Below, piece by piece: positions 1-64,000 of a stretch of DNA of 64,000 bases. The notes beneath the pieces are model-generated. The model worked only from the letters and a program-made list of their open reading frames with translations, searched no databases and was not told the origin of the DNA. This DNA comes from Paenibacillus thiaminolyticus (GTDB taxonomy: Bacteria; Bacillota; Bacilli; Paenibacillales; Paenibacillaceae), in NCBI RefSeq assembly GCF_007066085.1, contig NZ_CP041405.1:4357001-4421000 (forward strand), in the 5' to 3' direction. Numbering within the stretch: the first letter of the stretch is position 1; each line of letters begins with the position of its first letter. The position numbers and the translations under genes are program-made.

Positions 1-1401
1 ACGGGCGAATCGCTTCCCGTCGCGAAGGAAGTTCAGGATACCGTATTCGGCGGCAGCGTGAATACGGACGGGGTCCTGAAGGTGCGGATCGACAAGGCGT
101 ATGAGGATTCGTCGCTCGCCAAGATTTTGCACCTCGTGCAGGAGGCGCAGGACACGAAGACGCCGACGGAGCTGTTCATCGACCGCTTCGCCAAGGTATA
201 TACGCCGATTATTATGGCTGTCGCGGCGCTTGTCATCGTTATCCCGCCTCTCTTCTTCGACGGGGATTGGTATAAATGGCTGTATCAAGGCTTGGCGGTG
301 CTGATTGTCGGTTGTCCGTGCGCCCTGGTGCTGTCGTCGCCAATCGCCATTGTGAGCGGCATTACCCGGAACGCCCGCAACGGGATTCTCGTCAAAGGCG
401 GCGTTCATCTGGAGCAGCTTGGCAAGATCGAAGCGCTGGCCTTCGACAAGACCGGTACGCTGACCAAAGGCGAACCGGCCGTGCACGAGGAGGCCGTCTA
501 CGATGCGGGCCGCTTCTACCGGATTGCCGGCGCGGTCGAGCAGGCTTCGCTTCACCCATTGGCGAAGGCGATTATACGCCATCTGGAAGTGAAGCGGGAG
601 ACGGCGTTCGATGAGCCGTCGGAGAGCGAGACTGTGCCCGGGGAAGGCATCCGGGCGGTCGTCGGAGGTTCCGTGTATTGGGTAGGCAGCGAGCGCGTGC
701 TGGACATCGTCCAGGCGAGCGGAGCAGCCGCCGAGCGCATCCGGCAGGCCCGGGACGAAGCGGAACGCATGAAGGCGAAGGGCTTGACCCTGGTCGCCGT
801 CGTCTCCGAGCAGGATGGAGAGCCGCTTGGCCTGTTCGGGCTCGCGGACGAGATTCGTCCGGAGAGCCGCGCTACCGTGGCTGCGCTGCATGAAGCCGGC
901 GTGAAGCATACGGTGATGCTGACGGGCGACCACGCTCAATCAGCGAAGCAGGTCGCGGATGCGGTTGGCGTGACCGACTGGTTCGCGCAGCTGCTGCCGC
1001 AGCAGAAGGTCGGCAAGATTAAGGAACTGGCCGCGAAGTACAAGGTCGCCATGGTCGGCGACGGCATCAACGATGCGCCGGCGCTCGCATCCGCCCAGCT
1101 CGGCATCGCCATGGGCAAAGGGACGGACAGCGCCGTCGAGACGGCCGATATCGTGCTGATGCAGGATCACCTCGGCAAGCTGCCGAATGCGATCCGGATC
1201 TCGAAGCACGTTAACCGGATTATCCGCTGGAATATCGGCATCGCGCTCGGCTTGAAGATCGCGGCGCTGCTGCTCACCATTCCAGGGCTGCTCACGCTGT
1301 GGATCGCCATCCTCTCGGATATGGGAGCGACTATCCTCGTTACATTGTTGGGCTTGACCATCCTGCTCGGCAAAGATAAAGATGTCGGCGGCGTCAACTA
1401 A
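1..1401 (+). CDS. Heavy-metal (Cd/Zn/Co) translocating P-type ATPase, 5' end outside window
   Basis: Membrane pump that exports divalent soft metals at the cost of ATP (P1B-type family). The reading frame is open from base 1 and begins with the actuator motif TGES, so the metal-binding N-terminus and first membrane helices lie upstream of the window. Visible in order: CPC ion-binding motif in VGCPCALVLSSP (about 313-348), phosphorylation motif DKTGTLTKG (Asp codon 445-447), the HP nucleotide-binding motif (SLHPLAKAI) typical of P1B pumps, the hinge motif GDGINDAP (about 1057-1080), and two C-terminal helices. The CPC motif fits Cd/Zn/Pb or Cu pumps; the C-terminal helix sequence looks like the CadA/ZosA branch, but the exact metal cannot be read from this fragment. 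A terminator follows the stop codon. Confidence 0.93.
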   Translation, partial: TGESLPVAKEVQDTVFGGSVNTDGVLKVRIDKAYEDSSLAKILHLVQEAQDTKTPTELFIDRFAKVYTPIIMAVAALVIVIPPLFFDGDWYKWLYQGLAVLIVGCPCALVLSSPIAIVSGITRNARNGILVKGGVHLEQLGKIEALAFDKTGTLTKGEPAVHEEAVYDAGRFYRIAGAVEQASLHPLAKAIIRHLEVKRETAFDEPSESETVPGEGIRAVVGGSVYWVGSERVLDIVQASGAAAERIRQARDEAERMKAKGLTLVAVVSEQDGEPLGLFGLADEIRPESRATVAALHEAGVKHTVMLTGDHAQSAKQVADAVGVTDWFAQLLPQQKVGKIKELAAKYKVAMVGDGINDAPALASAQLGIAMGKGTDSAVETADIVLMQDHLGKLPNAIRISKHVNRIIRWNIGIALGLKIAALLLTIPGLLTLWIAILSDMGATILVTLLGLTILLGKDKDVGGVN

Positions 1402-1430
1402 ATCCGAACTTGCCATAACGCAATATTCAG

Positions 1431-1477
1431 GCCTTCCCTTGACGTCTCGGAAGAGACGCGAGGGGAGGTCTTTTTTT
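1431..1477 (+). terminator. Rho-independent terminator of the P-type ATPase gene
   Basis: Imperfect GC-rich inverted repeat (GCCTTCCCTTGACGTCT / AGACGCGAGGGGAGGT) followed by seven T residues, starting 30 bases after the stop codon. Confidence 0.8.
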
Positions 1478-1634
1478 GCCGTTCGGGCGCAGTTGGCAGG
1501 AATGGCGGAGGATATAAGGGGAAGAAAGGGCAGCGGGTGGGCGCCGGAACAAGAAGCTGGAGGCCGGATCGTGTAAATGGGGACAACTATGGAAATAACT
1601 TTACAGAATGTATGAAGTAAGGAGTGGGTTTGTA

Positions 1635-2951
1635 ATGACGACAGTCGAACAAGGCGATCGCTCCAACCGCCGCAGGACCCGGGAATCGGTCTGGAGGGCA
1701 GGCCTCCGTTCGCTGCGGGGTCACGGTCAGGGCATCGGGCGGATTGCCCGTCTGCCTTGGGCAGCCGTACTGCTTGCCGGCGTCCTGCTGCTTGCTGCCG
1801 GCTGCGAGAAGAGCGAGCCGGTGACCGGAGAGGCCGCATTCCATGCCGGCGAGCCGCTGGCGGAGGAGCGGGCACATGATGCGCCCTGGATCGCCACGAA
1901 AAATATGGTCCGCATTAATACGAACGATCCGGTGAAGGCCGCCGTCTACGTGTCGCGTACGGTATGGCCTGCCGAAACGGATAATCAGCGGCCGAACGCC
2001 GTCGTGCTGGTGCCGAAGGAGGATTGGGCCGTTGCGATGGCGGCAGCCGATTTAATCCACTTTCCGAATAACGGGCCCTTGCTCTATCTTGATGCCGATG
2101 GCATTCCCAACGATACATTGGCCGAGCTGAAGCGGCTGAAGCCTGCCGGCTCTCCCGACAATAACGGCGTCCAGGCCATTGTCGTCGGGAAGGTGAGTGA
2201 TGACGTCCTCAAGGAGCTTCGCGGGCTGGATCTGAAGGTCGATGCGATTCAAGGCGATGATCCGGCTCGCGTCGCCTCGGCCATCGACGCCTATTATACG
2301 CGCGTAAGCAAGGAACAGCCGTCCTCGGTCATTATCGCTTCCAGCGAAGAGGCGGACTACGCGATGCCGGCTGTCAGCTGGATTGCCCATATGCCGGAGC
2401 CGGTGCTCTATGTTAGCAGGCAGGGCATTCCGCAGGCGACCGCCGATGCCCTCGCCAAGCGGCGCAAAAAAGCCGTAATGTATGTGCTAGGCCCGAAGGA
2501 GCTCATTCCCGAGGAAGTGCTGGAGCAATTAAAGGCTTTTGGCAGAGTGGAGCGGATAGCGGCGGACAGTCCGATCGAGCTGGCGATCGCGTTCGCCAAG
2601 TACTACGATCCGCAGACAGGCTTCGGATGGAGGATTAGGACGCCGGGGCACAATTTCTCCTTCGTGCGCGAAGGAGATGAAGAGCTGGCGGTCATTCAGG
2701 CGCCGTTCGCTCATCTGGGCAAGCACGCTCCGCTGCTGTGGACGAGCGGAAGCAAGGTCCCGCCGCAGCTGCAGGCCTATCTCGAATCGGTTCGGCCCCG
2801 CTATAAGGAGACGCCGGTCGAAGGGCCGTTCAATGCGGCCTGGCTGACCGGAGCGGAGGAGACGGTCATGCCGAGCGTGCAGAGCGCCCTGGATGCGCTG
2901 CTCGAAATCGAGCCGCAGTCCGGAACGGGGCATGGCGGCCACGGCCACTAA
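1635..2951 (+). CDS. Putative CWB2-like cell-wall-binding lipoprotein
   Basis: Predicted membrane-anchored lipoprotein of 438 residues. ATG 1635 is preferred over the in-frame ATG at 1608 because AAGGAG (1619-1624) lies 10 bases before it. An unusually long basic n-region (about 37 residues) precedes a hydrophobic core and the lipobox LAAGC with Cys57. The mature part has repeated alpha/beta segments of the type xxAVVLVPKEDW, GPLLYLDADGIP, AIVVGKVSDDV and AVMYVLGPKEL, which resemble the putative cell-wall-binding repeat 2 family found in Gram-positive surface proteins. The last residues are a short His/Gly-rich tail (GHGGHGH) that could bind metal; this is notable next to a metal exporter but is inference. 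Function unknown; it is probably transcribed alone, between two hairpins. Confidence 0.65.
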   Translation: MTTVEQGDRSNRRRTRESVWRAGLRSLRGHGQGIGRIARLPWAAVLLAGVLLLAAGCEKSEPVTGEAAFHAGEPLAEERAHDAPWIATKNMVRINTNDPVKAAVYVSRTVWPAETDNQRPNAVVLVPKEDWAVAMAAADLIHFPNNGPLLYLDADGIPNDTLAELKRLKPAGSPDNNGVQAIVVGKVSDDVLKELRGLDLKVDAIQGDDPARVASAIDAYYTRVSKEQPSSVIIASSEEADYAMPAVSWIAHMPEPVLYVSRQGIPQATADALAKRRKKAVMYVLGPKELIPEEVLEQLKAFGRVERIAADSPIELAIAFAKYYDPQTGFGWRIRTPGHNFSFVREGDEELAVIQAPFAHLGKHAPLLWTSGSKVPPQLQAYLESVRPRYKETPVEGPFNAAWLTGAEETVMPSVQSALDALLEIEPQSGTGHGGHGH

Positions 2952-2972
2952 GCCTCGATTCGCCCCGCGCCC

Positions 2973-3017
2973 CGCTAAACGCTGAACGCTAAACGCTGAA
3001 CGCTGAACGCTGAACGC
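2973..3017. repeat. 7-bp tandem repeat
   Basis: Six full head-to-tail copies of CGCTRAA (four CGCTGAA, two CGCTAAA) plus CGC, located in the 3' intergenic space just before a hairpin. Confidence 0.9.
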
Positions 3018-3023
3018 CAAGAG

Positions 3024-3057
3024 AAGAGCGCGAGCCGGATGAACCGCTCGCGCTCTT
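3024..3057. terminator. Bidirectional hairpin between convergent genes
   Basis: Perfect 12-bp stem, AAGAGCGCGAGC (3024-3035) with GCTCGCGCTCTT (3046-3057), between the convergent lipoprotein and methyltransferase genes. U-tracts are poor on both strands. Confidence 0.65.
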
Positions 3058-3062
3058 GTGCT

Positions 3063-3842
3063 TCATTCGCGCAGCGTCTTATGCGCCGCGAACCGAAGCC
3101 TTGCGTAGTCCAAGGTCCATTCGTCCCCGCTGTACAACGAAGGACGACACCGTTCCTTAACGAGACGGAACAGGCGGCCTGACTCCTTCTCTCCTACGGC
3201 GCGGACGAAGGGCTTAGCGAAGCTCTCCAGCCAGCAATCCATTCCGGCATCGCCATCCGGAAGAGCGGTAGGCCGATTGAAATGAACGGCCATATCGACC
3301 TGGAAGCCGGCCGCCTCCAGCCGCGCGGCATACTCTCCCAAGGAAGGGAAAGACCACGGATGGAAGGCAGCGGCATCGATTCCGTATTCGGCAAGCAGCA
3401 CATCTTCGATAGCTTGCTCCACGGTGCGGATATTCCCCCGGCCGCCGAACTCCCCGACGAACCGCCCTCCCGGCCGCAAGCATCGCCATATCTCGGCGAG
3501 AACATGGTCCGCCGCCTTCATCCAGTGCAGCGCCGCGTTCGAGAAGACCGCATCAAACGCTTCCGCCACCGCTTCAGGCAGGGGGCATTCCGCGTCTGCG
3601 ACGATGAAGCGCAAATCCGGGTATTTGCTGCGCGCCTGTGCAATCATCGCTTCCGATTTGTCGATGCCGACCACATGAGCCCCGCTCTCCCGGATGCGGG
3701 CCGTGAGATCGCCGGTGCCGCAGCCGACATCCAGCACGGATTCTCCCGCTTTCGGCTGGAGCAGTCCAATCACATGTTGTCCATGGGCGGACACGAATCC
3801 AAGCTTGCTGTCATACAGTTCAGGACGCCACTCGTCTGCCAT
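3063..3842 (-). CDS. Class I SAM-dependent methyltransferase
   Basis: Cytosolic methyltransferase of 259 residues. Motif I VLDVGCGTGDLT is at about residues 36-47, motif II VVGIDKSEAMI follows, the post-II acidic region is VADAECPLP, and there is a conserved FSNAALHWM segment. This layout resembles trans-aconitate methyltransferase and malonyl-CoA methyltransferase-like enzymes (methyltransferase 11/25 fold). The substrate cannot be assigned. ATG 3842 has AGGAG about 10 bases upstream. It is monocistronic and divergent from bdbD. Confidence 0.8.
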   Translation of the reverse strand: MADEWRPELYDSKLGFVSAHGQHVIGLLQPKAGESVLDVGCGTGDLTARIRESGAHVVGIDKSEAMIAQARSKYPDLRFIVADAECPLPEAVAEAFDAVFSNAALHWMKAADHVLAEIWRCLRPGGRFVGEFGGRGNIRTVEQAIEDVLLAEYGIDAAAFHPWSFPSLGEYAARLEAAGFQVDMAVHFNRPTALPDGDAGMDCWLESFAKPFVRAVGEKESGRLFRLVKERCRPSLYSGDEWTLDYARLRFAAHKTLRE

Positions 3843-3951
3843 TCCTGGCTCGCTCCTTTTCGGCTTCAGTATGGTTTGATTATGGCACAGATCTCTTTAT
3901 TGCTGAAATATATAAGTCCTATCATATTTATAGCCAATCGCAATAACTTGA

Positions 3952-3985
3952 TTTGTTATGTTAACAAACAGTGACATACCTCACA
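3952..3985. promoter_or_regulatory. Two adjacent palindromes upstream of bdbD (candidate operators)
   Basis: A perfect inverted repeat TTTGTTA-TGT-TAACAAA (3952-3968) is followed directly by AGTGA-CATACC-TCACA (3970-3985), which matches the TGTGA-N6-TCACA form of Crp/Fnr-family sites at nine of ten positions. They lie about 95-125 bases before the bdbD start and could equally serve the divergent methyltransferase gene. Confidence 0.4.
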
Positions 3986-4079
3986 GATTTGAAGAGAAAT
4001 TTATTAAAACAAATGGAAAATTGTCCGTATATCTATTAAAGTTAAGAAAGGAAGAAACAAGTAGAAAAGGGTGAATCCA

Positions 4080-4808
4080 TTGGCAAAAACTACGAAACAC
4101 CGAGCGACCTCAAGCTCGCGCAAAGGAAAAAAAGGAAATGACCGGGCCTTTTTGTTAATGATCCCCATCGCGATTGTCGTCTTGGCCGTTCTCATTTATG
4201 TATTGAATCAGCAAGGGGAGAAAATGAAGCAGGAAGAGATAGCGAACCAGCCTCCGGTTGAATTCAACATCGAGGGACAGCCTACGCTTGGGAATGCCGA
4301 TGCCGCTGTATCGATAGTGGAATTCGGCGATTACAAGTGCCCGGCCTGCAAAATTTGGAATGACACCATATACCCTCAATTGAAAGCGGACTATATTGAC
4401 ACTGGCAAAGTGAAATTCACGTTTTTGAATAAGCTCGTCATTCCGGGCTCCGAATTGGCGGCCGAGACGGCCGAAGAGGTGTTCCGCCAGCAGCCGGAAG
4501 CGTTCTGGTCGTTCCATCATGAGCTGTACCGTGCACAGCAGGAAGAGAGGCAAGACTGGGCCACAGCGCCGTTCCTCATCGATTTTGCCCAGCGGACGGT
4601 GCCGGATCTCGATACGGCCCAGCTGGAAAAGGCGCTTCAGGATCGCACAATGCGGGATGAAGTGATGAAGGACGAGCAGCAGGCGGCTCAGGCCCGGGTT
4701 CACGGCACGCCGGCGGTGTTCGTGGACGGCGTGGAGTTCAACGGCAATTATCTAGATTATGAAAGCCTCAAAGCGATGATCGATAAAGCTTTAGAGAAGG
4801 CGCAATAA
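4080..4808 (+). CDS. bdbD: BdbD-like thiol-disulfide oxidoreductase (DsbA family)
   Basis: Membrane-anchored extracytoplasmic oxidase that introduces disulfide bonds into exported proteins. From the preferred TTG start at 4080 (AAAAGGG about 9 bases upstream; an in-frame GTG at 4071 is the alternative) the protein has 242 residues. A basic N-terminus and one membrane segment (about residues 22-41) precede a DsbA-type thioredoxin fold with active site Cys87-Pro-Ala-Cys90 in FGDYKCPACKIW, a helical insertion, and the cis-proline loop HGTPAVFVDG near the C-terminus. bdbC follows after about 20 bases, the standard arrangement in which BdbC re-oxidises BdbD. Two palindromes upstream suggest regulation. 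Confidence 0.88.
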   Translation: MAKTTKHRATSSSRKGKKGNDRAFLLMIPIAIVVLAVLIYVLNQQGEKMKQEEIANQPPVEFNIEGQPTLGNADAAVSIVEFGDYKCPACKIWNDTIYPQLKADYIDTGKVKFTFLNKLVIPGSELAAETAEEVFRQQPEAFWSFHHELYRAQQEERQDWATAPFLIDFAQRTVPDLDTAQLEKALQDRTMRDEVMKDEQQAAQARVHGTPAVFVDGVEFNGNYLDYESLKAMIDKALEKAQ

Positions 4809-4828
4809 ACGGAACTGGGGGAACCGCT

Positions 4829-5251
4829 ATGTCGAGCATTCGAAGATATGCTTTGCATCTCGCTTGGCTCGTCGCGATCATCGCGACGGGCGGCAGCTTA
4901 TACATGAGCGAAATTCTGCTCTGGGAGCCATGCAAGCTGTGCTGGGTACAGCGTATCTTCATGTACCCGCTGGTTCTGCTGCTGGGGATTGCCGCTTACC
5001 GCGGTGACCGGGGGATTTTCCGCTACACCTTGCCGCTGTCGATTATCGGAGGCTCGGTGTCCATTTATCATTACATGGTGCAGAAGGTTCCAGGCATGGA
5101 GGAGATTTCGCCTTGCCGGACCGGCGTGCCTTGCGGTTCCGATTACCTTGATTTATTCGGTTGGATTACGATTCCGTTGTTGGCTCTCGTTGCTTTTGTC
5201 TTGATTACGATCCTGTTGTTCACCGCGAGTAAGGACGAATCCGAAGAGTAG
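4829..5251 (+). CDS. bdbC: BdbC-like disulfide bond formation protein (DsbB family)
   Basis: Integral membrane quinone reductase partner that passes electrons from BdbD to the quinone pool. At 140 residues it is the expected size, with four hydrophobic segments and the two required cysteine pairs: Cys35/Cys38 in EPCKLCW after the first helix, and Cys96/Cys102 in [11 protein letters not shown] in the second external loop. GGAACTGGGGGAAC precedes the ATG. It very likely shares a transcript with bdbD. Confidence 0.9.
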
Positions 5252-5292
5252 AGACAAACCATACCGTTCATCAATCATGGGGAGATGACAAG

Positions 5293-6564
5293 ATGAAATT
5301 CGGATTTCAGACGAAAATGGTGTTGGGGTTGCTGATCGTATCGGCGGTCACGTATGCGACCAGCGGATTTTTCATCTTTATTTTGAAGCCGGTATTGGCG
5401 CCGGATATGAACGCCGTTGTCTATGATGCCATTATTTTTGCGCTTGGCATCTTCTGGACATGTTTTCTCGGCTGGCTGGCCGCCCGCTTCATCGTCAAGC
5501 CGCTGACCCAGTTGGCGAAGGCGGCTGACGAAGCGGCGCAGGGCAATCTGAATGTCGACATACCGGCCTACCGGTTCCATGATGAGATACGCATACTCGT
5601 CGAATCGTTCGGGACGATGATACGGAATCTGCGGAGCATGATTGCGGAGATTAAGCTGAGCGTGGAGATTACGACGCGCAATACGGAGATGCTGGGGGAT
5701 GCGATGTCGGCGGCAGCTGAGCAGATTGAGCATATTTCACGGACGGCGGAGGAGATGAACCGGGGGGCTGAGCAGCAGGCCGAATGGACGGCCGAATCGG
5801 CGGCGACGGTCGAGCGGATCCACGAATCCGCGGTGGACGTGCAGCGCCAGGCAAGCGACACCGAGCGGATGACCTCCGACATGCTGGGAGCGCTGGCCAA
5901 CAGTGAGGACATGCTCAAGTCGATTATCGACGGCATGCTTCATGCCGCGGAATCCGGCCAAGCCTCCATCCAGACGGTGGAGCGCTTAAATGATCAGGCC
6001 GCCCAGATTGGGGATATCTCCATTGCCGTACGGGAGATCGCGGATCAGACGCATCTTCTCGCCCTGAATGCTTCCATTGAAGCGGCCCGGGCCGGAGAGC
6101 AGGGTGCCGGCTTCGCGGTTATCGCCTCTCAGGTGCGCAAGCTCGCTGAACAGAGTGCAGAAGCTGTCGGCAGCATTAACGAGCGCATCGTACATATGCA
6201 GTCCCAGGTTGAGGAAGCGGTTCGGCTCATTACCGCACAGGTGGAGATGGTCAGCGTCGAAGCGGGGAAAAAAGACGATGCCGCGGAAGCGCTTCACACG
6301 ATAGCGGAAGTGACCCGGCGGGCATCCTCCTCGATGCGCGACATTGCATCGGCGGTCGGACAGCAGACCGAGCAATTTGCCGCTACCCTCGGGCAGACGA
6401 AGCAGATGGCCGTCGTCGTGGGAGAGATGGCGTCAGGCACAAGGCAGGTGGCGAGCGCCACGCAGGAGCAGACCGCGATGATGCAGGAAATCGCGGCATC
6501 CTCGGAGGTGCTGCGTGAGCAGGCAGTACGCTTGAAGCGTCAGACGGAAGTGTTCCGAGGCTGA
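5293..6564 (+). CDS. Methyl-accepting chemotaxis protein without an external sensor domain
   Basis: Chemoreceptor-type signal transducer of 423 residues. Two membrane helices (about 9-29 and 45-66) are separated by only a short loop, so there is no extracellular ligand domain. A HAMP segment follows ([20 protein letters not shown] onward), then a cytoplasmic MA coiled coil. The conserved hairpin tip is intact: [20 protein letters not shown], then [16 protein letters not shown]. Such receptors probably sense membrane or cytoplasmic state. It starts 42 bases after bdbC with GGGGAGATG upstream, so it may be co-transcribed with the thiol-oxidation pair, which hints at redox or membrane-energy sensing (inference). 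Confidence 0.88.
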
Positions 6565-6595
6565 GCTCAAGCCGAATGAAATAATGAAGTTGAAC

Positions 6596-6633
6596 GAGAC
6601 TTGCACCGGTATGAGCGGGGCAAGTCTCTTTTT
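6596..6633 (+). terminator. Terminator after the chemoreceptor gene
   Basis: Perfect 9-bp stem GAGACTTGC (6596-6604) / GCAAGTCTC (6620-6628) followed by TTTTT. Confidence 0.9.
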
Positions 6634-6768
6634 GCAACATTTGTGCATGCAGGTGGTAAAAAAATTGCATGTTCATTTGCTGGAAAACCGCTATCATGAA
6701 GGTAAGGTCTGCTGCAGATCGAAGGAGCAGGTATGATTCAGGATGATATCGGCGAAGGAGAGAAGCCA

Positions 6769-8520
6769 ATGACAACGCTTTCTTATGACGAAGGGCAATT
6801 TAAGATGGGCGACCGCCCCATTCAGCTTATTTCCGGTGCGATACATTATTTTCGCATCGTGCCGGCCTATTGGGAGGATCGGCTGCGCAAAATCAAAGCG
6901 ATGGGCTGCAACTGCATCGAGACCTACGTGGCCTGGAATGTGCATGAGCCGCGCGAGGGCGAGTTCCATTTCGAACGCATGGCAGATGTGGCGGAGTTCG
7001 TCCGTCTCGCCGGCGAGCTTGGCTTGTATGTGATTGTCCGTCCAAGCCCGTACATTTGCGCCGAGTGGGAATTCGGCGGCCTGCCGGCTTGGCTGTTGAA
7101 GGATGACATGAGATTGCGTTGCAACGATCCGCGTTTTTTGGAGAAGGTGTCAGCTTATTATGATGCGCTGCTCCCTCAATTGACACCGCTGTTGGCTACC
7201 AAGGGCGGCCCGATTATTGCTGTTCAGATCGAGAATGAGTATGGGAGCTACGGTAACGACCAAGCGTATCTGCAAGCGCAGCGGGCGATGCTGATCGAGC
7301 GTGGAGTCGATGTGCTGCTGTTCACCTCGGACGGCCCTCAGGATGACATGCTGCAGGGGGGCATGGCGGAAGGCGTGCTTGCGACCGTTAACTTCGGTTC
7401 CCGACCGAAGGAAGCGTTCGACAAGCTGAAGGAGTACCAACCGGATGGCCCGCTCATGTGCATGGAATATTGGAACGGCTGGTTCGACCATTGGTTCGAA
7501 CCCCACCATACCCGCGATGCGAAGGATGCGGCTCGCGTGCTTGACGACATGCTCGGCATGGGCGCCTCCGTTAATTTCTATATGGTGCACGGGGGGACGA
7601 ACTTCGGCTTCGGCAGCGGCGCCAACCACAGCGATAAATATGAACCGACCGTTACAAGCTATGATTATGATGCCGCGATTAGCGAGGCCGGCGATTTGAC
7701 CCCGAAGTACCATGCGTTCCGTGAAGTTATTGGCAAGTATGTCTCTCTTCCGGAAGGTGAGCTGCCGGCGAATACGCCGAAGGCGGACTATGGCTCCGTC
7801 CCGGTTACCCGCCGCGTGAAGCTGTTCGATACGCTGGAGCCGATGACGGAGGTCAAGGATAGCATTTGTCCGGAACCGATGGAGAAGTACGGCCAGAACA
7901 ATGGCTTCATCGTGTATTCGACTCGCATCAGCGGACCGCGTCCGGAGAGCCGGTTAACGATTCAGGATGTGCGGGATCGGGCACTGGTGTTTCTCGATCG
8001 CAAGCTGATTGGCGTCGTGGAGCGCTGGAATCCGCAATCGCTTCCGGTCACGGTACCGGAGGACGGCGCCCAACTGGACATTCTGGTCGAGAATATGGGG
8101 CGGGTCAATTACGGGCCTCAACTGTATGACCGCAAAGGCATTACGCATGGGGTGCGCCTGAATGGACAGTTCCTGTTCCATTGGGAGGTTCGTTCGCTGG
8201 AGTTGGAGACGCTGGCCGGCTTGAGCTTCGATACAGCGGGGGCTAGGGCATGGGAAGAGGAGCAACCGGGATTCTATGAGGCGAAGCTCGTTATTGAGGA
8301 TGAGCCGAAGGATACCTTCCTTCGTCTGGAAGGATGGAAGAAGGGCGTTGTCTTCGTGAACGGCTTCAATCTGGGCCGTTATTGGGAAGTAGGCCCGCAG
8401 CAAGCGCTCTATGTTCCGGCCCCGGTTCTGCGCCAGGGCGAGAATGAGATTGTCGTGTTCGAGCTGCACCGAGAAGGGGAGCCGCTGCGCTTTGAGGCAG
8501 CTCCGTCGCTGTCGAAATAA
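6769..8520 (+). CDS. GH35 beta-galactosidase
   Basis: Glycoside hydrolase family 35 enzyme that removes terminal beta-galactosyl residues. ATG 6769 (AAGGAG 6755-6760, 8-base spacing) gives 583 residues starting directly before the conserved GH35 opening; an in-frame ATG at 6733 also has an AAGGAG. No signal peptide, so it acts in the cytoplasm on imported sugars. Signature segments: SGAIHYFR, TYVAWNVHEP, RPSPYICAEWEFGG; proton donor Glu157 in VQIENEYGSYG and nucleophile Glu233 in CMEYWNGWFDHW. The C-terminal half has the usual jelly-roll domains (GFNLGRYWEVGPQ). It is followed by a DUF4091 gene, and the two probably form a glycan-use operon. Confidence 0.92.
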   Translation: MTTLSYDEGQFKMGDRPIQLISGAIHYFRIVPAYWEDRLRKIKAMGCNCIETYVAWNVHEPREGEFHFERMADVAEFVRLAGELGLYVIVRPSPYICAEWEFGGLPAWLLKDDMRLRCNDPRFLEKVSAYYDALLPQLTPLLATKGGPIIAVQIENEYGSYGNDQAYLQAQRAMLIERGVDVLLFTSDGPQDDMLQGGMAEGVLATVNFGSRPKEAFDKLKEYQPDGPLMCMEYWNGWFDHWFEPHHTRDAKDAARVLDDMLGMGASVNFYMVHGGTNFGFGSGANHSDKYEPTVTSYDYDAAISEAGDLTPKYHAFREVIGKYVSLPEGELPANTPKADYGSVPVTRRVKLFDTLEPMTEVKDSICPEPMEKYGQNNGFIVYSTRISGPRPESRLTIQDVRDRALVFLDRKLIGVVERWNPQSLPVTVPEDGAQLDILVENMGRVNYGPQLYDRKGITHGVRLNGQFLFHWEVRSLELETLAGLSFDTAGARAWEEEQPGFYEAKLVIEDEPKDTFLRLEGWKKGVVFVNGFNLGRYWEVGPQQALYVPAPVLRQGENEIVVFELHREGEPLRFEAAPSLSK

Positions 8521-8583
8521 ATAGGCTTTAGTTCGGTTCGCCAGCGCTGTGAACTATGCGAGCGGCAGAGGAGTGTGAGCTTA

Positions 8584-10329
8584 ATGTATATTGGCTTGAA
8601 AAATATGTTCCATAAGGAAATGCGCACATGGAAGGGATGGAGCCATTACACCCAGCATGAGGCTGACGGCAATTCTCCTCATGAGATAGCCAGCTGCAGG
8701 CGGGACAGCGCCGCGTTCCAGGTGCTGGTGGCGGATGATCAGCCTTTCCTGCTGACGACACGGCCGGATGCGCTCTTCTGGAAGGGGGGCGCGCTTCGGA
8801 TCGCCCGAATTGAAGTGACGGCCGAGGGCGTCCATGTGCAGCCGGAGATCAAGCTTGTCGGCTTCATCGAAGATGACGACGGCACGCCGAAGGCCGATCT
8901 GCTGCTGGAGGATGCCCATATTCATGTGCAAGCCCGGCAGGTGCAGCCGGTATGGGTGGAATGGCATGCGGACGAGAAGATGAAGCCGGGAACGTACGAA
9001 GGCAAGGTGCGCATCTACACGCATACGTTGTTCGAGGACGAACAGCTGACAGGAGAATGCGACTTCCGATGGACCGTCTTGCCGGAGAGGTTGCCCGAGC
9101 CGCGCGATTACCGGTTTTTTCTTGATTTGTGGCAGCATAGCTCCAATATTGCGCGCAAATACCATACCGGATACTGGACGGAAGAGCATTTCTCCGTGCT
9201 GGATGGTTACCTGGAGAGCATGGCCCGGCTAGGTCAGAAGGCATTGACCGTCATCGTATCCGAGATTCCGTGGTCCGGGCAATTCTCGCATAACGACCGC
9301 GAGCCGTCCGATCTGTTCGAGTACAGCATCGTCGCCGTTAGCAGAAGCGCGGACGGAGTTTTTCATTATGATTTTTCCGCCTTGAACCGCTACATTGCGC
9401 TGGGAGAGAAGCATGGCATTTGCGAGGAGATTGAGGTCTTCGGACTATTGAACATTTGGCAGGAAGCTGAATCGGGATACGGTTCCGTTGTCGAGGGTGC
9501 TCCCGACGGGGTGCGGGTTCGTTACTACGATGAAGCGAGAGGAACGTACCGTTTTATACGCGAAGAGCAGGATTTGAAGGCGTATGTTGAGGCGCTGGAG
9601 CAGCATTTTGTCACGACTGGCCGTATCGAGCGCGTCCGCATTTTAGCAGACGAGCCGGCAGAGTATGATTTGTTCAATCGCCGCCTGACCTGGCTGCGCG
9701 ACGCAGCACCTTCCTTCCGTTACAAGGTCGCGATCAACCATGTGGAATTTGTGGAAAAAGGCTTGGAAGGCGTATCCGACTATGTGCCCTTGTTCAATTG
9801 TGCCGTGAAGGAGCATCAGCGGCTGATGGATCAGCGTGCGTCGATTGAGGGCAAGCTGCTCTATTACGTCTGCTGCAACCCGGCACGCCCGAATACGTTC
9901 CTGGCTTCCCCGCCGCTGGAGAGCCGGCTTATCGCCTGGTTCGCCGAGCGCCTCGGCACGGATGGCTTCTTGCGCTGGAACTACACGGTCTGGCCGGATA
10001 AGCCGCTGGAGCGGATCGCTTACCGCTCTGAAATATGGAAGGCCGGGGATACGAACTTCATCTACCCGGGCCCGCTCGGCAAGCCGCTGCTGTCCCTGCG
10101 TTACAAATGGCTTCAGCGCGGCATCCGCGACTACGAATTGATGCAGATCATGAAGGCCGAGGGCAAATCCGCCCAGGTACAGGCCGCCCTCGATCGCGTC
10201 TTCCGGTACGGAGACATACAGGAATGCGATCCGGAACTAGGAGCTTCTCCCGAAGCTCTGTACAGCCTCAAGGCTGAAGACTACGACATCCTGCTGTTCC
10301 AGCTCGCAACCGCCCCGGCTCAGACTTAA
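8584..10329 (+). CDS. DUF4091 domain protein (GH123-like fold)
   Basis: Predicted cytoplasmic protein of 581 residues. ATG 8584 is preferred because AGAGGAG (8567-8573) is 10 bases upstream; a GTG at 8575 is too close to that site. The C-terminal part has the DUF4091 pattern: a WFAERLGTDGFLRWNY segment, then GDTNFIYPGPLGKPLLSLR and KWLQRGIRDYELM. The family belongs to the GH123-like superfamily; activity on beta-linked hexosamines or similar sugars is possible but unproven here. It lies 63 bases after the GH35 gene on the same strand and ends at a strong terminator, so the pair is probably one operon. No transporter or regulator gene sits beside it. Confidence 0.75.
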   Translation: MYIGLKNMFHKEMRTWKGWSHYTQHEADGNSPHEIASCRRDSAAFQVLVADDQPFLLTTRPDALFWKGGALRIARIEVTAEGVHVQPEIKLVGFIEDDDGTPKADLLLEDAHIHVQARQVQPVWVEWHADEKMKPGTYEGKVRIYTHTLFEDEQLTGECDFRWTVLPERLPEPRDYRFFLDLWQHSSNIARKYHTGYWTEEHFSVLDGYLESMARLGQKALTVIVSEIPWSGQFSHNDREPSDLFEYSIVAVSRSADGVFHYDFSALNRYIALGEKHGICEEIEVFGLLNIWQEAESGYGSVVEGAPDGVRVRYYDEARGTYRFIREEQDLKAYVEALEQHFVTTGRIERVRILADEPAEYDLFNRRLTWLRDAAPSFRYKVAINHVEFVEKGLEGVSDYVPLFNCAVKEHQRLMDQRASIEGKLLYYVCCNPARPNTFLASPPLESRLIAWFAERLGTDGFLRWNYTVWPDKPLERIAYRSEIWKAGDTNFIYPGPLGKPLLSLRYKWLQRGIRDYELMQIMKAEGKSAQVQAALDRVFRYGDIQECDPELGASPEALYSLKAEDYDILLFQLATAPAQT

Positions 10330-10343
10330 CAGATTGAATACAT

Positions 10344-10380
10344 AGCGGCATCCAGACTTGCGGGTGCCGCTTTTTATTTT
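10344..10380 (+). terminator. Terminator after the DUF4091 gene
   Basis: Stem AGCGGCATCC (10344-10353) / GGGTGCCGCT (10362-10371), then TTTTATTTT. Confidence 0.9.
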
Positions 10381-11278
10381 GGAGGATGGGAATAGTGGTG
10401 GAGGGGATATGCCTCTTATGGACGTTCTCCCCGTGGCTCAGAAAGGTAGCAGGTGGGGGGCGGTGCTTATGGTCAATCTCCCAGCGGCTCAGGAAGGGAA
10501 GCAGGTTCGTGTGATCCTTACGGTCAGTCTCCCCACGGCTCAGAAAAAGGAACTAGTGCATGCGGCCCGGTCCTTATGGTCAATCTTCCCAAGGCTCAGA
10601 AACGGGAAACTTGTGCGTAGGGTCCTTATTGGCAATCTCCCAACGGCTCAGGAATAAAATCGTCCGGTATGAATGTAGAGACGAGCTACTTTTATTCAGC
10701 GTGTTTTCTCGAAAATAGGCCTTCATCCGTCAGGTGCAGGGGGACATGTAGCGGCGAGAAAAGAGTTGTGGGCAAGAACGAGACAGACATGGAGATGCCA
10801 CGTTGATGTACCGCCTTCCCCAAATTTATGAGCCGATGGGATTGTGACCAAAAGGACTTGAGAGGGGAGCTCTGCGGAGATGTAATCGTTGATGGGGAGG
10901 CCATATGGGAAACGCACATGCGGGCAATCTGCCAGCGGCTCAGGAACGAGAACAGTCCGGTAGGACAGCAGGCGCAAGGGATGGAGGAATTATTGAGGCA
11001 AACCAAGAGAAAGGCGTCCAACAATATTGCCGTGCTGATGTACAGGTTCTCCCGGGAGCATGAGCCGATGGGATAGTGTCCAAAAGGGAATAAAGAGGCT
11101 GCTGTGGAAGAGGAGTCGTCGATAAGAGGATGGAGGCGCGCTACCCGTGAGACCGTGATGCCCGTGATACTCGTGATACTCGTGATAACCTTCGGTAATC
11201 AGGCTCTTAACTTCTGAGGGAAGGGGATATCGGGGAGTTGATGAGCATGTACTCCCCGGTTAGCTTGGCTGTCAATCG
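10381..11278. repeat. Repeat-rich intergenic region with eight copies of a dispersed repeat
   Basis: No convincing gene in 898 bases. Five minus-strand copies of a ~29-base element lie in tandem with a 51-56 base period (10414-10443, 10466-10494, 10516-10545, 10572-10601, 10624-10653), a sixth degenerate copy is at 10921-10945, and two plus-strand copies are at 10827-10855 and 11060-11088. On the plus strand the element reads TGAGCCG, two variable bases, GGGAT(A/T)(G/A)TG, then a variable base or two and CAAAAGG. Other features: a short CGTGATACT tandem run near 11160-11187 and an 8-bp hairpin CGGGGAGT/ACTCCCCG (11231-11258). Confidence 0.8.
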
Positions 11279-12325
11279 TCATGTAGCGCGATGCATGGAT
11301 GCATGCGATGGTTCTTCTTGGACCTGGTATACAGGATACGGCTGCTGAACCGAGGCGGCGTCTTGGTGCTTGCTCGGATCGATTTCCTCCATTTCGCGGG
11401 CGGTGGGGAGGCCGGTATGTTGGATAACGAATTGGGTTACTTTGTCGGCATACCGTTCTTTGTCGTAGCAGTAGGCAACCCCATGGGTGGCCTCGTCGAT
11501 CAGCAGCAGTTCCTTCGGCTCGGGCTTAGCCTCATACATATCGATACTCATATGAGTCGGGACGAAAATATCCGCTGCTCCGTGGATGAACAGGATGGGG
11601 AGCTTGCAGGTCTCCATTACCTTGAGCGGGCTGACATCTTTCATGCTGAATCCGGCTTTGCTCTCCAGCAGAATGTCGATCAGCTTCATGAAGGGCCAGG
11701 CCGGAAGGCGATTCAGTACGGAGACCTGATGGCGTATGAGCTCTGTCAGATCGGAATAGGGACAGTCGGCCACGATGAATTTCACGAACGGATGTGAATT
11801 GGCTGCGTACTCCAGCACGGTGCCCCCGCCAAAAGACTGGCCATGCAGCCCGATGGTGCAGTCCTTTCCTTTATTCGCGATAATCCAGTCTACCCAGGCT
11901 TCGATGTCGCGCTTTTCCTTCAATCCGAAGGTGGTGCGGATCCCCTCGCTCTGTCCGTGCCGCCGCTGATCGATAAGCAGGGCATTGTACCCGAGCTTGA
12001 AGAACATGTCCATAAATTGGGCCGACCACGGAAGAGCGGATGTGTAGCCGTGGACGATAATGACGATCCGATCAGAATAGGGGTGCTTTTCAATGTAATT
12101 GCCGTGAAGCTTCAATCCGTCGTGGCTGCGAATAAAAATTTCTTCTTTATCGCAATCGTCGAATTCTTGCTTGCTGAAGACGCGGTACCGCTCCAGCAGG
12201 TCGAAGCAATTGTCGTAGGTGGCCGGTCTTTTGCGGGTCATCTGGAAGACGGCATATCTTGGAACGATCCAGGCGATGAGAACGAAGATAATGATGAGCG
12301 TGCAGGCCAGGAAGATGTAGATCAT
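11279..12325 (-). CDS. Membrane-anchored alpha/beta hydrolase (YqkD-like)
   Basis: Serine hydrolase of 348 residues. One N-terminal membrane helix (about 2-22) probably tethers the catalytic domain outside or at the membrane. Oxyanion strand motif IVHGYTS, nucleophile elbow GLHGQSFGGGT (GXSXG), acid segment around GAADIFVPTHMS, and His in DEATHGVAY. The overall pattern resembles B. subtilis YqkD-type hydrolases that are often annotated as lysophospholipase or cell-surface hydrolase. Substrate unknown. Its 3' end faces the repeat-rich region and its 5' end is divergent from cbiA. Confidence 0.82.
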   Translation of the reverse strand: MIYIFLACTLIIIFVLIAWIVPRYAVFQMTRKRPATYDNCFDLLERYRVFSKQEFDDCDKEEIFIRSHDGLKLHGNYIEKHPYSDRIVIIVHGYTSALPWSAQFMDMFFKLGYNALLIDQRRHGQSEGIRTTFGLKEKRDIEAWVDWIIANKGKDCTIGLHGQSFGGGTVLEYAANSHPFVKFIVADCPYSDLTELIRHQVSVLNRLPAWPFMKLIDILLESKAGFSMKDVSPLKVMETCKLPILFIHGAADIFVPTHMSIDMYEAKPEPKELLLIDEATHGVAYCYDKERYADKVTQFVIQHTGLPTAREMEEIDPSKHQDAASVQQPYPVYQVQEEPSHASMHRAT

Positions 12326-12502
12326 ATCCGCTTGTTCCCCTTGTCAGTTATTGTCGATACGATGGTATTAGGGTGTGCAGGAAAATGGCAATTTACACAT
12401 CCCCGGATAAGGCTGCTGCCGCGCGCCTGCGCAATCCCGGTTGGCGTTCACGGTGGAGGTTCTGTACAATGGGGAAAAAGAGATGCGAAAGGATAAGACA
12501 CC

Positions 12503-14035
12503 ATGTCCGAACTTCATTCAACTCATTCGACATTTATCGAGCGGAATCCGAAAAAGGGGCCGCGCCGGCTGCTAATTGCCGGAACCGGAAGCGGGACCGG
12601 GAAGACGACGGTCACCCTTGGGCTGATGCGGGCGCTTACCCGTCAGGGCTGGAAGGTCCAACCGTTCAAATGCGGGCCGGATTACATCGATCCGACTTAT
12701 CATACCGCCGTATGCGGAGCAAGTTCTCGCAATTTGGACGAATGGATGTGCGGATCGGAAGCGATGAGGTCGACCTTCCTCCGCCACTCCGCAGAGGCGG
12801 ATATCGCGCTTATCGAGGGCGTGATGGGGATGTACGACGGGCGCCGCGCCGACAGCGATGAGGGGAGCGCGGCTTCGATTGCGAAGCAGCTCGACTGTCC
12901 GGTGCTGCTCGTCATTGATGCGTCAGGCATGGGACGAAGCGCCGCGGCGATCGTCCTCGGCTTCCAGCAGCTTGATCCCGAGGTGCGCCTGGCGGGCGTC
13001 ATCGCGAACCGGGTTGGCAGTGAAGGCCATGGCAAGCTGATCCGTGAAGCGGTAGAGCAGGTATGCGGCGTGCCGCTGGTGGGCTACGTGCTGCGGGAAG
13101 ACGGATTGCAGGTGCCGGAGCGGCATCTCGGCCTTGTGCCGGCTGTGGAGCGAGGCGGGCTGGAGACGCTGTTCGACCGGATGGCCGACGCTGTCGAGGC
13201 GCATACGGATATGGAGGCGCTGCTTCGCATCGCGACGGTCTATACGGCGGCTCGGGAGGAAATTGCCAACGGCGGCGGCCCCAGGGAGCGGACGGACACG
13301 GAGGCTATACCCGCTGGAGAAGCGCGCCCGGCGGAAGGAGCCGGCACGGCGGCGCTGACCGGCGGGGCGGAGCGGCGGCTGAGGTTGGCGCTCGCTCATG
13401 ATGCCGCGTTTCATTTCTATTACGCGGATAATCTGGAGCTGCTCGAAGAGGCCGGCTTCGAGCTGGTGCGGTTCTCGCCGCTCCTGGACGAGCCGGTGCC
13501 CGAGGATGCCGACGGGCTTTACATCGGGGGCGGCTTCCCGGAAGCTTTTGCCGAGCAGTTGGCGCGCTGCGCCCGGACGCTCGGATCGATTCGGGAAGCT
13601 GTGGAGGCGGGCATGCCGACGTTCGCCGAATGCGGCGGATATATGCTGCTGATGGAGCGGCTCATCACCGTTGACGGCGAAGTCTGCCCGCTGGCCGGCC
13701 TGCTTCCGGGCGAGACGCGGATGGGCATGAAGCTGGCCGCGCTGGGCTACCGGGAGGTGACCGGCACGGACGGCAACTTCCTGCTGCGGGACGGGACGGC
13801 GAGAGGACATGAGTTCCATTATTCGACGATTGAGGAGCCTAAGGCCGGGCTGAAGCAAGCTTATCCTCCGGCCTATCTGTCCCGGGGAAGGGCCGGAGAG
13901 AAGCCGGAAGGAGCGGTGCATCCGGCCGGGCTGCCGCTCGTAGCCGGGTATACGCATCTGCATTTCGCGTCGAATCCGGAGATTGTGGCGAATTGGCGCG
14001 AGGCCTGTGTCGCATTTCGTCAAAAACGTATATAA
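12503..14035 (+). CDS. cbiA: Cobyrinate a,c-diamide synthase
   Basis: Glutamine-dependent enzyme of corrin biosynthesis that amidates the a and c side chains. The protein has 510 residues; ATG 12503 has AAAGGA nine bases upstream. The N-terminal ATP-binding (dethiobiotin synthetase-like) domain has a P-loop in LIAGTGSGTGKTTV and the CGPDYIDPTYH segment; the C-terminal class I glutamine amidotransferase domain has GGGFPEAFAEQLA and the nucleophile Cys in FAECGGYMLL, with the C-terminal THLHF His. A linker rich in Gly/Ala/Glu (about residues 255-295) separates them. No other cobalamin gene and no recognisable cobalamin riboswitch lies in the window, so it is isolated here and may serve cofactor salvage or tailoring. 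Confidence 0.9.
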   Translation: MSELHSTHSTFIERNPKKGPRRLLIAGTGSGTGKTTVTLGLMRALTRQGWKVQPFKCGPDYIDPTYHTAVCGASSRNLDEWMCGSEAMRSTFLRHSAEADIALIEGVMGMYDGRRADSDEGSAASIAKQLDCPVLLVIDASGMGRSAAAIVLGFQQLDPEVRLAGVIANRVGSEGHGKLIREAVEQVCGVPLVGYVLREDGLQVPERHLGLVPAVERGGLETLFDRMADAVEAHTDMEALLRIATVYTAAREEIANGGGPRERTDTEAIPAGEARPAEGAGTAALTGGAERRLRLALAHDAAFHFYYADNLELLEEAGFELVRFSPLLDEPVPEDADGLYIGGGFPEAFAEQLARCARTLGSIREAVEAGMPTFAECGGYMLLMERLITVDGEVCPLAGLLPGETRMGMKLAALGYREVTGTDGNFLLRDGTARGHEFHYSTIEEPKAGLKQAYPPAYLSRGRAGEKPEGAVHPAGLPLVAGYTHLHFASNPEIVANWREACVAFRQKRI

Positions 14036-14131
14036 TGAATCAGTACGGGTCTAAAAATGTCAAGGCCTGTATACGATATCCAGCTAGCAATGCCGCGATT
14101 GCGGCAAGTGCCGACTAGCGCCAACTATATG

Positions 14132-14160
14132 TTGACATACTTCATGCATATACGTATGCA
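14132..14160 (+). promoter_or_regulatory. Candidate asnB promoter with overlapping palindrome
   Basis: TTGACA (14132-14137), a 17-base spacer, then TATGCA (14155-14160) as a possible -10. The palindrome TGCATA-TACG-TATGCA (14145-14160) overlaps the -10, so a repressor could act here. A GC hairpin TGCCGC-GATT-GCGGCA lies upstream at about 14091-14106. Confidence 0.4.
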
Positions 14161-14183
14161 ATGATCGAAAGGATTTGGAACCG

Positions 14184-16034
14184 ATGTGTGGCATTGCCGG
14201 AATCTATCATTTTCATGATCAACAACCATCCGAACATCTCATTCGCAGCATGATGGATTTGATCCATCACCGGGGGCCGGACGATGCGAAGCTGTGGATC
14301 GGCGACCGGGTCGGCCTGGGCTTCCGCCGGCTGTCCATCATTGACGTTGCTGAAGGCGCGCAGCCGCTAAGCAACGAGGATGATTCGGTATGGATTATTT
14401 TTAATGGCGAGATTTATAACTATTTGGAGCTGCGTGAGGATCTCCTCAGCCGCGGCCATCAATTCAAAACCAATACAGATACGGAATGTATCCTGCACCT
14501 GTATGAAGAATACGGAACGAAGTGCGTCAACCATCTCCGGGGGATGTTCGGCTTCGCGATCTGGGATCGGAACAAGCAGGAGCTGTTCCTGGCCCGCGAT
14601 CATTTCGGCATCAAGCCGCTGTATTATTACATGAACGACGAGATGCTCGTCTTCGGCTCGGAGATCAAGAGCATTCTGGCCGTTCCGGGCGTGGCCCGTC
14701 AGGTCAATATGAACGGCTTTTACAACTATTTGACCTTCCAATATGTTCCGGATCCGGAGACGATGTACGCCGGCATCTATAAGCTGCCGCCGGCTCATTC
14801 GATGACGATTCCGCTGGGCGAGCAGCCTGTAATCGAGAAATATTGGGACCCGATGTTCGAACCGGTGGATCGCCCGCTTACTCAGGTTCTCGACGAGATT
14901 CGTCACGTCATGCGCGACTCGGTAGAGCATCATCTGCACAGCGAGGTGCAGCGCGGGTGCTTCCTGTCGAGCGGCATCGACTCGACGATTACGTCCACGC
15001 TCATGCGTTCCATCGAGCCGATCAAGACATTCAGCGTCGGCTTCGAGGGACCGAACGATGAGACGATTATCGCCCGCGATACGGCCCGGCAGATCGATAC
15101 CGATCACTACGATCGGATCATTACGCAGGAGATGTATTTCGACGCCGTGCCGCGCGCGATCTGGCATCTGGACGAGCCTGTGGCCGATCCGTCCGCGATC
15201 GCACTGTATGAGGTCGCGCGGCTGGCGAAGGAGCATGTTACGGTCGTGCTGTCCGGGGAAGGCGCGGACGAGCTCTTCGGCGGCTACCGCATCTATCGCG
15301 AGCCGCATTCGCTGCGCTATCTGTCCTGGATGCCGGAAGGAATGCAGCGCGTGGTGAACAAGATGGTGCGTGCCGTACCGTTTTCTTTCTACGGGAAAAA
15401 CTACTTGCTCCGGGGAACGACTCCGCTGGAGGAGCGCTTCCTGGGCAATGCCAATATTATGACCGACGATGCGAAGGCGGAGCTGCTGCGCGTCAGCGCG
15501 GATGAGATTGCGGCCTATCAGAAGCCGTTCGAGATCGCGGGCCGTTATTATGACCGTACTCGTCATCTGGATCCGGTGTCGCGGATGCAGTATATCGATA
15601 TGAATCTGTGGATGCCGGGCGACATTCTGATGAAGGCGGACAAGCTGACGATGGCGCATTCGCTGGAGCTGCGCGTCCCGTTCCTGGACCGCAAAGTATT
15701 TGACGTGGCCCGTACGATTCCTGCTTCCTACCGGATTGCCGAGAAGACGACGAAGTACGCGCTGCGCAAAGCGATGGAGGGCATTATTCCGGATTCGGTG
15801 CTCCACCGGCCGAAGCTCGGCTTCCCTGTCCCGATGCGAGATTGGCTGCGCACGGAGCGGGCCGGCATCATGTGGGAGGAGCTGGCTGCGAGCGGCATCG
15901 ATCCGCTCGTCAACCTGAGCGCGGTAGAAGAGATGTTCACCCGCCACCGCAACGGCCAAGGCGACTACTCCCGTAAAATCTGGGTGCTGTACGTGTTCGG
16001 ACTCTGGTATCGGACGTATATGCGCAAGCAATAA
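14184..16034 (+). CDS. asnB: Asparagine synthase (glutamine-hydrolysing)
   Basis: Converts aspartate and glutamine to asparagine with ATP. ATG 14184 is chosen because it exposes Cys2 (MCGIAG), the required N-terminal nucleophile of the class II glutaminase; GAAAGGA lies 10 bases before. The upstream in-frame TTG at 14175 would bury it. The protein has 616 residues, typical for AsnB/AsnO. Glutaminase motifs RGPDDAK, RLSIID, FNGEIYNY and TDTE are followed by the synthetase P-loop FLSSGIDSTI, GEGADELFGGY and the C-terminal PRPKLGFPVPMRDWL-type segment (HRPKLGFPVPMRDWL here). Monocistronic with its own promoter and terminator. Confidence 0.95.
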   Translation: MCGIAGIYHFHDQQPSEHLIRSMMDLIHHRGPDDAKLWIGDRVGLGFRRLSIIDVAEGAQPLSNEDDSVWIIFNGEIYNYLELREDLLSRGHQFKTNTDTECILHLYEEYGTKCVNHLRGMFGFAIWDRNKQELFLARDHFGIKPLYYYMNDEMLVFGSEIKSILAVPGVARQVNMNGFYNYLTFQYVPDPETMYAGIYKLPPAHSMTIPLGEQPVIEKYWDPMFEPVDRPLTQVLDEIRHVMRDSVEHHLHSEVQRGCFLSSGIDSTITSTLMRSIEPIKTFSVGFEGPNDETIIARDTARQIDTDHYDRIITQEMYFDAVPRAIWHLDEPVADPSAIALYEVARLAKEHVTVVLSGEGADELFGGYRIYREPHSLRYLSWMPEGMQRVVNKMVRAVPFSFYGKNYLLRGTTPLEERFLGNANIMTDDAKAELLRVSADEIAAYQKPFEIAGRYYDRTRHLDPVSRMQYIDMNLWMPGDILMKADKLTMAHSLELRVPFLDRKVFDVARTIPASYRIAEKTTKYALRKAMEGIIPDSVLHRPKLGFPVPMRDWLRTERAGIMWEELAASGIDPLVNLSAVEEMFTRHRNGQGDYSRKIWVLYVFGLWYRTYMRKQ

Positions 16035-16073
16035 TCCGATGCTAGTGTCGTGTAAAGCATGTTATAAGTTGAA

Positions 16074-16103
16074 AGGCGCTTCTCCTTGGAGAGGCGCCTT
16101 TTT
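16074..16103 (+). terminator. Terminator of asnB
   Basis: AGGCGCTTCTCC / GGAGAGGCGCCT hairpin with a TT loop region and TTTTT. Confidence 0.9.
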
Positions 16104-16210
16104 GTCTCATTAGAGGGGAGATACTAACATGAAAAGCCAGCCTGAAGTGGGCTTGGTGCATATCGTATAAGGATGATGCATGAAATCATCCCAAAGAGGG
16201 ACTGAGTCGT

Positions 16211-16402
16211 ATGATGATGATATTCGCCCAAAATTTTATGCTTGCGTTTGGAATCAGTATTTGTGTAAGTGTTGTTGCCTCAATTAGTCATCATCCCAAG
16301 CCGGAATATCGGTTCGGGCTGCACGATATCAAGCACAGTTTTCTGTTGGTTTTACCCCTCTCAATCCTTTTTACGATCCCGGATATTCTCTTTTTTCGAT
16401 GA
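16211..16402 (+). CDS. Small predicted membrane protein
   Basis: A 63-residue protein with two hydrophobic stretches (about residues 6-25 and 43-61) joined by a polar loop with the segment HHPKPEYRFGLHD. AGAGGGA lies nine bases before the ATG. No family was recognised. It stands alone between the asnB terminator and the convergent drug exporter gene. It could be an antimicrobial or stress-type small membrane protein, but nothing shows this. Confidence 0.45.
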   Translation: MMMIFAQNFMLAFGISICVSVVASISHHPKPEYRFGLHDIKHSFLLVLPLSILFTIPDILFFR

Positions 16403-16463
16403 CATAAGAAATCAAGCTGCAGGCCGGTCTCCCCTCGGAGATACAGCTTGCAGCTTGCTGTCT

Positions 16464-18080
16464 CTAGGCCGGTTGGGCTGAATTCCTCTCCGAGCCTTCC
16501 GTGGCAGAGCCCGGGTTGCGCTTACGGCCTGGGTCGTCGCGGGAGATGCGGCCGCTGCCGATCAGCAGGGAAATGACGATGCCGGCGATGATGAACCCGA
16601 GTCCCGTCAAAAAGACGGTTGCGAAAGATGCCGACCACGCTTCCTTGAGCGTGTCGAGCACGGCGATTTTGGCTTCGCCTTCGAGCGGCAGCATAGCTGG
16701 GTTAATCAGAAGTTGGTATAGGGTGTTCGAATCCGTCCCAATTCGGTCGAGGACGGCTTGCGTCACCGGATCGGCTTTCTGCATGGCCGCGGTGATGTTC
16801 CTTGCGATATCGGCGTTCATGATGACGTTGAATAGCGTTGTGCCAATGGTGCTGCCAATGGAACGGAAAAAGGTCGTGGCCGAGGTGACGGTTCCGAGCT
16901 GCTCGCGGGGGAAGGCGTTTTGGACCACGATGGTAATGAGCGGCATGACCAGACCCATGCCGAAGCCGAGCACCATCATGAAGCCGTAGGCCGTAAGCGG
17001 GGTCGTATGGATGCCCATCGTGGACATGAGCAAGAAGCCAAAGGCGCTGATCACCATCCCGGAAGCCATGACGGTGCGGTAAGGGAGCTTCAGCACAAGC
17101 CGGCCACCGAGCACGCTGGCGATAATGAGCGCGATCATCATCGGGGTCATGGTGGAGCCAGCCTGGGTCGGCGTCACCCCGAGGACGCCCTGCATGAACA
17201 TCGGCACGAACATAATGGCGCCGAACATTCCAAGTCCGACCAGGAAGCCGAGTCCGACGGCCACATTGAAGACGCGGCTGCGGAACAGCGACATGTCGAT
17301 CAGCGGATCGGCCGCCCGGTGCTCGATCGGAATGAAGACGAGGAACAGGATCAAGGCCGCGCCGAAAATAAACAGGCTGTAAGGGGATGTCCAGGCATAC
17401 TTCGCATGATCCAGTGACAGGCCATACAGCACCAGCACGATCCCCGGAATGAGCGTGAAGATGCCGAGCCAGTCAATATGAACCTTTTTGCTCTTGCCGC
17501 GTGGGCTGCCCATCGATTTCATCCCGATAAAAATGAGCGCCGTCGAGACGAGGCCGAAGGGGACGTTGATGAGAAAGATCCAGTGCCAGCTAATATGATC
17601 GACGATCAAGCCGCCGAGAAAAGGCCCGACGATGGAGCTAAGCCCGAAGATGGCCCCGAACGCGCCCTGCCACTTCGCCCGCTGCGCCGGGGTGAACATC
17701 ATCCCGATAATCGTCTGGGACATCGGCATCAGCAGGCCGCCTCCAATCCCCTGAATGGCGCGGTAGCCGATCAACTGTCCCATGTTGACTGCGGTGGCGC
17801 ACAGAAATGAACCGATGACGAAAATAATCCATCCGGTCAAATAAATAAACCGGCTCCCGAACAGATCAGCCAGCTTGCCGGAGAGCGGGATGACGGTAGT
17901 CGAACAGATCATGTACGCCGTTGTCACCCAGGCGAAGATGGCGAATCCGCTTAAGTCCTTAATAATGGTCGGCATGGCCGTGCCCACTACCGTCTGTTCG
18001 AGTGAGCTGAAAAACATCCCCATAATGAGACCGATGAGAACCATGTTGCGACGCGACTTCGCTATGTCTTGCACCGCCAT
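16464..18080 (-). CDS. DHA2-family (EmrB/QacA-type) multidrug efflux MFS transporter
   Basis: Proton-driven exporter with about 14 membrane helices and 538 residues. The start at 18080 (MAVQD...) has AAAGGAG seven bases upstream; the in-frame ATG at 18098 would overlap that site. Typical DHA2 features: FFSSLEQTVVGTAMPTI at the first helix (motif D1), LADLFGSRFIYLTGW (motif A), and IGGGLLMPMSQTI with GFGMGLVMPL (motif C-like). The C-terminal tail is polar. No TetR or MarR gene is adjacent. A second, only moderately similar DHA2 exporter lies at 21.6-23.1 kb, with the ECF operon between them. Confidence 0.88.
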   Translation of the reverse strand: MAVQDIAKSRRNMVLIGLIMGMFFSSLEQTVVGTAMPTIIKDLSGFAIFAWVTTAYMICSTTVIPLSGKLADLFGSRFIYLTGWIIFVIGSFLCATAVNMGQLIGYRAIQGIGGGLLMPMSQTIIGMMFTPAQRAKWQGAFGAIFGLSSIVGPFLGGLIVDHISWHWIFLINVPFGLVSTALIFIGMKSMGSPRGKSKKVHIDWLGIFTLIPGIVLVLYGLSLDHAKYAWTSPYSLFIFGAALILFLVFIPIEHRAADPLIDMSLFRSRVFNVAVGLGFLVGLGMFGAIMFVPMFMQGVLGVTPTQAGSTMTPMMIALIIASVLGGRLVLKLPYRTVMASGMVISAFGFLLMSTMGIHTTPLTAYGFMMVLGFGMGLVMPLITIVVQNAFPREQLGTVTSATTFFRSIGSTIGTTLFNVIMNADIARNITAAMQKADPVTQAVLDRIGTDSNTLYQLLINPAMLPLEGEAKIAVLDTLKEAWSASFATVFLTGLGFIIAGIVISLLIGSGRISRDDPGRKRNPGSATEGSERNSAQPA

Positions 18081-18327
18081 GACTGGACTCCTTTCCATAC
18101 GCTGCGGCGCCTGCGAAAGGGCTTTGCCGCGTTTGCTCCATCTTTACTTTCTTCAGGTTAAGCGGTATGATGCTAAGTGAATTTTTCGGCGGACGGGCAA
18201 GGGAGGCGCCGGGTCCTCCCAATCTGTATTAAGTTGGGTTAGGCCGTATGTTTTTATGCGTTCGTGCCGGTTCCGAAGGCTGGAAGCCCGCCCCGGCGGA
18301 CGCTTGTAAGATAAGGGGGGAGGACTT

Positions 18328-19059
18328 ATGAGCTGGCTGCTTCGCATCGACCCCTTGACGAAGGGCGTCTGGCTGCTAAGCACCGGACTGGCCGTCATGA
18401 TCAGCATAAAGGTGGAGTGGCAGGCCGGCTGGTTCCTTGCCATCCTGCTCATCGCGCTGAGCGGAAGCGGGTGGACAGCGCAGCGCTGGAGGTTGGTGAG
18501 CTCATGGATCGGCGGATTCGCCCTTCCGCTTCTGCTGTTCCAGTGGCTGGTCCTGCCTGGCGATACGCCGTGGCTGACGGCAGGGAAGCTGACCTTGACG
18601 CGGGAAGCCGGTCTCCAGTCGGCCGCGCTGACGCTCAGGGCGATGACGTTGTTCCTGTCATCGCTCGTCTATGCGGGGACGACGGCGCCGCGCGATGTCG
18701 TCCTCGCCATGTCGCGCTACTTGCGGCTGCCGTACCGCTTCGCGTACGCGGCGGCGATCGCGCTGCGCTTCGTGCCGATTCTGTTGGCCGAGACGGCCCG
18801 CATCCGGCACGCCGAGCGCCTGCGCCGCCTCGTTCCGCCGTATAGCTCGGCGGAACGGCTTGAGCGGCTGCAGCGCGTCATCGCTGGAGCGGCTGCGCAC
18901 ACGCTTCGCCGCGTGCAGGACATTGCCACGGCGATGGAGGCGAAGCGGTTCGGCGCCGCCCCGCGGACGTATCGGCGCCAGCTTGTCTTCGCGGCGCCGG
19001 GCATCGGACTGGCTCTCGCCTCGGTGCTAGGAGCCGCCGCCACCTGGTGGTGCGGCTAG
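18328..19059 (+). CDS. ykoC: ECF transporter transmembrane T component (EcfT/YkoC-like)
   Basis: Membrane scaffold of an energy-coupling-factor vitamin importer, 243 residues, with AAGGGGGGAGG before the ATG. Starts with the family opening SWLLRIDPLTKG, has four to five hydrophobic helices, and a cytoplasmic coupling-helix region with IRHAERLRRL and DIATAMEAKRFGA, where EcfT proteins normally carry the A-R-G coupling motifs; the second is A-K-R here. Together with the next two genes it forms a complete three-part ECF module. A hairpin lies after this gene, so the S component may have partly separate expression. Confidence 0.82.
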   Translation: MSWLLRIDPLTKGVWLLSTGLAVMISIKVEWQAGWFLAILLIALSGSGWTAQRWRLVSSWIGGFALPLLLFQWLVLPGDTPWLTAGKLTLTREAGLQSAALTLRAMTLFLSSLVYAGTTAPRDVVLAMSRYLRLPYRFAYAAAIALRFVPILLAETARIRHAERLRRLVPPYSSAERLERLQRVIAGAAAHTLRRVQDIATAMEAKRFGAAPRTYRRQLVFAAPGIGLALASVLGAAATWWCG

Positions 19060-19062
19060 CAG

Positions 19063-19126
19063 CGGCCGGCAGCCTTTGCCGGCCGGGGGCTTCAGGCTCA
19101 GGGCGTAGACAGGCCCCGCTTTTTTA
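19063..19126 (+). terminator. Hairpin and T-tract between the ECF T and S genes
   Basis: Perfect 9-bp stem CGGCCGGCA (19063-19071) / TGCCGGCCG (19077-19085), then a GC-rich segment and GCTTTTTT ending near 19126. Probably attenuates transcription inside the ECF gene set. Confidence 0.5.
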
Positions 19127-19230
19127 CTTGCATTTCCAGCGCATGACTTGTAACGTGTATAGAAGACAAGGGATGCCGGACCATCGTATCCTTTCGCATT
19201 CGGGAGAACATAAGGGAGAGTTGACCACAG

Positions 19231-19833
19231 ATGACATCATCCAATACGCGATTATGGCGTTCGCTGACCTTGAGCGAATGGGTGCTCATGGCCCTGCTGG
19301 CCGCGGCGAACGGGGTGCTGACGAGCGGCTTGTCCTGGCTGAACAAGCTGCTGCACTCGTTGGGCGGGCCGATACTGACGTCATCCATCGTTGGGTTATA
19401 TATGATTTACGGCCTGCTGGCCGCCTATATTATTCGCAAGCCAGGCGCGGCGATGCTGACCTACGCGCTCGGCGCCGTCGTGCAGATTCTGGTCGGTACC
19501 GCCTACGGCCCCTGGTCGGCGATTGCGGCCGCGCTATGCTACGGCATCGCTATTGAGCCGCTGCTCTATCTGTTCCGTTACCGGCGATACGACTGGCCGT
19601 CCATGCTCTTTATCGGCTTGGCGGCGGTGCCGATCTGGTTCGTCGTCTCCGCCTTCATGTTCGGCTACATTTATTATGAGACGTGGGTATTGATTGCGAC
19701 GCTCGTGATTCGCTGTCTCAGCGGCCTTGTGCTCTGCGGCGCATTAACGAAGCTGATTGGCGATCGGCTGGCACCCGCGCGGGCTGTCCGCCCGTTCGCT
19801 CTGGGGAAGGCCTGCCGCGAGCATCGGAGATAG
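19231..19833 (+). CDS. ykoE: ECF transporter substrate-binding S component, YkoE-like
   Basis: Membrane protein of 200 residues that should bind the vitamin and dock on the EcfT/ATPase module. It has about six hydrophobic helices and the YkoE-type opening LTLSEWVLMALLAAANGV, plus the internal segment YALGAVVQILVGTAYGPWSA. YkoE-type proteins are associated with thiamine or its hydroxymethylpyrimidine precursor in Bacillus. No TPP riboswitch (CTGAGA plus the paired GATCTGG-type arm) was recognised upstream, so the substrate stays open. AAGGGAGAG precedes the ATG by 10 bases, and the ATPase gene starts 12 bases downstream. Confidence 0.7.
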   Translation: MTSSNTRLWRSLTLSEWVLMALLAAANGVLTSGLSWLNKLLHSLGGPILTSSIVGLYMIYGLLAAYIIRKPGAAMLTYALGAVVQILVGTAYGPWSAIAAALCYGIAIEPLLYLFRYRRYDWPSMLFIGLAAVPIWFVVSAFMFGYIYYETWVLIATLVIRCLSGLVLCGALTKLIGDRLAPARAVRPFALGKACREHRR

Positions 19834-19845
19834 GGGGCTGCCACG

Positions 19846-21456
19846 ATGGAATTACTGCGTGAAGAGGTCATGCGCATCGAGCGCGTGACCTTTACCTATT
19901 TGGGCGCGGACGAGCCGGCCCTGCGCGATTGCAGCTTCACGCTCCACCGGGGCGATATCGTCTATATCGCCGGAGCGAATGGCAGCGGCAAGACGACGCT
20001 GTGCAAGCTGCTGGCCGGCGTGATGCAGCCCCATGAAGGCACGCTGCAAGGGAAGACGGAGCCACCGGAGGGCCAGCCGCCCGCAGTGGCCGGCTTGGCC
20101 TTGCAGGATGCCGATTCGCAGCTTATCGTCGGCACGGTGGAGGACGAGTTGGCCTTCGCCCCGGAAAATATGGGTGTGTCTGCAGATGAGGTCATGCGCC
20201 GGGTGGAGGAGCAGCTTGATGCGTTCGGGCTCCAAGCGCTGCGGGAGGCGCCGATCACGGATCTGTCAGGGGGAGAGAAGCAGCGGACGGCTATCGCTGC
20301 GGTCAAGGCGATGGAGCCGGAGCTGCTCATCCTGGACCAGGCGTGGAGCCATCTGGATGCGGCATCCCGGGAGCGTCTCCTGAAGACGCTTCGTACAGGG
20401 CAGCAGGCCGGGCGCACGGCGGTGCTGGCCGGGGCCCGGCTGGAGGATTGGATCGGGCAACTGCCCGATGTGCGGCTGCTGCTGCTTGAGGAAGGCCGTA
20501 TCATCTTAGATGGCGCGCTACAAGAAGCGGAAGCGGCAGGCGCCCTGAACAAGCTGCGGACGTCCACCGCGGCACGCCCGTCTTGCCAGCCGATCGCCGT
20601 ACCGGATGACAGGGGCTCCGGAGTCATCGCACATAGGTCCGCCCAACTGATCGGGGAGTATTCAGGGGAAGCGCCTATCCTGCAAGTCAGGGACGTGTCG
20701 TTCCGTTATGGGAAAAGGAGGAAGGATAAGGATAATGCCAGATCGAACGTTCGGGGGCAGGCGCTTCGCGAGGTCTCGTTCGAGCTGTATCCGGGACAAT
20801 GCATGCTTCTTCGCGGACCGAACGGAGCAGGCAAATCTACCTTGTTCAAGCTCCTGACGAAGGGAATGCCACGACAAGCGGGGCGAATGTCCGGGGAGAT
20901 CCGGCTGGCCGGCAAGCTGCTGCCGCGCTGCTCCGTCTACGAAGCGGCCCGGCTGATCGGGTATGTGCCGCAGCAGCCGGAAGCCGGATTGTTCGGCCGT
21001 ACCGTCGAAGAGGAAGTGCTCGATGCTGCCGCCATGGCTTGGCGGAGCACCCGCTTGCATGCCCCGTTACCGCCGGCGCAGGCCTACAGGGAGGAATCCG
21101 TTGCGGCGATGGCAGAGGAACTGCTCCGTGCTACGGGCCTATCCCGTTACCGCCGCCGCCATCCTCACGATCTGCCTGCCGGAGCGACCCGGCTGCTCAG
21201 CGTTGGGTTGGCCGGCCTGCACCGGCCCGCCCTGCTGCTGCTCGATGAGCCGACAGCAGGTCTCGATGCCGGGAGCGCCGCGTTGATACGCGATTGGTGC
21301 CTTGCACAGGCCGAGCGGGGCTGCGGCTTGATCGTCATCACCCATGATGACATATGGGATGAGGCCGCTTATCCGCAGCTGGCTGCAGCCTATATGGAGG
21401 CGGGCTGCTGGCTTGGCGCGGCCGGACAGCGGAGTGCCGGGCCGGAACAGCGTTAA
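19846..21456 (+). CDS. ykoD: Fused double ABC ATPase of ECF transporter (YkoD-like), one ATP site degenerate
   Basis: Two ABC ATPase domains in one 536-residue chain that powers the ECF importer. Domain 1: Walker A GANGSGKTT (residues 43-51), signature LSGGE (140-144), but Walker B ends in Asp164-Gln165 (DQAWSHLD), and the H-loop position reads VLAGAR (193-198) with no His. Domain 2: Walker A GPNGAGKST (324-332), a degenerate signature LPAGAT (443-448), Walker B Asp467-Glu468 (DEPTAGLD), and H-loop His500 (ITHD). In ABC dimers each ATP site pairs the Walker motifs of one domain with the signature of the other, so all losses fall on one composite site and the other site is canonical. ATG 19846 has GGGGG upstream. 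Confidence 0.85.
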   Translation: MELLREEVMRIERVTFTYLGADEPALRDCSFTLHRGDIVYIAGANGSGKTTLCKLLAGVMQPHEGTLQGKTEPPEGQPPAVAGLALQDADSQLIVGTVEDELAFAPENMGVSADEVMRRVEEQLDAFGLQALREAPITDLSGGEKQRTAIAAVKAMEPELLILDQAWSHLDAASRERLLKTLRTGQQAGRTAVLAGARLEDWIGQLPDVRLLLLEEGRIILDGALQEAEAAGALNKLRTSTAARPSCQPIAVPDDRGSGVIAHRSAQLIGEYSGEAPILQVRDVSFRYGKRRKDKDNARSNVRGQALREVSFELYPGQCMLLRGPNGAGKSTLFKLLTKGMPRQAGRMSGEIRLAGKLLPRCSVYEAARLIGYVPQQPEAGLFGRTVEEEVLDAAAMAWRSTRLHAPLPPAQAYREESVAAMAEELLRATGLSRYRRRHPHDLPAGATRLLSVGLAGLHRPALLLLDEPTAGLDAGSAALIRDWCLAQAERGCGLIVITHDDIWDEAAYPQLAAAYMEAGCWLGAAGQRSAGPEQR

Positions 21457-21581
21457 GCGATTCCGCTTGGATCGCGGCCCGGACAAGGCATGCTAAGATA
21501 GCAGATAGCGGCAACATGCGTGACGATATACAGGACCATTGTGAATGGAAGCGGAGAGCAAGAGAGAAGGGGAATGAGGCA

Positions 21582-23084
21582 ATGGGAAGCACTGCAACGA
21601 TGCAGGCCGGGCGCGAACGGAAGCTCGTGACGCTGGCCTTGTTATTATCTACATTTTTGGCGGCGATTGAGGTTACGGTCGTCAGCACCGCGATGCCGCA
21701 GATCGTCTCTGATCTGGGCGGACTCAAGCTGATCAGTTGGGTCTATTCTGCCTACTTGCTGACGACGGCCATCTCGACGCCTTTGTTCGGCAAGCTGGCC
21801 GATCTGTTCGGCCGCAAAAAGATCTTTATTTTCGGCTCTATTTTATTCGTCGGCGGATCCATGCTGTGCGGCTTATCTTCGAATATGACGCAAATGATTC
21901 TGTTCCGGGCTATACAAGGCATCGGCGCCGGCGCTGTCATGCCCGCCACCTTCACCATCGTGGCGGATATCTTTACTTTGGAGGAACGCGCCAAAATCCA
22001 GGGGCTGTTCAGCTCCATCTGGGGCATAGCCGGTCTGGTCGGCCCGTTGGTCGGCGGATTTTTTGTCGATTCGCTCTCCTGGCACTGGATATTCTTCTTC
22101 AACGTGCCGTTCGGCATTATTTCGGTATGGATGATCGCCAAGCTATTCCATGAGAAGGTGGAGAAGAAGGACAAGCCAATCGATTACGCTGGTGCGGCGA
22201 CCTTCTCGATCGGGATGACGGCCTTATTGTTCGCCATTATTACCGGCGGGCAGAACATTGCCTGGACATCCCCCTGGATGTTCGCGCTGCTCGGCTTGGC
22301 TGTGGTGTTCCTCATCTGGTTCTACCGTATCGAAAAAACAGCGCAGGAACCGATGGTTCCGTTCCAGCTGTTCCGCGTTAGGGACATCGCCATCTCCAAT
22401 CTCGTCGGCTTCCTCGTCAGCAGCGTGCTGATTGGCATCAATTCGTACATGCCGCTCTGGATTCAGGGCGTCATGGGGCATAGCGCCACCAGCTCCGGGA
22501 TGGCGCTGACGCCGATGTCCATCGGCTGGCTCATCGGCTCGATCATTGGAGGCCGGATGCTGATCAAGAGCGGCCCGCGGTTAACCTCCTCCCTCGGCAT
22601 GACGCTAATTGCCGCCGGATCGATATGGCTGGCCTCCATCACGGGCGCGACGTCGATGTGGGTCATCGTCGCGCTGATGACGGTATCGGGACTTGGCTTC
22701 GGGTTCTCGATTACGGTGTTCACGATTATCGTCCAGTCGTCGGTCGACTGGAATATGCGCGGCGCTTCCACGGCGCTGAACACGTTCGTGCGGACGCTCG
22801 GCCAGACCATCGGTATCGCGGCGCTCGGCACCTTCCTGAATGAACGCATCGCGTCCATGGTCAGACAAGCCGGGCCGGACATCGCTTCCCGTATTTCGGA
22901 CGATGACCTGAACAAGCTGTTGAACCCGGAGAGCGCGAGCCAACTGGCGCCGGATGTCATGAACAGCCTGCGCACATTCCTGGAGACCGGGCTTGAGAAT
23001 GTGTTCCTCGTGATGGCGGCCGTCGCCGTCATCTGCCTCGGCTGCACCTTGCTGATGCCGAAGGGCAAGCTGAAGAGTAAATAG
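21582..23084 (+). CDS. DHA2-family multidrug efflux MFS transporter
   Basis: A 14-helix exporter of 500 residues from ATG 21582, which has AGAAGGGGA seven bases upstream; the frame is open to an ATG at 21516 that lacks a good site. Motifs: LAAIEVTVVSTAMPQIV (D1), LADLFGRKKIFIFG (A), IGAGAVMPATFTI, GFGFSITVFTIIVQ (C-like). It sits directly after the ECF operon but ends at its own terminator. Drug specificity is unknown. Confidence 0.88.
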   Translation: MGSTATMQAGRERKLVTLALLLSTFLAAIEVTVVSTAMPQIVSDLGGLKLISWVYSAYLLTTAISTPLFGKLADLFGRKKIFIFGSILFVGGSMLCGLSSNMTQMILFRAIQGIGAGAVMPATFTIVADIFTLEERAKIQGLFSSIWGIAGLVGPLVGGFFVDSLSWHWIFFFNVPFGIISVWMIAKLFHEKVEKKDKPIDYAGAATFSIGMTALLFAIITGGQNIAWTSPWMFALLGLAVVFLIWFYRIEKTAQEPMVPFQLFRVRDIAISNLVGFLVSSVLIGINSYMPLWIQGVMGHSATSSGMALTPMSIGWLIGSIIGGRMLIKSGPRLTSSLGMTLIAAGSIWLASITGATSMWVIVALMTVSGLGFGFSITVFTIIVQSSVDWNMRGASTALNTFVRTLGQTIGIAALGTFLNERIASMVRQAGPDIASRISDDDLNKLLNPESASQLAPDVMNSLRTFLETGLENVFLVMAAVAVICLGCTLLMPKGKLKSK

Positions 23085-23094
23085 CACGGAACCG

Positions 23095-23120
23095 ACCGTC
23101 CCTTACGGGGCGGTTTTTTA
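23095..23120 (+). terminator. Terminator after the MFS gene; left copy of an island-flanking repeat
   Basis: ACCGTCCC (23095-23102) / GGGGCGGT (23107-23114) with six T residues. Nearly the same sequence occurs at 26086-26120. Confidence 0.85.
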
Positions 23121-23129
23121 TGTCTAAAG
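23096..23129 (+). repeat. Left direct repeat flanking the 23.1-26.1 kb island
   Basis: CCGTCCCTT-A-CGGGGCGG, a T-run, ATG, two bases, TAAAG. Matches 26086-26120 except for a few substitutions and one extra T. Confidence 0.75.
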
Positions 23130-23328
23130 ATGGAGCTTTGAGTAAAGGTCTAGTCCAAATCCTGGGCGCAGGTCTAATAATAAACTGGCCTGGCGGTCAT
23201 TACTTGGAAGAATATTACTCATTATAATTAGCACTTGAGGAGGTAGTTGGTGTGTGAAAAAATAGTCGGTTAAAGAAAGCAATGAATACATAGCTGGCTG
23301 ACCAAAATAGGGACAAGGAGAATGGCAA

Positions 23329-25152
23329 GTGAAAAAGGCAAGTCTTCTCGTTTTAACCGCAATCGTTTTTCTCATGTCAGCGGTACCCGCTTTGGCGAAG
23401 GAAAAGGAAAGCAATTCTCATCAAGAGCTTATGAACATTCGGGCGTTTGCCAAGCTGTATGGATATGTAAGGTTTTTTCACCCAAGCGATGAGAACACGC
23501 AGATTGATTGGAAGCGTTTTGCTATCCATGGGGTGGGCAAAGTAAGGTCTGCAAAAACAAAAGATGAATTAACGACAACATTGGGAGAGCTTTTCTACCC
23601 GATTGCTCCGACGATGAACCTCACGAAGCAAGACAAGGCAACTCGGCTCAGCCCGCCTGCAGAAGCCAAAAATTTGACAGCGTGGCTTCACATTGGCGTC
23701 GGATTGAAGGCTGAGAATTCTATATACAAGAGTTTACGGCTACAATCTGACGATCCTAGTAGTCTTAAATTCATAATTGAAGAATTTAAGCTTACGGATC
23801 GGGTCTTGCAGGCAGGAGAAACGGTTACCAAACAGATTACTCCGGATGTATATGCACACATCCCGCTGGTTTTATACCGGAACGATAAGGGAACGCTCGG
23901 CGCAACACCAAAATCGATACACGCATTGAAGCAGCTTCAAAAGCAGTTGGCGAGCATCGATGTAACAAAAGCTCCATTAGATGATGAAAATGTCCGTTTA
24001 GCAGACATTGTTATAACTTGGAATGTACTTCAGCATTTTTATCCTTATTTCGATGTAGTCAAGGTTGATTGGGAGCAAACGTTAACGAAGACATTGGAGC
24101 AAAGCTTGAAAGATAGCACAGCAGATCAGTTTTTTCAAACGATGAGACAAATGTTAGAGAAAACGCAAGATGGGCATAGCTTGGTTCAGCATATAAATCA
24201 GAGTCGTGAGCAGGCTTACCTCCCTATTAGCGTTCAATGGATTGAAGAGCAAGTCGTCATTGCGAATGCAAAAGAAGGCATTGATCTGAAGCCGGGGGAT
24301 ATCATCGTAAATATTGACGGGCAGAGCGCCACATCTTATTTTAAGCAACTGGAAAAATATATTTCCGGCACGATGCAATTTAAACGCTGGACGGCTGCCC
24401 AGCAATTTGTGGCCGGGTACATCGGAAAGGAAGCAAAGCTGACGGTTCAACGCGGAGAAAGCAAATTTAACATCTGTATTCCTTTCTCGGACAGGGATAA
24501 AGTGGTCGATGAATTTGTTCGCTCTGTCTCTATTGATAAAGTTGCAGACGAAATATATTATGTCAACACAGCACAAGTAACGCCTGACCTATTTAAGGAG
24601 AGGCTTAATGAGCTGGCAAATGCAAAAGGAGTTATATTCGATTTAAGAGGCTATCCTACCCGGAACGAAATTATTCACCCAGAAATGTTGTCTTATTTAA
24701 TCGATTGGCAGATTACAACGCCAAAATTCGATATCCCTATATTTCTATACCCGGACCGCGATCAAAGAAATGACTCTTACCTTAACCTGCAATCGGCGAT
24801 CGAACCGCTGCAACCCAAATTCAAAGGGAAGATCGTGTTTCTTACATATGGCGCCTCCTATAGCTTAGTAGAAGTGGTAATGGGCAGCGTTGAACATTAC
24901 CGATTAGGAGAAATTGTCGGAGAAACGACGGCAGGCGTAAACGGGAACATTAACCATATTAACTTACCGGGTGGCATTGATGTTCGATGGACAGGAATGA
25001 GAGTATTGAAGCATGACGGCAGCCAGCATCATCTCATCGGTATTCAGCCCACGATTCCGGTGAAGCGAACGATTAAAGAGCTTCGTGAAGGGCGCGATAT
25101 CTATATGGAAAAAGCAATTGAAGTCATTAATGCTGCCAAGAGTACTCGATAG
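23329..25152 (+). CDS. Secreted S41 (C-terminal processing)-like peptidase
   Basis: Exported protein of 607 residues. The GTG at 23329 has AAGGAG about nine bases upstream (the ATG at 23322 is out of frame). Signal peptide: basic MKKAS start, hydrophobic core, cut expected after VPALA (about residue 23). A PDZ-like segment is centred on LKPGDIIVNIDGQS (about residues 322-335). The S41 core follows: GVIFDLRGYP, then TYGASYSLVEVVMG, where Ser in SYS is the likely nucleophile, and GEIVGETTAG. The sequence is clearly AT-richer than its neighbours and uses A/T-ending codons, which suggests acquisition from outside. The downstream hydrolase gene is damaged. Confidence 0.72.
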   Translation: MKKASLLVLTAIVFLMSAVPALAKEKESNSHQELMNIRAFAKLYGYVRFFHPSDENTQIDWKRFAIHGVGKVRSAKTKDELTTTLGELFYPIAPTMNLTKQDKATRLSPPAEAKNLTAWLHIGVGLKAENSIYKSLRLQSDDPSSLKFIIEEFKLTDRVLQAGETVTKQITPDVYAHIPLVLYRNDKGTLGATPKSIHALKQLQKQLASIDVTKAPLDDENVRLADIVITWNVLQHFYPYFDVVKVDWEQTLTKTLEQSLKDSTADQFFQTMRQMLEKTQDGHSLVQHINQSREQAYLPISVQWIEEQVVIANAKEGIDLKPGDIIVNIDGQSATSYFKQLEKYISGTMQFKRWTAAQQFVAGYIGKEAKLTVQRGESKFNICIPFSDRDKVVDEFVRSVSIDKVADEIYYVNTAQVTPDLFKERLNELANAKGVIFDLRGYPTRNEIIHPEMLSYLIDWQITTPKFDIPIFLYPDRDQRNDSYLNLQSAIEPLQPKFKGKIVFLTYGASYSLVEVVMGSVEHYRLGEIVGETTAGVNGNINHINLPGGIDVRWTGMRVLKHDGSQHHLIGIQPTIPVKRTIKELREGRDIYMEKAIEVINAAKSTR

Positions 25153-25209
25153 TTACTTTATGGATATTACTCCTATTCTCAGATTGCCAAGAAAAAGGCC
25201 GCGTCGTAG

Positions 25210-26067
25210 AACAATCCTATTGTAATCTTTGTACACGGGGGTCCAGGTGTTTCCGAAATACCCTATGTAACCAAATACCAAGACCTATTGGAGAAGAATT
25301 TCACGGTTGTCCGTTACGACCAAAGAGCTAGCGGGAAATCATATCACTTTGGAGAAGATTATTCCAACCTTTCGACTGATCTATTAGTGAAAGATTTATT
25401 AGCTTTGACGGATTACATATCCAATCGTTTCAGTCAACAGAAGGTCATACTAGCCGGACATTCCTTTGGAACATATATTGGCATCCAGGCTGCGCAACAA
25501 GCTCCTGAAAAATATGAAGCCTATATCGGCATTGGACAGATGGCCAATACGTTAGACAGCGAATTGCATGGTCTGAATTTCACGATTGATCAAGCAAAAT
25601 TGAGCGGTAATACAACCGACGTCGAGTATTTACAAGGGTTAACTGAAAAAGTTCAAAGCGGCGCTATGTTAACTCCGCGCCATTATGTCCGAAAATATGG
25701 CGGTGCTGCAAGACGGATCGATGCTAACGCGGACATGGCTAATGGTTTGTTGTTCGGACCGGAGTATAACTTATTAGATCGCATCCGTTATAACCGTGGC
25801 GTATCCTATGTACAAGAAATTTTAATAGGGCAGGCATTCAAAAAACCTCTGCCTACGATCATCACAAAACTAGATTTACCGGTGTATTTTATAATGGGAC
25901 AATACGACTACATGACTTCCATGAAATCAGCCAAAACATACTTTGACCAGATTGATGCAGATAAAAAGGAATTTATTACGTACGACCAATCCGCTCATTA
26001 TCCGCAATTTGAAGAAAAAGAAAAATTCTCAAAGTGGATGGTGGATTCGTTCGCACCGACTGAATGA
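25210..26067 (+). pseudogene. Alpha/beta hydrolase gene lacking its 5' end
   Basis: The frame encodes the oxyanion motif HGGPG at 25234-25248, then YDQRASGKSY, nucleophile elbow LAGHSFGTYIG, an acid region MGQYDYMTS and His in QSAHYPQF, the pattern of proline-iminopeptidase-like hydrolases. The in-frame stop TAG at 25207-25209 lies just before this, and there is no ATG, GTG or TTG between that stop and the TTG at 25288, which lies after HGGPG. A product starting at 25288 (259 residues) would lack the oxyanion hole. Homologues normally have some 60-80 residues before HGGPG, so the 5' part seems deleted at the junction with the S41 gene (57 bases after its stop). AT-rich like the S41 gene. Confidence 0.75.
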
Positions 26068-26085
26068 ACCGCCTGCCAGCATTTG

Positions 26086-26120
26086 CCGTCCCTTCCGGGG
26101 CGGTTTTTTTATGCATAAAG
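26086..26120 (+). terminator. Terminator and right direct repeat of the island
   Basis: CCGTCCCTT-C-CGGGGCGG followed by seven T, ATG, two bases, TAAAG. Functions as a terminator for the hydrolase remnant and repeats the sequence at 23096-23129. Confidence 0.8.
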
Positions 26121-26195
26121 TAGGAAAATATGGATTTGTGTCGAATGGATATAGGGGAATTGTCGAACTACCTTCAGCCAAAGGAGTCGTCCTCT

Positions 26196-28949
26196 ATGCC
26201 GTATACCTCGGTACTGCCGAACTCAAGCCGTACGGGTCTTGTTTACATCTCGCTTATTCTGCTGGGGGTTATCGGCTCCCAAGTGGCAATCAAGTTCCCG
26301 TTCGGCGTGGAATTTGCTCTGAGCGGGGCTTTCTTCCTTGTGGCTCTCGTCTTATTCGATGCCGTCCGAACGATGGCGTTCGCCGGACTGGCCGCACTGG
26401 TCCTCTATGTCGCTGGTTATGATATCGATACACTGGCGTTCATCGGAATGGAGCTTGCCGTTGTGGGTTTCCTCTATCAGCGCAGACGGAGGCTGTTGTT
26501 CTGGGACAGCTTGTTCTGGCTTGCGGTCGGAGCTCCGGGAATCGTGCTGCTGTTCTTGATGCGAACCGGCGTGTTCGGGACAGAGGCCATGCTTCAATAT
26601 ATGATGTCCGCTGTGAACGGCATCGTTAATGCGTTTCTCGCCGATATGCTGCTTGCCTATGTACCGTGGCAGCGCCTGCTCGGACGCAGCGCCAACCGGC
26701 CGATTTCTCTTCAGCGCGTTATCGTTCATCTGGCGCTGGCCGCTGTTCTGCTCTCCTTCCTCTTGCATATTAAGCTGGGCAGCAGCGGTTTGCTGACCGA
26801 AGTGGAGCGCGAAGCATATGCCCTCTTGGAGGAGCAGTCGATCCGGGTCGAGGAAGCGCTGCGTGAGCTGGAAGGATCGAATCGGCGGCTCCCGGCGAAT
26901 GCGCCTAGCGTATGGGGGAATGTATCGCTGGTGGAGAGCCTCCTGAAGGAGGAGTCGATGTACGGCGTCATCAAGTTCGCGTTGACGGACGAGCATGGCG
27001 AACTGTTCGCCTGGAGCGACCGGATGTGGGCAGATTACCGGCAGCGATTGTATGAGGAGGCGGGAGCGGTGCGAACCGTTCTTCCCCTGCCCAAAACGTT
27101 AGCGTCAGGAGATGGAGTGGATCGGATCCGGGTTGCCGGCTTCTATCGCGTCCTGCCGGGGACGGAGAACTACCATTACGCAACCGGCCGCTGGAAGGAC
27201 GGCTATTATGTATTGGCACGCTATGGCGAGGCCGGAAGGGCTGGGGCGGTTACCGCCTTTCTTCCGAATGATGCGTTCCTTCCGGGGATTCTCTCTTCAT
27301 ATGTCTGGGAACTGGCTCTTATGCTGGTTGTATGGGGCATTGTAGCAGGGATAGCGGTCATGGTCAGCCGTCCTCTCATTCGTTCTCTTGACGGATTGAA
27401 CCGGATGACGAGCGTTGATCCGGATACGATCACGGACTGGGAGAGGCAAGCATGGCCGCATAGCCGCATCCGGGAGCTTCGCTCCCTGATGTTGAATTTC
27501 CGCGCCATGGCCGAGAGGCTTACCGCGCAGTTCCGGGAGCTTCGCCTCATGAATGAGCATCTTGTGCAGCAGACGAAGCTGCTGGAAAAATCGGAAGAGC
27601 ACTTGCAGCGGTTGGCCTATTATGATCCGCTCACCCAGCTGCCGAACCGCCATTATTTTACGATAGAGATGGATAAGGCGCTGGAACGGGCGGATGTAGA
27701 TGCCACACCGATGGCTTTGCTGTTCATCGATCTCGATCGCTTCAAATACATTAACGACTCGCTCGGTCACAAGATCGGCGATATGCTGCTCGTTCGAGCC
27801 GGGCAGCGCCTGCTCCATTGTCTGTCGAAGCAGGAAGGAACCCATCTGTGCGCCCGGCTGGGCGGCGATGAGTTCGTCATTTTGCTGGAGCAGGGAACAC
27901 GCGAGGAGGCCAAAAAATTGGCGCAGCGCATCCTTCAGCACTTCCGCGAGCGCTTCTGCATTCACGCGCATGAGCTGTTCGTCTCGGCTTCAACCGGGAT
28001 CGCGCTTTATCCCGATGACGGGAATACGCTGACCGCCCTGTTCAAGCAAGCCGATACGGCGATGTATGCGGCGAAGGAGCGGGGCGGGCAGACCTATATG
28101 TTCTTCGATCAGATTCATCCGGATCTGGCTTCCGGCCGCATGCTGCTTGAAAGCTTGCTGTACAAGGCGATGGAGCGCGATGAGCTGACGCTTCATTATC
28201 AGCCGATTGTCGATTGCGCAGGGAAGGTCGTGGCCGCCGAAGTGCTGCTGCGTTGGCTGCACCCGCAGCAAGGCTATATTTCGCCTTCGCAGTTCATTCC
28301 GGTCGCGGAAGAAACCGGTTTAATCATTCCGATTGGCGAGTGGGTGCTGCGCAGCGCATGCATGCAGCATCGCCAATGGAGGGAGCAGGGTATGCCGCCG
28401 CTGCGCCTGTCGGTGAACGTGTCGCTGAGGCAGTTTTTGAATCAGGATTTCGTGGCGATGGTGGAGCGAATCGTGCAGGAGACGCAGTTCGAACCGGAGC
28501 AATTGGTGCTGGAGATTACGGAAGGCTATGTGCATAAGCATGTCGGGCAAGCCAACCATGTTCTGCGGCAGCTGAAGCGGCGCGGCATGAACATCGCCAT
28601 CGACGACTTCGGGACCGGCTACTCATCGCTGGAGCGGCTGAAAACATTGCCGGTCCATACGTTGAAGATAGATCGTTCCTTCGTCAGACATCTGTCTGCG
28701 GATCCGGTCAATGCGTCGATTGTGCAGGCTGTCATTCAGCTCGGCCATAGCTTGAATCTTACCGTCATCGCGGAAGGGGTGGAGACGGCCGAGGAGTTCC
28801 ATTACTTGGAGTCGTTAGGCTGCAACCATTTCCAAGGCTACTATATCAGTCATCCGCTGCCTGCTGCGGAGTTCGCGGCGCGCTTCCGTCAATTCTCCCA
28901 ATATGCGGACAGGAGAGCCATCGCGGAAGCGGCGGGAGGACAGGCTTAA
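26196..28949 (+). CDS. Membrane-bound GGDEF-EAL cyclic-di-GMP enzyme
   Basis: Bifunctional-type c-di-GMP protein of 917 residues from ATG 26196 (AAAGGAG nine bases upstream; an in-frame ATG at 26130 lacks a site). N-terminal block of about seven helices (residues 10-195), an extracytoplasmic or loop region (about 195-375), another helix and a HAMP-like linker, then GGDEF (residues 556-560, intact GGDEF) and EAL (Glu682-Val-Leu). The inhibitory I-site RxxD is absent (EGTH at that position). EAL catalytic residues appear intact: SVNVS, LEITEG, AIDDFGTGYSS, LKIDRSF, IAEGVET and FQGYY. Both activities are therefore possible; phosphodiesterase is the safer prediction. The input domain was not recognised. 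Confidence 0.9.
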   Translation: MPYTSVLPNSSRTGLVYISLILLGVIGSQVAIKFPFGVEFALSGAFFLVALVLFDAVRTMAFAGLAALVLYVAGYDIDTLAFIGMELAVVGFLYQRRRRLLFWDSLFWLAVGAPGIVLLFLMRTGVFGTEAMLQYMMSAVNGIVNAFLADMLLAYVPWQRLLGRSANRPISLQRVIVHLALAAVLLSFLLHIKLGSSGLLTEVEREAYALLEEQSIRVEEALRELEGSNRRLPANAPSVWGNVSLVESLLKEESMYGVIKFALTDEHGELFAWSDRMWADYRQRLYEEAGAVRTVLPLPKTLASGDGVDRIRVAGFYRVLPGTENYHYATGRWKDGYYVLARYGEAGRAGAVTAFLPNDAFLPGILSSYVWELALMLVVWGIVAGIAVMVSRPLIRSLDGLNRMTSVDPDTITDWERQAWPHSRIRELRSLMLNFRAMAERLTAQFRELRLMNEHLVQQTKLLEKSEEHLQRLAYYDPLTQLPNRHYFTIEMDKALERADVDATPMALLFIDLDRFKYINDSLGHKIGDMLLVRAGQRLLHCLSKQEGTHLCARLGGDEFVILLEQGTREEAKKLAQRILQHFRERFCIHAHELFVSASTGIALYPDDGNTLTALFKQADTAMYAAKERGGQTYMFFDQIHPDLASGRMLLESLLYKAMERDELTLHYQPIVDCAGKVVAAEVLLRWLHPQQGYISPSQFIPVAEETGLIIPIGEWVLRSACMQHRQWREQGMPPLRLSVNVSLRQFLNQDFVAMVERIVQETQFEPEQLVLEITEGYVHKHVGQANHVLRQLKRRGMNIAIDDFGTGYSSLERLKTLPVHTLKIDRSFVRHLSADPVNASIVQAVIQLGHSLNLTVIAEGVETAEEFHYLESLGCNHFQGYYISHPLPAAEFAARFRQFSQYADRRAIAEAAGGQA

Positions 28950-28960
28950 TATGACTCGCA

Positions 28961-29005
28961 ACAAGCAAAGAAACGGCCTTCGCAACCGCGGCCGTTTCTT
29001 CTTGT
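28961..29005. terminator. Bidirectional terminator between the GGDEF-EAL and marR genes
   Basis: ACAAGCAAAGAAACGGCC (28961-28978) pairs with GGCCGTTTCTTCTTGT (28990-29005) apart from one bulge; T-rich on one side and A-rich on the other, so it can end both convergent transcripts. Confidence 0.85.
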
Positions 29006-29006
29006 T

Positions 29007-29480
29007 TTACCCCTCTTTTTTTGTGACAAGACTGAGCTTTTCCGCCTGAATACCCAGCTTTTTGAGCAGAAGTATCGCTTGGGCCTTCTCTTCCAAGGTC
29101 AGTCCGCTTAATGCCCGGCGCAGGGTCTGAGCCTGCTTCGGCAAAATTTTCTGCATCTCTGTCCGGCCCTGTTCCGTCAATTCGGCGAAGATGACCCGCC
29201 GATCCTTGGAGCATGGGTGGCGCTGCACCAGGCCGTTGCGTACGAGCTTGTCGATGACATAGGTGACATTTCCGCTCTGCAGCAGCAGCTTCGCCCCAAT
29301 TTGTTGGATCGGCTGTGGTCCTTTATGATAGAGCATTTCGAGTACGGCAAAGTCGGTCGGGTTGTAGCCTTGTTTTTTGCAGCCTGCAGCGGCATGATCG
29401 GAGACGCTCTTGAAAGCTTTGGAGAATACGCGGAACAAATGCAGGGCTTCGTCGGTATCGCGTTGCGCCCGTTCAGACAT
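29007..29480 (-). CDS. MarR-family transcriptional regulator
   Basis: Winged-helix repressor of 157 residues. The ATG at 29480 has GAGGTGG eight bases upstream; the in-frame GTG at 29492 overlaps that site. Core elements: helix ADHAAAGCKKQGYNPTDFAVLEMLYHKGPQ (dimerisation and helix 1-2), recognition region QSGNVTYVIDKLVRNGLV and the wing KDRRVIFAELTEQG. An N-terminal Cys (AAGCKKQG, about residue 34) could act as a redox switch, as in OhrR/HypR-type members. Divergent from a quinone reductase gene, which is the likely target. Confidence 0.88.
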   Translation of the reverse strand: MSERAQRDTDEALHLFRVFSKAFKSVSDHAAAGCKKQGYNPTDFAVLEMLYHKGPQPIQQIGAKLLLQSGNVTYVIDKLVRNGLVQRHPCSKDRRVIFAELTEQGRTEMQKILPKQAQTLRRALSGLTLEEKAQAILLLKKLGIQAEKLSLVTKKEG

Positions 29481-29579
29481 AGTCCTTTCCACCTCGCTTT
29501 ACTGGTTACCTCTTCATCGTATAAGCTTAAGTTGATGTCCAACATGTCATAGATCACACTTTTGGGCTAAAAGTGCAAT

Positions 29580-29599
29580 AAATTTTGAATATTAAATTT
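29580..29599. promoter_or_regulatory. Candidate MarR operator
   Basis: Quasi-palindromic AAATTTTGAATATTAAATTT in the marR-qor divergent region, centred on AATATT. Position and symmetry are seen; binding is inferred. Confidence 0.35.
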
Positions 29600-29665
29600 G
29601 ATCGAGATCGTTCAGCTCCATTCGGTGGATAATGGAGAAGAGCATACCTAAGGAGGCGGAACAAA

Positions 29666-30655
29666 ATGACCAATCCGACCAATATGCTGGCTTGTCATGT
29701 GGAGCCGGACCTTCACCTGACATGGAAGGAGATGGAGGCGCCGCGCTGCGGCGAAGGAGAATTGCTCGTCCGGGTGCATGCCACGGCGCTGAATCGGGCC
29801 GATCTGCTGCAGAAGCGCGGAAAATATCCGGTGCCGGCGGGGGCGTCTCCCGTACTCGGTCTCGAAATGGCGGGTACGGTGGAAGCGGCCGGACCGGGAG
29901 TAACGGGATGGGAGCCGGGAGACCGGGTCGCGGCGCTGCTTCCGGGAGGAGGCTATGCTCAATATGCGGTGATCCCGGCCGATATGGCGCTGCCCGTCCC
30001 GGCGGCGTTCACCTTGGAGCAGGCCGCGGCGCTGCCGGAGGCTTATTTGACGGCCTATTTGAACCTGTTCCAGCTTGGGAGGCTGGAAGGCGGGGAAGCG
30101 GTGCTGATTCATGCCGGGGCAAGCGGCGTGGGGACGGCCGCGATTCAGCTCGCGCGGGCTGCGGGGGCGAGAGTCGCCGCCACGGCCGGGACGGAGGAGA
30201 AGTGCGAGCGGCTGACGGCATTGGGGGCAGAGCTCGTCTTGAACTATAGGACTGAGCCGTTGGCAGAGACGGTGCTGTCCTGGACGGAGGGCGCCGGCGT
30301 AAATGTCGTGCTGGATCCGGTATGCGCCGCGTATTGGAACGATCATATGCGCTGCATGGCGATGGACGGCAGGCTGGTCCTGATTGGAACGCTGGGCGGC
30401 TCGAAGGCGGAGGTGGACTTCATGTCCGTCATGCTGCGCCGCTTGCATGTTATCGGGAGTACGCTGCGCGGCTTGCCTCCGAAGCGCAAGAGCGAATTGA
30501 CGAAGGCGTTCTGGAGATTCGCCGGGCCATGGCTGGAGCGTGGAGAGTGCCTGCCGGTCATCGACTCGGTCTGGCAGCCCGAGCAAATAAATGAAGCGCA
30601 TCAGCGGATGGAGCGTAATGAAAATGTAGGGAAAATCGTTCTCTTAGTGCCGTAA
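29666..30655 (+). CDS. NAD(P)H:quinone oxidoreductase, zinc-free MDR family
   Basis: Cytosolic reductase of 329 residues, PIG3/TP53I3-like type. It has the family start (LTWKEMEAPRCGEGELLV), NRADLLQKRGKYPVP, the GLEMAGTVEAAG strand, and the nucleotide-binding motif IHAGASGVGTAAIQLARA (AXXGXXG form); catalytic zinc cysteines are absent. AAGGAGG precedes the ATG. Divergent from marR, which suggests induction by quinones or electrophiles. The ecsA gene follows after 38 bases but with its own ribosome site. Confidence 0.88.
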   Translation: MTNPTNMLACHVEPDLHLTWKEMEAPRCGEGELLVRVHATALNRADLLQKRGKYPVPAGASPVLGLEMAGTVEAAGPGVTGWEPGDRVAALLPGGGYAQYAVIPADMALPVPAAFTLEQAAALPEAYLTAYLNLFQLGRLEGGEAVLIHAGASGVGTAAIQLARAAGARVAATAGTEEKCERLTALGAELVLNYRTEPLAETVLSWTEGAGVNVVLDPVCAAYWNDHMRCMAMDGRLVLIGTLGGSKAEVDFMSVMLRRLHVIGSTLRGLPPKRKSELTKAFWRFAGPWLERGECLPVIDSVWQPEQINEAHQRMERNENVGKIVLLVP

Positions 30656-30693
30656 GCCGATAAGAGAACAAGCAAGCAGAAGAAGGTGCTGGC

Positions 30694-31392
30694 ATGATCG
30701 TATTGGATACACGAATCGAAGAAGCGGGCTATGACAAAGGAGATCCGACGATACGCAACATCTCCTTTCAAGTCCAAGCGGGGGAGCTTGTCGGACTCAT
30801 CGGGCCGAACGGGGCCGGCAAGAGCACGACCATCAAGTCCATTCTTGGCATTATGCGCGAGGTCAAGGGGACCATTCGCATCGGGGACGGATCGGGGACC
30901 TACGCCTATGTGCCGGAGCAGCCCGTTCTGTATGATTCGATGACGCTGTGGGAGCATCTGGAGCTGGCCGCTGCTGCCCATGAGCTGCCGGAAGCCGAGT
31001 TCCGGGAGCGGGCAGAGGAACTGCTGGGCATCTTTCAATTAACCGAGGTGAAGCATCATTTGCCGACCAGCTTCTCCAAAGGAATGCAGCAGAAGCTGAT
31101 GTTAATTATCGCCTTCCTGCTCAAGCCTTCCTTATATATTGTGGACGAGCCGTTCGTCGGCCTGGACCCGCGGGCGACCCGGCGCTTCCTCCGGATGCTG
31201 GAGGAGGAGCGGAAGCGGGGAGCCGGCGTCCTCATGAGCACGCATGTGCTGGATACGGCCGAGCGGGTCTGCGATTCCTTCGTGCTGATCCATCAGGGGC
31301 GCATTGTCGCCTCCGGCACGTTGGAGCAGGTGCGTGGAACGAGCGGGCTGCCGGAAGGGACGCTGTTCGACTGCTTCGAGGTGCTGACGTGA
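30694..31392 (+). CDS. ecsA: ABC transporter ATP-binding protein EcsA
   Basis: ATPase of 232 residues partnering the next gene. Walker A LIGPNGAGKST (about 38-48), Q-loop YVPEQPVLYD, signature TSFSKGMQQK (the SKGM form usual for EcsA), Walker B LYIVDEPFVGLD, H-loop MSTHVLD. EcsAB of B. subtilis affects protein secretion, competence and intramembrane proteolysis through RasP. The stop overlaps the GTG start of the permease by four bases, so the genes are translationally coupled. Confidence 0.87.
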   Translation: MIVLDTRIEEAGYDKGDPTIRNISFQVQAGELVGLIGPNGAGKSTTIKSILGIMREVKGTIRIGDGSGTYAYVPEQPVLYDSMTLWEHLELAAAAHELPEAEFRERAEELLGIFQLTEVKHHLPTSFSKGMQQKLMLIIAFLLKPSLYIVDEPFVGLDPRATRRFLRMLEEERKRGAGVLMSTHVLDTAERVCDSFVLIHQGRIVASGTLEQVRGTSGLPEGTLFDCFEVLT

Positions 31393-32690
31393 AGCGGCCG
31401 GTCTCCGGGCCGTGGAGGCTCGCTCAGTACCGGTGGCGGACGAATGCCGAGTACCAATGGAAGGCGCTCCGCTCCGCGCTGGACTGGACCGTGTGGCTCT
31501 ATATCGCCATTCCGGCGCTGCTGCTCGGCATCAAGTTTTACTATGATTGGTGGACCCTTCCGCTGCCGGCATCCTGGGTGGCCTTGCCGAGGGAAGTATG
31601 GCTGCTGCCGTTCCTCCTGCCGGTGCTGACCGGCACGCTTCATACGTGGAGCGAAGCGGGCGACGTGCTGTTCCTCAGGCAAAAGAAAGCATGGTGGAGA
31701 CGGCTGGCCGCCTTCGGAGTACTGATGTACACGGTGCGCAGCATCGTGATGACCGGCCTTATCGGCGTGGTGGCGGCCCCTTGGCTGATGAAAGGCTACG
31801 GCCTGTCTGCCGGGGAATTAGCGGCTTTTGGCGCGGGAATCGCCTCCTTAACCGCGGTAGCGGCATGCGTTCGCAACCGCGTACAGACGGAATGGCATGG
31901 CTGGCGGCGGTGGGGCCTCGGTCTGTTGGCGGGCGCTGTGGTGATTGCCGCCTATTGCGGCCTCGTCTACATTTTGTCCATTCATCCATTGCTGCCACTG
32001 GGCGGAGCGTTGCTGCTCTGTATCCTGACCGTGCCGTTCATCCGGTATCGCCTGCATGTCACCCATGCCTTCGAGCGCGATGTCGAGCTGGAGAGCCAGT
32101 CACGGATGAGACTGACCGCGCTGCTGCTCTCGCAGAGCATGGACAAGCCTGCGCGGCGCAAGCGGAAGCGGGGATTGCTGTTCCCGCGCTCGGGGTATTT
32201 CATGAAGCGGAAGCATGGCGGACAGGTCATTGGCTCTTTGGCCGTCAAGTCGCTGCTGCGCAGCCGCAATCATTTTATGTTTTATCTGCGGTTCGCCGGG
32301 GTTGGCTTGTCCGCAGTCGTTGTCTCCGTCATTTCTTCGCCAACCTTGTATTATTTAATCGTTCCGGTCCTGTGCGGCGTGCTCAGCTATTGGCTGAGCC
32401 TCTATTGGAGGGAATTCATTGAAGGAGACGTGCCTTCAATGTTCTCGTTCCGCTCGTCGCATCTGCAGCAGGCGGCGGCTCACATGGTCCAGGTGCTGGC
32501 GTCTGTTCCCGGCTTCCTCTGGGCGCTCGCAGGCGGGTTGTTCATTGCGCCGCCGCTGGTGGCAGTCGGCATGGGGCTTATAGGAGGACTGGCCGCCGGC
32601 GCGATTGGAACGATCATCGTGCAGATGAAGGGCTGGAAGCAGAAGACGAAGGAAGAGAAGGAAGAGAAGGAGAACCAATTCGGCGCGTGA
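31389..32690 (+). CDS. ecsB: ABC transporter permease EcsB
   Basis: Integral membrane protein of 433 residues, GTG start inside the ecsA stop (GTGA). Basic N-terminus, then about eight to ten helices in two blocks separated by a long charged cytoplasmic segment (RRKRKRGLLFPRSGYFMKR). The C-terminus is a Lys/Glu-rich tail (EEKEEKENQ). Gene order and size match EcsB. Confidence 0.84.
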   Translation: MKRPVSGPWRLAQYRWRTNAEYQWKALRSALDWTVWLYIAIPALLLGIKFYYDWWTLPLPASWVALPREVWLLPFLLPVLTGTLHTWSEAGDVLFLRQKKAWWRRLAAFGVLMYTVRSIVMTGLIGVVAAPWLMKGYGLSAGELAAFGAGIASLTAVAACVRNRVQTEWHGWRRWGLGLLAGAVVIAAYCGLVYILSIHPLLPLGGALLLCILTVPFIRYRLHVTHAFERDVELESQSRMRLTALLLSQSMDKPARRKRKRGLLFPRSGYFMKRKHGGQVIGSLAVKSLLRSRNHFMFYLRFAGVGLSAVVVSVISSPTLYYLIVPVLCGVLSYWLSLYWREFIEGDVPSMFSFRSSHLQQAAAHMVQVLASVPGFLWALAGGLFIAPPLVAVGMGLIGGLAAGAIGTIIVQMKGWKQKTKEEKEEKENQFGA

Positions 32691-32761
32691 ACCGATGAAC
32701 GGATGAGATTCCGGTCTTGCGGGCATATTATGTCCAAAGCGGAGAAAGAGGAGGGCAAGAC

Positions 32762-33166
32762 ATGGAAGCAGCCGCTATCCGGTTCCGGTTCTCGGATGCC
32801 GCGAGTGCCCGATTGGCCTTCGACACCTTGGAAGAGCTTGGTTATGCGCCGGTCTATGACGGCCATCAGGGCACGGAGCTTCATATTCATGTGGAGAAAA
32901 GAGATCTGGCCTCGGCGATTGAAATTGCCGAAGCGCACGGCGGCACGCTTGTGGAAGAGGGAGATATGACCGAATCCGCAATCGTGAATGATGCCTATAA
33001 TATCGATCTCATTCCGATTCCGGCACATGTGATCAATGAGGATTGGGCAGACGACGACCGGTATGCCTTGGCCGCATCGAGTCATGATGATCTCGCGGCG
33101 CGGGAAGAGGACGCGATGGGCTGGAATGACGATACGAACCAGTTCCCTGGAGGGATTCATATCTAG
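32762..33166 (+). CDS. Conserved hypothetical acidic protein
   Basis: Soluble protein of 134 residues; ATG 32762 has AAAGAGGAGGG seven bases upstream. The first 60 residues look like a small alpha/beta (ferredoxin-like) domain with IRFRFSDAASARLAFDTLEEL and GTELHIHVEKRDLASAIEIAEAHGG, and the rest is acidic and low in structure, ending WNDDTNQFPGGIHI. It lies 71 bases after ecsB and ends before a strong hairpin, so it may be the third gene of that operon. No function is assigned. Confidence 0.65.
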   Translation: MEAAAIRFRFSDAASARLAFDTLEELGYAPVYDGHQGTELHIHVEKRDLASAIEIAEAHGGTLVEEGDMTESAIVNDAYNIDLIPIPAHVINEDWADDDRYALAASSHDDLAAREEDAMGWNDDTNQFPGGIHI

Positions 33167-33172
33167 GGCAAC

Positions 33173-33223
33173 GCAAGAAGCGGCTTCGCTCCCCGGCGAC
33201 AGGGGGCGAAGCCGCTTTGCTTG
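33173..33223. terminator. Bidirectional terminator
   Basis: Perfect 12-bp stem AAGCGGCTTCGC (33178-33189) / GCGAAGCCGCTT (33206-33217) between convergent genes. Confidence 0.85.
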
Positions 33224-34486
33224 TTATGGAAGGGCGGCGGCATGCTTCCCGGCCGTATATCCGGTAGCGAATGCGGCCGTAATGTTATAACCGCCCGTAT
33301 ACCCGTGCACATCGAGAATCTCGCCGCAGAAAAAGAGCCCTCTCATCAGCCTCGATTCCATTGTGCGCGGGTCAATCTCCTTCAAATTAACCCCGCCGCC
33401 CGTGACGAACGCTTCCTCCAGAGACAAGGTGCCGTTCACCTTGACGGGGAAGGACGTAATCAGCCGGCAGAGCTCTTGCAGCGGCTGCTTGCGGATATGA
33501 TCGCAAGTTACACTCTCCTCGATGCCGGCCTGCTGGAGCAGGATGGGCACCATCCGCTCAGGCACCAGGTGCCGGAGCATATTTTTGATCGCCTTCTTCG
33601 GTTCCTGGCTCCATCTGTCCATTAGCTGCCGCTCCAGCTCCTCCGGACTAAGCTCCGGCTTCATATTGATAGTCAGCAGCACGGTCTCTTGTCCGGATCG
33701 CTTCCGCTCCTTGACGACGAACTGGCTGCAGCGGAGCGCGGCCGGCCCGGACAGCCCGAAATGCGTAAACAGAAGATCTCCATCGTGCTGAATGATTTTT
33801 TTGCCCTTGGCGTTCCACACCGCAAGACGGATATTTTGAAGCGACAGGCCCTGCAGCAGCTTCTCGCGGATGAAATAAGCTTGTGAGGTCAACGGCACCT
33901 CTGTCGGATACAGCTCGGTGATCGTATGCCCGGCAGCCTCGGCCCAAGGATAGCCATCGCCGGTAGAACCCGTGCGGGGCACGGACTTGCCTCCGGTCGC
34001 GACGATGACCGCCTTCGCGCGGATGACCGCGCCATCCGACAGGCGGACGCCCTGCACGGCGCCGTCCGCATAGAGCACCTCAGCTACGGGCCGATTCGTC
34101 ATCATCGTGACGCCCCGCGTGCGCACTTCCCCGATAAGCGCTTCGACCACGGTCTTCGCCTTGTCGGACACCGGGAACATCCGGCCGTTATCCTCCTCCT
34201 TCAACGCGATGCCGAGTCCTTCGAAGAAGCGGATAATATCCTGATTATTGAAGTGAGAAAACGCGCTATGTAAAAATCTCCCGTTCCCCGGAATATGCCG
34301 AATCAGCTCATCCAAATCTTTATTATTCGTTACGTTGCACCGTCCGCCGCCCGAAATGCCGAGCTTGCGGCCCAGCTTGTCCCCTTTATCGATCAGCAGC
34401 ACGTCCGCTCCTTCACCCGCAGCAGCAATACAGGCCATCAATCCTGACGGTCCGCCGCCGATAACTATAATATCGGTCTCTTTCAT
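33224..34486 (-). CDS. BaiN/HI0933-family NAD(P)/FAD-dependent oxidoreductase
   Basis: Flavoprotein of 420 residues. ATG 34486 (MKETDI...) has AAGGAG nine bases upstream; the longer frame to 34531 is not needed. N-terminal dinucleotide fold [18 protein letters not shown], then the family-specific [32 protein letters not shown], and a C-terminal [16 protein letters not shown] segment ([12 protein letters not shown] here) with [17 protein letters not shown]. The reaction is not known for most members. Monocistronic. Confidence 0.87.
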
Positions 34487-34631
34487 GTCGTATGCTCCTT
34501 CACCGTCGTTTCGTTCCTTATTGTAGCGCAAAATGTAGAAAAATGCCTAAAAGATCGGCTTGCTCCATTGTCAAACTTGGCCATTTATGTTTTAATCAAT
34601 GCATTCCACAACATGCCAGAGGAGAGAAATC

Positions 34632-36380
34632 ATGTACATCGCTTTGAAGGAAACCCTTCTGCAAGTTCTGATTGCTTGTATTCCGGCGTTCTCCTGCCAG
34701 CTGTGCTCCATTCGGTCGGCGCGGCCGCTGCTGACCCGGCTTGCTGTTGGAGTTGCTTCCGTGATTTCCGTGTTTCTGTGCATCCTGTTCTCCTTCCATC
34801 ATCCGGAGGCTTCGCAGCCATTCGATTTTCGGCTGATTCCTTTTATGCTGGGCGTGCTATACGGCGGATACCGCATCGGATTGGTTATGGTGGCCCTCTA
34901 TACCGTTTTTATTATCGCTTTTCCACTATATCAACCGACGGGGAACCAATGGGGCGATGCCCTGATCTATTTAACCCCGCTATTGTTTATTACGATTAAC
35001 AAATTCCGTCAGTCTGGCTTGCGAATGCGGCTTGCCATCATTATTTCCTTTTCGCTGCTCGGCATGCTCGTCTACAGCATTGTCTATGCAGCGTATGTCT
35101 GGACCGTTCCGGCCGACAGAGCTGCGGGGGACTTAGGCTTATCCTGTCTCGTCTTATTCGGCATCGTGTTTCTGCTAACCGCGTGCTTGGTGCTGTACAT
35201 GATGGAAGGTACGAGGGAGAAGACCTTCCTGCAGCAGGGATACCGGATTGTCTCCCGTCAATACCGGGAGGAGGTCGAGAAGCTCAAGCAGATTCTCAAT
35301 ACGGCTCCGCTCTGCGTCATTGCCATCGATGCGGATACCCGCATCACCGCCCTCAACGACATGATGATCGAAGGGATCCAGCTGCAGGTTCCCGGCGTGA
35401 CGAGGGCGCAATTAATGGGGCGTCCTTTGCGGGATCTGCTGCACAAAATGGGAGATGAGCCGAATAAGTTTATTATCCTTCAATGGGCTTTGCAAAAAGG
35501 GGCGGTCGAAGGCGAGGTCACTCGCCTTGGTGAACGCGACTACTACATTCTGGCCAAGTCCATCTACAGTCAAGAGACCGGGGAAATTGTCGGCGCGGTA
35601 GGCATGGCCCATGATGTGACCGAACTGTCCAAGCTGCGCGCCGAGATCGGCAACATGGAGCGGCTGCATCTGGTCGGCCAGATGGCTGCCAGCATTACGC
35701 ACGAGATCCGCAATCCGATGGCGGTCATTCGCGGGTTCATGCAATTGATCCAAGAGAAGAGTCCCGACAATATGAAGGACTATTACCGGATTGTGATGGA
35801 CGAGATCGACCGGGCCAACGGAATCATCAACGATTTCCTGGCGCTGGCGCAGAACCGCATCGTGGAGAAGGAAATGGTCCATCTGCACGATATTATGAAG
35901 CAGCTGTCCCCGCTGCTGTGGGCGGACGCCAACCTGCGCGGCCAGGAGATCATCTATCAATTGGGCGAGGATATTCCGGATCTGTATTTGGATACGAAGG
36001 AAATGAAGCAGCTTATTCTGAATCTGTCGCGCAATGCGCTGGAATCGATGGAGTCGATGGAGAAGCGGGGGACATTAACGATCACGACCCGTGCCGTGCC
36101 CCAAGGCGTGCAGCTGCTTGTAAGCGATACCGGGACAGGAATTCCAGATTCCGTCTTGGAAAAGCTGTTCGAGCCGTTCTATACGACCAAGTCGAAAGGT
36201 ACCGGACTTGGCTTGCCGCTCTGCTTGAGCATCGTCGAACGGCATGAAGGAACGATCGAGATTGATACGTCGGAGAGAGGGACCACGTTCATCGTCACCT
36301 TCCATCTCGATCCGAAGCGGCGGAGAGAACCGCAGCGGGAGAAGGAACACCATCCGCAGGAAGCGTTGAACGCGCTCTAG
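34632..36380 (+). CDS. Orphan sporulation-type sensor histidine kinase (5TM-PAS-HisKA-HATPase)
   Basis: Membrane kinase of 582 residues; ATG 34632 with GAGGAGAG upstream. N-terminal five to six helices (about 10-195) of the LytS/YhcK-type sensor, a PAS region (about 215-335; LNTAPLCVIAIDADTRI), then HisKA with His357 in ASITHEIRNPMAVIRGF, and an ATPase domain (NLSRNALESM, SDTGTGIP, KGTGLGLPLC). The organisation resembles KinB/KinD-type kinases that feed the Spo0F/Spo0A phosphorelay. No response regulator gene is adjacent, as is usual for phosphorelay kinases. Confidence 0.85.
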   Translation: MYIALKETLLQVLIACIPAFSCQLCSIRSARPLLTRLAVGVASVISVFLCILFSFHHPEASQPFDFRLIPFMLGVLYGGYRIGLVMVALYTVFIIAFPLYQPTGNQWGDALIYLTPLLFITINKFRQSGLRMRLAIIISFSLLGMLVYSIVYAAYVWTVPADRAAGDLGLSCLVLFGIVFLLTACLVLYMMEGTREKTFLQQGYRIVSRQYREEVEKLKQILNTAPLCVIAIDADTRITALNDMMIEGIQLQVPGVTRAQLMGRPLRDLLHKMGDEPNKFIILQWALQKGAVEGEVTRLGERDYYILAKSIYSQETGEIVGAVGMAHDVTELSKLRAEIGNMERLHLVGQMAASITHEIRNPMAVIRGFMQLIQEKSPDNMKDYYRIVMDEIDRANGIINDFLALAQNRIVEKEMVHLHDIMKQLSPLLWADANLRGQEIIYQLGEDIPDLYLDTKEMKQLILNLSRNALESMESMEKRGTLTITTRAVPQGVQLLVSDTGTGIPDSVLEKLFEPFYTTKSKGTGLGLPLCLSIVERHEGTIEIDTSERGTTFIVTFHLDPKRRREPQREKEHHPQEALNAL

Positions 36381-36413
36381 TCGTCAGCTATCATAGATGA
36401 GGGAGGTGGGCGT

Positions 36414-37274
36414 GTGAACGTAATCCAGATTGGCAGCTTGACGATCAACGGCGATTTGCTGGCAAGCTTCGCGTCCTTCCTGATCGCGGCGCTCGTCATC
36501 TCGTTCCGGGTCCGCATGGACAAGGGAGTGGATCGCCGCTATGCGGACTGGGCCTACGGGGTCGCCTTCATCTGCATGTTGAATGCGAAGCTCGGCTTCC
36601 TGTGGGATGCGCCGTCGATTCTATGGGAACAGCCCCGCACGCTGTTATTTCTGAGCGGCACGTCCGCGAACGGCAATGTGCTGCTCGTGCTCGCCCTCAT
36701 CGTCTGGACGACCATATACATGAGACGGAACGGGTTGTCGTATCCGGTGCTGTCGGATTTGCTCGCCTATGGGCTGCTGGCATTCCTCGCGGTTTATGGC
36801 TGGCTGTACGCGCTGCAGGATGGCGCGGCCCCGGGGTATACGGCGCTGCCGATGCCCAGCGGCATCTTGCCCAGAGGCCTGCCGCCTGTCGAGTCCATGA
36901 TCGCCCTGCTGTTGCTGGCGGGAATTTGGATGAGGCGGCGTCCGTCCGGCAGCTTGTCGGATGCGCAGTGGACCTTCGTCCCCGCAGGGGCGTTCGGCAT
37001 GCTTGCCAGCTTCCTGCAGACTCATGAGACGATATGGATGGGGCTCGCTCCGGCGCAATGGCTGTGCGTTGTTCTATTGGCCGCTGGATATTTGGTTGTT
37101 CGGCACCGGGAGAAGACCGACACGGAGACGGACTCGGAGATGGACTCGGAGATGGACTCGGAGACGGACACGAAGACGGACACGAAGACGGACACGAAGA
37201 CGGACTCGGAGGCGGAGAAGGAGAAGGGGACGGACACACCGCCTGAGCGCTCCGCGGACATGGAGGAAGGATAG
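36414..37274 (+). CDS. Seven-helix membrane protein with repetitive acidic tail
   Basis: Predicted integral membrane protein of 286 residues, GTG start with GGGAGGTGGG upstream, 33 bases after the kinase gene and probably co-transcribed. About seven hydrophobic helices span residues 10-228; the pattern faintly recalls Lgt-type proteins but no diagnostic motif was found. After residue 234 comes a low-complexity Thr/Asp/Glu/Ser/Lys tail made of four-residue units (DTKT, DSEM), encoded by 12-bp DNA repeats. The tail length is therefore likely to vary between strains. Function unknown; possibly accessory to the kinase. Confidence 0.6.
   Translation: MNVIQIGSLTINGDLLASFASFLIAALVISFRVRMDKGVDRRYADWAYGVAFICMLNAKLGFLWDAPSILWEQPRTLLFLSGTSANGNVLLVLALIVWTTIYMRRNGLSYPVLSDLLAYGLLAFLAVYGWLYALQDGAAPGYTALPMPSGILPRGLPPVESMIALLLLAGIWMRRRPSGSLSDAQWTFVPAGAFGMLASFLQTHETIWMGLAPAQWLCVVLLAAGYLVVRHREKTDTETDSEMDSEMDSETDTKTDTKTDTKTDSEAEKEKGTDTPPERSADMEEG
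37115..37215 (+). repeat. In-frame 12-bp tandem repeats in a coding region
   Basis: About eight degenerate copies of a 12-base unit of the form GACGGACACGAA or GATGGACTCGGA, encoding (D-T/S-K/E-T/M)n. The period is a multiple of three, so copy changes keep the frame. Confidence 0.85.
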
Positions 37275-37330
37275 GCTCTTCTGCAGGTGCGCATACTAGA
37301 TGCGAGACTGCATGAAGGAGGCCTATGGAG

Positions 37331-37450
37331 ATGCAAGAGAGTCATTCCAAGGAGCAAAAGCAGCAGGAACAAGCCAACCGCACAGCCGATACACGCGGCA
37401 AAATACCGGTTGACAAGAAGCTGGAAGGACCGAATCGTCCGTCCACATAA
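37331..37450 (+). CDS. Small conserved-type protein ending in GPNRPST
   Basis: A 39-residue, very hydrophilic protein. ATG 37331 lies nine bases after GAAGGAGG (37314-37321); an ATG at 37325 is too close to it. It is rich in Gln/Lys/Glu and ends in KKLEGPNRPST. Endings of the KLxGPNRPS type occur in short Bacillus and Paenibacillus proteins, from memory of such families; no function is known to me. A strong hairpin follows 20 bases after the stop. Confidence 0.6.
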   Translation: MQESHSKEQKQQEQANRTADTRGKIPVDKKLEGPNRPST

Positions 37451-37470
37451 GCGCCAACGGCGCAAGATCA

Positions 37471-37503
37471 GGGAAAGCCGCTTCCGGAAGGAACGGCTTT
37501 CCC
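37471..37503 (+). terminator. Terminator after the small GPNRPST gene
   Basis: Perfect 10-bp stem GGGAAAGCCG (37471-37480) / CGGCTTTCCC (37494-37503), then TTGCTTT. Confidence 0.8.
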
Positions 37504-37602
37504 TTGCTTTACTCCTGTGCAAATGGTTAAAATATTAACGATAGCACTATCTGGTGACGTCTATCGGGGTAATTATTTAACGGGTTAGGAGTGAAGTGAA
37601 GA

Positions 37603-38037
37603 ATGTCTATGTCTTTTGAGCAATATATGCGCGATATGGTGCAGCCGATGCGCAACGAATTGACATCAATTGGCTTCGAAGAATTGCGGACGCCGGAAGA
37701 GGTGGAAGCGAAGCTGCCGACGGCGAAGGGAACTGCGCTTATAGTCGTGAACTCCGTGTGCGGCTGTGCGGCGGGACAATGCCGTCCGGGCGTGCGCAAA
37801 GCGTTGGAGCATGAAGTGACGCCGGATCATTTGTTCACCGTCTTTGCAGGGCAGGACAAAGAAGCTACGGCACAAGCGCGCGAATACTTTGCGCCGTATC
37901 CGCCGTCTTCCCCATCCATTGCCTTGATGAAGGATGGCAAATTGGTGCATTTTATCGAACGCCACAGCGTAGAAGACCGCTCTGCCGAGCAGATTGCAGC
38001 GGATCTGACAGCAGCATTTGATCGCCACTGCCGCTAA
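37603..38037 (+). CDS. Bacilliredoxin (BrxA/BrxB, YphP/YqiW family)
   Basis: Thiol-disulfide isomerase of 144 residues that removes bacillithiol from oxidised proteins in the cytoplasm. The family active site Cys-Gly-Cys is intact in VNSVCGCAAGQCRPG, with the C-terminal HFIERHSVEDR segment and a typical thioredoxin-like length. TAGGAGTGAAGTGAAGA precedes the ATG. It implies that the organism makes bacillithiol. nadE follows about 95 bases downstream. Confidence 0.93.
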   Translation: MSMSFEQYMRDMVQPMRNELTSIGFEELRTPEEVEAKLPTAKGTALIVVNSVCGCAAGQCRPGVRKALEHEVTPDHLFTVFAGQDKEATAQAREYFAPYPPSSPSIALMKDGKLVHFIERHSVEDRSAEQIAADLTAAFDRHCR

Positions 38038-38131
38038 GGCGCAGTCTCATCCCCGCGTTGCTCTGATGCGGGGATGTTTCCATAAATACGAGCAGATCGT
38101 TAACCAGGATGGATCGAAGGGAGATATCCAG

Positions 38132-38941
38132 ATGAGCCTACAAGAGGAAATCATCAGCCGATTCGGAGTCAAGCCCCAAATCGATGCAGATGCCGAAATC
38201 CGCAGACGTGTTGATTTTTTGAAGCAGTATGTGACCAATGCAGGCGCGAAAGGGCTGCTGATCGCCATTAGCGGCGGAATCGACAGCGCGGTCGCCGCCG
38301 GCTTGTGCAAACGCGCCACCGACGAGCTGTCTGCGGAATCCGGCCAGGAGTACATGACGCTGGGCGTGTTCCAGCCTTATGGGGAGCAGGTTGACATTGC
38401 GGACAGCTATGCCGTCGCGGAAGCGTTCCAGTTGAAGCATACCGTCGAGACCAACATCGAAGAGGCGGTGAACGAGGTTGCGCTGGAGGTCGAGCAAGGC
38501 TTCAAAGGACTCGGTCAACCGCGCCATATCAGCATTCCCGGCAAAGGGAACATCAAAGCGCGGATTCGGATGGTCGCCCAATATGCACTGGCGTTCGACC
38601 TGAACCTGATCGTCGTCGGTACGGACCATGCATCCGAAGCGTTGACCGGCTTCTACACCAAATGGGGCGACGGAGCCGTAGACATCACTCCGCTGTCCTC
38701 CCTGAACAAGCGCCAAATTCGTCAGCTTGCCGAACGGCTTGGCGTCCCGCGCAGCGTCATCGACAAAGTGCCGACCGCCGGCCTCTGGGAGGGGCAGACC
38801 GACGAGAAAGAGCTGGGTGTCTCCTACGAGCACAACAGCGACTATCTGGAGGGCAAGCCGGTTCCTGCCGACGTTCAAGCGAAGCTCGAACAGCACTATC
38901 GCAAAACCGAGCACAAACGCGCCCCGATTCCTGGAATCTAA
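38132..38941 (+). CDS. nadE: Ammonia-dependent NAD+ synthetase
   Basis: Last step of NAD synthesis: amidation of nicotinate adenine dinucleotide. ATG 38132 (AAGGGAG upstream) gives 269 residues, the normal size of the ammonia-dependent form without a glutaminase domain. P-loop LLIAISGGIDSAVAAGL; further motifs NIKARIRMVAQYALA, VVGTDHASEALTGFYTKWGDG, ITPLSSLNKRQIRQLA and PTAGLWEGQTDEKELG; C-terminal HKRAPIPGI. Ends at a strong terminator. Confidence 0.95.
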   Translation: MSLQEEIISRFGVKPQIDADAEIRRRVDFLKQYVTNAGAKGLLIAISGGIDSAVAAGLCKRATDELSAESGQEYMTLGVFQPYGEQVDIADSYAVAEAFQLKHTVETNIEEAVNEVALEVEQGFKGLGQPRHISIPGKGNIKARIRMVAQYALAFDLNLIVVGTDHASEALTGFYTKWGDGAVDITPLSSLNKRQIRQLAERLGVPRSVIDKVPTAGLWEGQTDEKELGVSYEHNSDYLEGKPVPADVQAKLEQHYRKTEHKRAPIPGI

Positions 38942-38996
38942 CCGTCATTCAAAATAGGCCAGGCCCAGACCTGCCATATTCGCGTTTGATCAAAGA

Positions 38997-39030
38997 AGAC
39001 AAGCACATGAACCATGCTTGTCTTTTTTTT
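38997..39030 (+). terminator. Terminator of nadE
   Basis: AAGACAAGCA (38997-39006) / TGCTTGTCTT (39015-39024) with a long T-run. Confidence 0.92.
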
Positions 39031-39130
39031 ATATGTTTATAAACCGGTGCAAGCAAGCTCAAGCTATGCCGAACGCAGAGCTCGCTCCCTCTGGCTAGAG
39101 GACACTGGCTCTCCTTAGCATATCGTGGTT

Positions 39131-39163
39131 CCTTCTCTTTCTGTCACTATCCCAACAACTCAG
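39131..39163 (-). repeat. Dispersed repeat copy
   Basis: On the minus strand: GCTGAGTTGTTGGGATAGTG followed by ACAGAAAGAGAAGG. Confidence 0.75.
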
Positions 39164-39294
39164 CAGCATATTTGAACTTATACATAATAGGGGAAAGTAT
39201 GAAACGGCGTTTTTTTGATTAATGTCGGGTTGGCTGCCGCATTTGAATCAGAAGACACCTCTTTCAGGGGCGGGAGAAAAGTATGTATTCAAGG

Positions 39295-39321
39295 CCTTTT
39301 GTTCATTATCCCCTCGACTCA
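39295..39321 (-). repeat. Dispersed repeat copy
   Basis: On the minus strand: TGAGTCGAGGGGATAATG followed by AACAAAAGG. Confidence 0.8.
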
Positions 39322-39567
39322 TAAAAGAAGAGAGGAACAGCTTGGTTGCGGTGAGATATAGAAGGAGACCGTGTTTTGGAAAAGGAGCAGAAAACATACT
39401 TCCTAGCACCCCCCGCAATCAGACATCATTTTCCGAATTGAAGAAATTACATAGTCAACAGTCAGAGAAGCCGTTAACCGAACCGGGCAGCACCGCAATA
39501 TCGAGTGGGAGTAAATAGTATTATGAACATTCCTGTCAGAGCCAAGATTCTGGCTTTGAAAAAAAAG

Positions 39568-39639
39568 GAGCGTCCCTTGTACAATGGGGGTGTCAACGGG
39601 TCATAGCCCTAAAAAACCCATCATCCAAGGAGGACGCTC
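39568..39639 (+). promoter_or_regulatory. Leader hairpin covering the ribosome site of the IS110 transposase
   Basis: GAGCGTCC-CTTG (from 39568) pairs with CAAG-GAGGACGCTC (ending 39639); inner bases ACAATGGGG and ACCCATCAT extend the stem partly. The 3' arm holds the Shine-Dalgarno AAGGAGG of the transposase start at 39643. Transcripts entering from outside should fold and hide the site. It may also belong to the element's non-coding RNA. Confidence 0.6.
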
Positions 39640-39642
39640 TAT

Positions 39643-40925
39643 ATGAAGTTTAAACAATCTACCGCATATAATCAACGAGTTGAACGAATTACCACGATTC
39701 ACCTTGTAGTTGGGATTGACATTGCTAAGAATACACATGTTGCACGAGCCGTCAATTTCCGTGGAATCGAACAGGGCCGTGGATTAGCATTTGAAAATAA
39801 TCAATTCGGTTTCAGTAAATTATTGAACTGGATTCGTGATTTACAAAGAAAAGTGAGCTGTCTGAAGAGATTGTTGGCTTGGAGTCTACGGGGCATTACT
39901 GGCTTAATCTTGCCGACTGGCTTTCAGAAAAGGGGATTAAAGTCGTTTTGGTCAATCCACTTACTACGAAGCGGAACAAAGAAAATCGGGATAATTCGCA
40001 GTCGAAAAATGATGCCAAGGACGCTCTCGTGATTGCGGATGTCGTTTCACGAGGGTATTACAGCGACTATAACAAGCAGGAGCCTTTTTACAGACGTCTT
40101 CGCGTAGTCGTTAACGAAAGGGAATACTGGGCCGACATCCGCGGGAATATCATGAACCGTCTCATTCGCTGGATGGATATCTATTTTCCTGAGTTCACTC
40201 AGGTCTTCAAGTATTGGGAGCAGCCTCGTCCGCTCGCTACGTTAAAGGATTTTCCGCTTCCAGCCGATGTTCTGAAGCATACTGCTGAAGACCTCGTGCA
40301 TGCCTGGAAGAAACGGATGCAACGTGCCGGCGGGAGAACCGGCCTGCTGAAGGCACAGGAGCTATTGGAGGCCTGCCGTCTGTCTGTTGGCGCTGCGGAT
40401 GCTAATGAAGAAGCGAGACGTGAAGTAAGCCGCCTGGTGGAAGATTATGAACGTCTCACTGAGCGCTTGCAGGAAATAGACCGTGAGATAGCTGCGCTGC
40501 TGGAGGAAATTCCGGAGACTGTGGAGTTATTTTCCTCCATTAAGGGGCTAAGTCCCCTCTATATTGCAGTCCTCTTAGCCAATGCAGGCGACTTGCGGCA
40601 ATTCAATCATGGCCGCCAACTGCTGTCGATGGCAGGCCTAAATCTGGCCGAAAGCATGTCAGGAAAGAAGAAGGGGCAAGTCGTCATCTCCAAACGCGGG
40701 CGGAGGCAACTCCGTAAGTATTTGTACTTGGCTGTCATGAACTTGGTCGCTCACCATCCATCCTTTAAAAAATGGCATCGGCAGAACGTAGAGGTACGGA
40801 AGATGAAAAAACAGAGATCGGTATTCAAGCTTATAGGCAAACTAGCGCGTATTCTGGTTGCCATGGCTCGGACAGGAGAAGCATTTCAAGAAGGGAGGGC
40901 AAATCCATTGACTAGAGCGGCATAG
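39643..40925 (+). pseudogene. IS110-family transposase, frameshifted
   Basis: RuvC-like DEDD plus serine transposase. The first frame (from 39643) gives VVGIDIAKNTHVARAVN with the first Asp. After LQRK (about 39852) the homologous reading continues in the -1 frame: KSELSEEIVGLESTGHYW, then KNDAKDALVIADVV with the paired Asp residues, and the C-terminal Tnp domain SIKGLSPLYIAVLLANAG...MAGLNLAESMSGKK with the catalytic Ser region. The shift falls in the A-rich stretch AGAAAAG. Read as two frames the genes cover 129 and 348 codons, and joined they reach about the usual 400-425 residues. It is either an inactivating 1-bp change or a slippage site; IS110 elements do not normally use frameshifting. 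Confidence 0.85.
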
Positions 40926-41325
40926 TGACACCGTCTGCGCAATCGTTTATCTGAAGTAGTAGTAGTTGCATACTGGCTCGTTCGCAGGAATTCAAATCGC
41001 ACGGAGGATCGAGTTCCCGTCGCTAAAGGGCCTGGACCCGTTTACTGAACATGATCGACCTCCACTCCTTGAGCAGGTATAACGAAGGAAGGTAAGGGCG
41101 TAGACCCGCTGAGACATGGGAGCGTGAATCCTCAGAGGATTGTGGAGAAACGTGCGACATGCAAGGAATAAAATGGGATTTGGATTGATCCCTCTATTCC
41201 CGCATGCCGTTGAACCGATTTCGGGTTCACCTGCCGATTCTAAATCCTGTTACTGCTTCTCAAAGGAAGATGAAATCCTGCGAATAAGCGAGTATGCAAG
41301 AGAAAAGTGCTGCCTCTAGAGGGAG

Positions 41326-41348
41326 CTATGGGGATAGTGACGAAAAGG
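41326..41348 (+). repeat. Dispersed repeat copy at the right side of the IS110 element
   Basis: CTATGGGGATAGTGA followed by CGAAAAGG; the TGAGCCG part is replaced, which may mark an insertion boundary. Confidence 0.7.
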
Positions 41349-41521
41349 CCCAAAAAGAGATGCTGTCCAATATCCACTCCCCCCAAATGAATCCCCCCCA
41401 ACAATCACCCTGGAAGCTGGCGAACCGGCAAGCCAACATCAAATATGAGCATAGGGGATAGCGGCATAAAGGAGTTGGGGCGAGCTGCGGCGGGAGACGA
41501 TATGGGACGAGGGTGCCGGGA

Positions 41522-41636
41522 CGACGGTGACAGGACGGCGGTGACAGGATGGCGGTGACAGGATGGCGGTGACAGGACGACGGTGACGGGACTACGGCGA
41601 CAGCACGACGGTGACAGGACATGGCGACAGGACGGC
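41522..41636. repeat. 14-bp tandem repeat array
   Basis: About eight copies of GGTGACAGGACGGC-type units, with GTGA/GCGA starts at 41527, 41541, 41555, 41569, 41583, 41597, 41611 and 41624 (period 14, last 13). Confidence 0.9.
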
Positions 41637-41742
41637 CGAAACCAGAGCCGCCGGACCCAGATAGGATTCGTCCTGACCAAGGGAAGAGCCGCTTGGCGGC
41701 AGTCTTAGCCGTGACGCCCCGTCGGCGGCCATTCTTGTTTGT

Positions 41743-43098
41743 TCAGCCTGAGAGTGTCTGGCTGTATTGCGCTGCACTTCGCTTCCGCCCGATCAGGAAG
41801 GAGACGAGCCACGTGCACAGCGGCAGTATCCATAGAAAGACGGCAAAGGGCGCGTATTGATGAACAGGCACGTTTAGAATCGTGGCGCAGAGGACGGCCA
41901 GCATATTCCACGGAATCAGGGCAGCGAGGACGAGCGCCGTGTCGGCGACGATACGGGAGAGCTGCGCTGGCGGGAAGCGGGTGGTCCACAGCGGCAGCAC
42001 GCTCCGGCCTGACATCATGATGGGCAGAGTCTGCGTGCAGGAGACCAGCGCCAGGATGAAGCCGAATAAGCCGATGCGCGCGGTGGCTCCGGGCAGGGAC
42101 GGCTTCGCGCCCAAAAAGGAGGCCATATACGGCTCCAGGGTGCGCGTCGACTCCAGTATGCCGTTGAATGCGCCGGCCATCGCAATCAGCAGGACGAGGT
42201 CGACCATATTCAGCACGCCCTTCGTATGCAGCGAGGGCAGTGAGGCATGGTCATATCCCCACAGCAAGCCGTTCCACCATGTCAGCGGATCGGCGCCCTG
42301 GAGCCAGGTGCCGAGAAGGATCGCCGTCACAATGGAGAGCAGGAAGGCGTAACGCGTCTTGAGCCGGAACAAGATCGCTGCGACCAGGACGAGAGCGGGC
42401 AGCATCAGCAGCGGGTGAAAGGCAAAGGCATCGCGATAGGCTTCCATCTGCAATGCTTCGGCCGGAACGACCCACGCTCCTGTCCAGTCGAACAAGGCGA
42501 AGACGGCCGTAGCCGCGCCCAGGCCGAGCAGGGTTGTGGGGAGCATCGCCCGGGCCTGGAGCCGGACGGGGGTTCCCGTCGAATCGGCGACCAAGCGGTG
42601 GGCGCTGGAAAAGGGGGAGGTGCGATCGCCGACGAACGCACCGGATACGAGTGCCCCGGCCATAAGAGGCAGCGGCACGCCAGCCATCGCGGCGACTCCC
42701 ATCATCGGAATGCCTACCGCACTCAAAGTCCCCGTCGAGGTGCCCAGCAGCATGGAAAACAGAGCCGACAACCAGAAGGTGAGCGTCGTCATCCAAGCCG
42801 GATGGATCCACGATAGTCCCTGTTCGATTAGATAAGGGATGGTTCCGCTGATCGTCCAGGCCGGAATCATCAGGCCGACCATAAGCAGAATCCAGACGAC
42901 TTCCATCGTATGGAGGGCGCCGGCATGCATATAGCGAAGCAGGTCGGGCCAGGGATGACCCTGCTTGCGCGAGAAGAGGGCAAGCACAAGGAAGCCGGCA
43001 GCAAAGCCGGCAATATGCGGCAGTCCGAGCAGATAGGCGGCGGTAAGGCCGCCAATCGTCGTCAGGACCGACACAGCGAGCTGGCGCGGGGTCAACAT
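41743..43098 (-). CDS. nhaC: NhaC-family Na+/H+ antiporter
   Basis: Membrane antiporter of 451 residues with about eleven helices. Family features: repeated re-entrant regions with GTSTGTLSAVGIPMMGVA, LVSGAFVGDRTSPFSSAHRL (the GDRxSP motif of NhaC) and SCTQTLPIMMSGRSVLP in the second half. The ATG at 43098 has AGGAGATG upstream at a long spacing. The product may exchange sodium, malate/lactate or related ions; NhaC and YheL/MleN-type proteins share this fold. It is followed on the opposite end by non-coding repeats and preceded by a hydrolase gene 33 bases upstream, so the two could form an operon. Confidence 0.87.
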   Translation of the reverse strand: MLTPRQLAVSVLTTIGGLTAAYLLGLPHIAGFAAGFLVLALFSRKQGHPWPDLLRYMHAGALHTMEVVWILLMVGLMIPAWTISGTIPYLIEQGLSWIHPAWMTTLTFWLSALFSMLLGTSTGTLSAVGIPMMGVAAMAGVPLPLMAGALVSGAFVGDRTSPFSSAHRLVADSTGTPVRLQARAMLPTTLLGLGAATAVFALFDWTGAWVVPAEALQMEAYRDAFAFHPLLMLPALVLVAAILFRLKTRYAFLLSIVTAILLGTWLQGADPLTWWNGLLWGYDHASLPSLHTKGVLNMVDLVLLIAMAGAFNGILESTRTLEPYMASFLGAKPSLPGATARIGLFGFILALVSCTQTLPIMMSGRSVLPLWTTRFPPAQLSRIVADTALVLAALIPWNMLAVLCATILNVPVHQYAPFAVFLWILPLCTWLVSFLIGRKRSAAQYSQTLSG

Positions 43099-43131
43099 AA
43101 GTACACAGCATCTCCTGTCTATGTGTGAAAA

Positions 43132-43989
43132 TTAACGGGCCTGCAGCCACTGAACGGTTGCGTCAATGGCGGCTTCCAGCTCCGGTGTCGTGCCTTGGAA
43201 AGGATGGACCGTGTTGAAGGTATGGCCGCCCCCTTCGATCGTAATCCAATCCGCTTCCGGATAGTTGGCGACCAGACGGGCCGATCCGTCTCGAAAGCCG
43301 GGCAGATCATCCGAGCCCTGGATGAGCGCCAAAGGGAAGCAGGCATGGCGCACGCGATGAATCAGGTCATATTTATCGCGATTGGCTTCCAGGTCGTCCA
43401 TCAGCAGACGGGACAACGGAAGCGCTTCGCCCGTGCGGGCATTAATGACCTTGGATTGCCCCTTATCTCGCATTTCCTGCTTCTGCTCCGCTGAGAATAA
43501 ATCCATATTCGTCACGCCATTCCATGTAAGCACGCCTGCGATGCTCTCCGGATGCTCCAGCGCATACAGCAAGCAGCTTGCCCCGCCCCGGCTGTGGCCG
43601 AGCAGATACAGCGGCATCTCCCTCGAGTAAGGGAAGCTTCCTCCTTGGGCATCCAGCCATTCGGGGAATCCGGGGGAACGAATCCAAGCGAGCAGCATGG
43701 CAAGGTCGGTCTGCTCCTCTCCGTACGTATTGATCGCGAAGCGCTCCGGCTGATCGAAGCGGTCAAGCGAAGAGCCGACGCCATTATGTGAAAAATTAAA
43801 TGTTATCGTCAGCAGCCCGCTGCGATTGGCGATCTGCTCCGCCGCATAAGGGAACATTCCCCAATCCTTGAACCCTTTATATCCGTGAGCAATGAGGAGC
43901 ACCGCCGGACGCTGCGGTTGCGCAGGCAGAAAGACGTCCCCGCGCAGGATGCGGCCGTCCTGTCCTGAATAGGTGAATCCATATTTCAA
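43132..43989 (-). CDS. Alpha/beta hydrolase, dienelactone hydrolase-like
   Basis: Cytosolic serine hydrolase of 285 residues. The TTG at 43989 (MKYGFTYSG...) is preferred because AAGGAGG lies nine bases upstream; the ATG at 44037 lacks a site. Motifs: IAHGYKGFKDWG (oxyanion), LLGHSRGGASCLL (nucleophile elbow), LIQGSDDLPGF (acid) and EGGGHTFN (His). It resembles peptidase S9/DLH-type esterases of unknown substrate. Confidence 0.8.
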   Translation of the reverse strand: MKYGFTYSGQDGRILRGDVFLPAQPQRPAVLLIAHGYKGFKDWGMFPYAAEQIANRSGLLTITFNFSHNGVGSSLDRFDQPERFAINTYGEEQTDLAMLLAWIRSPGFPEWLDAQGGSFPYSREMPLYLLGHSRGGASCLLYALEHPESIAGVLTWNGVTNMDLFSAEQKQEMRDKGQSKVINARTGEALPLSRLLMDDLEANRDKYDLIHRVRHACFPLALIQGSDDLPGFRDGSARLVANYPEADWITIEGGGHTFNTVHPFQGTTPELEAAIDATVQWLQAR

Positions 43990-44070
43990 TCTAGCCAGCC
44001 TCCTTGCTTTCCATCTTATTTTTCCCCATTGTACCATACCCCTGAATTGGAGCAGAATGTCATTTTCATA

Positions 44071-44123
44071 TTGACAGCAATATCTGTGATCGTGTACTAT
44101 GTGTACTAGTATTTACAATACAC
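44071..44123 (+). promoter_or_regulatory. Promoter and candidate autoregulatory operator of the ytr-like unit
   Basis: TTGACA (44071-44076), an 18-base spacer, TACTAT (44095-44100). From 44092 a run of GTGTACTATGTGTACTAGTA and an opposing TACAC near 44119-44123 overlaps the -10, as expected for a YtrA-type GntR repressor site. Confidence 0.55.
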
Positions 44124-44161
44124 TTTACTTTTGGTTCGATCAGCAGAAAGGGAGGGTGCCT

Positions 44162-44548
44162 ATGTTTCGCCTGCAAGAGCAGAGCGCTTCGCCGATATAT
44201 GAGCAGATTGTGGACCAGATGAAAGCGCTCGTCGCGACGGGAGCACTAGAAGCCGGAGAGAAGGTGCCCTCGGTACGTGAGCTGTCCGCCATGCTGCTGG
44301 TTAATCCGAATACGGTCAGCAAGGCTTATCAGGAGCTCGAAAGGCAAGGGGTGATTGTGACGATGCGGGGCAAAGGCACGTTTGTCGCGGAAGCGGCGTC
44401 TCCCGGCATGGCGGAGGAACGGATGAAGAAGCTGAGAGAGGACGTCAAGCGCGTCGCCCTGGAAGCGAAGCATCTCGGACTGGAGCCGTCCAGCCTGCTG
44501 AACATGGTCGAGCAGGCATGTCATGAATGGTGGAGGGAAGAATCATGA
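44162..44548 (+). CDS. GntR-family regulator, YtrA-like
   Basis: Short GntR repressor of 128 residues: winged-helix domain SPIYEQIVDQMKALVATGAL...VPSVRELSAMLLVNPNTVSKAYQELERQGVI and only a brief C-terminal dimerisation tail, the YtrA subfamily layout. ATG 44162 has GGGAGGGTG upstream. The stop overlaps the ABC ATPase start (ATGA). YtrA-type units respond to cell-envelope antibiotics in Bacillus. Confidence 0.88.
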   Translation: MFRLQEQSASPIYEQIVDQMKALVATGALEAGEKVPSVRELSAMLLVNPNTVSKAYQELERQGVIVTMRGKGTFVAEAASPGMAEERMKKLREDVKRVALEAKHLGLEPSSLLNMVEQACHEWWREES

Positions 44549-45420
44549 TGCAAGTGGAGGCTGTACATAAATCGATTGAAGGCAAGCCCATCCTGCGCGG
44601 CGTCAGCTTCGCTATCGAGCCGGGGCGCATCGTCGGGCTCGTGGGGCGGAACGGAACCGGCAAGACGACGCTGATGCGGACGATGGTCGGCATCTATAGC
44701 CCAGATCAGGGCAGCGTCGCTTTCGACGGGATTAGCGTGCACCGCTATCCGGAGCTGAAGCGGGATATCGTCTTCGTCCCGGATGCGCCGACGGCGCTGG
44801 AATCGTATACGATTCGGGAATGCGCCAGCTGGTACGCGCAAATTTACCCGAATTTTGATCTTTTTTATTTTACGGAGGCGATGGAAGAATTCAAGCTCCC
44901 GCTGCACAAGCGGGTACGGTCGTTGTCGAAGGGAATGAAGATGCTGTTCAGCACGGCCCTCGGGTTGGCTACGAAAGCGCGGCTGATTCTATTCGACGAG
45001 CCAACGAACGGGATAGACGCGATAGCGAAGAAGCAGCTGTTAAGTCTGATTGTCGGATCGCTCGATGAAGAGTCGTCCATCCTCATCTCATCGCATATGC
45101 TGCACGAGTTGGACCGCATCGCGGATACGGTCGTCCTGCTGCGGGAAGGACGGACCGAGGAAGTGTGGGAGCTGGAGCAGCTGCGGCAGCAGATCAAGAA
45201 GCTGCAGATCGTGTTCGGCAAGCCGGAGCCGCCAGCCTGGCTCTATGAGCCGGACGTGTTCGTCCTCCAGCAGGTCGGCCGCGTGTACACGGTGATTGTG
45301 GAATCGGAAGCGGCCTTGGAGGCGTTGAAGGGGGAAGAACCGATGCTCATCGACGAGCTCCCGCTCTCACTGGAAGATTGGTTCACATGGAAGTCGGGAG
45401 GTGACGGGGGTGCTGCATAA
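44545..45420 (+). CDS. ABC transporter ATP-binding protein (YtrB-like)
   Basis: ATPase of 291 residues. ATG 44545 overlaps the regulator stop; GGAGGG is seven bases upstream. Walker A LVGRNGTGKTTL, Q-loop region VFVPDAPTAL, signature RSLSKGMKML, Walker B LILFDEPTNGID, H-loop ISSHMLHELD; the C-terminal 80 residues form the usual regulatory extension. Pairs with the next permease gene. Confidence 0.87.
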   Translation: MMQVEAVHKSIEGKPILRGVSFAIEPGRIVGLVGRNGTGKTTLMRTMVGIYSPDQGSVAFDGISVHRYPELKRDIVFVPDAPTALESYTIRECASWYAQIYPNFDLFYFTEAMEEFKLPLHKRVRSLSKGMKMLFSTALGLATKARLILFDEPTNGIDAIAKKQLLSLIVGSLDEESSILISSHMLHELDRIADTVVLLREGRTEEVWELEQLRQQIKKLQIVFGKPEPPAWLYEPDVFVLQQVGRVYTVIVESEAALEALKGEEPMLIDELPLSLEDWFTWKSGGDGGAA

Positions 45421-46411
45421 TTGGTTTGTCCGGCCGCTGTGGCGGAAAGAGATCCGTCAGACATGGGGATTGCTCGGGTTGATGCTGCTGCTTGGGTTCT
45501 TTGCCGTATTGTTAACACATATGCAGCAATGGTGGTTCCAGACGCCGGGGTATATCCAGAATAACGCCTCGATATTCGACCGCGACCCGGATAATGCGGT
45601 GAGTTGGGCGTTTTCCGAGAAGTATGCCATTTTCCAGTTCGGGCTTGCGCTGATCTGCTTTTTGCTGGCTTTGTGGCAGATGGGCTACGAACGGCGCGGC
45701 CACATCAGCGAGTTGGGGTTCGCTTTGCCGTATCCCCGGTGGCTTATCTATGGCACCAAATGGATGGTCGGCGCAGCTTATATCATCTCGTCGGTGCTCG
45801 TTATCACCGTGCTGTATGCCGTCATGCTGTGGGTTTCTCCAGTCGGCTCTCATTTTCACGTCATGGACTTTATCAAGTATGCGTTCCATGTTATTTTTGC
45901 CGTCCTGGCGGCGTATACGTTTATGCTGTTCATCGGCTCCTTCACAGGCAGTTGGACCGCCCAGGCGGTGCTGACCTTCATTCTTTTCTGCATTTATGAC
46001 TTTATGGTTTTGATGCTGAAGCAGCTTGCCTATGTTTTCTTTCTGGTTCCGATCTACCAGCATATGGATTTGCGCGGGACCGTATGGGAAAAGCTCAATC
46101 TCTTGGGCTGGATTACGGAAGAAATCGATCGGTATCCGTACGGATTCATCGGCGTGTCCGCTCTGCTGCTGCTTGTCGCGGGTCTTGTCCTGTATAACCG
46201 CAATCCGCTGGAGAACAACGGCAAGCTGATCGTATTTCCTTCGGGGGAGAAGGTGCTGATTGGGGGCTTCGTCCTGTGCGCTGCTCTGCTCGGCGGCAAC
46301 ATCGGGTATGGTCTTGTCTACCCGGGCCGCTTGGGATATTTGATTGGGGCCGGGTTCTGTTCTCTGCTCGGGTATCTGATCATCCGGACCCTGACTCGGA
46401 TGAGGCTGTAG
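45410..46411 (+). CDS. ABC transporter permease of the ytr-like unit
   Basis: Membrane protein of 333 residues with about six to seven helices, overlapping the ATPase gene by 11 bases. The GTG at 45410 is favoured (CGGGAGGTG seven bases before); a GTG at 45401 is also in frame. The opening WFVRPLWRKEIRQTW and an ABC-2-like helix pattern fit exporter-type permeases of YtrC/D-like units. Substrate unknown. Confidence 0.75.
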   Translation: MLHNWFVRPLWRKEIRQTWGLLGLMLLLGFFAVLLTHMQQWWFQTPGYIQNNASIFDRDPDNAVSWAFSEKYAIFQFGLALICFLLALWQMGYERRGHISELGFALPYPRWLIYGTKWMVGAAYIISSVLVITVLYAVMLWVSPVGSHFHVMDFIKYAFHVIFAVLAAYTFMLFIGSFTGSWTAQAVLTFILFCIYDFMVLMLKQLAYVFFLVPIYQHMDLRGTVWEKLNLLGWITEEIDRYPYGFIGVSALLLLVAGLVLYNRNPLENNGKLIVFPSGEKVLIGGFVLCAALLGGNIGYGLVYPGRLGYLIGAGFCSLLGYLIIRTLTRMRL

Positions 46412-46427
46412 CGAGCAGGATAATAGG

Positions 46428-46462
46428 GCGGGCGGGAGCTGATGAATCAAGCTCCCGCCCGC
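46428..46462. terminator. Bidirectional terminator
   Basis: Perfect 13-bp stem GCGGGCGGGAGCT (46428-46440) / AGCTCCCGCCCGC (46450-46462) between the convergent permease and bioA genes. Confidence 0.85.
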
Positions 46463-46469
46463 TTGGCGT

Positions 46470-47828
46470 TTAGCCGAGGACGCGGCGGAGCGCCCGCTCG
46501 GTGCGGGCGGCGATGTCGCGGACATCGTCCGGCTTGGCGCATAATGGAAGCCAATAGTAGAGGGTGTCCCCGAGCGGGCGGAGGATGAGTCCCTCCTCGA
46601 AGCCCGCCTCGTACATGGCCGCCCCGATGCGCCGCTCGGGCGGGAAGGGCTGGCGGCGTTCGGCATCCAGGTACAGGTCGAACGCCGCCACGAGCCCAAG
46701 CTGCCGCACATGGGCGACATGCGGCAGGCGGGCCAGGCCGCGCAGGGCATCCGCCAGCGCGGCAATGCTGTCCTGCGCCCGTTCGAGGACGCGTTCCTCC
46801 TCGAACAGGCGCAGCGAGGCCAACGCCACGGCGCACGCCACCGGATTGCCGGTGAAGCTGTGGCCGTGGAAAAAGGTCTTCGCCGCGTCATCGTCATAGA
46901 ACGCGGCGTACAGCTCCTCGCGGCACAGCGTCGCCGCGAGCGGCATAACGCCGGCGGTCAGCCCCTTGCTCAGGCATAGGATATCGGGGCTGACCCCGGC
47001 ATGCTCGCAGGCGAACATGACGCCTGTTCGCCCGAAACCCGTCGCCACCTCGTCGGCGATGAGGTGGACGCCGTAGCGGCTGCACAGCTCGCGCACGCCC
47101 TGCAGATAGGCGGACGGCGTCATAATCATGCCGCCGGCTCCCTGCAGCATCGGCTCCACGATCAAGCCTGCGATCGTGGAGCCCTTCTGCTCGAACAGCT
47201 CGCGCACCGCGGCGAGCGCCCGAGCCGCCACCTCGCGTTCGCCATCGGCTCCCGCGGTGCGCGCCTGCCGCAGATCGGGCGCCGGCAGGCGGTGGCCGTG
47301 GAACAGCAGCGGCCGGAACAGCGCGTGGTAGCGATCCACGCCGCCCACGCTCACCGCGCCCAACGTGTCGCCATGATAGCTCCCGTCCAGGTAAGCGAAC
47401 GTCGTCTTCTCCGTTCGCCCGGTATGCTGCCAATATTGGAATGACATTTTGAGCGCCACCTCGACGGCCGTCGAGCCGTTGTCGGAGTAGAACACCCGCG
47501 TCAGCCCCTCGGGCGCCAGGCGCACGAGCTGCTCGGCCAACTCGATGCCCGGCGCATGCGTCAGCCCGCTGAACATGATGTGATCGAACGCGTCAAGCTG
47601 ATCGCGAATCGCCGCCTTGATGCGCGGATGGCCGTGCCCATGAAGATTGCACCACCAGGAGGATACCGTATCATAATACCGCCGTCCGTCCGCGTCATAG
47701 AGGAAGAGGCCCTCGGCCTTCTCGATCAGCACATGGTCGCGATCGGCGTAATCCTTCATTTGCGTAAAGGGATGCCACACATACGCCCGGTCCTTATCCA
47801 GCAATTGCTGCTTCCGGTTCTCTTGCAT
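46470..47828 (-). CDS. bioA: Adenosylmethionine-8-amino-7-oxononanoate aminotransferase
   Basis: PLP enzyme of biotin synthesis that converts KAPA to DAPA using SAM. The protein has 452 residues and the BioA start (YVWHPFTQM), SSWWCNLHGHGHP, FYSDNGSTAVEVALKM, LDGSYHGDTLGA, LIADEVATGFGRTG and the PLP lysine in LCLSKGLTAG, with HGHSFTGNPVACAVA. AAGGAGCTGGAG precedes the ATG. It is alone here; other bio genes are not in the window. A BirA-like operator lies 54-88 bases upstream of the start. Confidence 0.93.
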   Translation of the reverse strand: MQENRKQQLLDKDRAYVWHPFTQMKDYADRDHVLIEKAEGLFLYDADGRRYYDTVSSWWCNLHGHGHPRIKAAIRDQLDAFDHIMFSGLTHAPGIELAEQLVRLAPEGLTRVFYSDNGSTAVEVALKMSFQYWQHTGRTEKTTFAYLDGSYHGDTLGAVSVGGVDRYHALFRPLLFHGHRLPAPDLRQARTAGADGEREVAARALAAVRELFEQKGSTIAGLIVEPMLQGAGGMIMTPSAYLQGVRELCSRYGVHLIADEVATGFGRTGVMFACEHAGVSPDILCLSKGLTAGVMPLAATLCREELYAAFYDDDAAKTFFHGHSFTGNPVACAVALASLRLFEEERVLERAQDSIAALADALRGLARLPHVAHVRQLGLVAAFDLYLDAERRQPFPPERRIGAAMYEAGFEEGLILRPLGDTLYYWLPLCAKPDDVRDIAARTERALRRVLG

Positions 47829-47881
47829 TGAACTCCAGCTCCTTCGTCTCCGGTATGTCCGTTAACTTTATTGCGTCTTTA

Positions 47882-47916
47882 ATGTAAACTGTTTTTAGTA
47901 TATATAAGGTTAACAA
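47882..47916 (-). promoter_or_regulatory. BirA-like biotin operator upstream of bioA
   Basis: On the minus strand: half site TTGTTAACC, 17 bases including TATATATACT, then AGTTTACAT. The first half matches the Gram-positive BirA half-site and the second matches GGTTTACAA at seven of nine positions. The AT-rich core could hold the -10. Confidence 0.65.
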
Positions 47917-48169
47917 ATGATGAAGATTGAGACAATACCTTTCGGCAAAAGGCTGGGGAGGTTGCTCCGCGGCGTAGCGATTTCGGGAACTGTGGAACCG
48001 GCCGCTCTTGGCCTGCTTTTGGCCTGCTCTTGGTTCGCTCGGCCCCTCGGTCTCTAGACCGAGACATAAATTGTTCCGCAGCATGAATGCGATTTCAGAC
48101 GGCGGACGCTTCAGGGGAAGAGGAGCGCCATGTATGCTCATAGATAGAAGAAGGAGGAGGGAGAAACGG

Positions 48170-48940
48170 GTGGATCCGGTCGTATATGAGGTCGAACAAG
48201 TGAGCCAGCTCTATAAAAAGGGAAAGGTCAAGGCCTATTATTCGCAGGAGCCGCATGTGCTGTCCTCGCTCCGGGCGCGCGAAGCGCTCGTATTCACCGG
48301 CCGGCTGCGGGGCATGGCCAAGGCGGAGGCCGAGCGGCAAGCCGAGGAACTGCTGAAGCTGATGGGGCTGGCCGATAAGGGAGGGAAGCTGCTGCGGCAG
48401 TTATCCGGAGGCCAGCGGCGGATGGTCGGCATCGGGACGGTCATGATCGGCCGGCTGCCGGTGCTGATTCTCGATGAGCCGACGAATGAGCTCGATCCGG
48501 CCAATCGGCGTCTGGTCTGGAATCTGATCAAGGAGCGCAATCAGCAGGGCGCTACCGTCATTCTCGTCACGCATAATGTGCTGGAGGCGGAGCAGGTCGT
48601 CGATCGGGTCGCGGTCATCAATCACGGGCGGCTGCTGGCGAATGATACGGTCGTGAAGCTGAAGCAGAAGGTCGATCAGCGCCTCAAGTTCGAGCTGACG
48701 ACGGAATTCGGACGCCGCGAGGATACGATGCGGACGATGGAGCGCTGGGGGCAGCTGCACAGCAACGGAGAGAACCGGCTCATCCTGCTGGTGAACAAGG
48801 AGGATGCCAGTCAAGTGCTCGATTATATCGTTCATTCTCCGGACCTGCCGATTGAGGAATACGCCGTGAAGCCGCCAAGCCTGGAGGATGTCTATTTTCA
48901 TATTGATCAAGAGGTAGAGAAGGAGGTGGCGGGAGCATGA
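48170..48940 (+). pseudogene. ABC ATPase gene with internal deletion removing Walker A
   Basis: The frame is open from GTG 48170 (AAGGAGGAGGG eight bases upstream) for 256 residues. The N-terminus reads VVYEVEQVSQLYKKGKVKA and then jumps straight to YYSQEPHVLSSLRAREAL, a Q-loop region. The usual 50-60 residues holding the Walker A P-loop are missing, in frame. Everything downstream is intact: LRQLSGGQRRMV, LILDEPTNELD, VTHNVLEAEQ and a C-terminal extension. The product could not bind ATP normally. The gene overlaps a permease gene that carries a nonsense codon, so the system seems to be decaying. Confidence 0.8.
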
Positions 48941-49743
48941 ATCCGGCGATTACTCCACATCCGAATTCGGAAGCGGCATCCGCTCCGCTGCAAGGTCCGG
49001 GCCGCGCGCTAACCGAGCTGTCCATCCTGTTCCGCATTCAATTCGCCATTATTCGTAACAGTTGGGTATAGGTGCTGTTGATGGCGACGATGTTCCCGTT
49101 AACGATGATGATGTTCATGACCTTCTTCACGGACAATCCGAGCGAAGAAATGATTACCCGCATTATTGCGGGCAATCTGATTTTCGGGATCATCGTGACG
49201 GGGATGAACAGCATGGGCCAGGAGATTTCATGGCAAAAGCATCAAGGCCACTTTACGTACTATGCTTCGCTCCCGATCTCCAAAATGAGCTTCGTCACCG
49301 CCAACTTGTTGCGCGGCTTGATGAGCACGCTGCCGTCTACGGTCCTTTTGGCTGCCATCGGAAGCATCGGCTACGGCATCGCCTTCCAGCTGTCATGGGG
49401 GCTGCCGCTTGTCATTATTTTGTCGCTCGCCAGCGTCGTCGGCATCGGGGTGTGCATCGGCTTCTGGTCGCCGAATCACCAGCTGACGAACATGGTCTGC
49501 CAGGTGCTCATGATGTTCATCACCTTCTTGTCGCCGGTCATGATGGACATGCAACAGCTTCCGCTGCCTCTGCAGTGGGTGTCGTATCTGTTCCCGACCA
49601 CCTATGCGGCCGATGCAATGCGTACTGTGCTGCTGATTGGTTGGACCGACGGCGTCATGTGGAACTGTGTCGTCCTGCTCGCCTTCAGTATCATCACCTT
49701 GTTCGTCATTAACAAGCTGGTGAAATGGCGTGTGAGCGAGTAG
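48937..49743 (+). pseudogene. ABC-2-type permease gene interrupted by a nonsense codon
   Basis: Starts with ATG 48937 overlapping the ATPase stop (ATGA). The frame runs 44 codons to TAG at 49069-49071 in FAIIRNSWV*VLLMATMFP, then continues intact for 223 more codons with about five to six helices (ITGMNSMGQEISWQKH-like segment, GLPLVIILSLASVVGIGVCIGF). A TGG-to-TAG change would explain it, since the flanking sequence reads through as one helix. A restart at GTG 49072 would lose the cytoplasmic start and part of the first helix. Confidence 0.82.
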
Positions 49744-49942
49744 ACGGCAGGACGTGGGGCGGCTTCCCCAGAGGAAAGCAACCTGACGGGAACTAAGCTC
49801 ACGGGAGCCGAACGGGCCATGCGGAATCGGATGCAACAACACCAGCCCGCGATGCCGGAGGCGAACTTGCTTCTTACGGCTTCTCAGTTGTATGCTCTCT
49901 ATATAAAATTCAAGCGTAACCGAAAAGAAGGGAAAGAGGTTC

Positions 49943-50353
49943 GTGATCTACGGTATCGGGCATGACATATTGGAGCTGGAGCGGGTTGCCCGCCTGTTGA
50001 AGGGCTCCAGCGGGGAGCGCTTCCTGCAGCGGATCTTGACTGCAGGCGAGCGGGAGGCCCTTGCGCAAAGGGAAGCGGAAGCGCGTCGAACGGAATGGGT
50101 GGCCGGACGGTTCGCCGCGAAGGAAGCCGTCGTGAAGGCGTTCGGCACCGGAATCGGGCCGGAGATCGGCTTCCAGGATATCGAAGTATTGTCCGATGCG
50201 CGCGGCAAGCCGCATGCCGGTCTAAGCGAGGCGGCCTGGAGCCGGCTCGGCTTGTCCGGCGCTTCCTGCCGCATTCACGTCAGCATCTCCCATCAGCCAA
50301 GCCTCGCCTCGGCGCAGGCGATCGTAGAGCAGCTGCCGGACGGGGGGCATTGA
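49943..50353 (+). CDS. acpS: Holo-[acyl-carrier-protein] synthase
   Basis: Transfers phosphopantetheine from CoA to apo-ACP. GTG start at 49943 with AAAGAGG upstream; 136 residues, typical. The Mg-binding motif GIGHDILELERV and the second motif WVAGRFAAKEAVVKAFGTGIG are both intact; C-terminal HVSISHQPSLASAQAIVE. Usually found with alr or related genes in Bacillus; here it stands alone after the damaged ABC genes. Confidence 0.93.
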   Translation: MIYGIGHDILELERVARLLKGSSGERFLQRILTAGEREALAQREAEARRTEWVAGRFAAKEAVVKAFGTGIGPEIGFQDIEVLSDARGKPHAGLSEAAWSRLGLSGASCRIHVSISHQPSLASAQAIVEQLPDGGH

Positions 50354-50446
50354 CATCCGGCCTGCTCCCGGTCAGAGCCGGAACGCAATGCGCCTGCGTC
50401 GCCGGATAGAGAGCATGATCCATGCTTCACAGAGCGTCTTCTTGGC

Positions 50447-50487
50447 GGAACAGCCCCGTATCCTAATGCAAGGCACGGGGCTGTTCC
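50447..50487. terminator. Hairpin between acpS and the sugar-type ABC operon
   Basis: Perfect 13-bp stem GGAACAGCCCCGT (50447-50459) / ACGGGGCTGTTCC (50475-50487) between convergent transcripts; weak U-tracts. Confidence 0.6.
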
Positions 50488-50518
50488 ATATCCGAAGAGG
50501 ATGCGAATTAGGCGGTCG

Positions 50519-51898
50519 TTATTCGTTCAGGTAGGTGGTCACTTTGCTCTGGATGAGACGGAGGACGTCATCAAGCGACTTCTGGCCGGCGAAGTAGGGA
50601 GCGATTTCAGTACGGAATATATCCAATATTTTGGGATCCCCGGACGATTTCTGATTTGCTTTCTCTGCAAGAGGCCGCATGCTCTCCAATTGCTCCGGTG
50701 TCACCGTAACGGGCTCTTCTCCATGGGGTGTCGTTACGCTTCCGTTCTTCTTGACATCATCCAGCATACGATCGAACATCTCGTTGTACACCTGTTTGTT
50801 TATCGGCAGGCCAATCCTTGCAGGAGCTTGCTGCATTTCTTCGGACACGAGGAACTTCAAGAAATCCCACGCCTCTTGCTTCATGGCCGAGTTCGCGTTG
50901 AGTCCCAAATTCAGCGATGTCCGAAATGCTAATTCCTCGTTCTTGCCATCGAAAGAGGGCTGGCTGTATAATGTGTCACTTAAAGCGAAAGACGTTGGAT
51001 CCGAAATATAGGATGGAGAGAAAATAGTAAGTTTCATCTTTTCGGAAAAATCCTCCATACTCTGGATGTCGGACATGCCGGACCAAGCGAACCCTCTATC
51101 AAATATTTCCTTCACCTTCAAGATCAACCGGCGGGAATCATCGGAATCGAAGTAGGCTTTTTTGTTCTTTGAATCCACCAGCTGCGAATAATACAGACTG
51201 ACCAACTCACTCGCCAAGTCTTCGGGCGAACTCTCACTGATGGCAGAAACATCGTTGCCAACCGCTTGTCTTACTTGTTCCGTCGCTGTCAGGATATCAT
51301 CCCAGGACAACGGCTCTTGAAGCTGTACTCCGCCCTGCTTCAGCAGCTCATCGTTGGCACTGAGCATTTCCAGTAAAAAATTGACCGGAAATGTATAGAG
51401 CCCGCCATCCAACTCTGTGCTTTTCCATATATTTTGGAAGTATTCATTTTTGTTAAAGTCTTGATCTTGATCCATCATGTCGTAGAGGTTGGCAAGCATG
51501 TTTTTTTCTTTATATTTGTCGACGGGAAGCTCTGTCGTGTCCAGGATATCCGGGCCCGCGCCCGACATCATCTCCGTATTGATGGTAGAGATATATTTCT
51601 CCTGGTCCTCCTTTGATGGCATGGATATTTGTGCCATGTTTCCCATTTCTCTAATATCCATTTCTTGATATACTTTGTACACAATTTCAATATCGGGGTG
51701 CAACGCTTCGTATTTCTCCTTGGCGAAGTCGAGGAAGCGGTTTTGACTCATCGTCGCTAGAACGATCTGCTTCTTGCCTGAGGAGTCGCCGGATGTTCCC
51801 TCCGATGTGCCGTTGCATGCCGACAAGAATAGCGACAAAATGGTGAAAGTACATACTATATAGGTGTTTATGTTCCTCTTTTTTATTCTCATGCTCAT
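50519..51898 (-). CDS. Extracellular solute-binding lipoprotein of a sugar-type ABC importer
   Basis: Membrane-anchored binding protein of about 459 residues. AGGAGG is followed by two tandem ATG codons (51901, 51898); the second has the better spacing. Signal segment TYIVCTFTILSLFLSAC with lipobox LSAC. The mature part has the family-1 binding-protein pattern: ATMSQNRFLDFAKEKYEALHPDIEIVYK near the start, DILDTTELP, and KQEAWDFLKFLVSEEMQQAPARIGLPINK near the end. It is the last gene of a four-gene minus-strand unit (permease, permease, HlyD-like, binding protein). No ATPase is in the unit, so a shared MsmX-type ATPase is likely. Ligand unknown. Confidence 0.85.
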   Translation of the reverse strand: MSMRIKKRNINTYIVCTFTILSLFLSACNGTSEGTSGDSSGKKQIVLATMSQNRFLDFAKEKYEALHPDIEIVYKVYQEMDIREMGNMAQISMPSKEDQEKYISTINTEMMSGAGPDILDTTELPVDKYKEKNMLANLYDMMDQDQDFNKNEYFQNIWKSTELDGGLYTFPVNFLLEMLSANDELLKQGGVQLQEPLSWDDILTATEQVRQAVGNDVSAISESSPEDLASELVSLYYSQLVDSKNKKAYFDSDDSRRLILKVKEIFDRGFAWSGMSDIQSMEDFSEKMKLTIFSPSYISDPTSFALSDTLYSQPSFDGKNEELAFRTSLNLGLNANSAMKQEAWDFLKFLVSEEMQQAPARIGLPINKQVYNEMFDRMLDDVKKNGSVTTPHGEEPVTVTPEQLESMRPLAEKANQKSSGDPKILDIFRTEIAPYFAGQKSLDDVLRLIQSKVTTYLNE

Positions 51899-51944
51899 CA
51901 TATTCTCCTCCTGCATTTGCGATGGTTGCGTCTTTACTGCCATG

Positions 51945-53102
51945 CTACTTGACGCGGACTCGGTTGCCTTCTTTCAGGGGCTCGCTCGTCTCGGTAATAA
52001 TGTTATCTTTGGAGGTAAGGCCCTGGACGAGCGATTGCTCTCCCGAATCGGCCAGCACGTTGACGGCTGCCTTATAGACGATGTACTCATTGCCGAAGGC
52101 GCCGAGTGTCTCCTTAACGAGGAATAGATAGGTTCCGTCCATGTCCTGCTTCAGCCACTTCGACTGAATCAGGAAGCCTGTTTGCTCCGATTTCTTTTCG
52201 ATCGAGATCTTGGCTCTCATGCCGGATTCCGGCTTGATGCCTTCCGCCGCTGCTGGAATCCGAATTGTGACGGTAGCGGCGGATCCGGCCGCAGACTCAC
52301 CGGCGCTATTATCGCTGCCCGGAACGCTTGTCCCCGTAGAGGGTGCTTGCGGGTCCCCGATATCAATCGAATGAATGGCGCCGTTGAGGCGGTGGCCGGT
52401 TTTTCCTGTGAGTTGCACATCAACGGACTCTCCTTCCTCCAGCCACTTTGCTTCGTGCTCCGGCAGCGTGAAGGAAAACTCATATCCGTCTTTCTCTCTC
52501 ATCAGCACGGCAATCGTCTGACCGGGGGACGTCGCATCCTCAACCGAGGCTTTCACTTCGGTGATAATGCCGCCGAAAGGTGCCCGTTCGTATCTATGAT
52601 TGCTTAAATCTTCTCTCAGATCGGCGAGTTGTTGGCTTTGAATCTGTTGCTCGATGCGATCCAGTTCAATCGCCCTCTCTGCTTCGCGGATCTGTAACTC
52701 ATCTCCCGCGATACGGGCCTGAATGAATTGTTCTTTCAACTTGTCGGCGTTGATTTTGCTCTTCTGCAGCTGAGCTTCTGCATCTCTGATTTGGCGCTCC
52801 AGCGTCCCATTATTATACTCTGCGATAATATCCCCCTTATTGACCCGTGATCCCTCCTTTACGGCGAGGCGCGCGAGCTCCAGGCCCTTTTCGTTTTTCA
52901 CTTCGATCTGGTCTGCGGGGCGCAATTTGCCTTCTCCCTCAATCGTCATCTTCAATTGGCCCGTCTCCGGGGCGGTCGTCACGACAGCGGGGAGCGTGAA
53001 GCTCTGAATAGTCTTGCTGAACAGTGTCAGCAAGACGAGGGATATGACAAATGCGATGAGCAAAATCCGCCGCATGCGGCCCTCAACTGCTTTGCTATCC
53101 AA
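51945..53102 (-). CDS. HlyD/RND-type membrane fusion adaptor protein
   Basis: Membrane-tethered adaptor of 385 residues. TTG start at 53102 with GAGGAGGG seven bases upstream. One N-terminal helix (about 10-30), a barrel/lipoyl half motif KGLELARLAVKEGSRVNKGDII (about 70-92), a coiled-coil hairpin (about 100-165), the second lipoyl half APFGGIITEVKASVEDATSPGQ (about 172-193), a beta-barrel region and a C-terminal membrane-proximal domain. Such adaptors normally work with exporters such as MacB-type ABC or RND pumps. Here it lies between sugar-type importer permeases and their binding protein, without a matching exporter. Confidence 0.85.
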   Translation of the reverse strand: MDSKAVEGRMRRILLIAFVISLVLLTLFSKTIQSFTLPAVVTTAPETGQLKMTIEGEGKLRPADQIEVKNEKGLELARLAVKEGSRVNKGDIIAEYNNGTLERQIRDAEAQLQKSKINADKLKEQFIQARIAGDELQIREAERAIELDRIEQQIQSQQLADLREDLSNHRYERAPFGGIITEVKASVEDATSPGQTIAVLMREKDGYEFSFTLPEHEAKWLEEGESVDVQLTGKTGHRLNGAIHSIDIGDPQAPSTGTSVPGSDNSAGESAAGSAATVTIRIPAAAEGIKPESGMRAKISIEKKSEQTGFLIQSKWLKQDMDGTYLFLVKETLGAFGNEYIVYKAAVNVLADSGEQSLVQGLTSKDNIITETSEPLKEGNRVRVK

Positions 53103-53182
53103 CGGCGGTCCCTCCTCGGTAAGAGAATTGTTTGAATTTGCGGTCCGGCATGCTGCAAGATGTCAGATTCCCGCCAGCTGCG

Positions 53183-54085
53183 TCAACCCTTTATTCCCGA
53201 TAGTTGCACCCCTTTGATGAAGTAAGGCTCCGCATTCAGGAACAAGAGAATCATCGGCGCCATATAGATAACCGAAGAGGCGTAGGCGATGCCGATATAG
53301 TCGCCTCGCAGTCGGGACAAGTAGACGGAAAGCGGCTGCTTGATCGTGTCATGCAAAAAAATGAGCGGCTGCTCGACCATATTCCAGTAATCGACGAATA
53401 AAAGCAGCACGAGCGCCGCCGCTCCCGGCTTGATCATCGGAAGAAGGATCGACGTAAAGATGCGGAGATGCCCGGCTCCGTCCATTTTGCCTGCTTCGAT
53501 ATAGGCGTACGGAATATTCATCAGGAACTGCCTCATTAGAAAGACCCCGAATGCGGCGAAGATGCCTGGCCCGATGATGGAGGCCGGGGTGTTAATCCAT
53601 CCTAGCCAATCGGCCACGATATAGTTCGGAACCATCGTCACCTGGAACGGCATCAGCATCGTGAGCAAATAGACGTAGAATAGCGCATCCCGCCCGCGGA
53701 AGCGCAGCTTCGTGAAGGCATACGCCGCCAGGCTGGCCACAACGGCTTGTCCGAGAATCATCGGCACGACCAGGAAGACTGAATTCCAGAACATGCGCAG
53801 AAATTGCGGAGTGCCGATGAGAATCGTCTTGAATTGCTCCAGGGAGACCGTGTCCGGGATCCATTTCAGATTGACGAAGGTATCGGCGTCCAATTGTCCG
53901 AGAGCAGCGTTATTCAGCTGGATCTCCTGTTCGGTCATGATAGAGTTGACGGCTGTCAAGAGGACAGGCATCAGGAACAGGCTGGCGAAGAGCGCCAGAA
54001 TGACGGTGTTCACCAAGGTGCTTATCCGAAAGACCTTTCTTTCCGACCGGGCGGCGTCACCGGGTCGCACATTGCCTTGACTCAT
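53183..54085 (-). CDS. Carbohydrate-type ABC importer permease, MalG/UgpE-like
   Basis: Inner-membrane permease of 300 residues. ATG 54085 has AAAGGAGG eight bases upstream; a GTG at 54094 is too close. Six helices and the EAA loop EAGKMDGAGHLRIFTSILLPMIKPG, which contacts the ATPase. The stretch after the first helix (AALGQLDADTFVNLKWIPDTVSLEQFKTI) is the usual external loop of this family. Pairs with the upstream permease. Confidence 0.88.
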   Translation of the reverse strand: MSQGNVRPGDAARSERKVFRISTLVNTVILALFASLFLMPVLLTAVNSIMTEQEIQLNNAALGQLDADTFVNLKWIPDTVSLEQFKTILIGTPQFLRMFWNSVFLVVPMILGQAVVASLAAYAFTKLRFRGRDALFYVYLLTMLMPFQVTMVPNYIVADWLGWINTPASIIGPGIFAAFGVFLMRQFLMNIPYAYIEAGKMDGAGHLRIFTSILLPMIKPGAAALVLLLFVDYWNMVEQPLIFLHDTIKQPLSVYLSRLRGDYIGIAYASSVIYMAPMILLFLNAEPYFIKGVQLSGIKG

Positions 54086-54118
54086 GCTTCTCACCTCCTT
54101 TACATGCTTCTCCCTTCT

Positions 54119-54988
54119 TCAATCCATGAAGCCGCGGAACCATTTTTCTCCCCGGAACAGCGCGGCGACGATGATCCAGATGGCGGCAACCATCAGTATC
54201 GCTGCAGAGGTCAGCTTCTGAATGTCCAGCGCAGAGAACATATTGTTCATGTAATGCTGCAGCATATAAATGCTGTCATGCGGATAATCGCCTGAGAGCA
54301 AGTAAGTTTCACGGAATACTTTGAATGATTGCATGATCGACATGATGACCACGAAAAACATTGTGGGAACCAGATAGACCAATGTAATCGAAAACTGGCG
54401 CATTCTGGACGCGCCCTCCAGACGGGCGACCTCATAATAATCTGCAGGAATTTGCTGCAAGCCGGCGAGGAACAGGATAACATTGTAACCCATATTTTTC
54501 CAAATATAGAGAAACAACACGACTGCCCTGGCCCAGGCCGAATTGAGCCAATCCACGCGATCCATGCCCCATAGCTCCAGCAGATGATTGAGACCCCCGT
54601 TCCAGTCGAATAAGGTCTGCCAGACGAGAACAACCGAGGCGACCGGCACGACGAGGGGCATGACGTACGCCATACGCAGCCAACTGCGGAAGTATACTTG
54701 CCGGTTCAGGGCCGCCGCGATCAGCAGCGAGCAGACGACCATGACGGGAACGCTGACGGACGTGAACCAGAGCGTATTCCATGTTGCTTTACGGAACGAT
54801 TCGCTGCGCAACAAGTCCGCATAATTGGCCAGGCCGACGAAGTGACCGGCCTGCGATCCGTCTTGGAAGGAGTAGACCGCTCCGATCGCAAAAGGGATGA
54901 TATAGAAGAGCGAAAAGCCGATCAGGCTGGGCGCCAAAAAAACAAATGCGACGGCAGCATCGCTGCGCAGCTTGTGTTGCAATCTCAT
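54119..54988 (-). CDS. Carbohydrate-type ABC importer permease, MalF/UgpA-like
   Basis: Inner-membrane permease of 289 residues, first gene of the minus-strand unit. ATG 54988 has GGAGG seven bases upstream. Six helices; EAA loop EVARLEGASRMRQFSITLVYLVPT. The opening AVAFVFLAPSLIGFSLFYIIPF is typical. The next permease starts 33 bases downstream. It is divergent from a two-component system gene pair. Confidence 0.88.
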   Translation of the reverse strand: MRLQHKLRSDAAVAFVFLAPSLIGFSLFYIIPFAIGAVYSFQDGSQAGHFVGLANYADLLRSESFRKATWNTLWFTSVSVPVMVVCSLLIAAALNRQVYFRSWLRMAYVMPLVVPVASVVLVWQTLFDWNGGLNHLLELWGMDRVDWLNSAWARAVVLFLYIWKNMGYNVILFLAGLQQIPADYYEVARLEGASRMRQFSITLVYLVPTMFFVVIMSIMQSFKVFRETYLLSGDYPHDSIYMLQHYMNNMFSALDIQKLTSAAILMVAAIWIIVAALFRGEKWFRGFMD

Positions 54989-55193
54989 ATCCCGTCCTCC
55001 ATAATGATTGGTGAATTCTATCGCGCAGATTATAGCTTACTTCTCCTTTGTGTCAGTCGTGTGGCAAGTGTGCTGTGAGTGCTGGACCTCTATCGTGAGG
55101 CAGAGATGCGACTGAGTCCGCGGAGCGCTTGACTGACAAGGGGGAGCGGGGCAGGATAAACGTTCATGAAGCAGAAGGAGATAACAAATAAAG

Positions 55194-55859
55194 ATGATTC
55201 ATACCATACTCGTTGTTGATGATGAGCCGCTGATGCGTGAATTGATTTCCGATTTTTTGGAAGACGAAGGATATGATGTGCTTCAAGCCGGGGGAGGAGA
55301 AGAGGCGGTCAACTTGATAGACAGCCAGCCGATAGATCTGGTCGTCCTCGATGTGATGATGCCGGGGAAGGATGGATTTGAAGTCTGCGAGGAGATTCGA
55401 GCTCAATCCGATGCGATTATCGTCATGCTGACGGCGAAGGCGGAAGAAGAGGACGAGTTGACGGGCTATAGTTACGGCGCCGATGACTATGTGACGAAGC
55501 CGTTCAGTCTGAAGGTGCTATCGGCCAAGATCCGCGTGCTCCTGAACCGCTGGAAAAACGAAGAGGCGGAAGGGCTGAGCGGCAACGACCAATTGGTCAT
55601 TGACGATACGGCGCGCGAGGTACGCAAGGATGGAATCGAGCTTCCATTGACCTCGAAAGAATTTGAGCTGCTTCGTTGCCTAGCCGATCATCCCAATCAA
55701 GTGTTGACCCGCGATATCATCCTCGATCGGGTGTGGGGGATGGATTATTATGGAGACGTGCGCACGGTAGACACGCACATCAAGCGGCTGCGCCGCAAGC
55801 TGGGCGATGAAGCGGGGCGCATCGTCACCGTGAGAGGGAACGGGTATAAATACCGATGA
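55194..55859 (+). CDS. OmpR/PhoB-type response regulator
   Basis: DNA-binding regulator of 221 residues. Receiver domain with acidic pocket VVDDEP, phospho-acceptor Asp53 in LVVLDVMMPG, Thr in VMLTAKA and Lys in VTKPFS; winged-helix output domain with LTSKEFELLRCLADHPNQVLTRD and RTVDTHIKRLRRKLGD. AGAAGGAG lies 13 bases before the ATG, a long spacing. The stop overlaps the kinase start (ATGA). It is divergent from the sugar-type ABC operon, 205 bases away, so the two may be linked in regulation. Confidence 0.92.
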   Translation: MIHTILVVDDEPLMRELISDFLEDEGYDVLQAGGGEEAVNLIDSQPIDLVVLDVMMPGKDGFEVCEEIRAQSDAIIVMLTAKAEEEDELTGYSYGADDYVTKPFSLKVLSAKIRVLLNRWKNEEAEGLSGNDQLVIDDTAREVRKDGIELPLTSKEFELLRCLADHPNQVLTRDIILDRVWGMDYYGDVRTVDTHIKRLRRKLGDEAGRIVTVRGNGYKYR

Positions 55860-57355
55860 AAAAACGAATACGGGCTTGGAGCTTGGCGAAAAAAGTATAC
55901 TGGATTACGGCCGTCGGCTTCCTGGCGTTCACTGCGCTGTTCATGGTTTTGCAATTGCTCTTTTTCGAGGACTATTCGCTGAAGGTGCGGGCGGCCAAGT
56001 TGGAGAAGGACTTTCACGGCATGTACGAGGAAATTCGAGAAATGAAGTCCGATAGCGATTGGCTAGAACGGATCGCCAAGTTCGATCGGGAGCATTATTC
56101 CTGGACTATCATCGAAAGGAAGGAGGGCAGGCTAGCGAAGCTTCTGAGCAATTGGCCCGACGAAGGGACTCCGCCGTATCTAAATTGCATTACTCCAAGC
56201 ATGAACAAATTGAAGGATATGCAGGGGCGGGACGGAACTGCTGTTGTGTTCTTAGACGGGGAAGGTGACGGGAAGTGCTGGGCTGCCTTGGCGCCAATCT
56301 CGGAGGAAGGAGAAAGACAGGAGTATATATATACGTTTTCATCGCCGCAGCCCGTGTCCGATGCCGCTTCCTTGCTGGGCGGGTTCTACCGCTATTTTTT
56401 CCTTGCGGCGGTTATTCCGCTGCTCGGCTTTGCTTTTCTGTTCACGCGCATGATCTCCCGGCCGCTCGTCAAGCTGAACGAGATGGCGAAGCGGCTGGCG
56501 CGGCTCGATTTCTCCGTGCGCACCGAGATGAAGCGCGACGATGAGATCGGGGAGCTGGCCGCCACCTTTGACTATTTGGCCACCGAGTTGAACGGCACGA
56601 TGGGCGAATTGCAGGCTGCGAACGAACAGCTGCATCGCGATATCGAGAAGGAGAAGCGGCTGGAGCTGCTGCGGAAGCGGTTCGTCGCCAACGTGTCTCA
56701 CGAGCTGAAGACGCCAGTCAGTCTGATTCAAGGGTACGCGGAAATGCTCCGCGACAATGTGGGCCAAGGAGCGAAGCGGGACAAGTACGCCTCGGTCATC
56801 GTGAATGAAGCGGAGCGGATGTCCCGCCTTGTGAAGGATCTGCTGGACCTGTCCCAACTGGAAAGCGGGCACTTCGATCTCCGGTGGAGCAACGTTCCGC
56901 TTTACTCCACGCTGGCGTACGTGATGCAATCGGTGGAATCGCTTGCTCCGGGCCGGCACTTGCGATTGGACTGGCTGCCGGAGGATGAGGTTATGGTGCG
57001 GTCCGATCCGCAGCGGCTGGAGCAAATCGTCACAAATATGTTGACGAACGCGATTCACCATACCCCGGAGGGAGGGCGGATCGACATTCGGGTGCAATGC
57101 GGCGATGACCCCGGATTCGTCCGGATTGACGTCCAGAATGAAGGCCAGCCGATCGCCGAAGAGCATCTTCCTCATTTGTGGGATGCGTTCTATCGTGCGG
57201 ATACATCAGGCAGCAGCAGCCAGGGAGGGGGCAATGGCATCGGCTTATCAATTGTCAAGCATCTGCTCGATCGGCATCAGAGCCGGTATTCCATTGCCAA
57301 TATCGAGGGCGGCGTTATGCTGACCTTTACGTTGCCTGTCGCATCAACCTCTTAA
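55856..57355 (+). CDS. Two-component sensor histidine kinase
   Basis: Membrane kinase of 499 residues: helix 1 (about 14-36), an extracytoplasmic domain of about 130 residues without recognised fold, helix 2 (about 180-200), HAMP (ISRPLVKLNEMAKRLARLDFS), HisKA with His282 in ANVSHELKTPVSLIQGY, and ATPase domain (NMLTNAIHHTPEGG, GNGIGLSIVKHLLDRH). An unusual point is the acidic/charged external domain with a single Cys pair (YLNCITP and DGKCWAAL). Co-translated with the response regulator. Confidence 0.92.
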   Translation: MKKRIRAWSLAKKVYWITAVGFLAFTALFMVLQLLFFEDYSLKVRAAKLEKDFHGMYEEIREMKSDSDWLERIAKFDREHYSWTIIERKEGRLAKLLSNWPDEGTPPYLNCITPSMNKLKDMQGRDGTAVVFLDGEGDGKCWAALAPISEEGERQEYIYTFSSPQPVSDAASLLGGFYRYFFLAAVIPLLGFAFLFTRMISRPLVKLNEMAKRLARLDFSVRTEMKRDDEIGELAATFDYLATELNGTMGELQAANEQLHRDIEKEKRLELLRKRFVANVSHELKTPVSLIQGYAEMLRDNVGQGAKRDKYASVIVNEAERMSRLVKDLLDLSQLESGHFDLRWSNVPLYSTLAYVMQSVESLAPGRHLRLDWLPEDEVMVRSDPQRLEQIVTNMLTNAIHHTPEGGRIDIRVQCGDDPGFVRIDVQNEGQPIAEEHLPHLWDAFYRADTSGSSSQGGGNGIGLSIVKHLLDRHQSRYSIANIEGGVMLTFTLPVASTS

Positions 57356-57370
57356 CAGCCATCAACACAA

Positions 57371-57409
57371 AACGCAGACAGGAGCGTATTCTACGCTTCC
57401 GTCTGCGTT
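57371..57409. terminator. Hairpin between kinase and cytochrome genes
   Basis: AACGCAGAC...GTCTGCGTT with an inner stem GGAGCGTA/TACGCTTCC; no clear U-tract. A short repeat of CGAGCCGYWCCTC-type units follows at about 57437-57483. Confidence 0.5.
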
Positions 57410-57496
57410 ATGCCTGTCCGGCCCGGCAGCCGCACCTCGAGCCGCACGAGCCGTGCCTCGAACCGTTCCTCGAGCCGTTCCTCTAACCATGCTCAG

Positions 57497-57838
57497 CTAC
57501 TTTTTTCCGGCCAGCCACTCGGCGACCTTGTCAATGTCCTCCGGATCGATGTGGCGCTGCGCAGGCATGCGGGTGCCCCCGTTATTGATCATATTCACGA
57601 TGTCTTCCTTCGACAGCCGTTCCCCGACCTTTTGCAGGTTCGATTCCGGCCCCATCATGCCTTGCAGTGCATCGCCGTGACATTGCATGCAGCGCTGCTT
57701 GTAGACAGCGACGGCTTCCTCCGGCCCTTCCAGCGTTGAGGCGGACGACGATCCGCCGCAAGCGGCAAGCAGCGTGCTGATTCCGAGCAGCAGCGCTCCG
57801 CATGCCGCGGCGCGCGCCGATAATTTGCGTGTACGCAT
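57497..57838 (-). CDS. Lipoprotein cytochrome c (class I, c551-like)
   Basis: Membrane-anchored electron carrier of 113 residues. Signal and lipobox LLAAC at about residues 23-27; heme-binding CMQCH (CXXCH) at about residues 50-54; axial Met in GGTRMPAQ near residue 90; C-terminal helix DIDKVAEWLAGKK. Similar in layout to B. subtilis CccB. Monocistronic. Confidence 0.9.
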   Translation of the reverse strand: MRTRKLSARAAACGALLLGISTLLAACGGSSSASTLEGPEEAVAVYKQRCMQCHGDALQGMMGPESNLQKVGERLSKEDIVNMINNGGTRMPAQRHIDPEDIDKVAEWLAGKK

Positions 57839-57955
57839 GGACCCCTTCCTTTCCCGTACTTTCCGAATTGTCTATGATCTTGTACTCAGTATAGGAAAGG
57901 AATTCCTCCAAAAGCAAGCTTTCCGCCACAATGTTGCAGAAGGTTCACAACTGGC

Positions 57956-58432
57956 CTACAGCTTCATGCCCATCCGGCTCTTATACCGCTTGATCAAAAT
58001 TTGCGTCTCCACGCTCATAATGCCGGGAAGGGGGTACAGCTTCTCTTGCAGAAATTGCTCCATCTCCCGGTTCGAAGCGAACAGCCCATGCATATGCAGC
58101 TTGCTCGGGCCCGTCATATGATACAGGCTCGTCACGCAGGACTCATTCGCTAATTGCTCTGCGACCTTCATCAAGTATTGGGGCTCCACCTCGACATTGA
58201 AAAAAGCCGACACCCGGATGCCCAATTTTTCCGGATTGATGACGATCGTGAATTTCTCCAATAAACCGTCTTCTATCATCGCCTGTACCCGGGCCTGTAC
58301 GGCCACACGGGACAGGTTGACCTTCTTGGCCAGATCGGTATACGAGATCCGGCTGTTGCTGTGCAGCGCCGACAAGATCATCTTATCAATCTCATCGAGC
58401 GATGAAGGGGGGATATCGTCGAAGGAGAACAT
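57956..58432 (-). CDS. Lrp/AsnC-family transcriptional regulator
   Basis: Regulator of 158 residues: N-terminal helix-turn-helix ([46 protein letters not shown]) and a C-terminal RAM/AsnC effector domain ([20 protein letters not shown]...). It lies 21 bases downstream of the DUF1634 gene on the same strand and may be part of the TauE/DUF1634 unit, which suggests control by an amino acid or sulfur compound (inference). Confidence 0.87.
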
Positions 58433-58453
58433 GCGAACACCTCCTCAAGTTCG

Positions 58454-58828
58454 TTAGCCTGCTCTGCCTATCGCCAGACTTATCATCAGAATGACGAAGA
58501 CGAGCGATGTGATAGCGACGTACATATAGTCTTTCTCTTTGGCAAAGACGAAGATCGAAATAAAAACCCGCACGACCGGGGTCATGATGAGAAGCAGCAA
58601 GCCGCCCATCATAATCGCGTAGGCTTTGCCGGCGGCGATGCCTTGTATCATCGTCGTGACGGTGGTCGGATATTCACCCTCCGGGTAGCCGCTCACTCCC
58701 GTAATTAGGAACAGAATGAGTCCGGTCACGATAACGGCCGCGCTCGTCAGGACGCCGATTCGCAAAAATGAACTGACTGCGGCCTCCACATCAAGCATTT
58801 CCTTCTCTTTATCCTTCGGTTCGTTCAT
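58454..58828 (-). CDS. DUF1634 membrane protein
   Basis: A 124-residue protein with three hydrophobic helices (about 22-44, 67-92, 100-120). Its ATG overlaps the stop of the TauE/SafE gene by four bases, so the two are translationally coupled. DUF1634 proteins are known as partners of TauE/SafE-like permeases, and this arrangement fits. Confidence 0.82.
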   Translation of the reverse strand: MNEPKDKEKEMLDVEAAVSSFLRIGVLTSAAVIVTGLILFLITGVSGYPEGEYPTTVTTMIQGIAAGKAYAIMMGGLLLLIMTPVVRVFISIFVFAKEKDYMYVAITSLVFVILMISLAIGRAG

Positions 58829-59664
58829 CCTTTACCACCTAACCCTTGTATAATCATTTGGATGGCGACATAGGCCAGTATCGGTACGAAAAGCTTGCGA
58901 ATCGTCTTATTTTTCAAGCGCTGCATAATGCGTGTGCCCAGGGTGGCTCCAATCAAGACGCCGAGGGCGACCGGAGCGGAGATGACGGGATCGATGTCGC
59001 CCCGGAACAGGTAGACGCCGGCACTGGCCGCCGCCGTTACCCCCATCATCAGATTGCTGGTTGCGCTGGATACTTTGAGCGGCAGCTTCATGAACAGATC
59101 CATGGCCATAACCTTGAAGCTTCCGCTGCCGATGCCGAGCAGGCCCGAGATGACGCCTGCGCCGTACATGACGCCGAAGCCGCCGTAAGGGTTGGCGACC
59201 TGATAATGCACTTCCTGCTGAATCGCCTTGTCATAATAATGGCTGTGCAGATTCAGCTTCGTCGCCAACGGATGGGGTTCGACTTCGGCAGGCAGGTCGG
59301 ACTTGCCCTTCTTCAGCATGGCCAAGGCAGAGTACAGCAGCAGCAAGCCGAAGATGACATAGAGCCAGTCAGGCGCGATAATCGCCCCCAAAAAAGCACC
59401 GGTAATGGCGCCTACCGTCGTCGCAATTTCAAGGAACATGCCGACGCGGAGATTCGTAATCCGGTCTTTGATATAAGCGATAGCAGAGCCGCTGGACGTC
59501 GCGATGACGGAGATAATGCTGGCTCCGATGGCATGATTAATGTCGACGCCGAACAGCAGCGTCAATGCGGGAGTGACAATAATGCCACCGCCCAGCCCAA
59601 GCACGGAGCCGACGATTCCGGCGAAGACGGAAATCAGCAGCATTTCAAAAGCAAAGAGAGTCAC
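58825..59664 (-). CDS. TauE/SafE-family sulfite or organic-anion exporter
   Basis: Membrane permease of 279 residues with about eight helices in two repeats: GIVGSVLGLGGGIIVTPALTLLFG and the second-half GVISGLLGIGSGSFKVMAMDLFM. The family exports sulfite, sulfoacetate and similar anions. GGAGATGC lies before the start. First gene of the TauE-DUF1634-Lrp unit. Confidence 0.87.
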   Translation of the reverse strand: MTLFAFEMLLISVFAGIVGSVLGLGGGIIVTPALTLLFGVDINHAIGASIISVIATSSGSAIAYIKDRITNLRVGMFLEIATTVGAITGAFLGAIIAPDWLYVIFGLLLLYSALAMLKKGKSDLPAEVEPHPLATKLNLHSHYYDKAIQQEVHYQVANPYGGFGVMYGAGVISGLLGIGSGSFKVMAMDLFMKLPLKVSSATSNLMMGVTAAASAGVYLFRGDIDPVISAPVALGVLIGATLGTRIMQRLKNKTIRKLFVPILAYVAIQMIIQGLGGKG

Positions 59665-59981
59665 GAACGCATCTCCTTTCTAAGATAGTATAAACGGAGA
59701 CCAAGGATAATTATTTTGTCGGGAAAACAGCGATATTCCATCATTGCGAAATAAAAACCCTTGGTTATATTACGATGTGTACAAATATATCACATAATCA
59801 CTTCGTTTTGTTGGTTATTGGGGAAAAACGCTTTCTATTTTGTGTGAGGGCTGCTCGTCAGTCTATCGGGATGCGGCAAAAAAGCGGGGGAGGGGATTGA
59901 ACAAATGCGTAAGGTTGTTTATCGTTAAGATCGTTAAAAAGTAAGATCCTTAATTTTAACAAACGAGAACGGGAGGCCGTC
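59665..59981. other. Intergenic region between tauE-like and mutY
   Basis: 317 bases, AT-rich in its left half, carrying divergent promoters presumably. Direct short repeats ATCGTTAA occur near 59918-59936. No gene, riboswitch or clear operator was recognised. Confidence 0.4.
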
Positions 59982-61097
59982 ATGAACGAGCAAAAACGTT
60001 ATTTCAGCCGGGAGCTGCTGAGTTGGTACCGTGCGAACCGGCGGGATCTGCCTTGGCGGCGCCATTCGAATCCGTATTATACATGGGTATCGGAAATTAT
60101 GCTCCAGCAGACTCGCGTCGAGACCGTCAAGCCTTACTTCGAGCGATTCATCGCTCTTTTCCCGACGGTCGAGGCGCTGGCCGAAGCAGCGGAAGAAGAG
60201 GTGCTGAAGGCATGGGAAGGGCTCGGCTACTATTCCCGAGCCCGCAATCTTCAAGCTGCCGCGCGTGAAGTCAAGGAGCAATACGGCGGCAGCATCCCGG
60301 ACGACAAGGCCAAGGTTTCAGCCTTGAAGGGTATCGGGCCGTATACCACGGGTGCAATTATGAGCATCGCGTTCAACCGGCCCGAGCCGGCCGTCGATGG
60401 CAATGTCATGCGGGTGCTGTCGCGTTACTTCCGCCTGCATGACGACATCGCCAAGGCCGGCACCCGCGCGCATATGGAGCATCTGGCGCAGGAATTGATT
60501 CCGGAGGGCTGTGCCTCGGAATTCAACCAGGCGCTGATGGAGCTGGGCGCGCTCGTCTGCACGCCCAAATCCCCGGCGTGCCTGCCATGCCCGGTCATGG
60601 AGCATTGTGCCGGGCGGATTGCCGGCGAGGAGTTGATGCTGCCGGTGAAGACGAAGGCGAAGCCGCCGAAGCCGGAGCTTCGCTATGCAGCCATCGTGGA
60701 AGGCGCAGGGGAGCATGCGGGCAAGGTGCTGGTGCGCCAGCGCCCGGACACCGGACTGTTGGCCCGCATGTGGGAGCTGCCCCATTTACTGGCCCCGAAG
60801 ACGGGAGGACTGCTCGATTTGCGCGAGGAAGAAGCGATGGGGGCGCTGCGGCACGGACTGCAGCCGGAGGGCGTACGGCTGCGGCCGCTCGGGCATTGGA
60901 CCGACGCCGAGCATACGTTCAGCCATATCCACTGGCAGATGCGCGTGTACCGCTGCGTAATCGAGGAGGCGCCAGACGCGATTACCGGCGGCAAATATGC
61001 TTGGATCGGGCCGGAAGAGATGGAGCGGCTGGCGTTCCCGAACTTATTTTTACGACTATTGCATGCATATTTCGCCGAGCGAGGACAGAACGGATAG
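59982..61097 (+). CDS. mutY: A/G-specific adenine DNA glycosylase
   Basis: Base-excision repair enzyme that removes adenine opposite 8-oxoguanine; 371 residues. Catalytic Glu region WVSEIMLQQTRVETV, HhH motif LKGIGPYTTGAI with catalytic Asp in PAVDGNVMRV, and the Fe-S loop C-X6-C-X2-C-X5-C in CTPKSPACLPCPVMEHC. A NUDIX-like 8-oxoG recognition domain follows (about 225-365). GGGAGGCCGTC precedes the ATG. Confidence 0.94.
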   Translation: MNEQKRYFSRELLSWYRANRRDLPWRRHSNPYYTWVSEIMLQQTRVETVKPYFERFIALFPTVEALAEAAEEEVLKAWEGLGYYSRARNLQAAAREVKEQYGGSIPDDKAKVSALKGIGPYTTGAIMSIAFNRPEPAVDGNVMRVLSRYFRLHDDIAKAGTRAHMEHLAQELIPEGCASEFNQALMELGALVCTPKSPACLPCPVMEHCAGRIAGEELMLPVKTKAKPPKPELRYAAIVEGAGEHAGKVLVRQRPDTGLLARMWELPHLLAPKTGGLLDLREEEAMGALRHGLQPEGVRLRPLGHWTDAEHTFSHIHWQMRVYRCVIEEAPDAITGGKYAWIGPEEMERLAFPNLFLRLLHAYFAERGQNG

Positions 61098-61122
61098 TAT
61101 TTTTATTTCTGCAGCGAACCTA

Positions 61123-61131
61123 TGATATAAT
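61123..61131 (+). promoter_or_regulatory. Extended -10 promoter of def
   Basis: TGATATAAT (61123-61131) is an extended -10 (TG-N-TATAAT); a weak T-rich -35 lies 17 bases upstream. The start of transcription would be just before the hairpin at 61142. Confidence 0.55.
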
Positions 61132-61141
61132 AGCACCATTA

Positions 61142-61182
61142 CGAAAAGGCAGGCCGACGGTAGACGTCATCCTGCCTTTTCG
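61142..61182 (+). terminator. Hairpin between mutY and def
   Basis: Perfect 12-bp stem CGAAAAGGCAGG (61142-61153) / CCTGCCTTTTCG (61171-61182). It may end mutY transcripts or act in the def leader; it lies downstream of the def -10 and has no U-tract of its own. Confidence 0.6.
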
Positions 61183-61207
61183 ATTTGAAATGAGGGTGAG
61201 TGTGTTT

Positions 61208-61723
61208 ATGGCTCAACGAGAAATCCTTCCTTTTGGAGATCCGATACTACGCAAAGTATGCCGTCCTGTTACCGAGGTGAACTGCCGGATTTTGGCGCTG
61301 CTGGATGATTTGAAAGATACCCTCTATGCCCGCCCTGGCCGGGCAGGCCTGGCCGCGCCGCAAATCGGCGTGCTCCGGCGCGTGCTCGTCATGGACTGCG
61401 GCGATGGGCTGATCGAATTGATTAACCCGCAGCTCCTGGAGGCTGAGGGGGAAGAAGATGGGATGGAAGGGTGCCTATCCTATCCCGGTTATTACGGCCG
61501 CGTAAAGCGATATCAGTACGTCAAAATCAGCAGCATGGATCGCAACGGAGAGACAGTCACGCTGGAGGGAGAAAACCTCCTGGCCCGCTGCATCCAGCAT
61601 GAGATGGACCATCTGGACGGAAAGCTGTTCATTGACCATGTGACTGACAGCCATCTCGTCCACGAAGCCACCCATCAATATGTCTCACTGCTCGACGTGA
61701 TTCGTCTCTCGAACAGGCAATAA
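61208..61723 (+). CDS. def: Peptide deformylase
   Basis: Removes the formyl group from nascent proteins; 171 residues from ATG 61208 (GAGGGTGAG upstream). The frame is open far upstream inside mutY in another phase, which is not coding. All three metal-site motifs are intact: GLAAPQIGV (motif 1), EGCLSYPG (motif 2, Cys ligand) and CIQHEMDHLDG (motif 3, HEXXH ligands). The short type fits type 1/3-like deformylases. Confidence 0.93.
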   Translation: MAQREILPFGDPILRKVCRPVTEVNCRILALLDDLKDTLYARPGRAGLAAPQIGVLRRVLVMDCGDGLIELINPQLLEAEGEEDGMEGCLSYPGYYGRVKRYQYVKISSMDRNGETVTLEGENLLARCIQHEMDHLDGKLFIDHVTDSHLVHEATHQYVSLLDVIRLSNRQ

Positions 61724-62426
61724 TAGATATAGGCTTATTTCCAGGAGAAGAAGGAGATTGAGCCGATTGAACAGATTGGGCAGAACCGGCTGTACGCAGG
61801 GAAACGGGGGAAGTAACGGCCCAGTCCTCTCCGGCCGGGACGACATGGAGTATGGGAAGACCTCAATTTTTTGGTTGAGGGACACCGTACAGAACAGTAG
61901 GGTTTAGAGCTCTTTTGGCCATTATCCCATCCAATCAGAAAAAAGGGGTACGGTAGCGGCGGCGGCGTTCTTGCTACTTCACAATGGCGCCAACTGAAAA
62001 ATTTTTCGGAGCACAAAACTGCAGTATATCAACCTTACCGTGCCTAGTCTAATCGCAGTCATCGCCATTCATCGCATCATCGGGCAGGCGTGTTCCCATA
62101 TAAAAAACTACCTTCTTTTTTAGTTGAAGCGCACCATTTATCACCCAAAGCAATCAGGAGACCAAATCCAAAGAAGAAGTAAACGAAACGGCAGAGTGAT
62201 CGTTGATGGACCCCCTAAAGGTGAAGCTCCGCCCAGTTGAATGTGGCGAGACTAGCCTTGGGGATTGAAAACCCGTAGGCAGCGCATCGACGCTCGCAAG
62301 GCGAGGGCCGCGTTATGGGCATGCAGAAGATACATGCAGATGGGCATCCGAACGAATGGCCTATTGTCATCGTGCAATAGAAGGGCGTTTCAACCATATG
62401 CATAGTTTTATGACATCAACAACTGC
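61724..62426. other. Repeat and structured-looking non-coding region
   Basis: No gene recognised in 703 bases. A minus-strand dispersed-repeat copy is at 61911-61938 and a CCTCAA/TTGAGG hairpin at 61861-61880. Bases about 62190-62400 look conserved and structured on the plus strand (segments CTCCGCCCAGTTGAATGTGG, GAAAACCCGTAGGCAGCGC, CTCGCAAGGCGAGGGCCGCG) and could be the non-coding end of an insertion sequence. Confidence 0.45.
61911..61938 (-). repeat. Dispersed repeat copy
   Basis: On the minus strand: CTGATTGGATGGGATAATGG followed by CCAAAAGA. Confidence 0.75.
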
Positions 62427-63386
62427 CTATGCAGCGGGAATTACATAAGAGGTGTTCGAGCCACGCGCATTACGGAACGACAAGCATGAACGCAATAAAT
62501 TGCTCCGCGATGCTGTTCCATCGGCTGCTGCATTATGGCGGAAACAGAACTCATCCAAGTACAGTTGGAGGTAAGTAGATCCAATGCCGTGAAACGTATT
62601 ATTCATCCATTGCCAGGCACGCTTAAATGTCTGATACAGGAAGCCCTTGCGCCGGACGTGGAAGTAATAACGAGTAATGGAGACGGTAGAATCGCAATGG
62701 GCATGCAGCTTGGCGAATTCATCGCAGCCTGTGCGCAAGAGCGATTTGCCGGAGCAATGCATCCGGTCAACGATCTTCATCTTAATCCTCCGGGTATGGG
62801 TGACTTGTTCGTTCATTTCTATAACAGAAAGTGAATTGGCGGAATCGGAGTTGGTGGAATCAGAATTGGCGGACTCCGCGATGCCGGACTCAGCAACAAT
62901 GATCGGGCTCTCGCGCTCATGGAGAAGGATAGGCGAATAAAAGGGACGACCATAGAAAGCGACGATGCCATGCACCGCTCCCTCCAATGGTTGAGCAGTG
63001 TCGGCACGGCTAATGGCCGTTCGAATCTTATGAAGCATTGACCAGGCCGTCTTATAAGTTACTTGAATGAGGGACCGGAGTTGAACCGCATTGAAAGACA
63101 GGTCGGTACGAGAGACGAGCCAGATTGCCGTAAGCCACTTCCATAGCGCCGTACGGCTTCCCTCCATTATCGTTCCTGCTATAAGGGAAGTCTGATGGCG
63201 GCATGCGCGGCAATCATACAGAGGCAGCCGACGAGTCTTGATGACATAAGCCTCCCCATGATGGCAACGCGGGCATACAAACCCAGAAGGCCACTTCATA
63301 TGAAACAAGAAAGAATTGATCTCGGCTTCGTTATGTAACAATTGGAGTAGTTCTTCCACGCTATGAATCGACTCCCAGCTGCTCAT
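62427..63386 (-). CDS. IS1595-like transposase (zinc-ribbon type), catalytic residues uncertain
   Basis: Protein of 319 residues; ATG 63386 has GAGGAGGG nine bases upstream. N-terminal zinc ribbon with CPRC and CRAC pairs (FVCPRCHHGEAY, LYDCRACRHQTSLIAGTIME), then the IS1595 segment WKWLTAIWLVSRT and a C-terminal WMNNTFHGIGSTYLQLYLDEFCFRHN. The middle region that should carry the first catalytic Asp reads AVHGIVAFYGRPF with no Asp, and a Ser/Asn-rich low-complexity insert (ESANSDSTNSDSANS) follows. It may be an inactive or divergent member. No clear terminal repeats were found around it. Confidence 0.68.
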   Translation of the reverse strand: MSSWESIHSVEELLQLLHNEAEINSFLFHMKWPSGFVCPRCHHGEAYVIKTRRLPLYDCRACRHQTSLIAGTIMEGSRTALWKWLTAIWLVSRTDLSFNAVQLRSLIQVTYKTAWSMLHKIRTAISRADTAQPLEGAVHGIVAFYGRPFYSPILLHERESPIIVAESGIAESANSDSTNSDSANSLSVIEMNEQVTHTRRIKMKIVDRMHCSGKSLLRTGCDEFAKLHAHCDSTVSITRYYFHVRRKGFLYQTFKRAWQWMNNTFHGIGSTYLQLYLDEFCFRHNAAADGTASRSNLLRSCLSFRNARGSNTSYVIPAA

Positions 63387-63422
63387 ACCGTTTCCCTCCT
63401 CGAAAAATACGGGAACATACAT

Positions 63423-64000
63423 TCCTGCACCATTATACCGAACTAACGTTCTTGTTTCAAGTAATTGTTTGAAAATTAATCCAATAAATTGGTCGTTACC
63501 GTCTCCGCTCTTTATCTTCCTATCTGAAGAACTTTAACCCCCTAATACTTTACTTTCCGAAGCTGTGTTAGAAGCCATGTTAAAAGACGTAAGGTGAGAT
63601 GTTTCATCGATAACAAGCATACTTTTTTGAAATGAATGCCTATCTATTGCCTTTGCGTCACTATCCCGTTGAATCAGCTTGAGTGGAGGGGATAATGGAC
63701 AAAAGGACATAAATATAGGCACTGTGTGATTCGACAAGAAGGAACGTCTGGGCAAAGCAAAAAGGGAAATACAGGGAAATAGGCGATGTTAATAGATGCT
63801 AACGTGAACTCACTAGTGAACTCAGACGTGGGCAGGGTCGAAGTTCGGCATTGCCAGGGTGGTGCTGAGGAGTAACGTGCTTGATGGCCGGGTGTGGCGG
63901 AGGTATTTGACTGTGACGGCGGGAGTCAGCAATAGGAGGACAACGGGAGTGGCCAATAGGCGGGACAACGGAAGGTAAGCAGCCCAGGGGGGGCGAAGGC
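63423..64000. repeat. Intergenic DNA with inverted pair of dispersed-repeat copies
   Basis: No supported gene. Two copies of the dispersed repeat stand head to head at 63650-63677 (minus) and 63680-63707 (plus). The last 100 bases contain short imperfect repeats of GGAGGACAACGGGAGT / GGCGGGACAACGGAAG type. The frame at 63534-63755 (minus) crosses both repeats and is not credible. Confidence 0.65.
63650..63707. repeat. Head-to-head pair of dispersed repeat copies
   Basis: Minus copy CTGATTCAACGGGATAGTGA then CGCAAAGG; two bases further the plus copy TGAGTGGAGGGGATAATGGA then CAAAAGGA. Confidence 0.8.

What the first reader, a model, noticed from the sequence alone, without database searches (positions are those of the whole stretch)
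10414..63707. Dispersed intergenic repeat family with at least 14 copies, one tandem array
The same ~27-29 base element (TGAGYCG, two variable bases, GGGATARTG, one to two variable bases, CAAAAGG) occurs at 10414, 10466, 10516, 10572, 10624 (minus, tandem with ~52-base period), 10827 (plus), 10921 (minus), 11060 (plus), 39131 and 39295 (minus), 41326 (plus), 61911 (minus), and 63650/63680 (inverted pair). All copies are between genes and both insertion sequences in the window are flanked by them. This looks like a REP- or MITE-like family, not explained by any gene here. The array at 10.4 kb suggests local amplification of the element with its flank.
Basis: seen in the sequence. Interest (0 to 1): 0.75.

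Follow-up and report, generated by a model that had tools for sequence, protein, structure and literature searches.

The report
Transposase-derived twin repeat arrays
Hundreds of copies of a 27-base DNA box, set in paired outward-facing tandem arrays between genes of a soil bacterium, appear to be partnered with a family of retired transposase proteins whose own genes sit inside such arrays; both appear to be kept by natural selection, much as centromere satellites are partnered with a tamed transposase in mammals.

Summary
Its unit is a 27-bp non-palindromic box, CTGAnnnnAnGGGAKAnTGnnCAWAAG; the host belongs to the Paenibacillus thiaminolyticus/dendritiformis group. I counted 401 copies (>=9 bits) in 432 kb of this genome. 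They form twin arrays: minus-strand boxes left, a centre, plus-strand boxes right (46 of 49 two-strand clusters), with arm-specific periods. Of 80 such loci in other genomes, 80 have the expected box on the left and 75 on both sides (reversed control 0). In 198 genomes of the order, all 56 with boxes carry the gene. Most arrays and all eight gene loci are syntenic across related species, with array copy number changing. Protein (dN/dS 0.12-0.27) and box appear under purifying selection. Best reading: a tamed DDE transposase plus its end-derived binding sites, analogous to REP/RAYT and CENP-B/box but neither; no RAYT was found. Binding and cellular role are inferred, not shown.

The parts
10415..10650 (-). 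left arm of element 1: five boxes at 10415, 10466, 10517, 10573, 10625, period 51-56
   Evidence: 24.1-32.7 bits; TRF period 51; orthologous arms of 4 boxes in G001, 15 in G011 and at least 3 in G007, where the stretch fetched begins at the first box
10651..10828 (.). centre of element 1
   Evidence: between innermost minus and plus boxes
10829..11086 (+). right arm of element 1: boxes 10829 and 11061 (a weaker minus box at 10917-10942 breaks the order)
   Evidence: 29.6, 33.1 and 13.5 bits
11215..11240 (+). weak outlying box of element 1
   Evidence: 10.7 bits
39137..39321 (-). left arm of element 2: boxes 39137 and 39296
   Evidence: 26.7 and 33.9 bits
39524..41326 (+). IS110-family insertion inside element 2 (transposase read in two frames, 39643-40032 and 39879-40925); right end placed only to about 15 bases
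   Evidence: PF01548/PF02371; 39524-41340 aligns at 99.6% over 1818 columns with a second copy in L067
41322..41471 (+). right arm of element 2: boxes 41322 and 41446; the first abuts or overlaps the IS110 end
   Evidence: 23.3 and 20.7 bits; junction
61912..61937 (-). left box of element 3 (gene-bearing)
   Evidence: 31.4 bits
62427..63422 (-). partner gene: IS1595-type protein, 331 aa, zinc ribbon present, first catalytic Asp absent
   Evidence: PF12760 49 bits; PF12762 21.9 bits (cut-off 27), model 121-153 only; NF033547 71.9 bits (cut-off 75); syntenic in G001 and G011, truncated in G007, group G
63651..63676 (-). extra minus box right of the gene, head to head with the next
   Evidence: 26.9 bits
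63680..63705 (+). right box of element 3
   Evidence: 33.5 bits

Best explanation
A two-part system derived from an IS1595-type insertion sequence. Part one is a family of proteins (7 genes in this genome, one of them truncated) that keep the zinc ribbon, helix-turn-helix and an integrase-like fold but have lost at least the first catalytic aspartate. Part two is a 27-bp box, once the transposon end, which marks the ends of gene-bearing elements and of some fifty gene-less intergenic elements. Shown: anatomy, co-occurrence, synteny, variable copy number, signs of purifying selection on protein and box, and one locus that lacks the gene but keeps the arrays. Inferred: the protein binds the box; tandem copies arise by slippage or unequal exchange of box plus spacer; arrays are kept because clustered, oppositely facing boxes hold protein and bridge or loop DNA between genes. 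The last step is the least certain (about 0.3 within this explanation).
For: All 7 catalytically altered genes of the genome have a minus box to the left and a plus box to the right, while the genome's canonical IS1595 copy has none in the 1.1-1.4 kb of flank read on each side. In other genomes (80 loci of Paenibacillus, Cohnella, Ammoniphilus and an unnamed Paenibacillaceae; the best 80 kept of 433 found): left box 80 of 80, both boxes 75 of 80; with the full matrix alone 70 of 80; reversed control 0; 3 of the 5 misses have under 660 bp of contig left. Repeats imply the gene: 15 of 15 in 30 genomes and 56 of 56 in 198 genomes of the order (Fisher 4.7e-31, relatedness ignored; both sets include the own genome and overlap). 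Eight gene loci are syntenic, 7 of them in all four species; dN/dS 0.12-0.27 in 39 pairs. Sixteen array loci plus the window's first were traced in 2-3 other species; 14 of 17 have both arms in every species traced, with copy number changing, e.g. 6-/3+, 21-/6+, 11-/5+, 11-/14+ at L091. Conserved box positions diverge 0.068-0.088 between species against 0.256-0.308 at variable box positions and 0.253-0.338 between boxes. Of 22 invariant columns in 83 proteins, 19 lie in the zinc ribbon and helix-turn-helix part and none is Asp or Glu. In G000 one locus lacks the gene that three relatives have there but keeps both arms.
Against: No binding shown; no expression data. NCBI's own model NF033547 of 6 of these proteins IS1595 family transposases, and PF12762 passes its cut-off in 3 of 6, over part of the domain. 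Nearly invariant acidic residues remain (E20, E75, D129, E159, E256; 77-82 of 83), so another active site is not excluded; only the first catalytic position could be aligned well. Close gene copies exist in some relatives: best pairs 97% in Cohnella silvisoli, 96% in Paenibacillus sp. 32O-W, 93% in Ammoniphilus resinae; the last two lack the first Asp. Some arrays at different loci of this genome share 70-73% identity over 120-270 bases (L043/L044/L046/L052/L087; L050/L054), so arrays have spread or exchanged in the past. Decay exists: one gene absent and one truncated in G000, one truncated in G007; 9 of the 80 relatives' frames contain stops. Arms are missing at L054, L085 and L089 in one or more species. 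Of 79 genomes with the gene, 23 show no box at the strict cut, and G019 has 17 gene matches but 1 box, though boxes with a diverged 3' half escape the model.
Confidence: 0.64

Rival explanations
1. An ordinary, slowly moving insertion sequence and its MITEs: the box is the terminal inverted repeat, multiplied at the ends, and the protein still transposes, perhaps with a rearranged active site.
For: The box sits as an inverted pair at both ends of the gene. Closely similar gene copies occur in three relatives. Cohnella silvisoli copies keep an Asp at the first catalytic column and align over about 1.5 kb, 91-93%. NF033547 recognises 5 of 6 own proteins. Some arrays share 70-73% identity between loci.
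Against: First Asp in 4 of 86 aligned proteins, all C. silvisoli. No 8-bp target duplication in 30 single-pair elements at any of 20 offsets. Gene loci and most arrays syntenic. The seven gene copies of this genome share at most 73% protein identity. Purifying selection at fixed places.
Confidence: 0.21
2. A box-protein pair kept for its own sake (selfish but nearly immobile), like REPIN/RAYT populations, with no use to the host.
For: Patchy presence across the order (56 of 198 genomes with boxes, 79 with the gene); several paralogues per genome; some decay.
Against: Purifying selection at gene-less arrays in fixed positions is not expected for copies that do not spread.
Confidence: 0.22
3. 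Binding sites of a host regulator or nucleoid protein unrelated to the IS1595-type gene, with the gene merely inserted near such sites.
For: Most arrays have no gene: 58 of 62 box-bearing intergenic regions gave no match to the protein.
Against: Boxes on both sides of the gene, facing the same way, in 75 of 80 loci; no box at the cut in the 119 gene-less genomes of 198.
Confidence: 0.06
4. Strict REP/BIME elements served by a RAYT.
For: Intergenic, inverted, tandem arrays, gene flanked by inverted repeats.
Against: No hairpin; no Y1 transposase found in the genome, while controls ring in 5 of 14.
Confidence: 0.01

Closest known systems
REP/BIME sequences with RAYT (TnpA-REP)
   Same: Intergenic repeats; partner gene bounded by two inverted repeats; tandem modules; abundance tracks the gene; domesticated transposase (PMC2817692, passages read; PMC8266576, abstract read).
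   Different: Partner is IS1595/DDE-derived, not HUH Y1; box is not palindromic; two outward arms instead of alternating orientation (one exception, L069); several paralogues in this genome.
CENP-B and the CENP-B box
   Same: Tamed transposase that lost activity, with its box in tandem satellite arrays (PMC8997354, passages read).
   Different: Unrelated transposase family (recalled) and a bacterium; some fifty short arrays scattered over one chromosome; binding unproven.
IS1595 family insertion sequences
   Same: Zinc ribbon, inverted ends, recognised by NF033547 in 5 of 6 own proteins.
   Different: First catalytic Asp absent, no 8-bp target duplication seen, ends multiplied in tandem, vertical inheritance in the group studied (family features from PMC8101967, passages read).
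BrickBuilt minisatellite MITE of Porphyromonas gingivalis
   Same: Intergenic element joining inverted ends and a tandem array (PMC4596501, abstract read).
   Different: There 23-nt repeats without spacers lie between subunits with small inverted-repeat ends; here the inverted box itself is amplified in each arm with arm-specific spacers, and a partner gene is proposed.

Membership tests
IS1595 family insertion sequence | N-terminal zinc ribbon (PF12760) | tested here: met
   44-53 bits, over the cut-off, in 6 of 6 full-length proteins
IS1595 family insertion sequence | complete C-terminal DDE domain with its catalytic motif | tested here: not met
   first Asp in 4 of 86 rows, none of them from this genome; PF12762 matches at most model 113-153, in 5 of 6, over the cut-off in 3, canonical P0008 matches 1-150; second and third catalytic positions not placed. 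Against: NF033547 over its cut-off in 5 of 6
IS1595 family insertion sequence | terminal inverted repeats | tested here: met
   inverted boxes on both sides in 75 of 80
IS1595 family insertion sequence | 8-bp target duplications (usual in the family) | tested here: not met
   0 of 30 single-pair elements with >=7/8 matches at offsets 0-19; old insertions can lose them
REP/RAYT | Y1 HUH transposase | tested here: not met
   PF01797: 0 in the genome; controls 5 of 14
REP/RAYT | palindromic, hairpin-forming repeat | tested here: not met
   z -0.97 to 1.25 for 10 boxes; no consensus pair in 130
REP/RAYT | gene bounded by inverted copies of an abundant intergenic repeat | tested here: met
MITE | short non-autonomous inverted-repeat element with target duplications and empty sites | tested here: inconclusive
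   gene-less inverted elements exist; target duplications of gene-less elements not tested; at L054 G001 lacks the array, but no clean insertion boundary was defined
CENP-B-like domesticated transposase with box | inactive transposase that binds a box inside satellite arrays | not testable with these tools
   inactivity only inferred from the lost Asp; binding needs an experiment

The most novel reading that the evidence does not exclude
A bacterial counterpart of the CENP-B/satellite pairing: a tamed DDE transposase family binds its former transposon ends, now some fifty outward-facing tandem arrays between genes, and bridges or partitions the chromosome; array length is a fast-evolving tuning knob.
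Probability: 0.25. Interest if true: 0.9.

Novelty: new variant of a known kind. Interest (0 to 1): 0.74.

Why it matters
[quoted passage not shown] This would be an independent pairing of a tamed transposase with an intergenic repeat, from an unrelated transposase superfamily, in Gram-positive bacteria, with satellite-like arrays in which box and protein both look selected. It gives a tractable system for asking why genomes keep transposon ends after transposition stops, and variable-number loci that could serve for typing in this group.

Tried and rejected

Limits: copies were counted only in 432,278 bases of this genome, not all 6.6 Mb. Model R1 was built from 43 of the 53 matches and R2 from 130 of 145 boxes picked. 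The test starts from boxes detected in G000, which biases conserved positions by up to about a factor of two (my estimate; the observed ratio is 0.22-0.31), and counts only columns in locally >=60% identical windows. In one search two truncated genes were left out. Gene calls are my own. On checking, confidence was lowered from 0.66 to 0.64 and the insertion-sequence rival raised from 0.20 to 0.21, because searches had been left out.
Full report
Check. The window is bases 4357001-4421000 of a single 6,612,442-base contig. All 14 reported copies are present and two weaker ones were added; chance is excluded.

Architecture. A sequence-only model gave 163 matches in the genome, of which 150 were listed. 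I read 56 regions around the listed ones plus the window. A weight matrix found 376 copies at >=9 bits against 4 on reversed sequence; with the extra gene loci the count is 401 distinct copies in 432,278 bases, in 76 clusters (gaps under 1.2 kb), 60 of them with two or more copies. In 46 of 49 clusters with both strands (of 61 clusters, gaps under 2.5 kb) every minus copy lies left of every plus copy, so the CTGA ends face a centre, often 100-250 bp; the three exceptions are L069, L092 and the window's first element. The two arms of one element often have different periods and spacers, for instance 43 against 50 bp, or 41 against 56. Of 373 copies examined, 3 fell in predicted genes, which cover about 0.71 of those regions. 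Some arrays at different loci share 70-73% identity over 120-270 bases.

Partner gene. Four long-centred elements, including the window's 61.9-63.7 kb element, hold an IS1595-type gene. PF12762 found seven places in the genome. Six are genes of this kind, each with a minus box on the left and a plus box on the right; the seventh, the canonical L099 with its DDE domain intact, has none in the 1.1-1.4 kb of flank read. One further gene of the kind, in L082, is not among the PF12762 matches and also lies between minus and plus boxes. In 80 loci from other genomes (the best 80 kept of 433) the left box is present in 80 and the right box in 75; the same test on reversed loci gives 1 and 0. With the full matrix alone, 70 of 80 have both. 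Three of the five misses have under 660 bp of contig left. Eight of the 80 matched frames contain one or two stops and a ninth ten.

Co-occurrence. In 30 genomes (own included), boxes were found in 15 and the gene in 16; all 15 are among the 16. In 198 genomes of the order (own included, partly the same genomes) the figures are 56 and 79, again fully nested; I compared the printed lists by eye. In the set of 30, genomes with one or two gene matches have 3-4 boxes, about what the ends of the genes need; those with six or more have 30-149, except G019 (17 gene matches, 1 box). Genomes with three or four gene matches have 3, 12, 43 and, in G025, none.

Age and selection. Using flanking-gene synteny, 16 array loci and the window's first element were traced in G001 and G011, and all but one in G007. 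In 14 of 17 loci both arms are found in every species traced, with similar periods and copy numbers that vary up to several-fold; the exceptions are L054 (no box in G001, plus boxes only in G007), L085 (one minus box in G001 and G011, none in G007) and L089 (minus boxes only in G007). Gene loci form eight syntenic groups, seven of them in all four genomes. dN/dS is 0.12-0.27 in 39 pairs; two truncated genes (L301, L307) were left out. Conserved box positions differ between species at 0.068-0.088, variable box positions at 0.256-0.308 and sequence between boxes at 0.253-0.338. Within 30 arrays of this genome (113 units) the figures are 0.081, 0.212 and 0.206. At the eighth locus this genome lacks the gene but keeps both arms, as alignment to G011 shows (L314). 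Because three relatives have the gene there, loss is likelier than gain; this is one way in which gene-less arrays can arise.

Mobility. No 8-bp target duplication surrounds 30 single-pair elements, and the seven gene copies of this genome share at most 73% protein identity. Elsewhere there has been more recent multiplication, in C. silvisoli over about 1.5 kb at 91-93% with its own tandem boxes. So the family as a whole is not settled everywhere; the group around the window looks domesticated.

How it most likely works. Shown: anatomy, association, synteny, signs of selection. Inferred from these: the protein binds the box with its zinc ribbon and helix-turn-helix; tandem copies come from slippage or unequal exchange of box plus spacer; selection keeps clusters of boxes facing outward from a short centre. 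The role I think likeliest is DNA bridging or insulation between transcription units, at about 0.3 within the main explanation.

Comparison. It works like REP/RAYT and like CENP-B with its box but belongs to neither. It descends from the IS1595 family, and NCBI's model still names it so, but it fails two of that family's features as tested here.

Noticed in passing
window 39524-41326; L067: Two 99.6% identical IS110 copies, both with the right end next to box-like sequence; possible targeting of the box.
   Followed up: partly
L063 about 5000-6100 (genome about 2522000-2523100): A CRISPR-like array (translated repeat VASYADAWIEI) lies between a minus/plus box pair and a plus box.
   Followed up: no
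window 41504-41636: 14-bp tandem repeat GGGACGACGGTGAC beside element 2, unrelated to the box.
   Followed up: no
L127, L134, L136 (Paenibacillus sp. 32O-W): Partner genes 92-96% identical in the pairs compared while much of the flanking arrays is far less alike (66-76% in pieces for L127/L136): possible gene conversion between paralogues.
   Followed up: partly
L069 (genome 3452066-3452447): The one array with alternating box orientation, BIME-like.
   Followed up: no
L177 3994-4131 (Cohnella silvisoli): Right side carries a 42-bp tandem repeat, apparently without the box, next to a single box.
   Followed up: no
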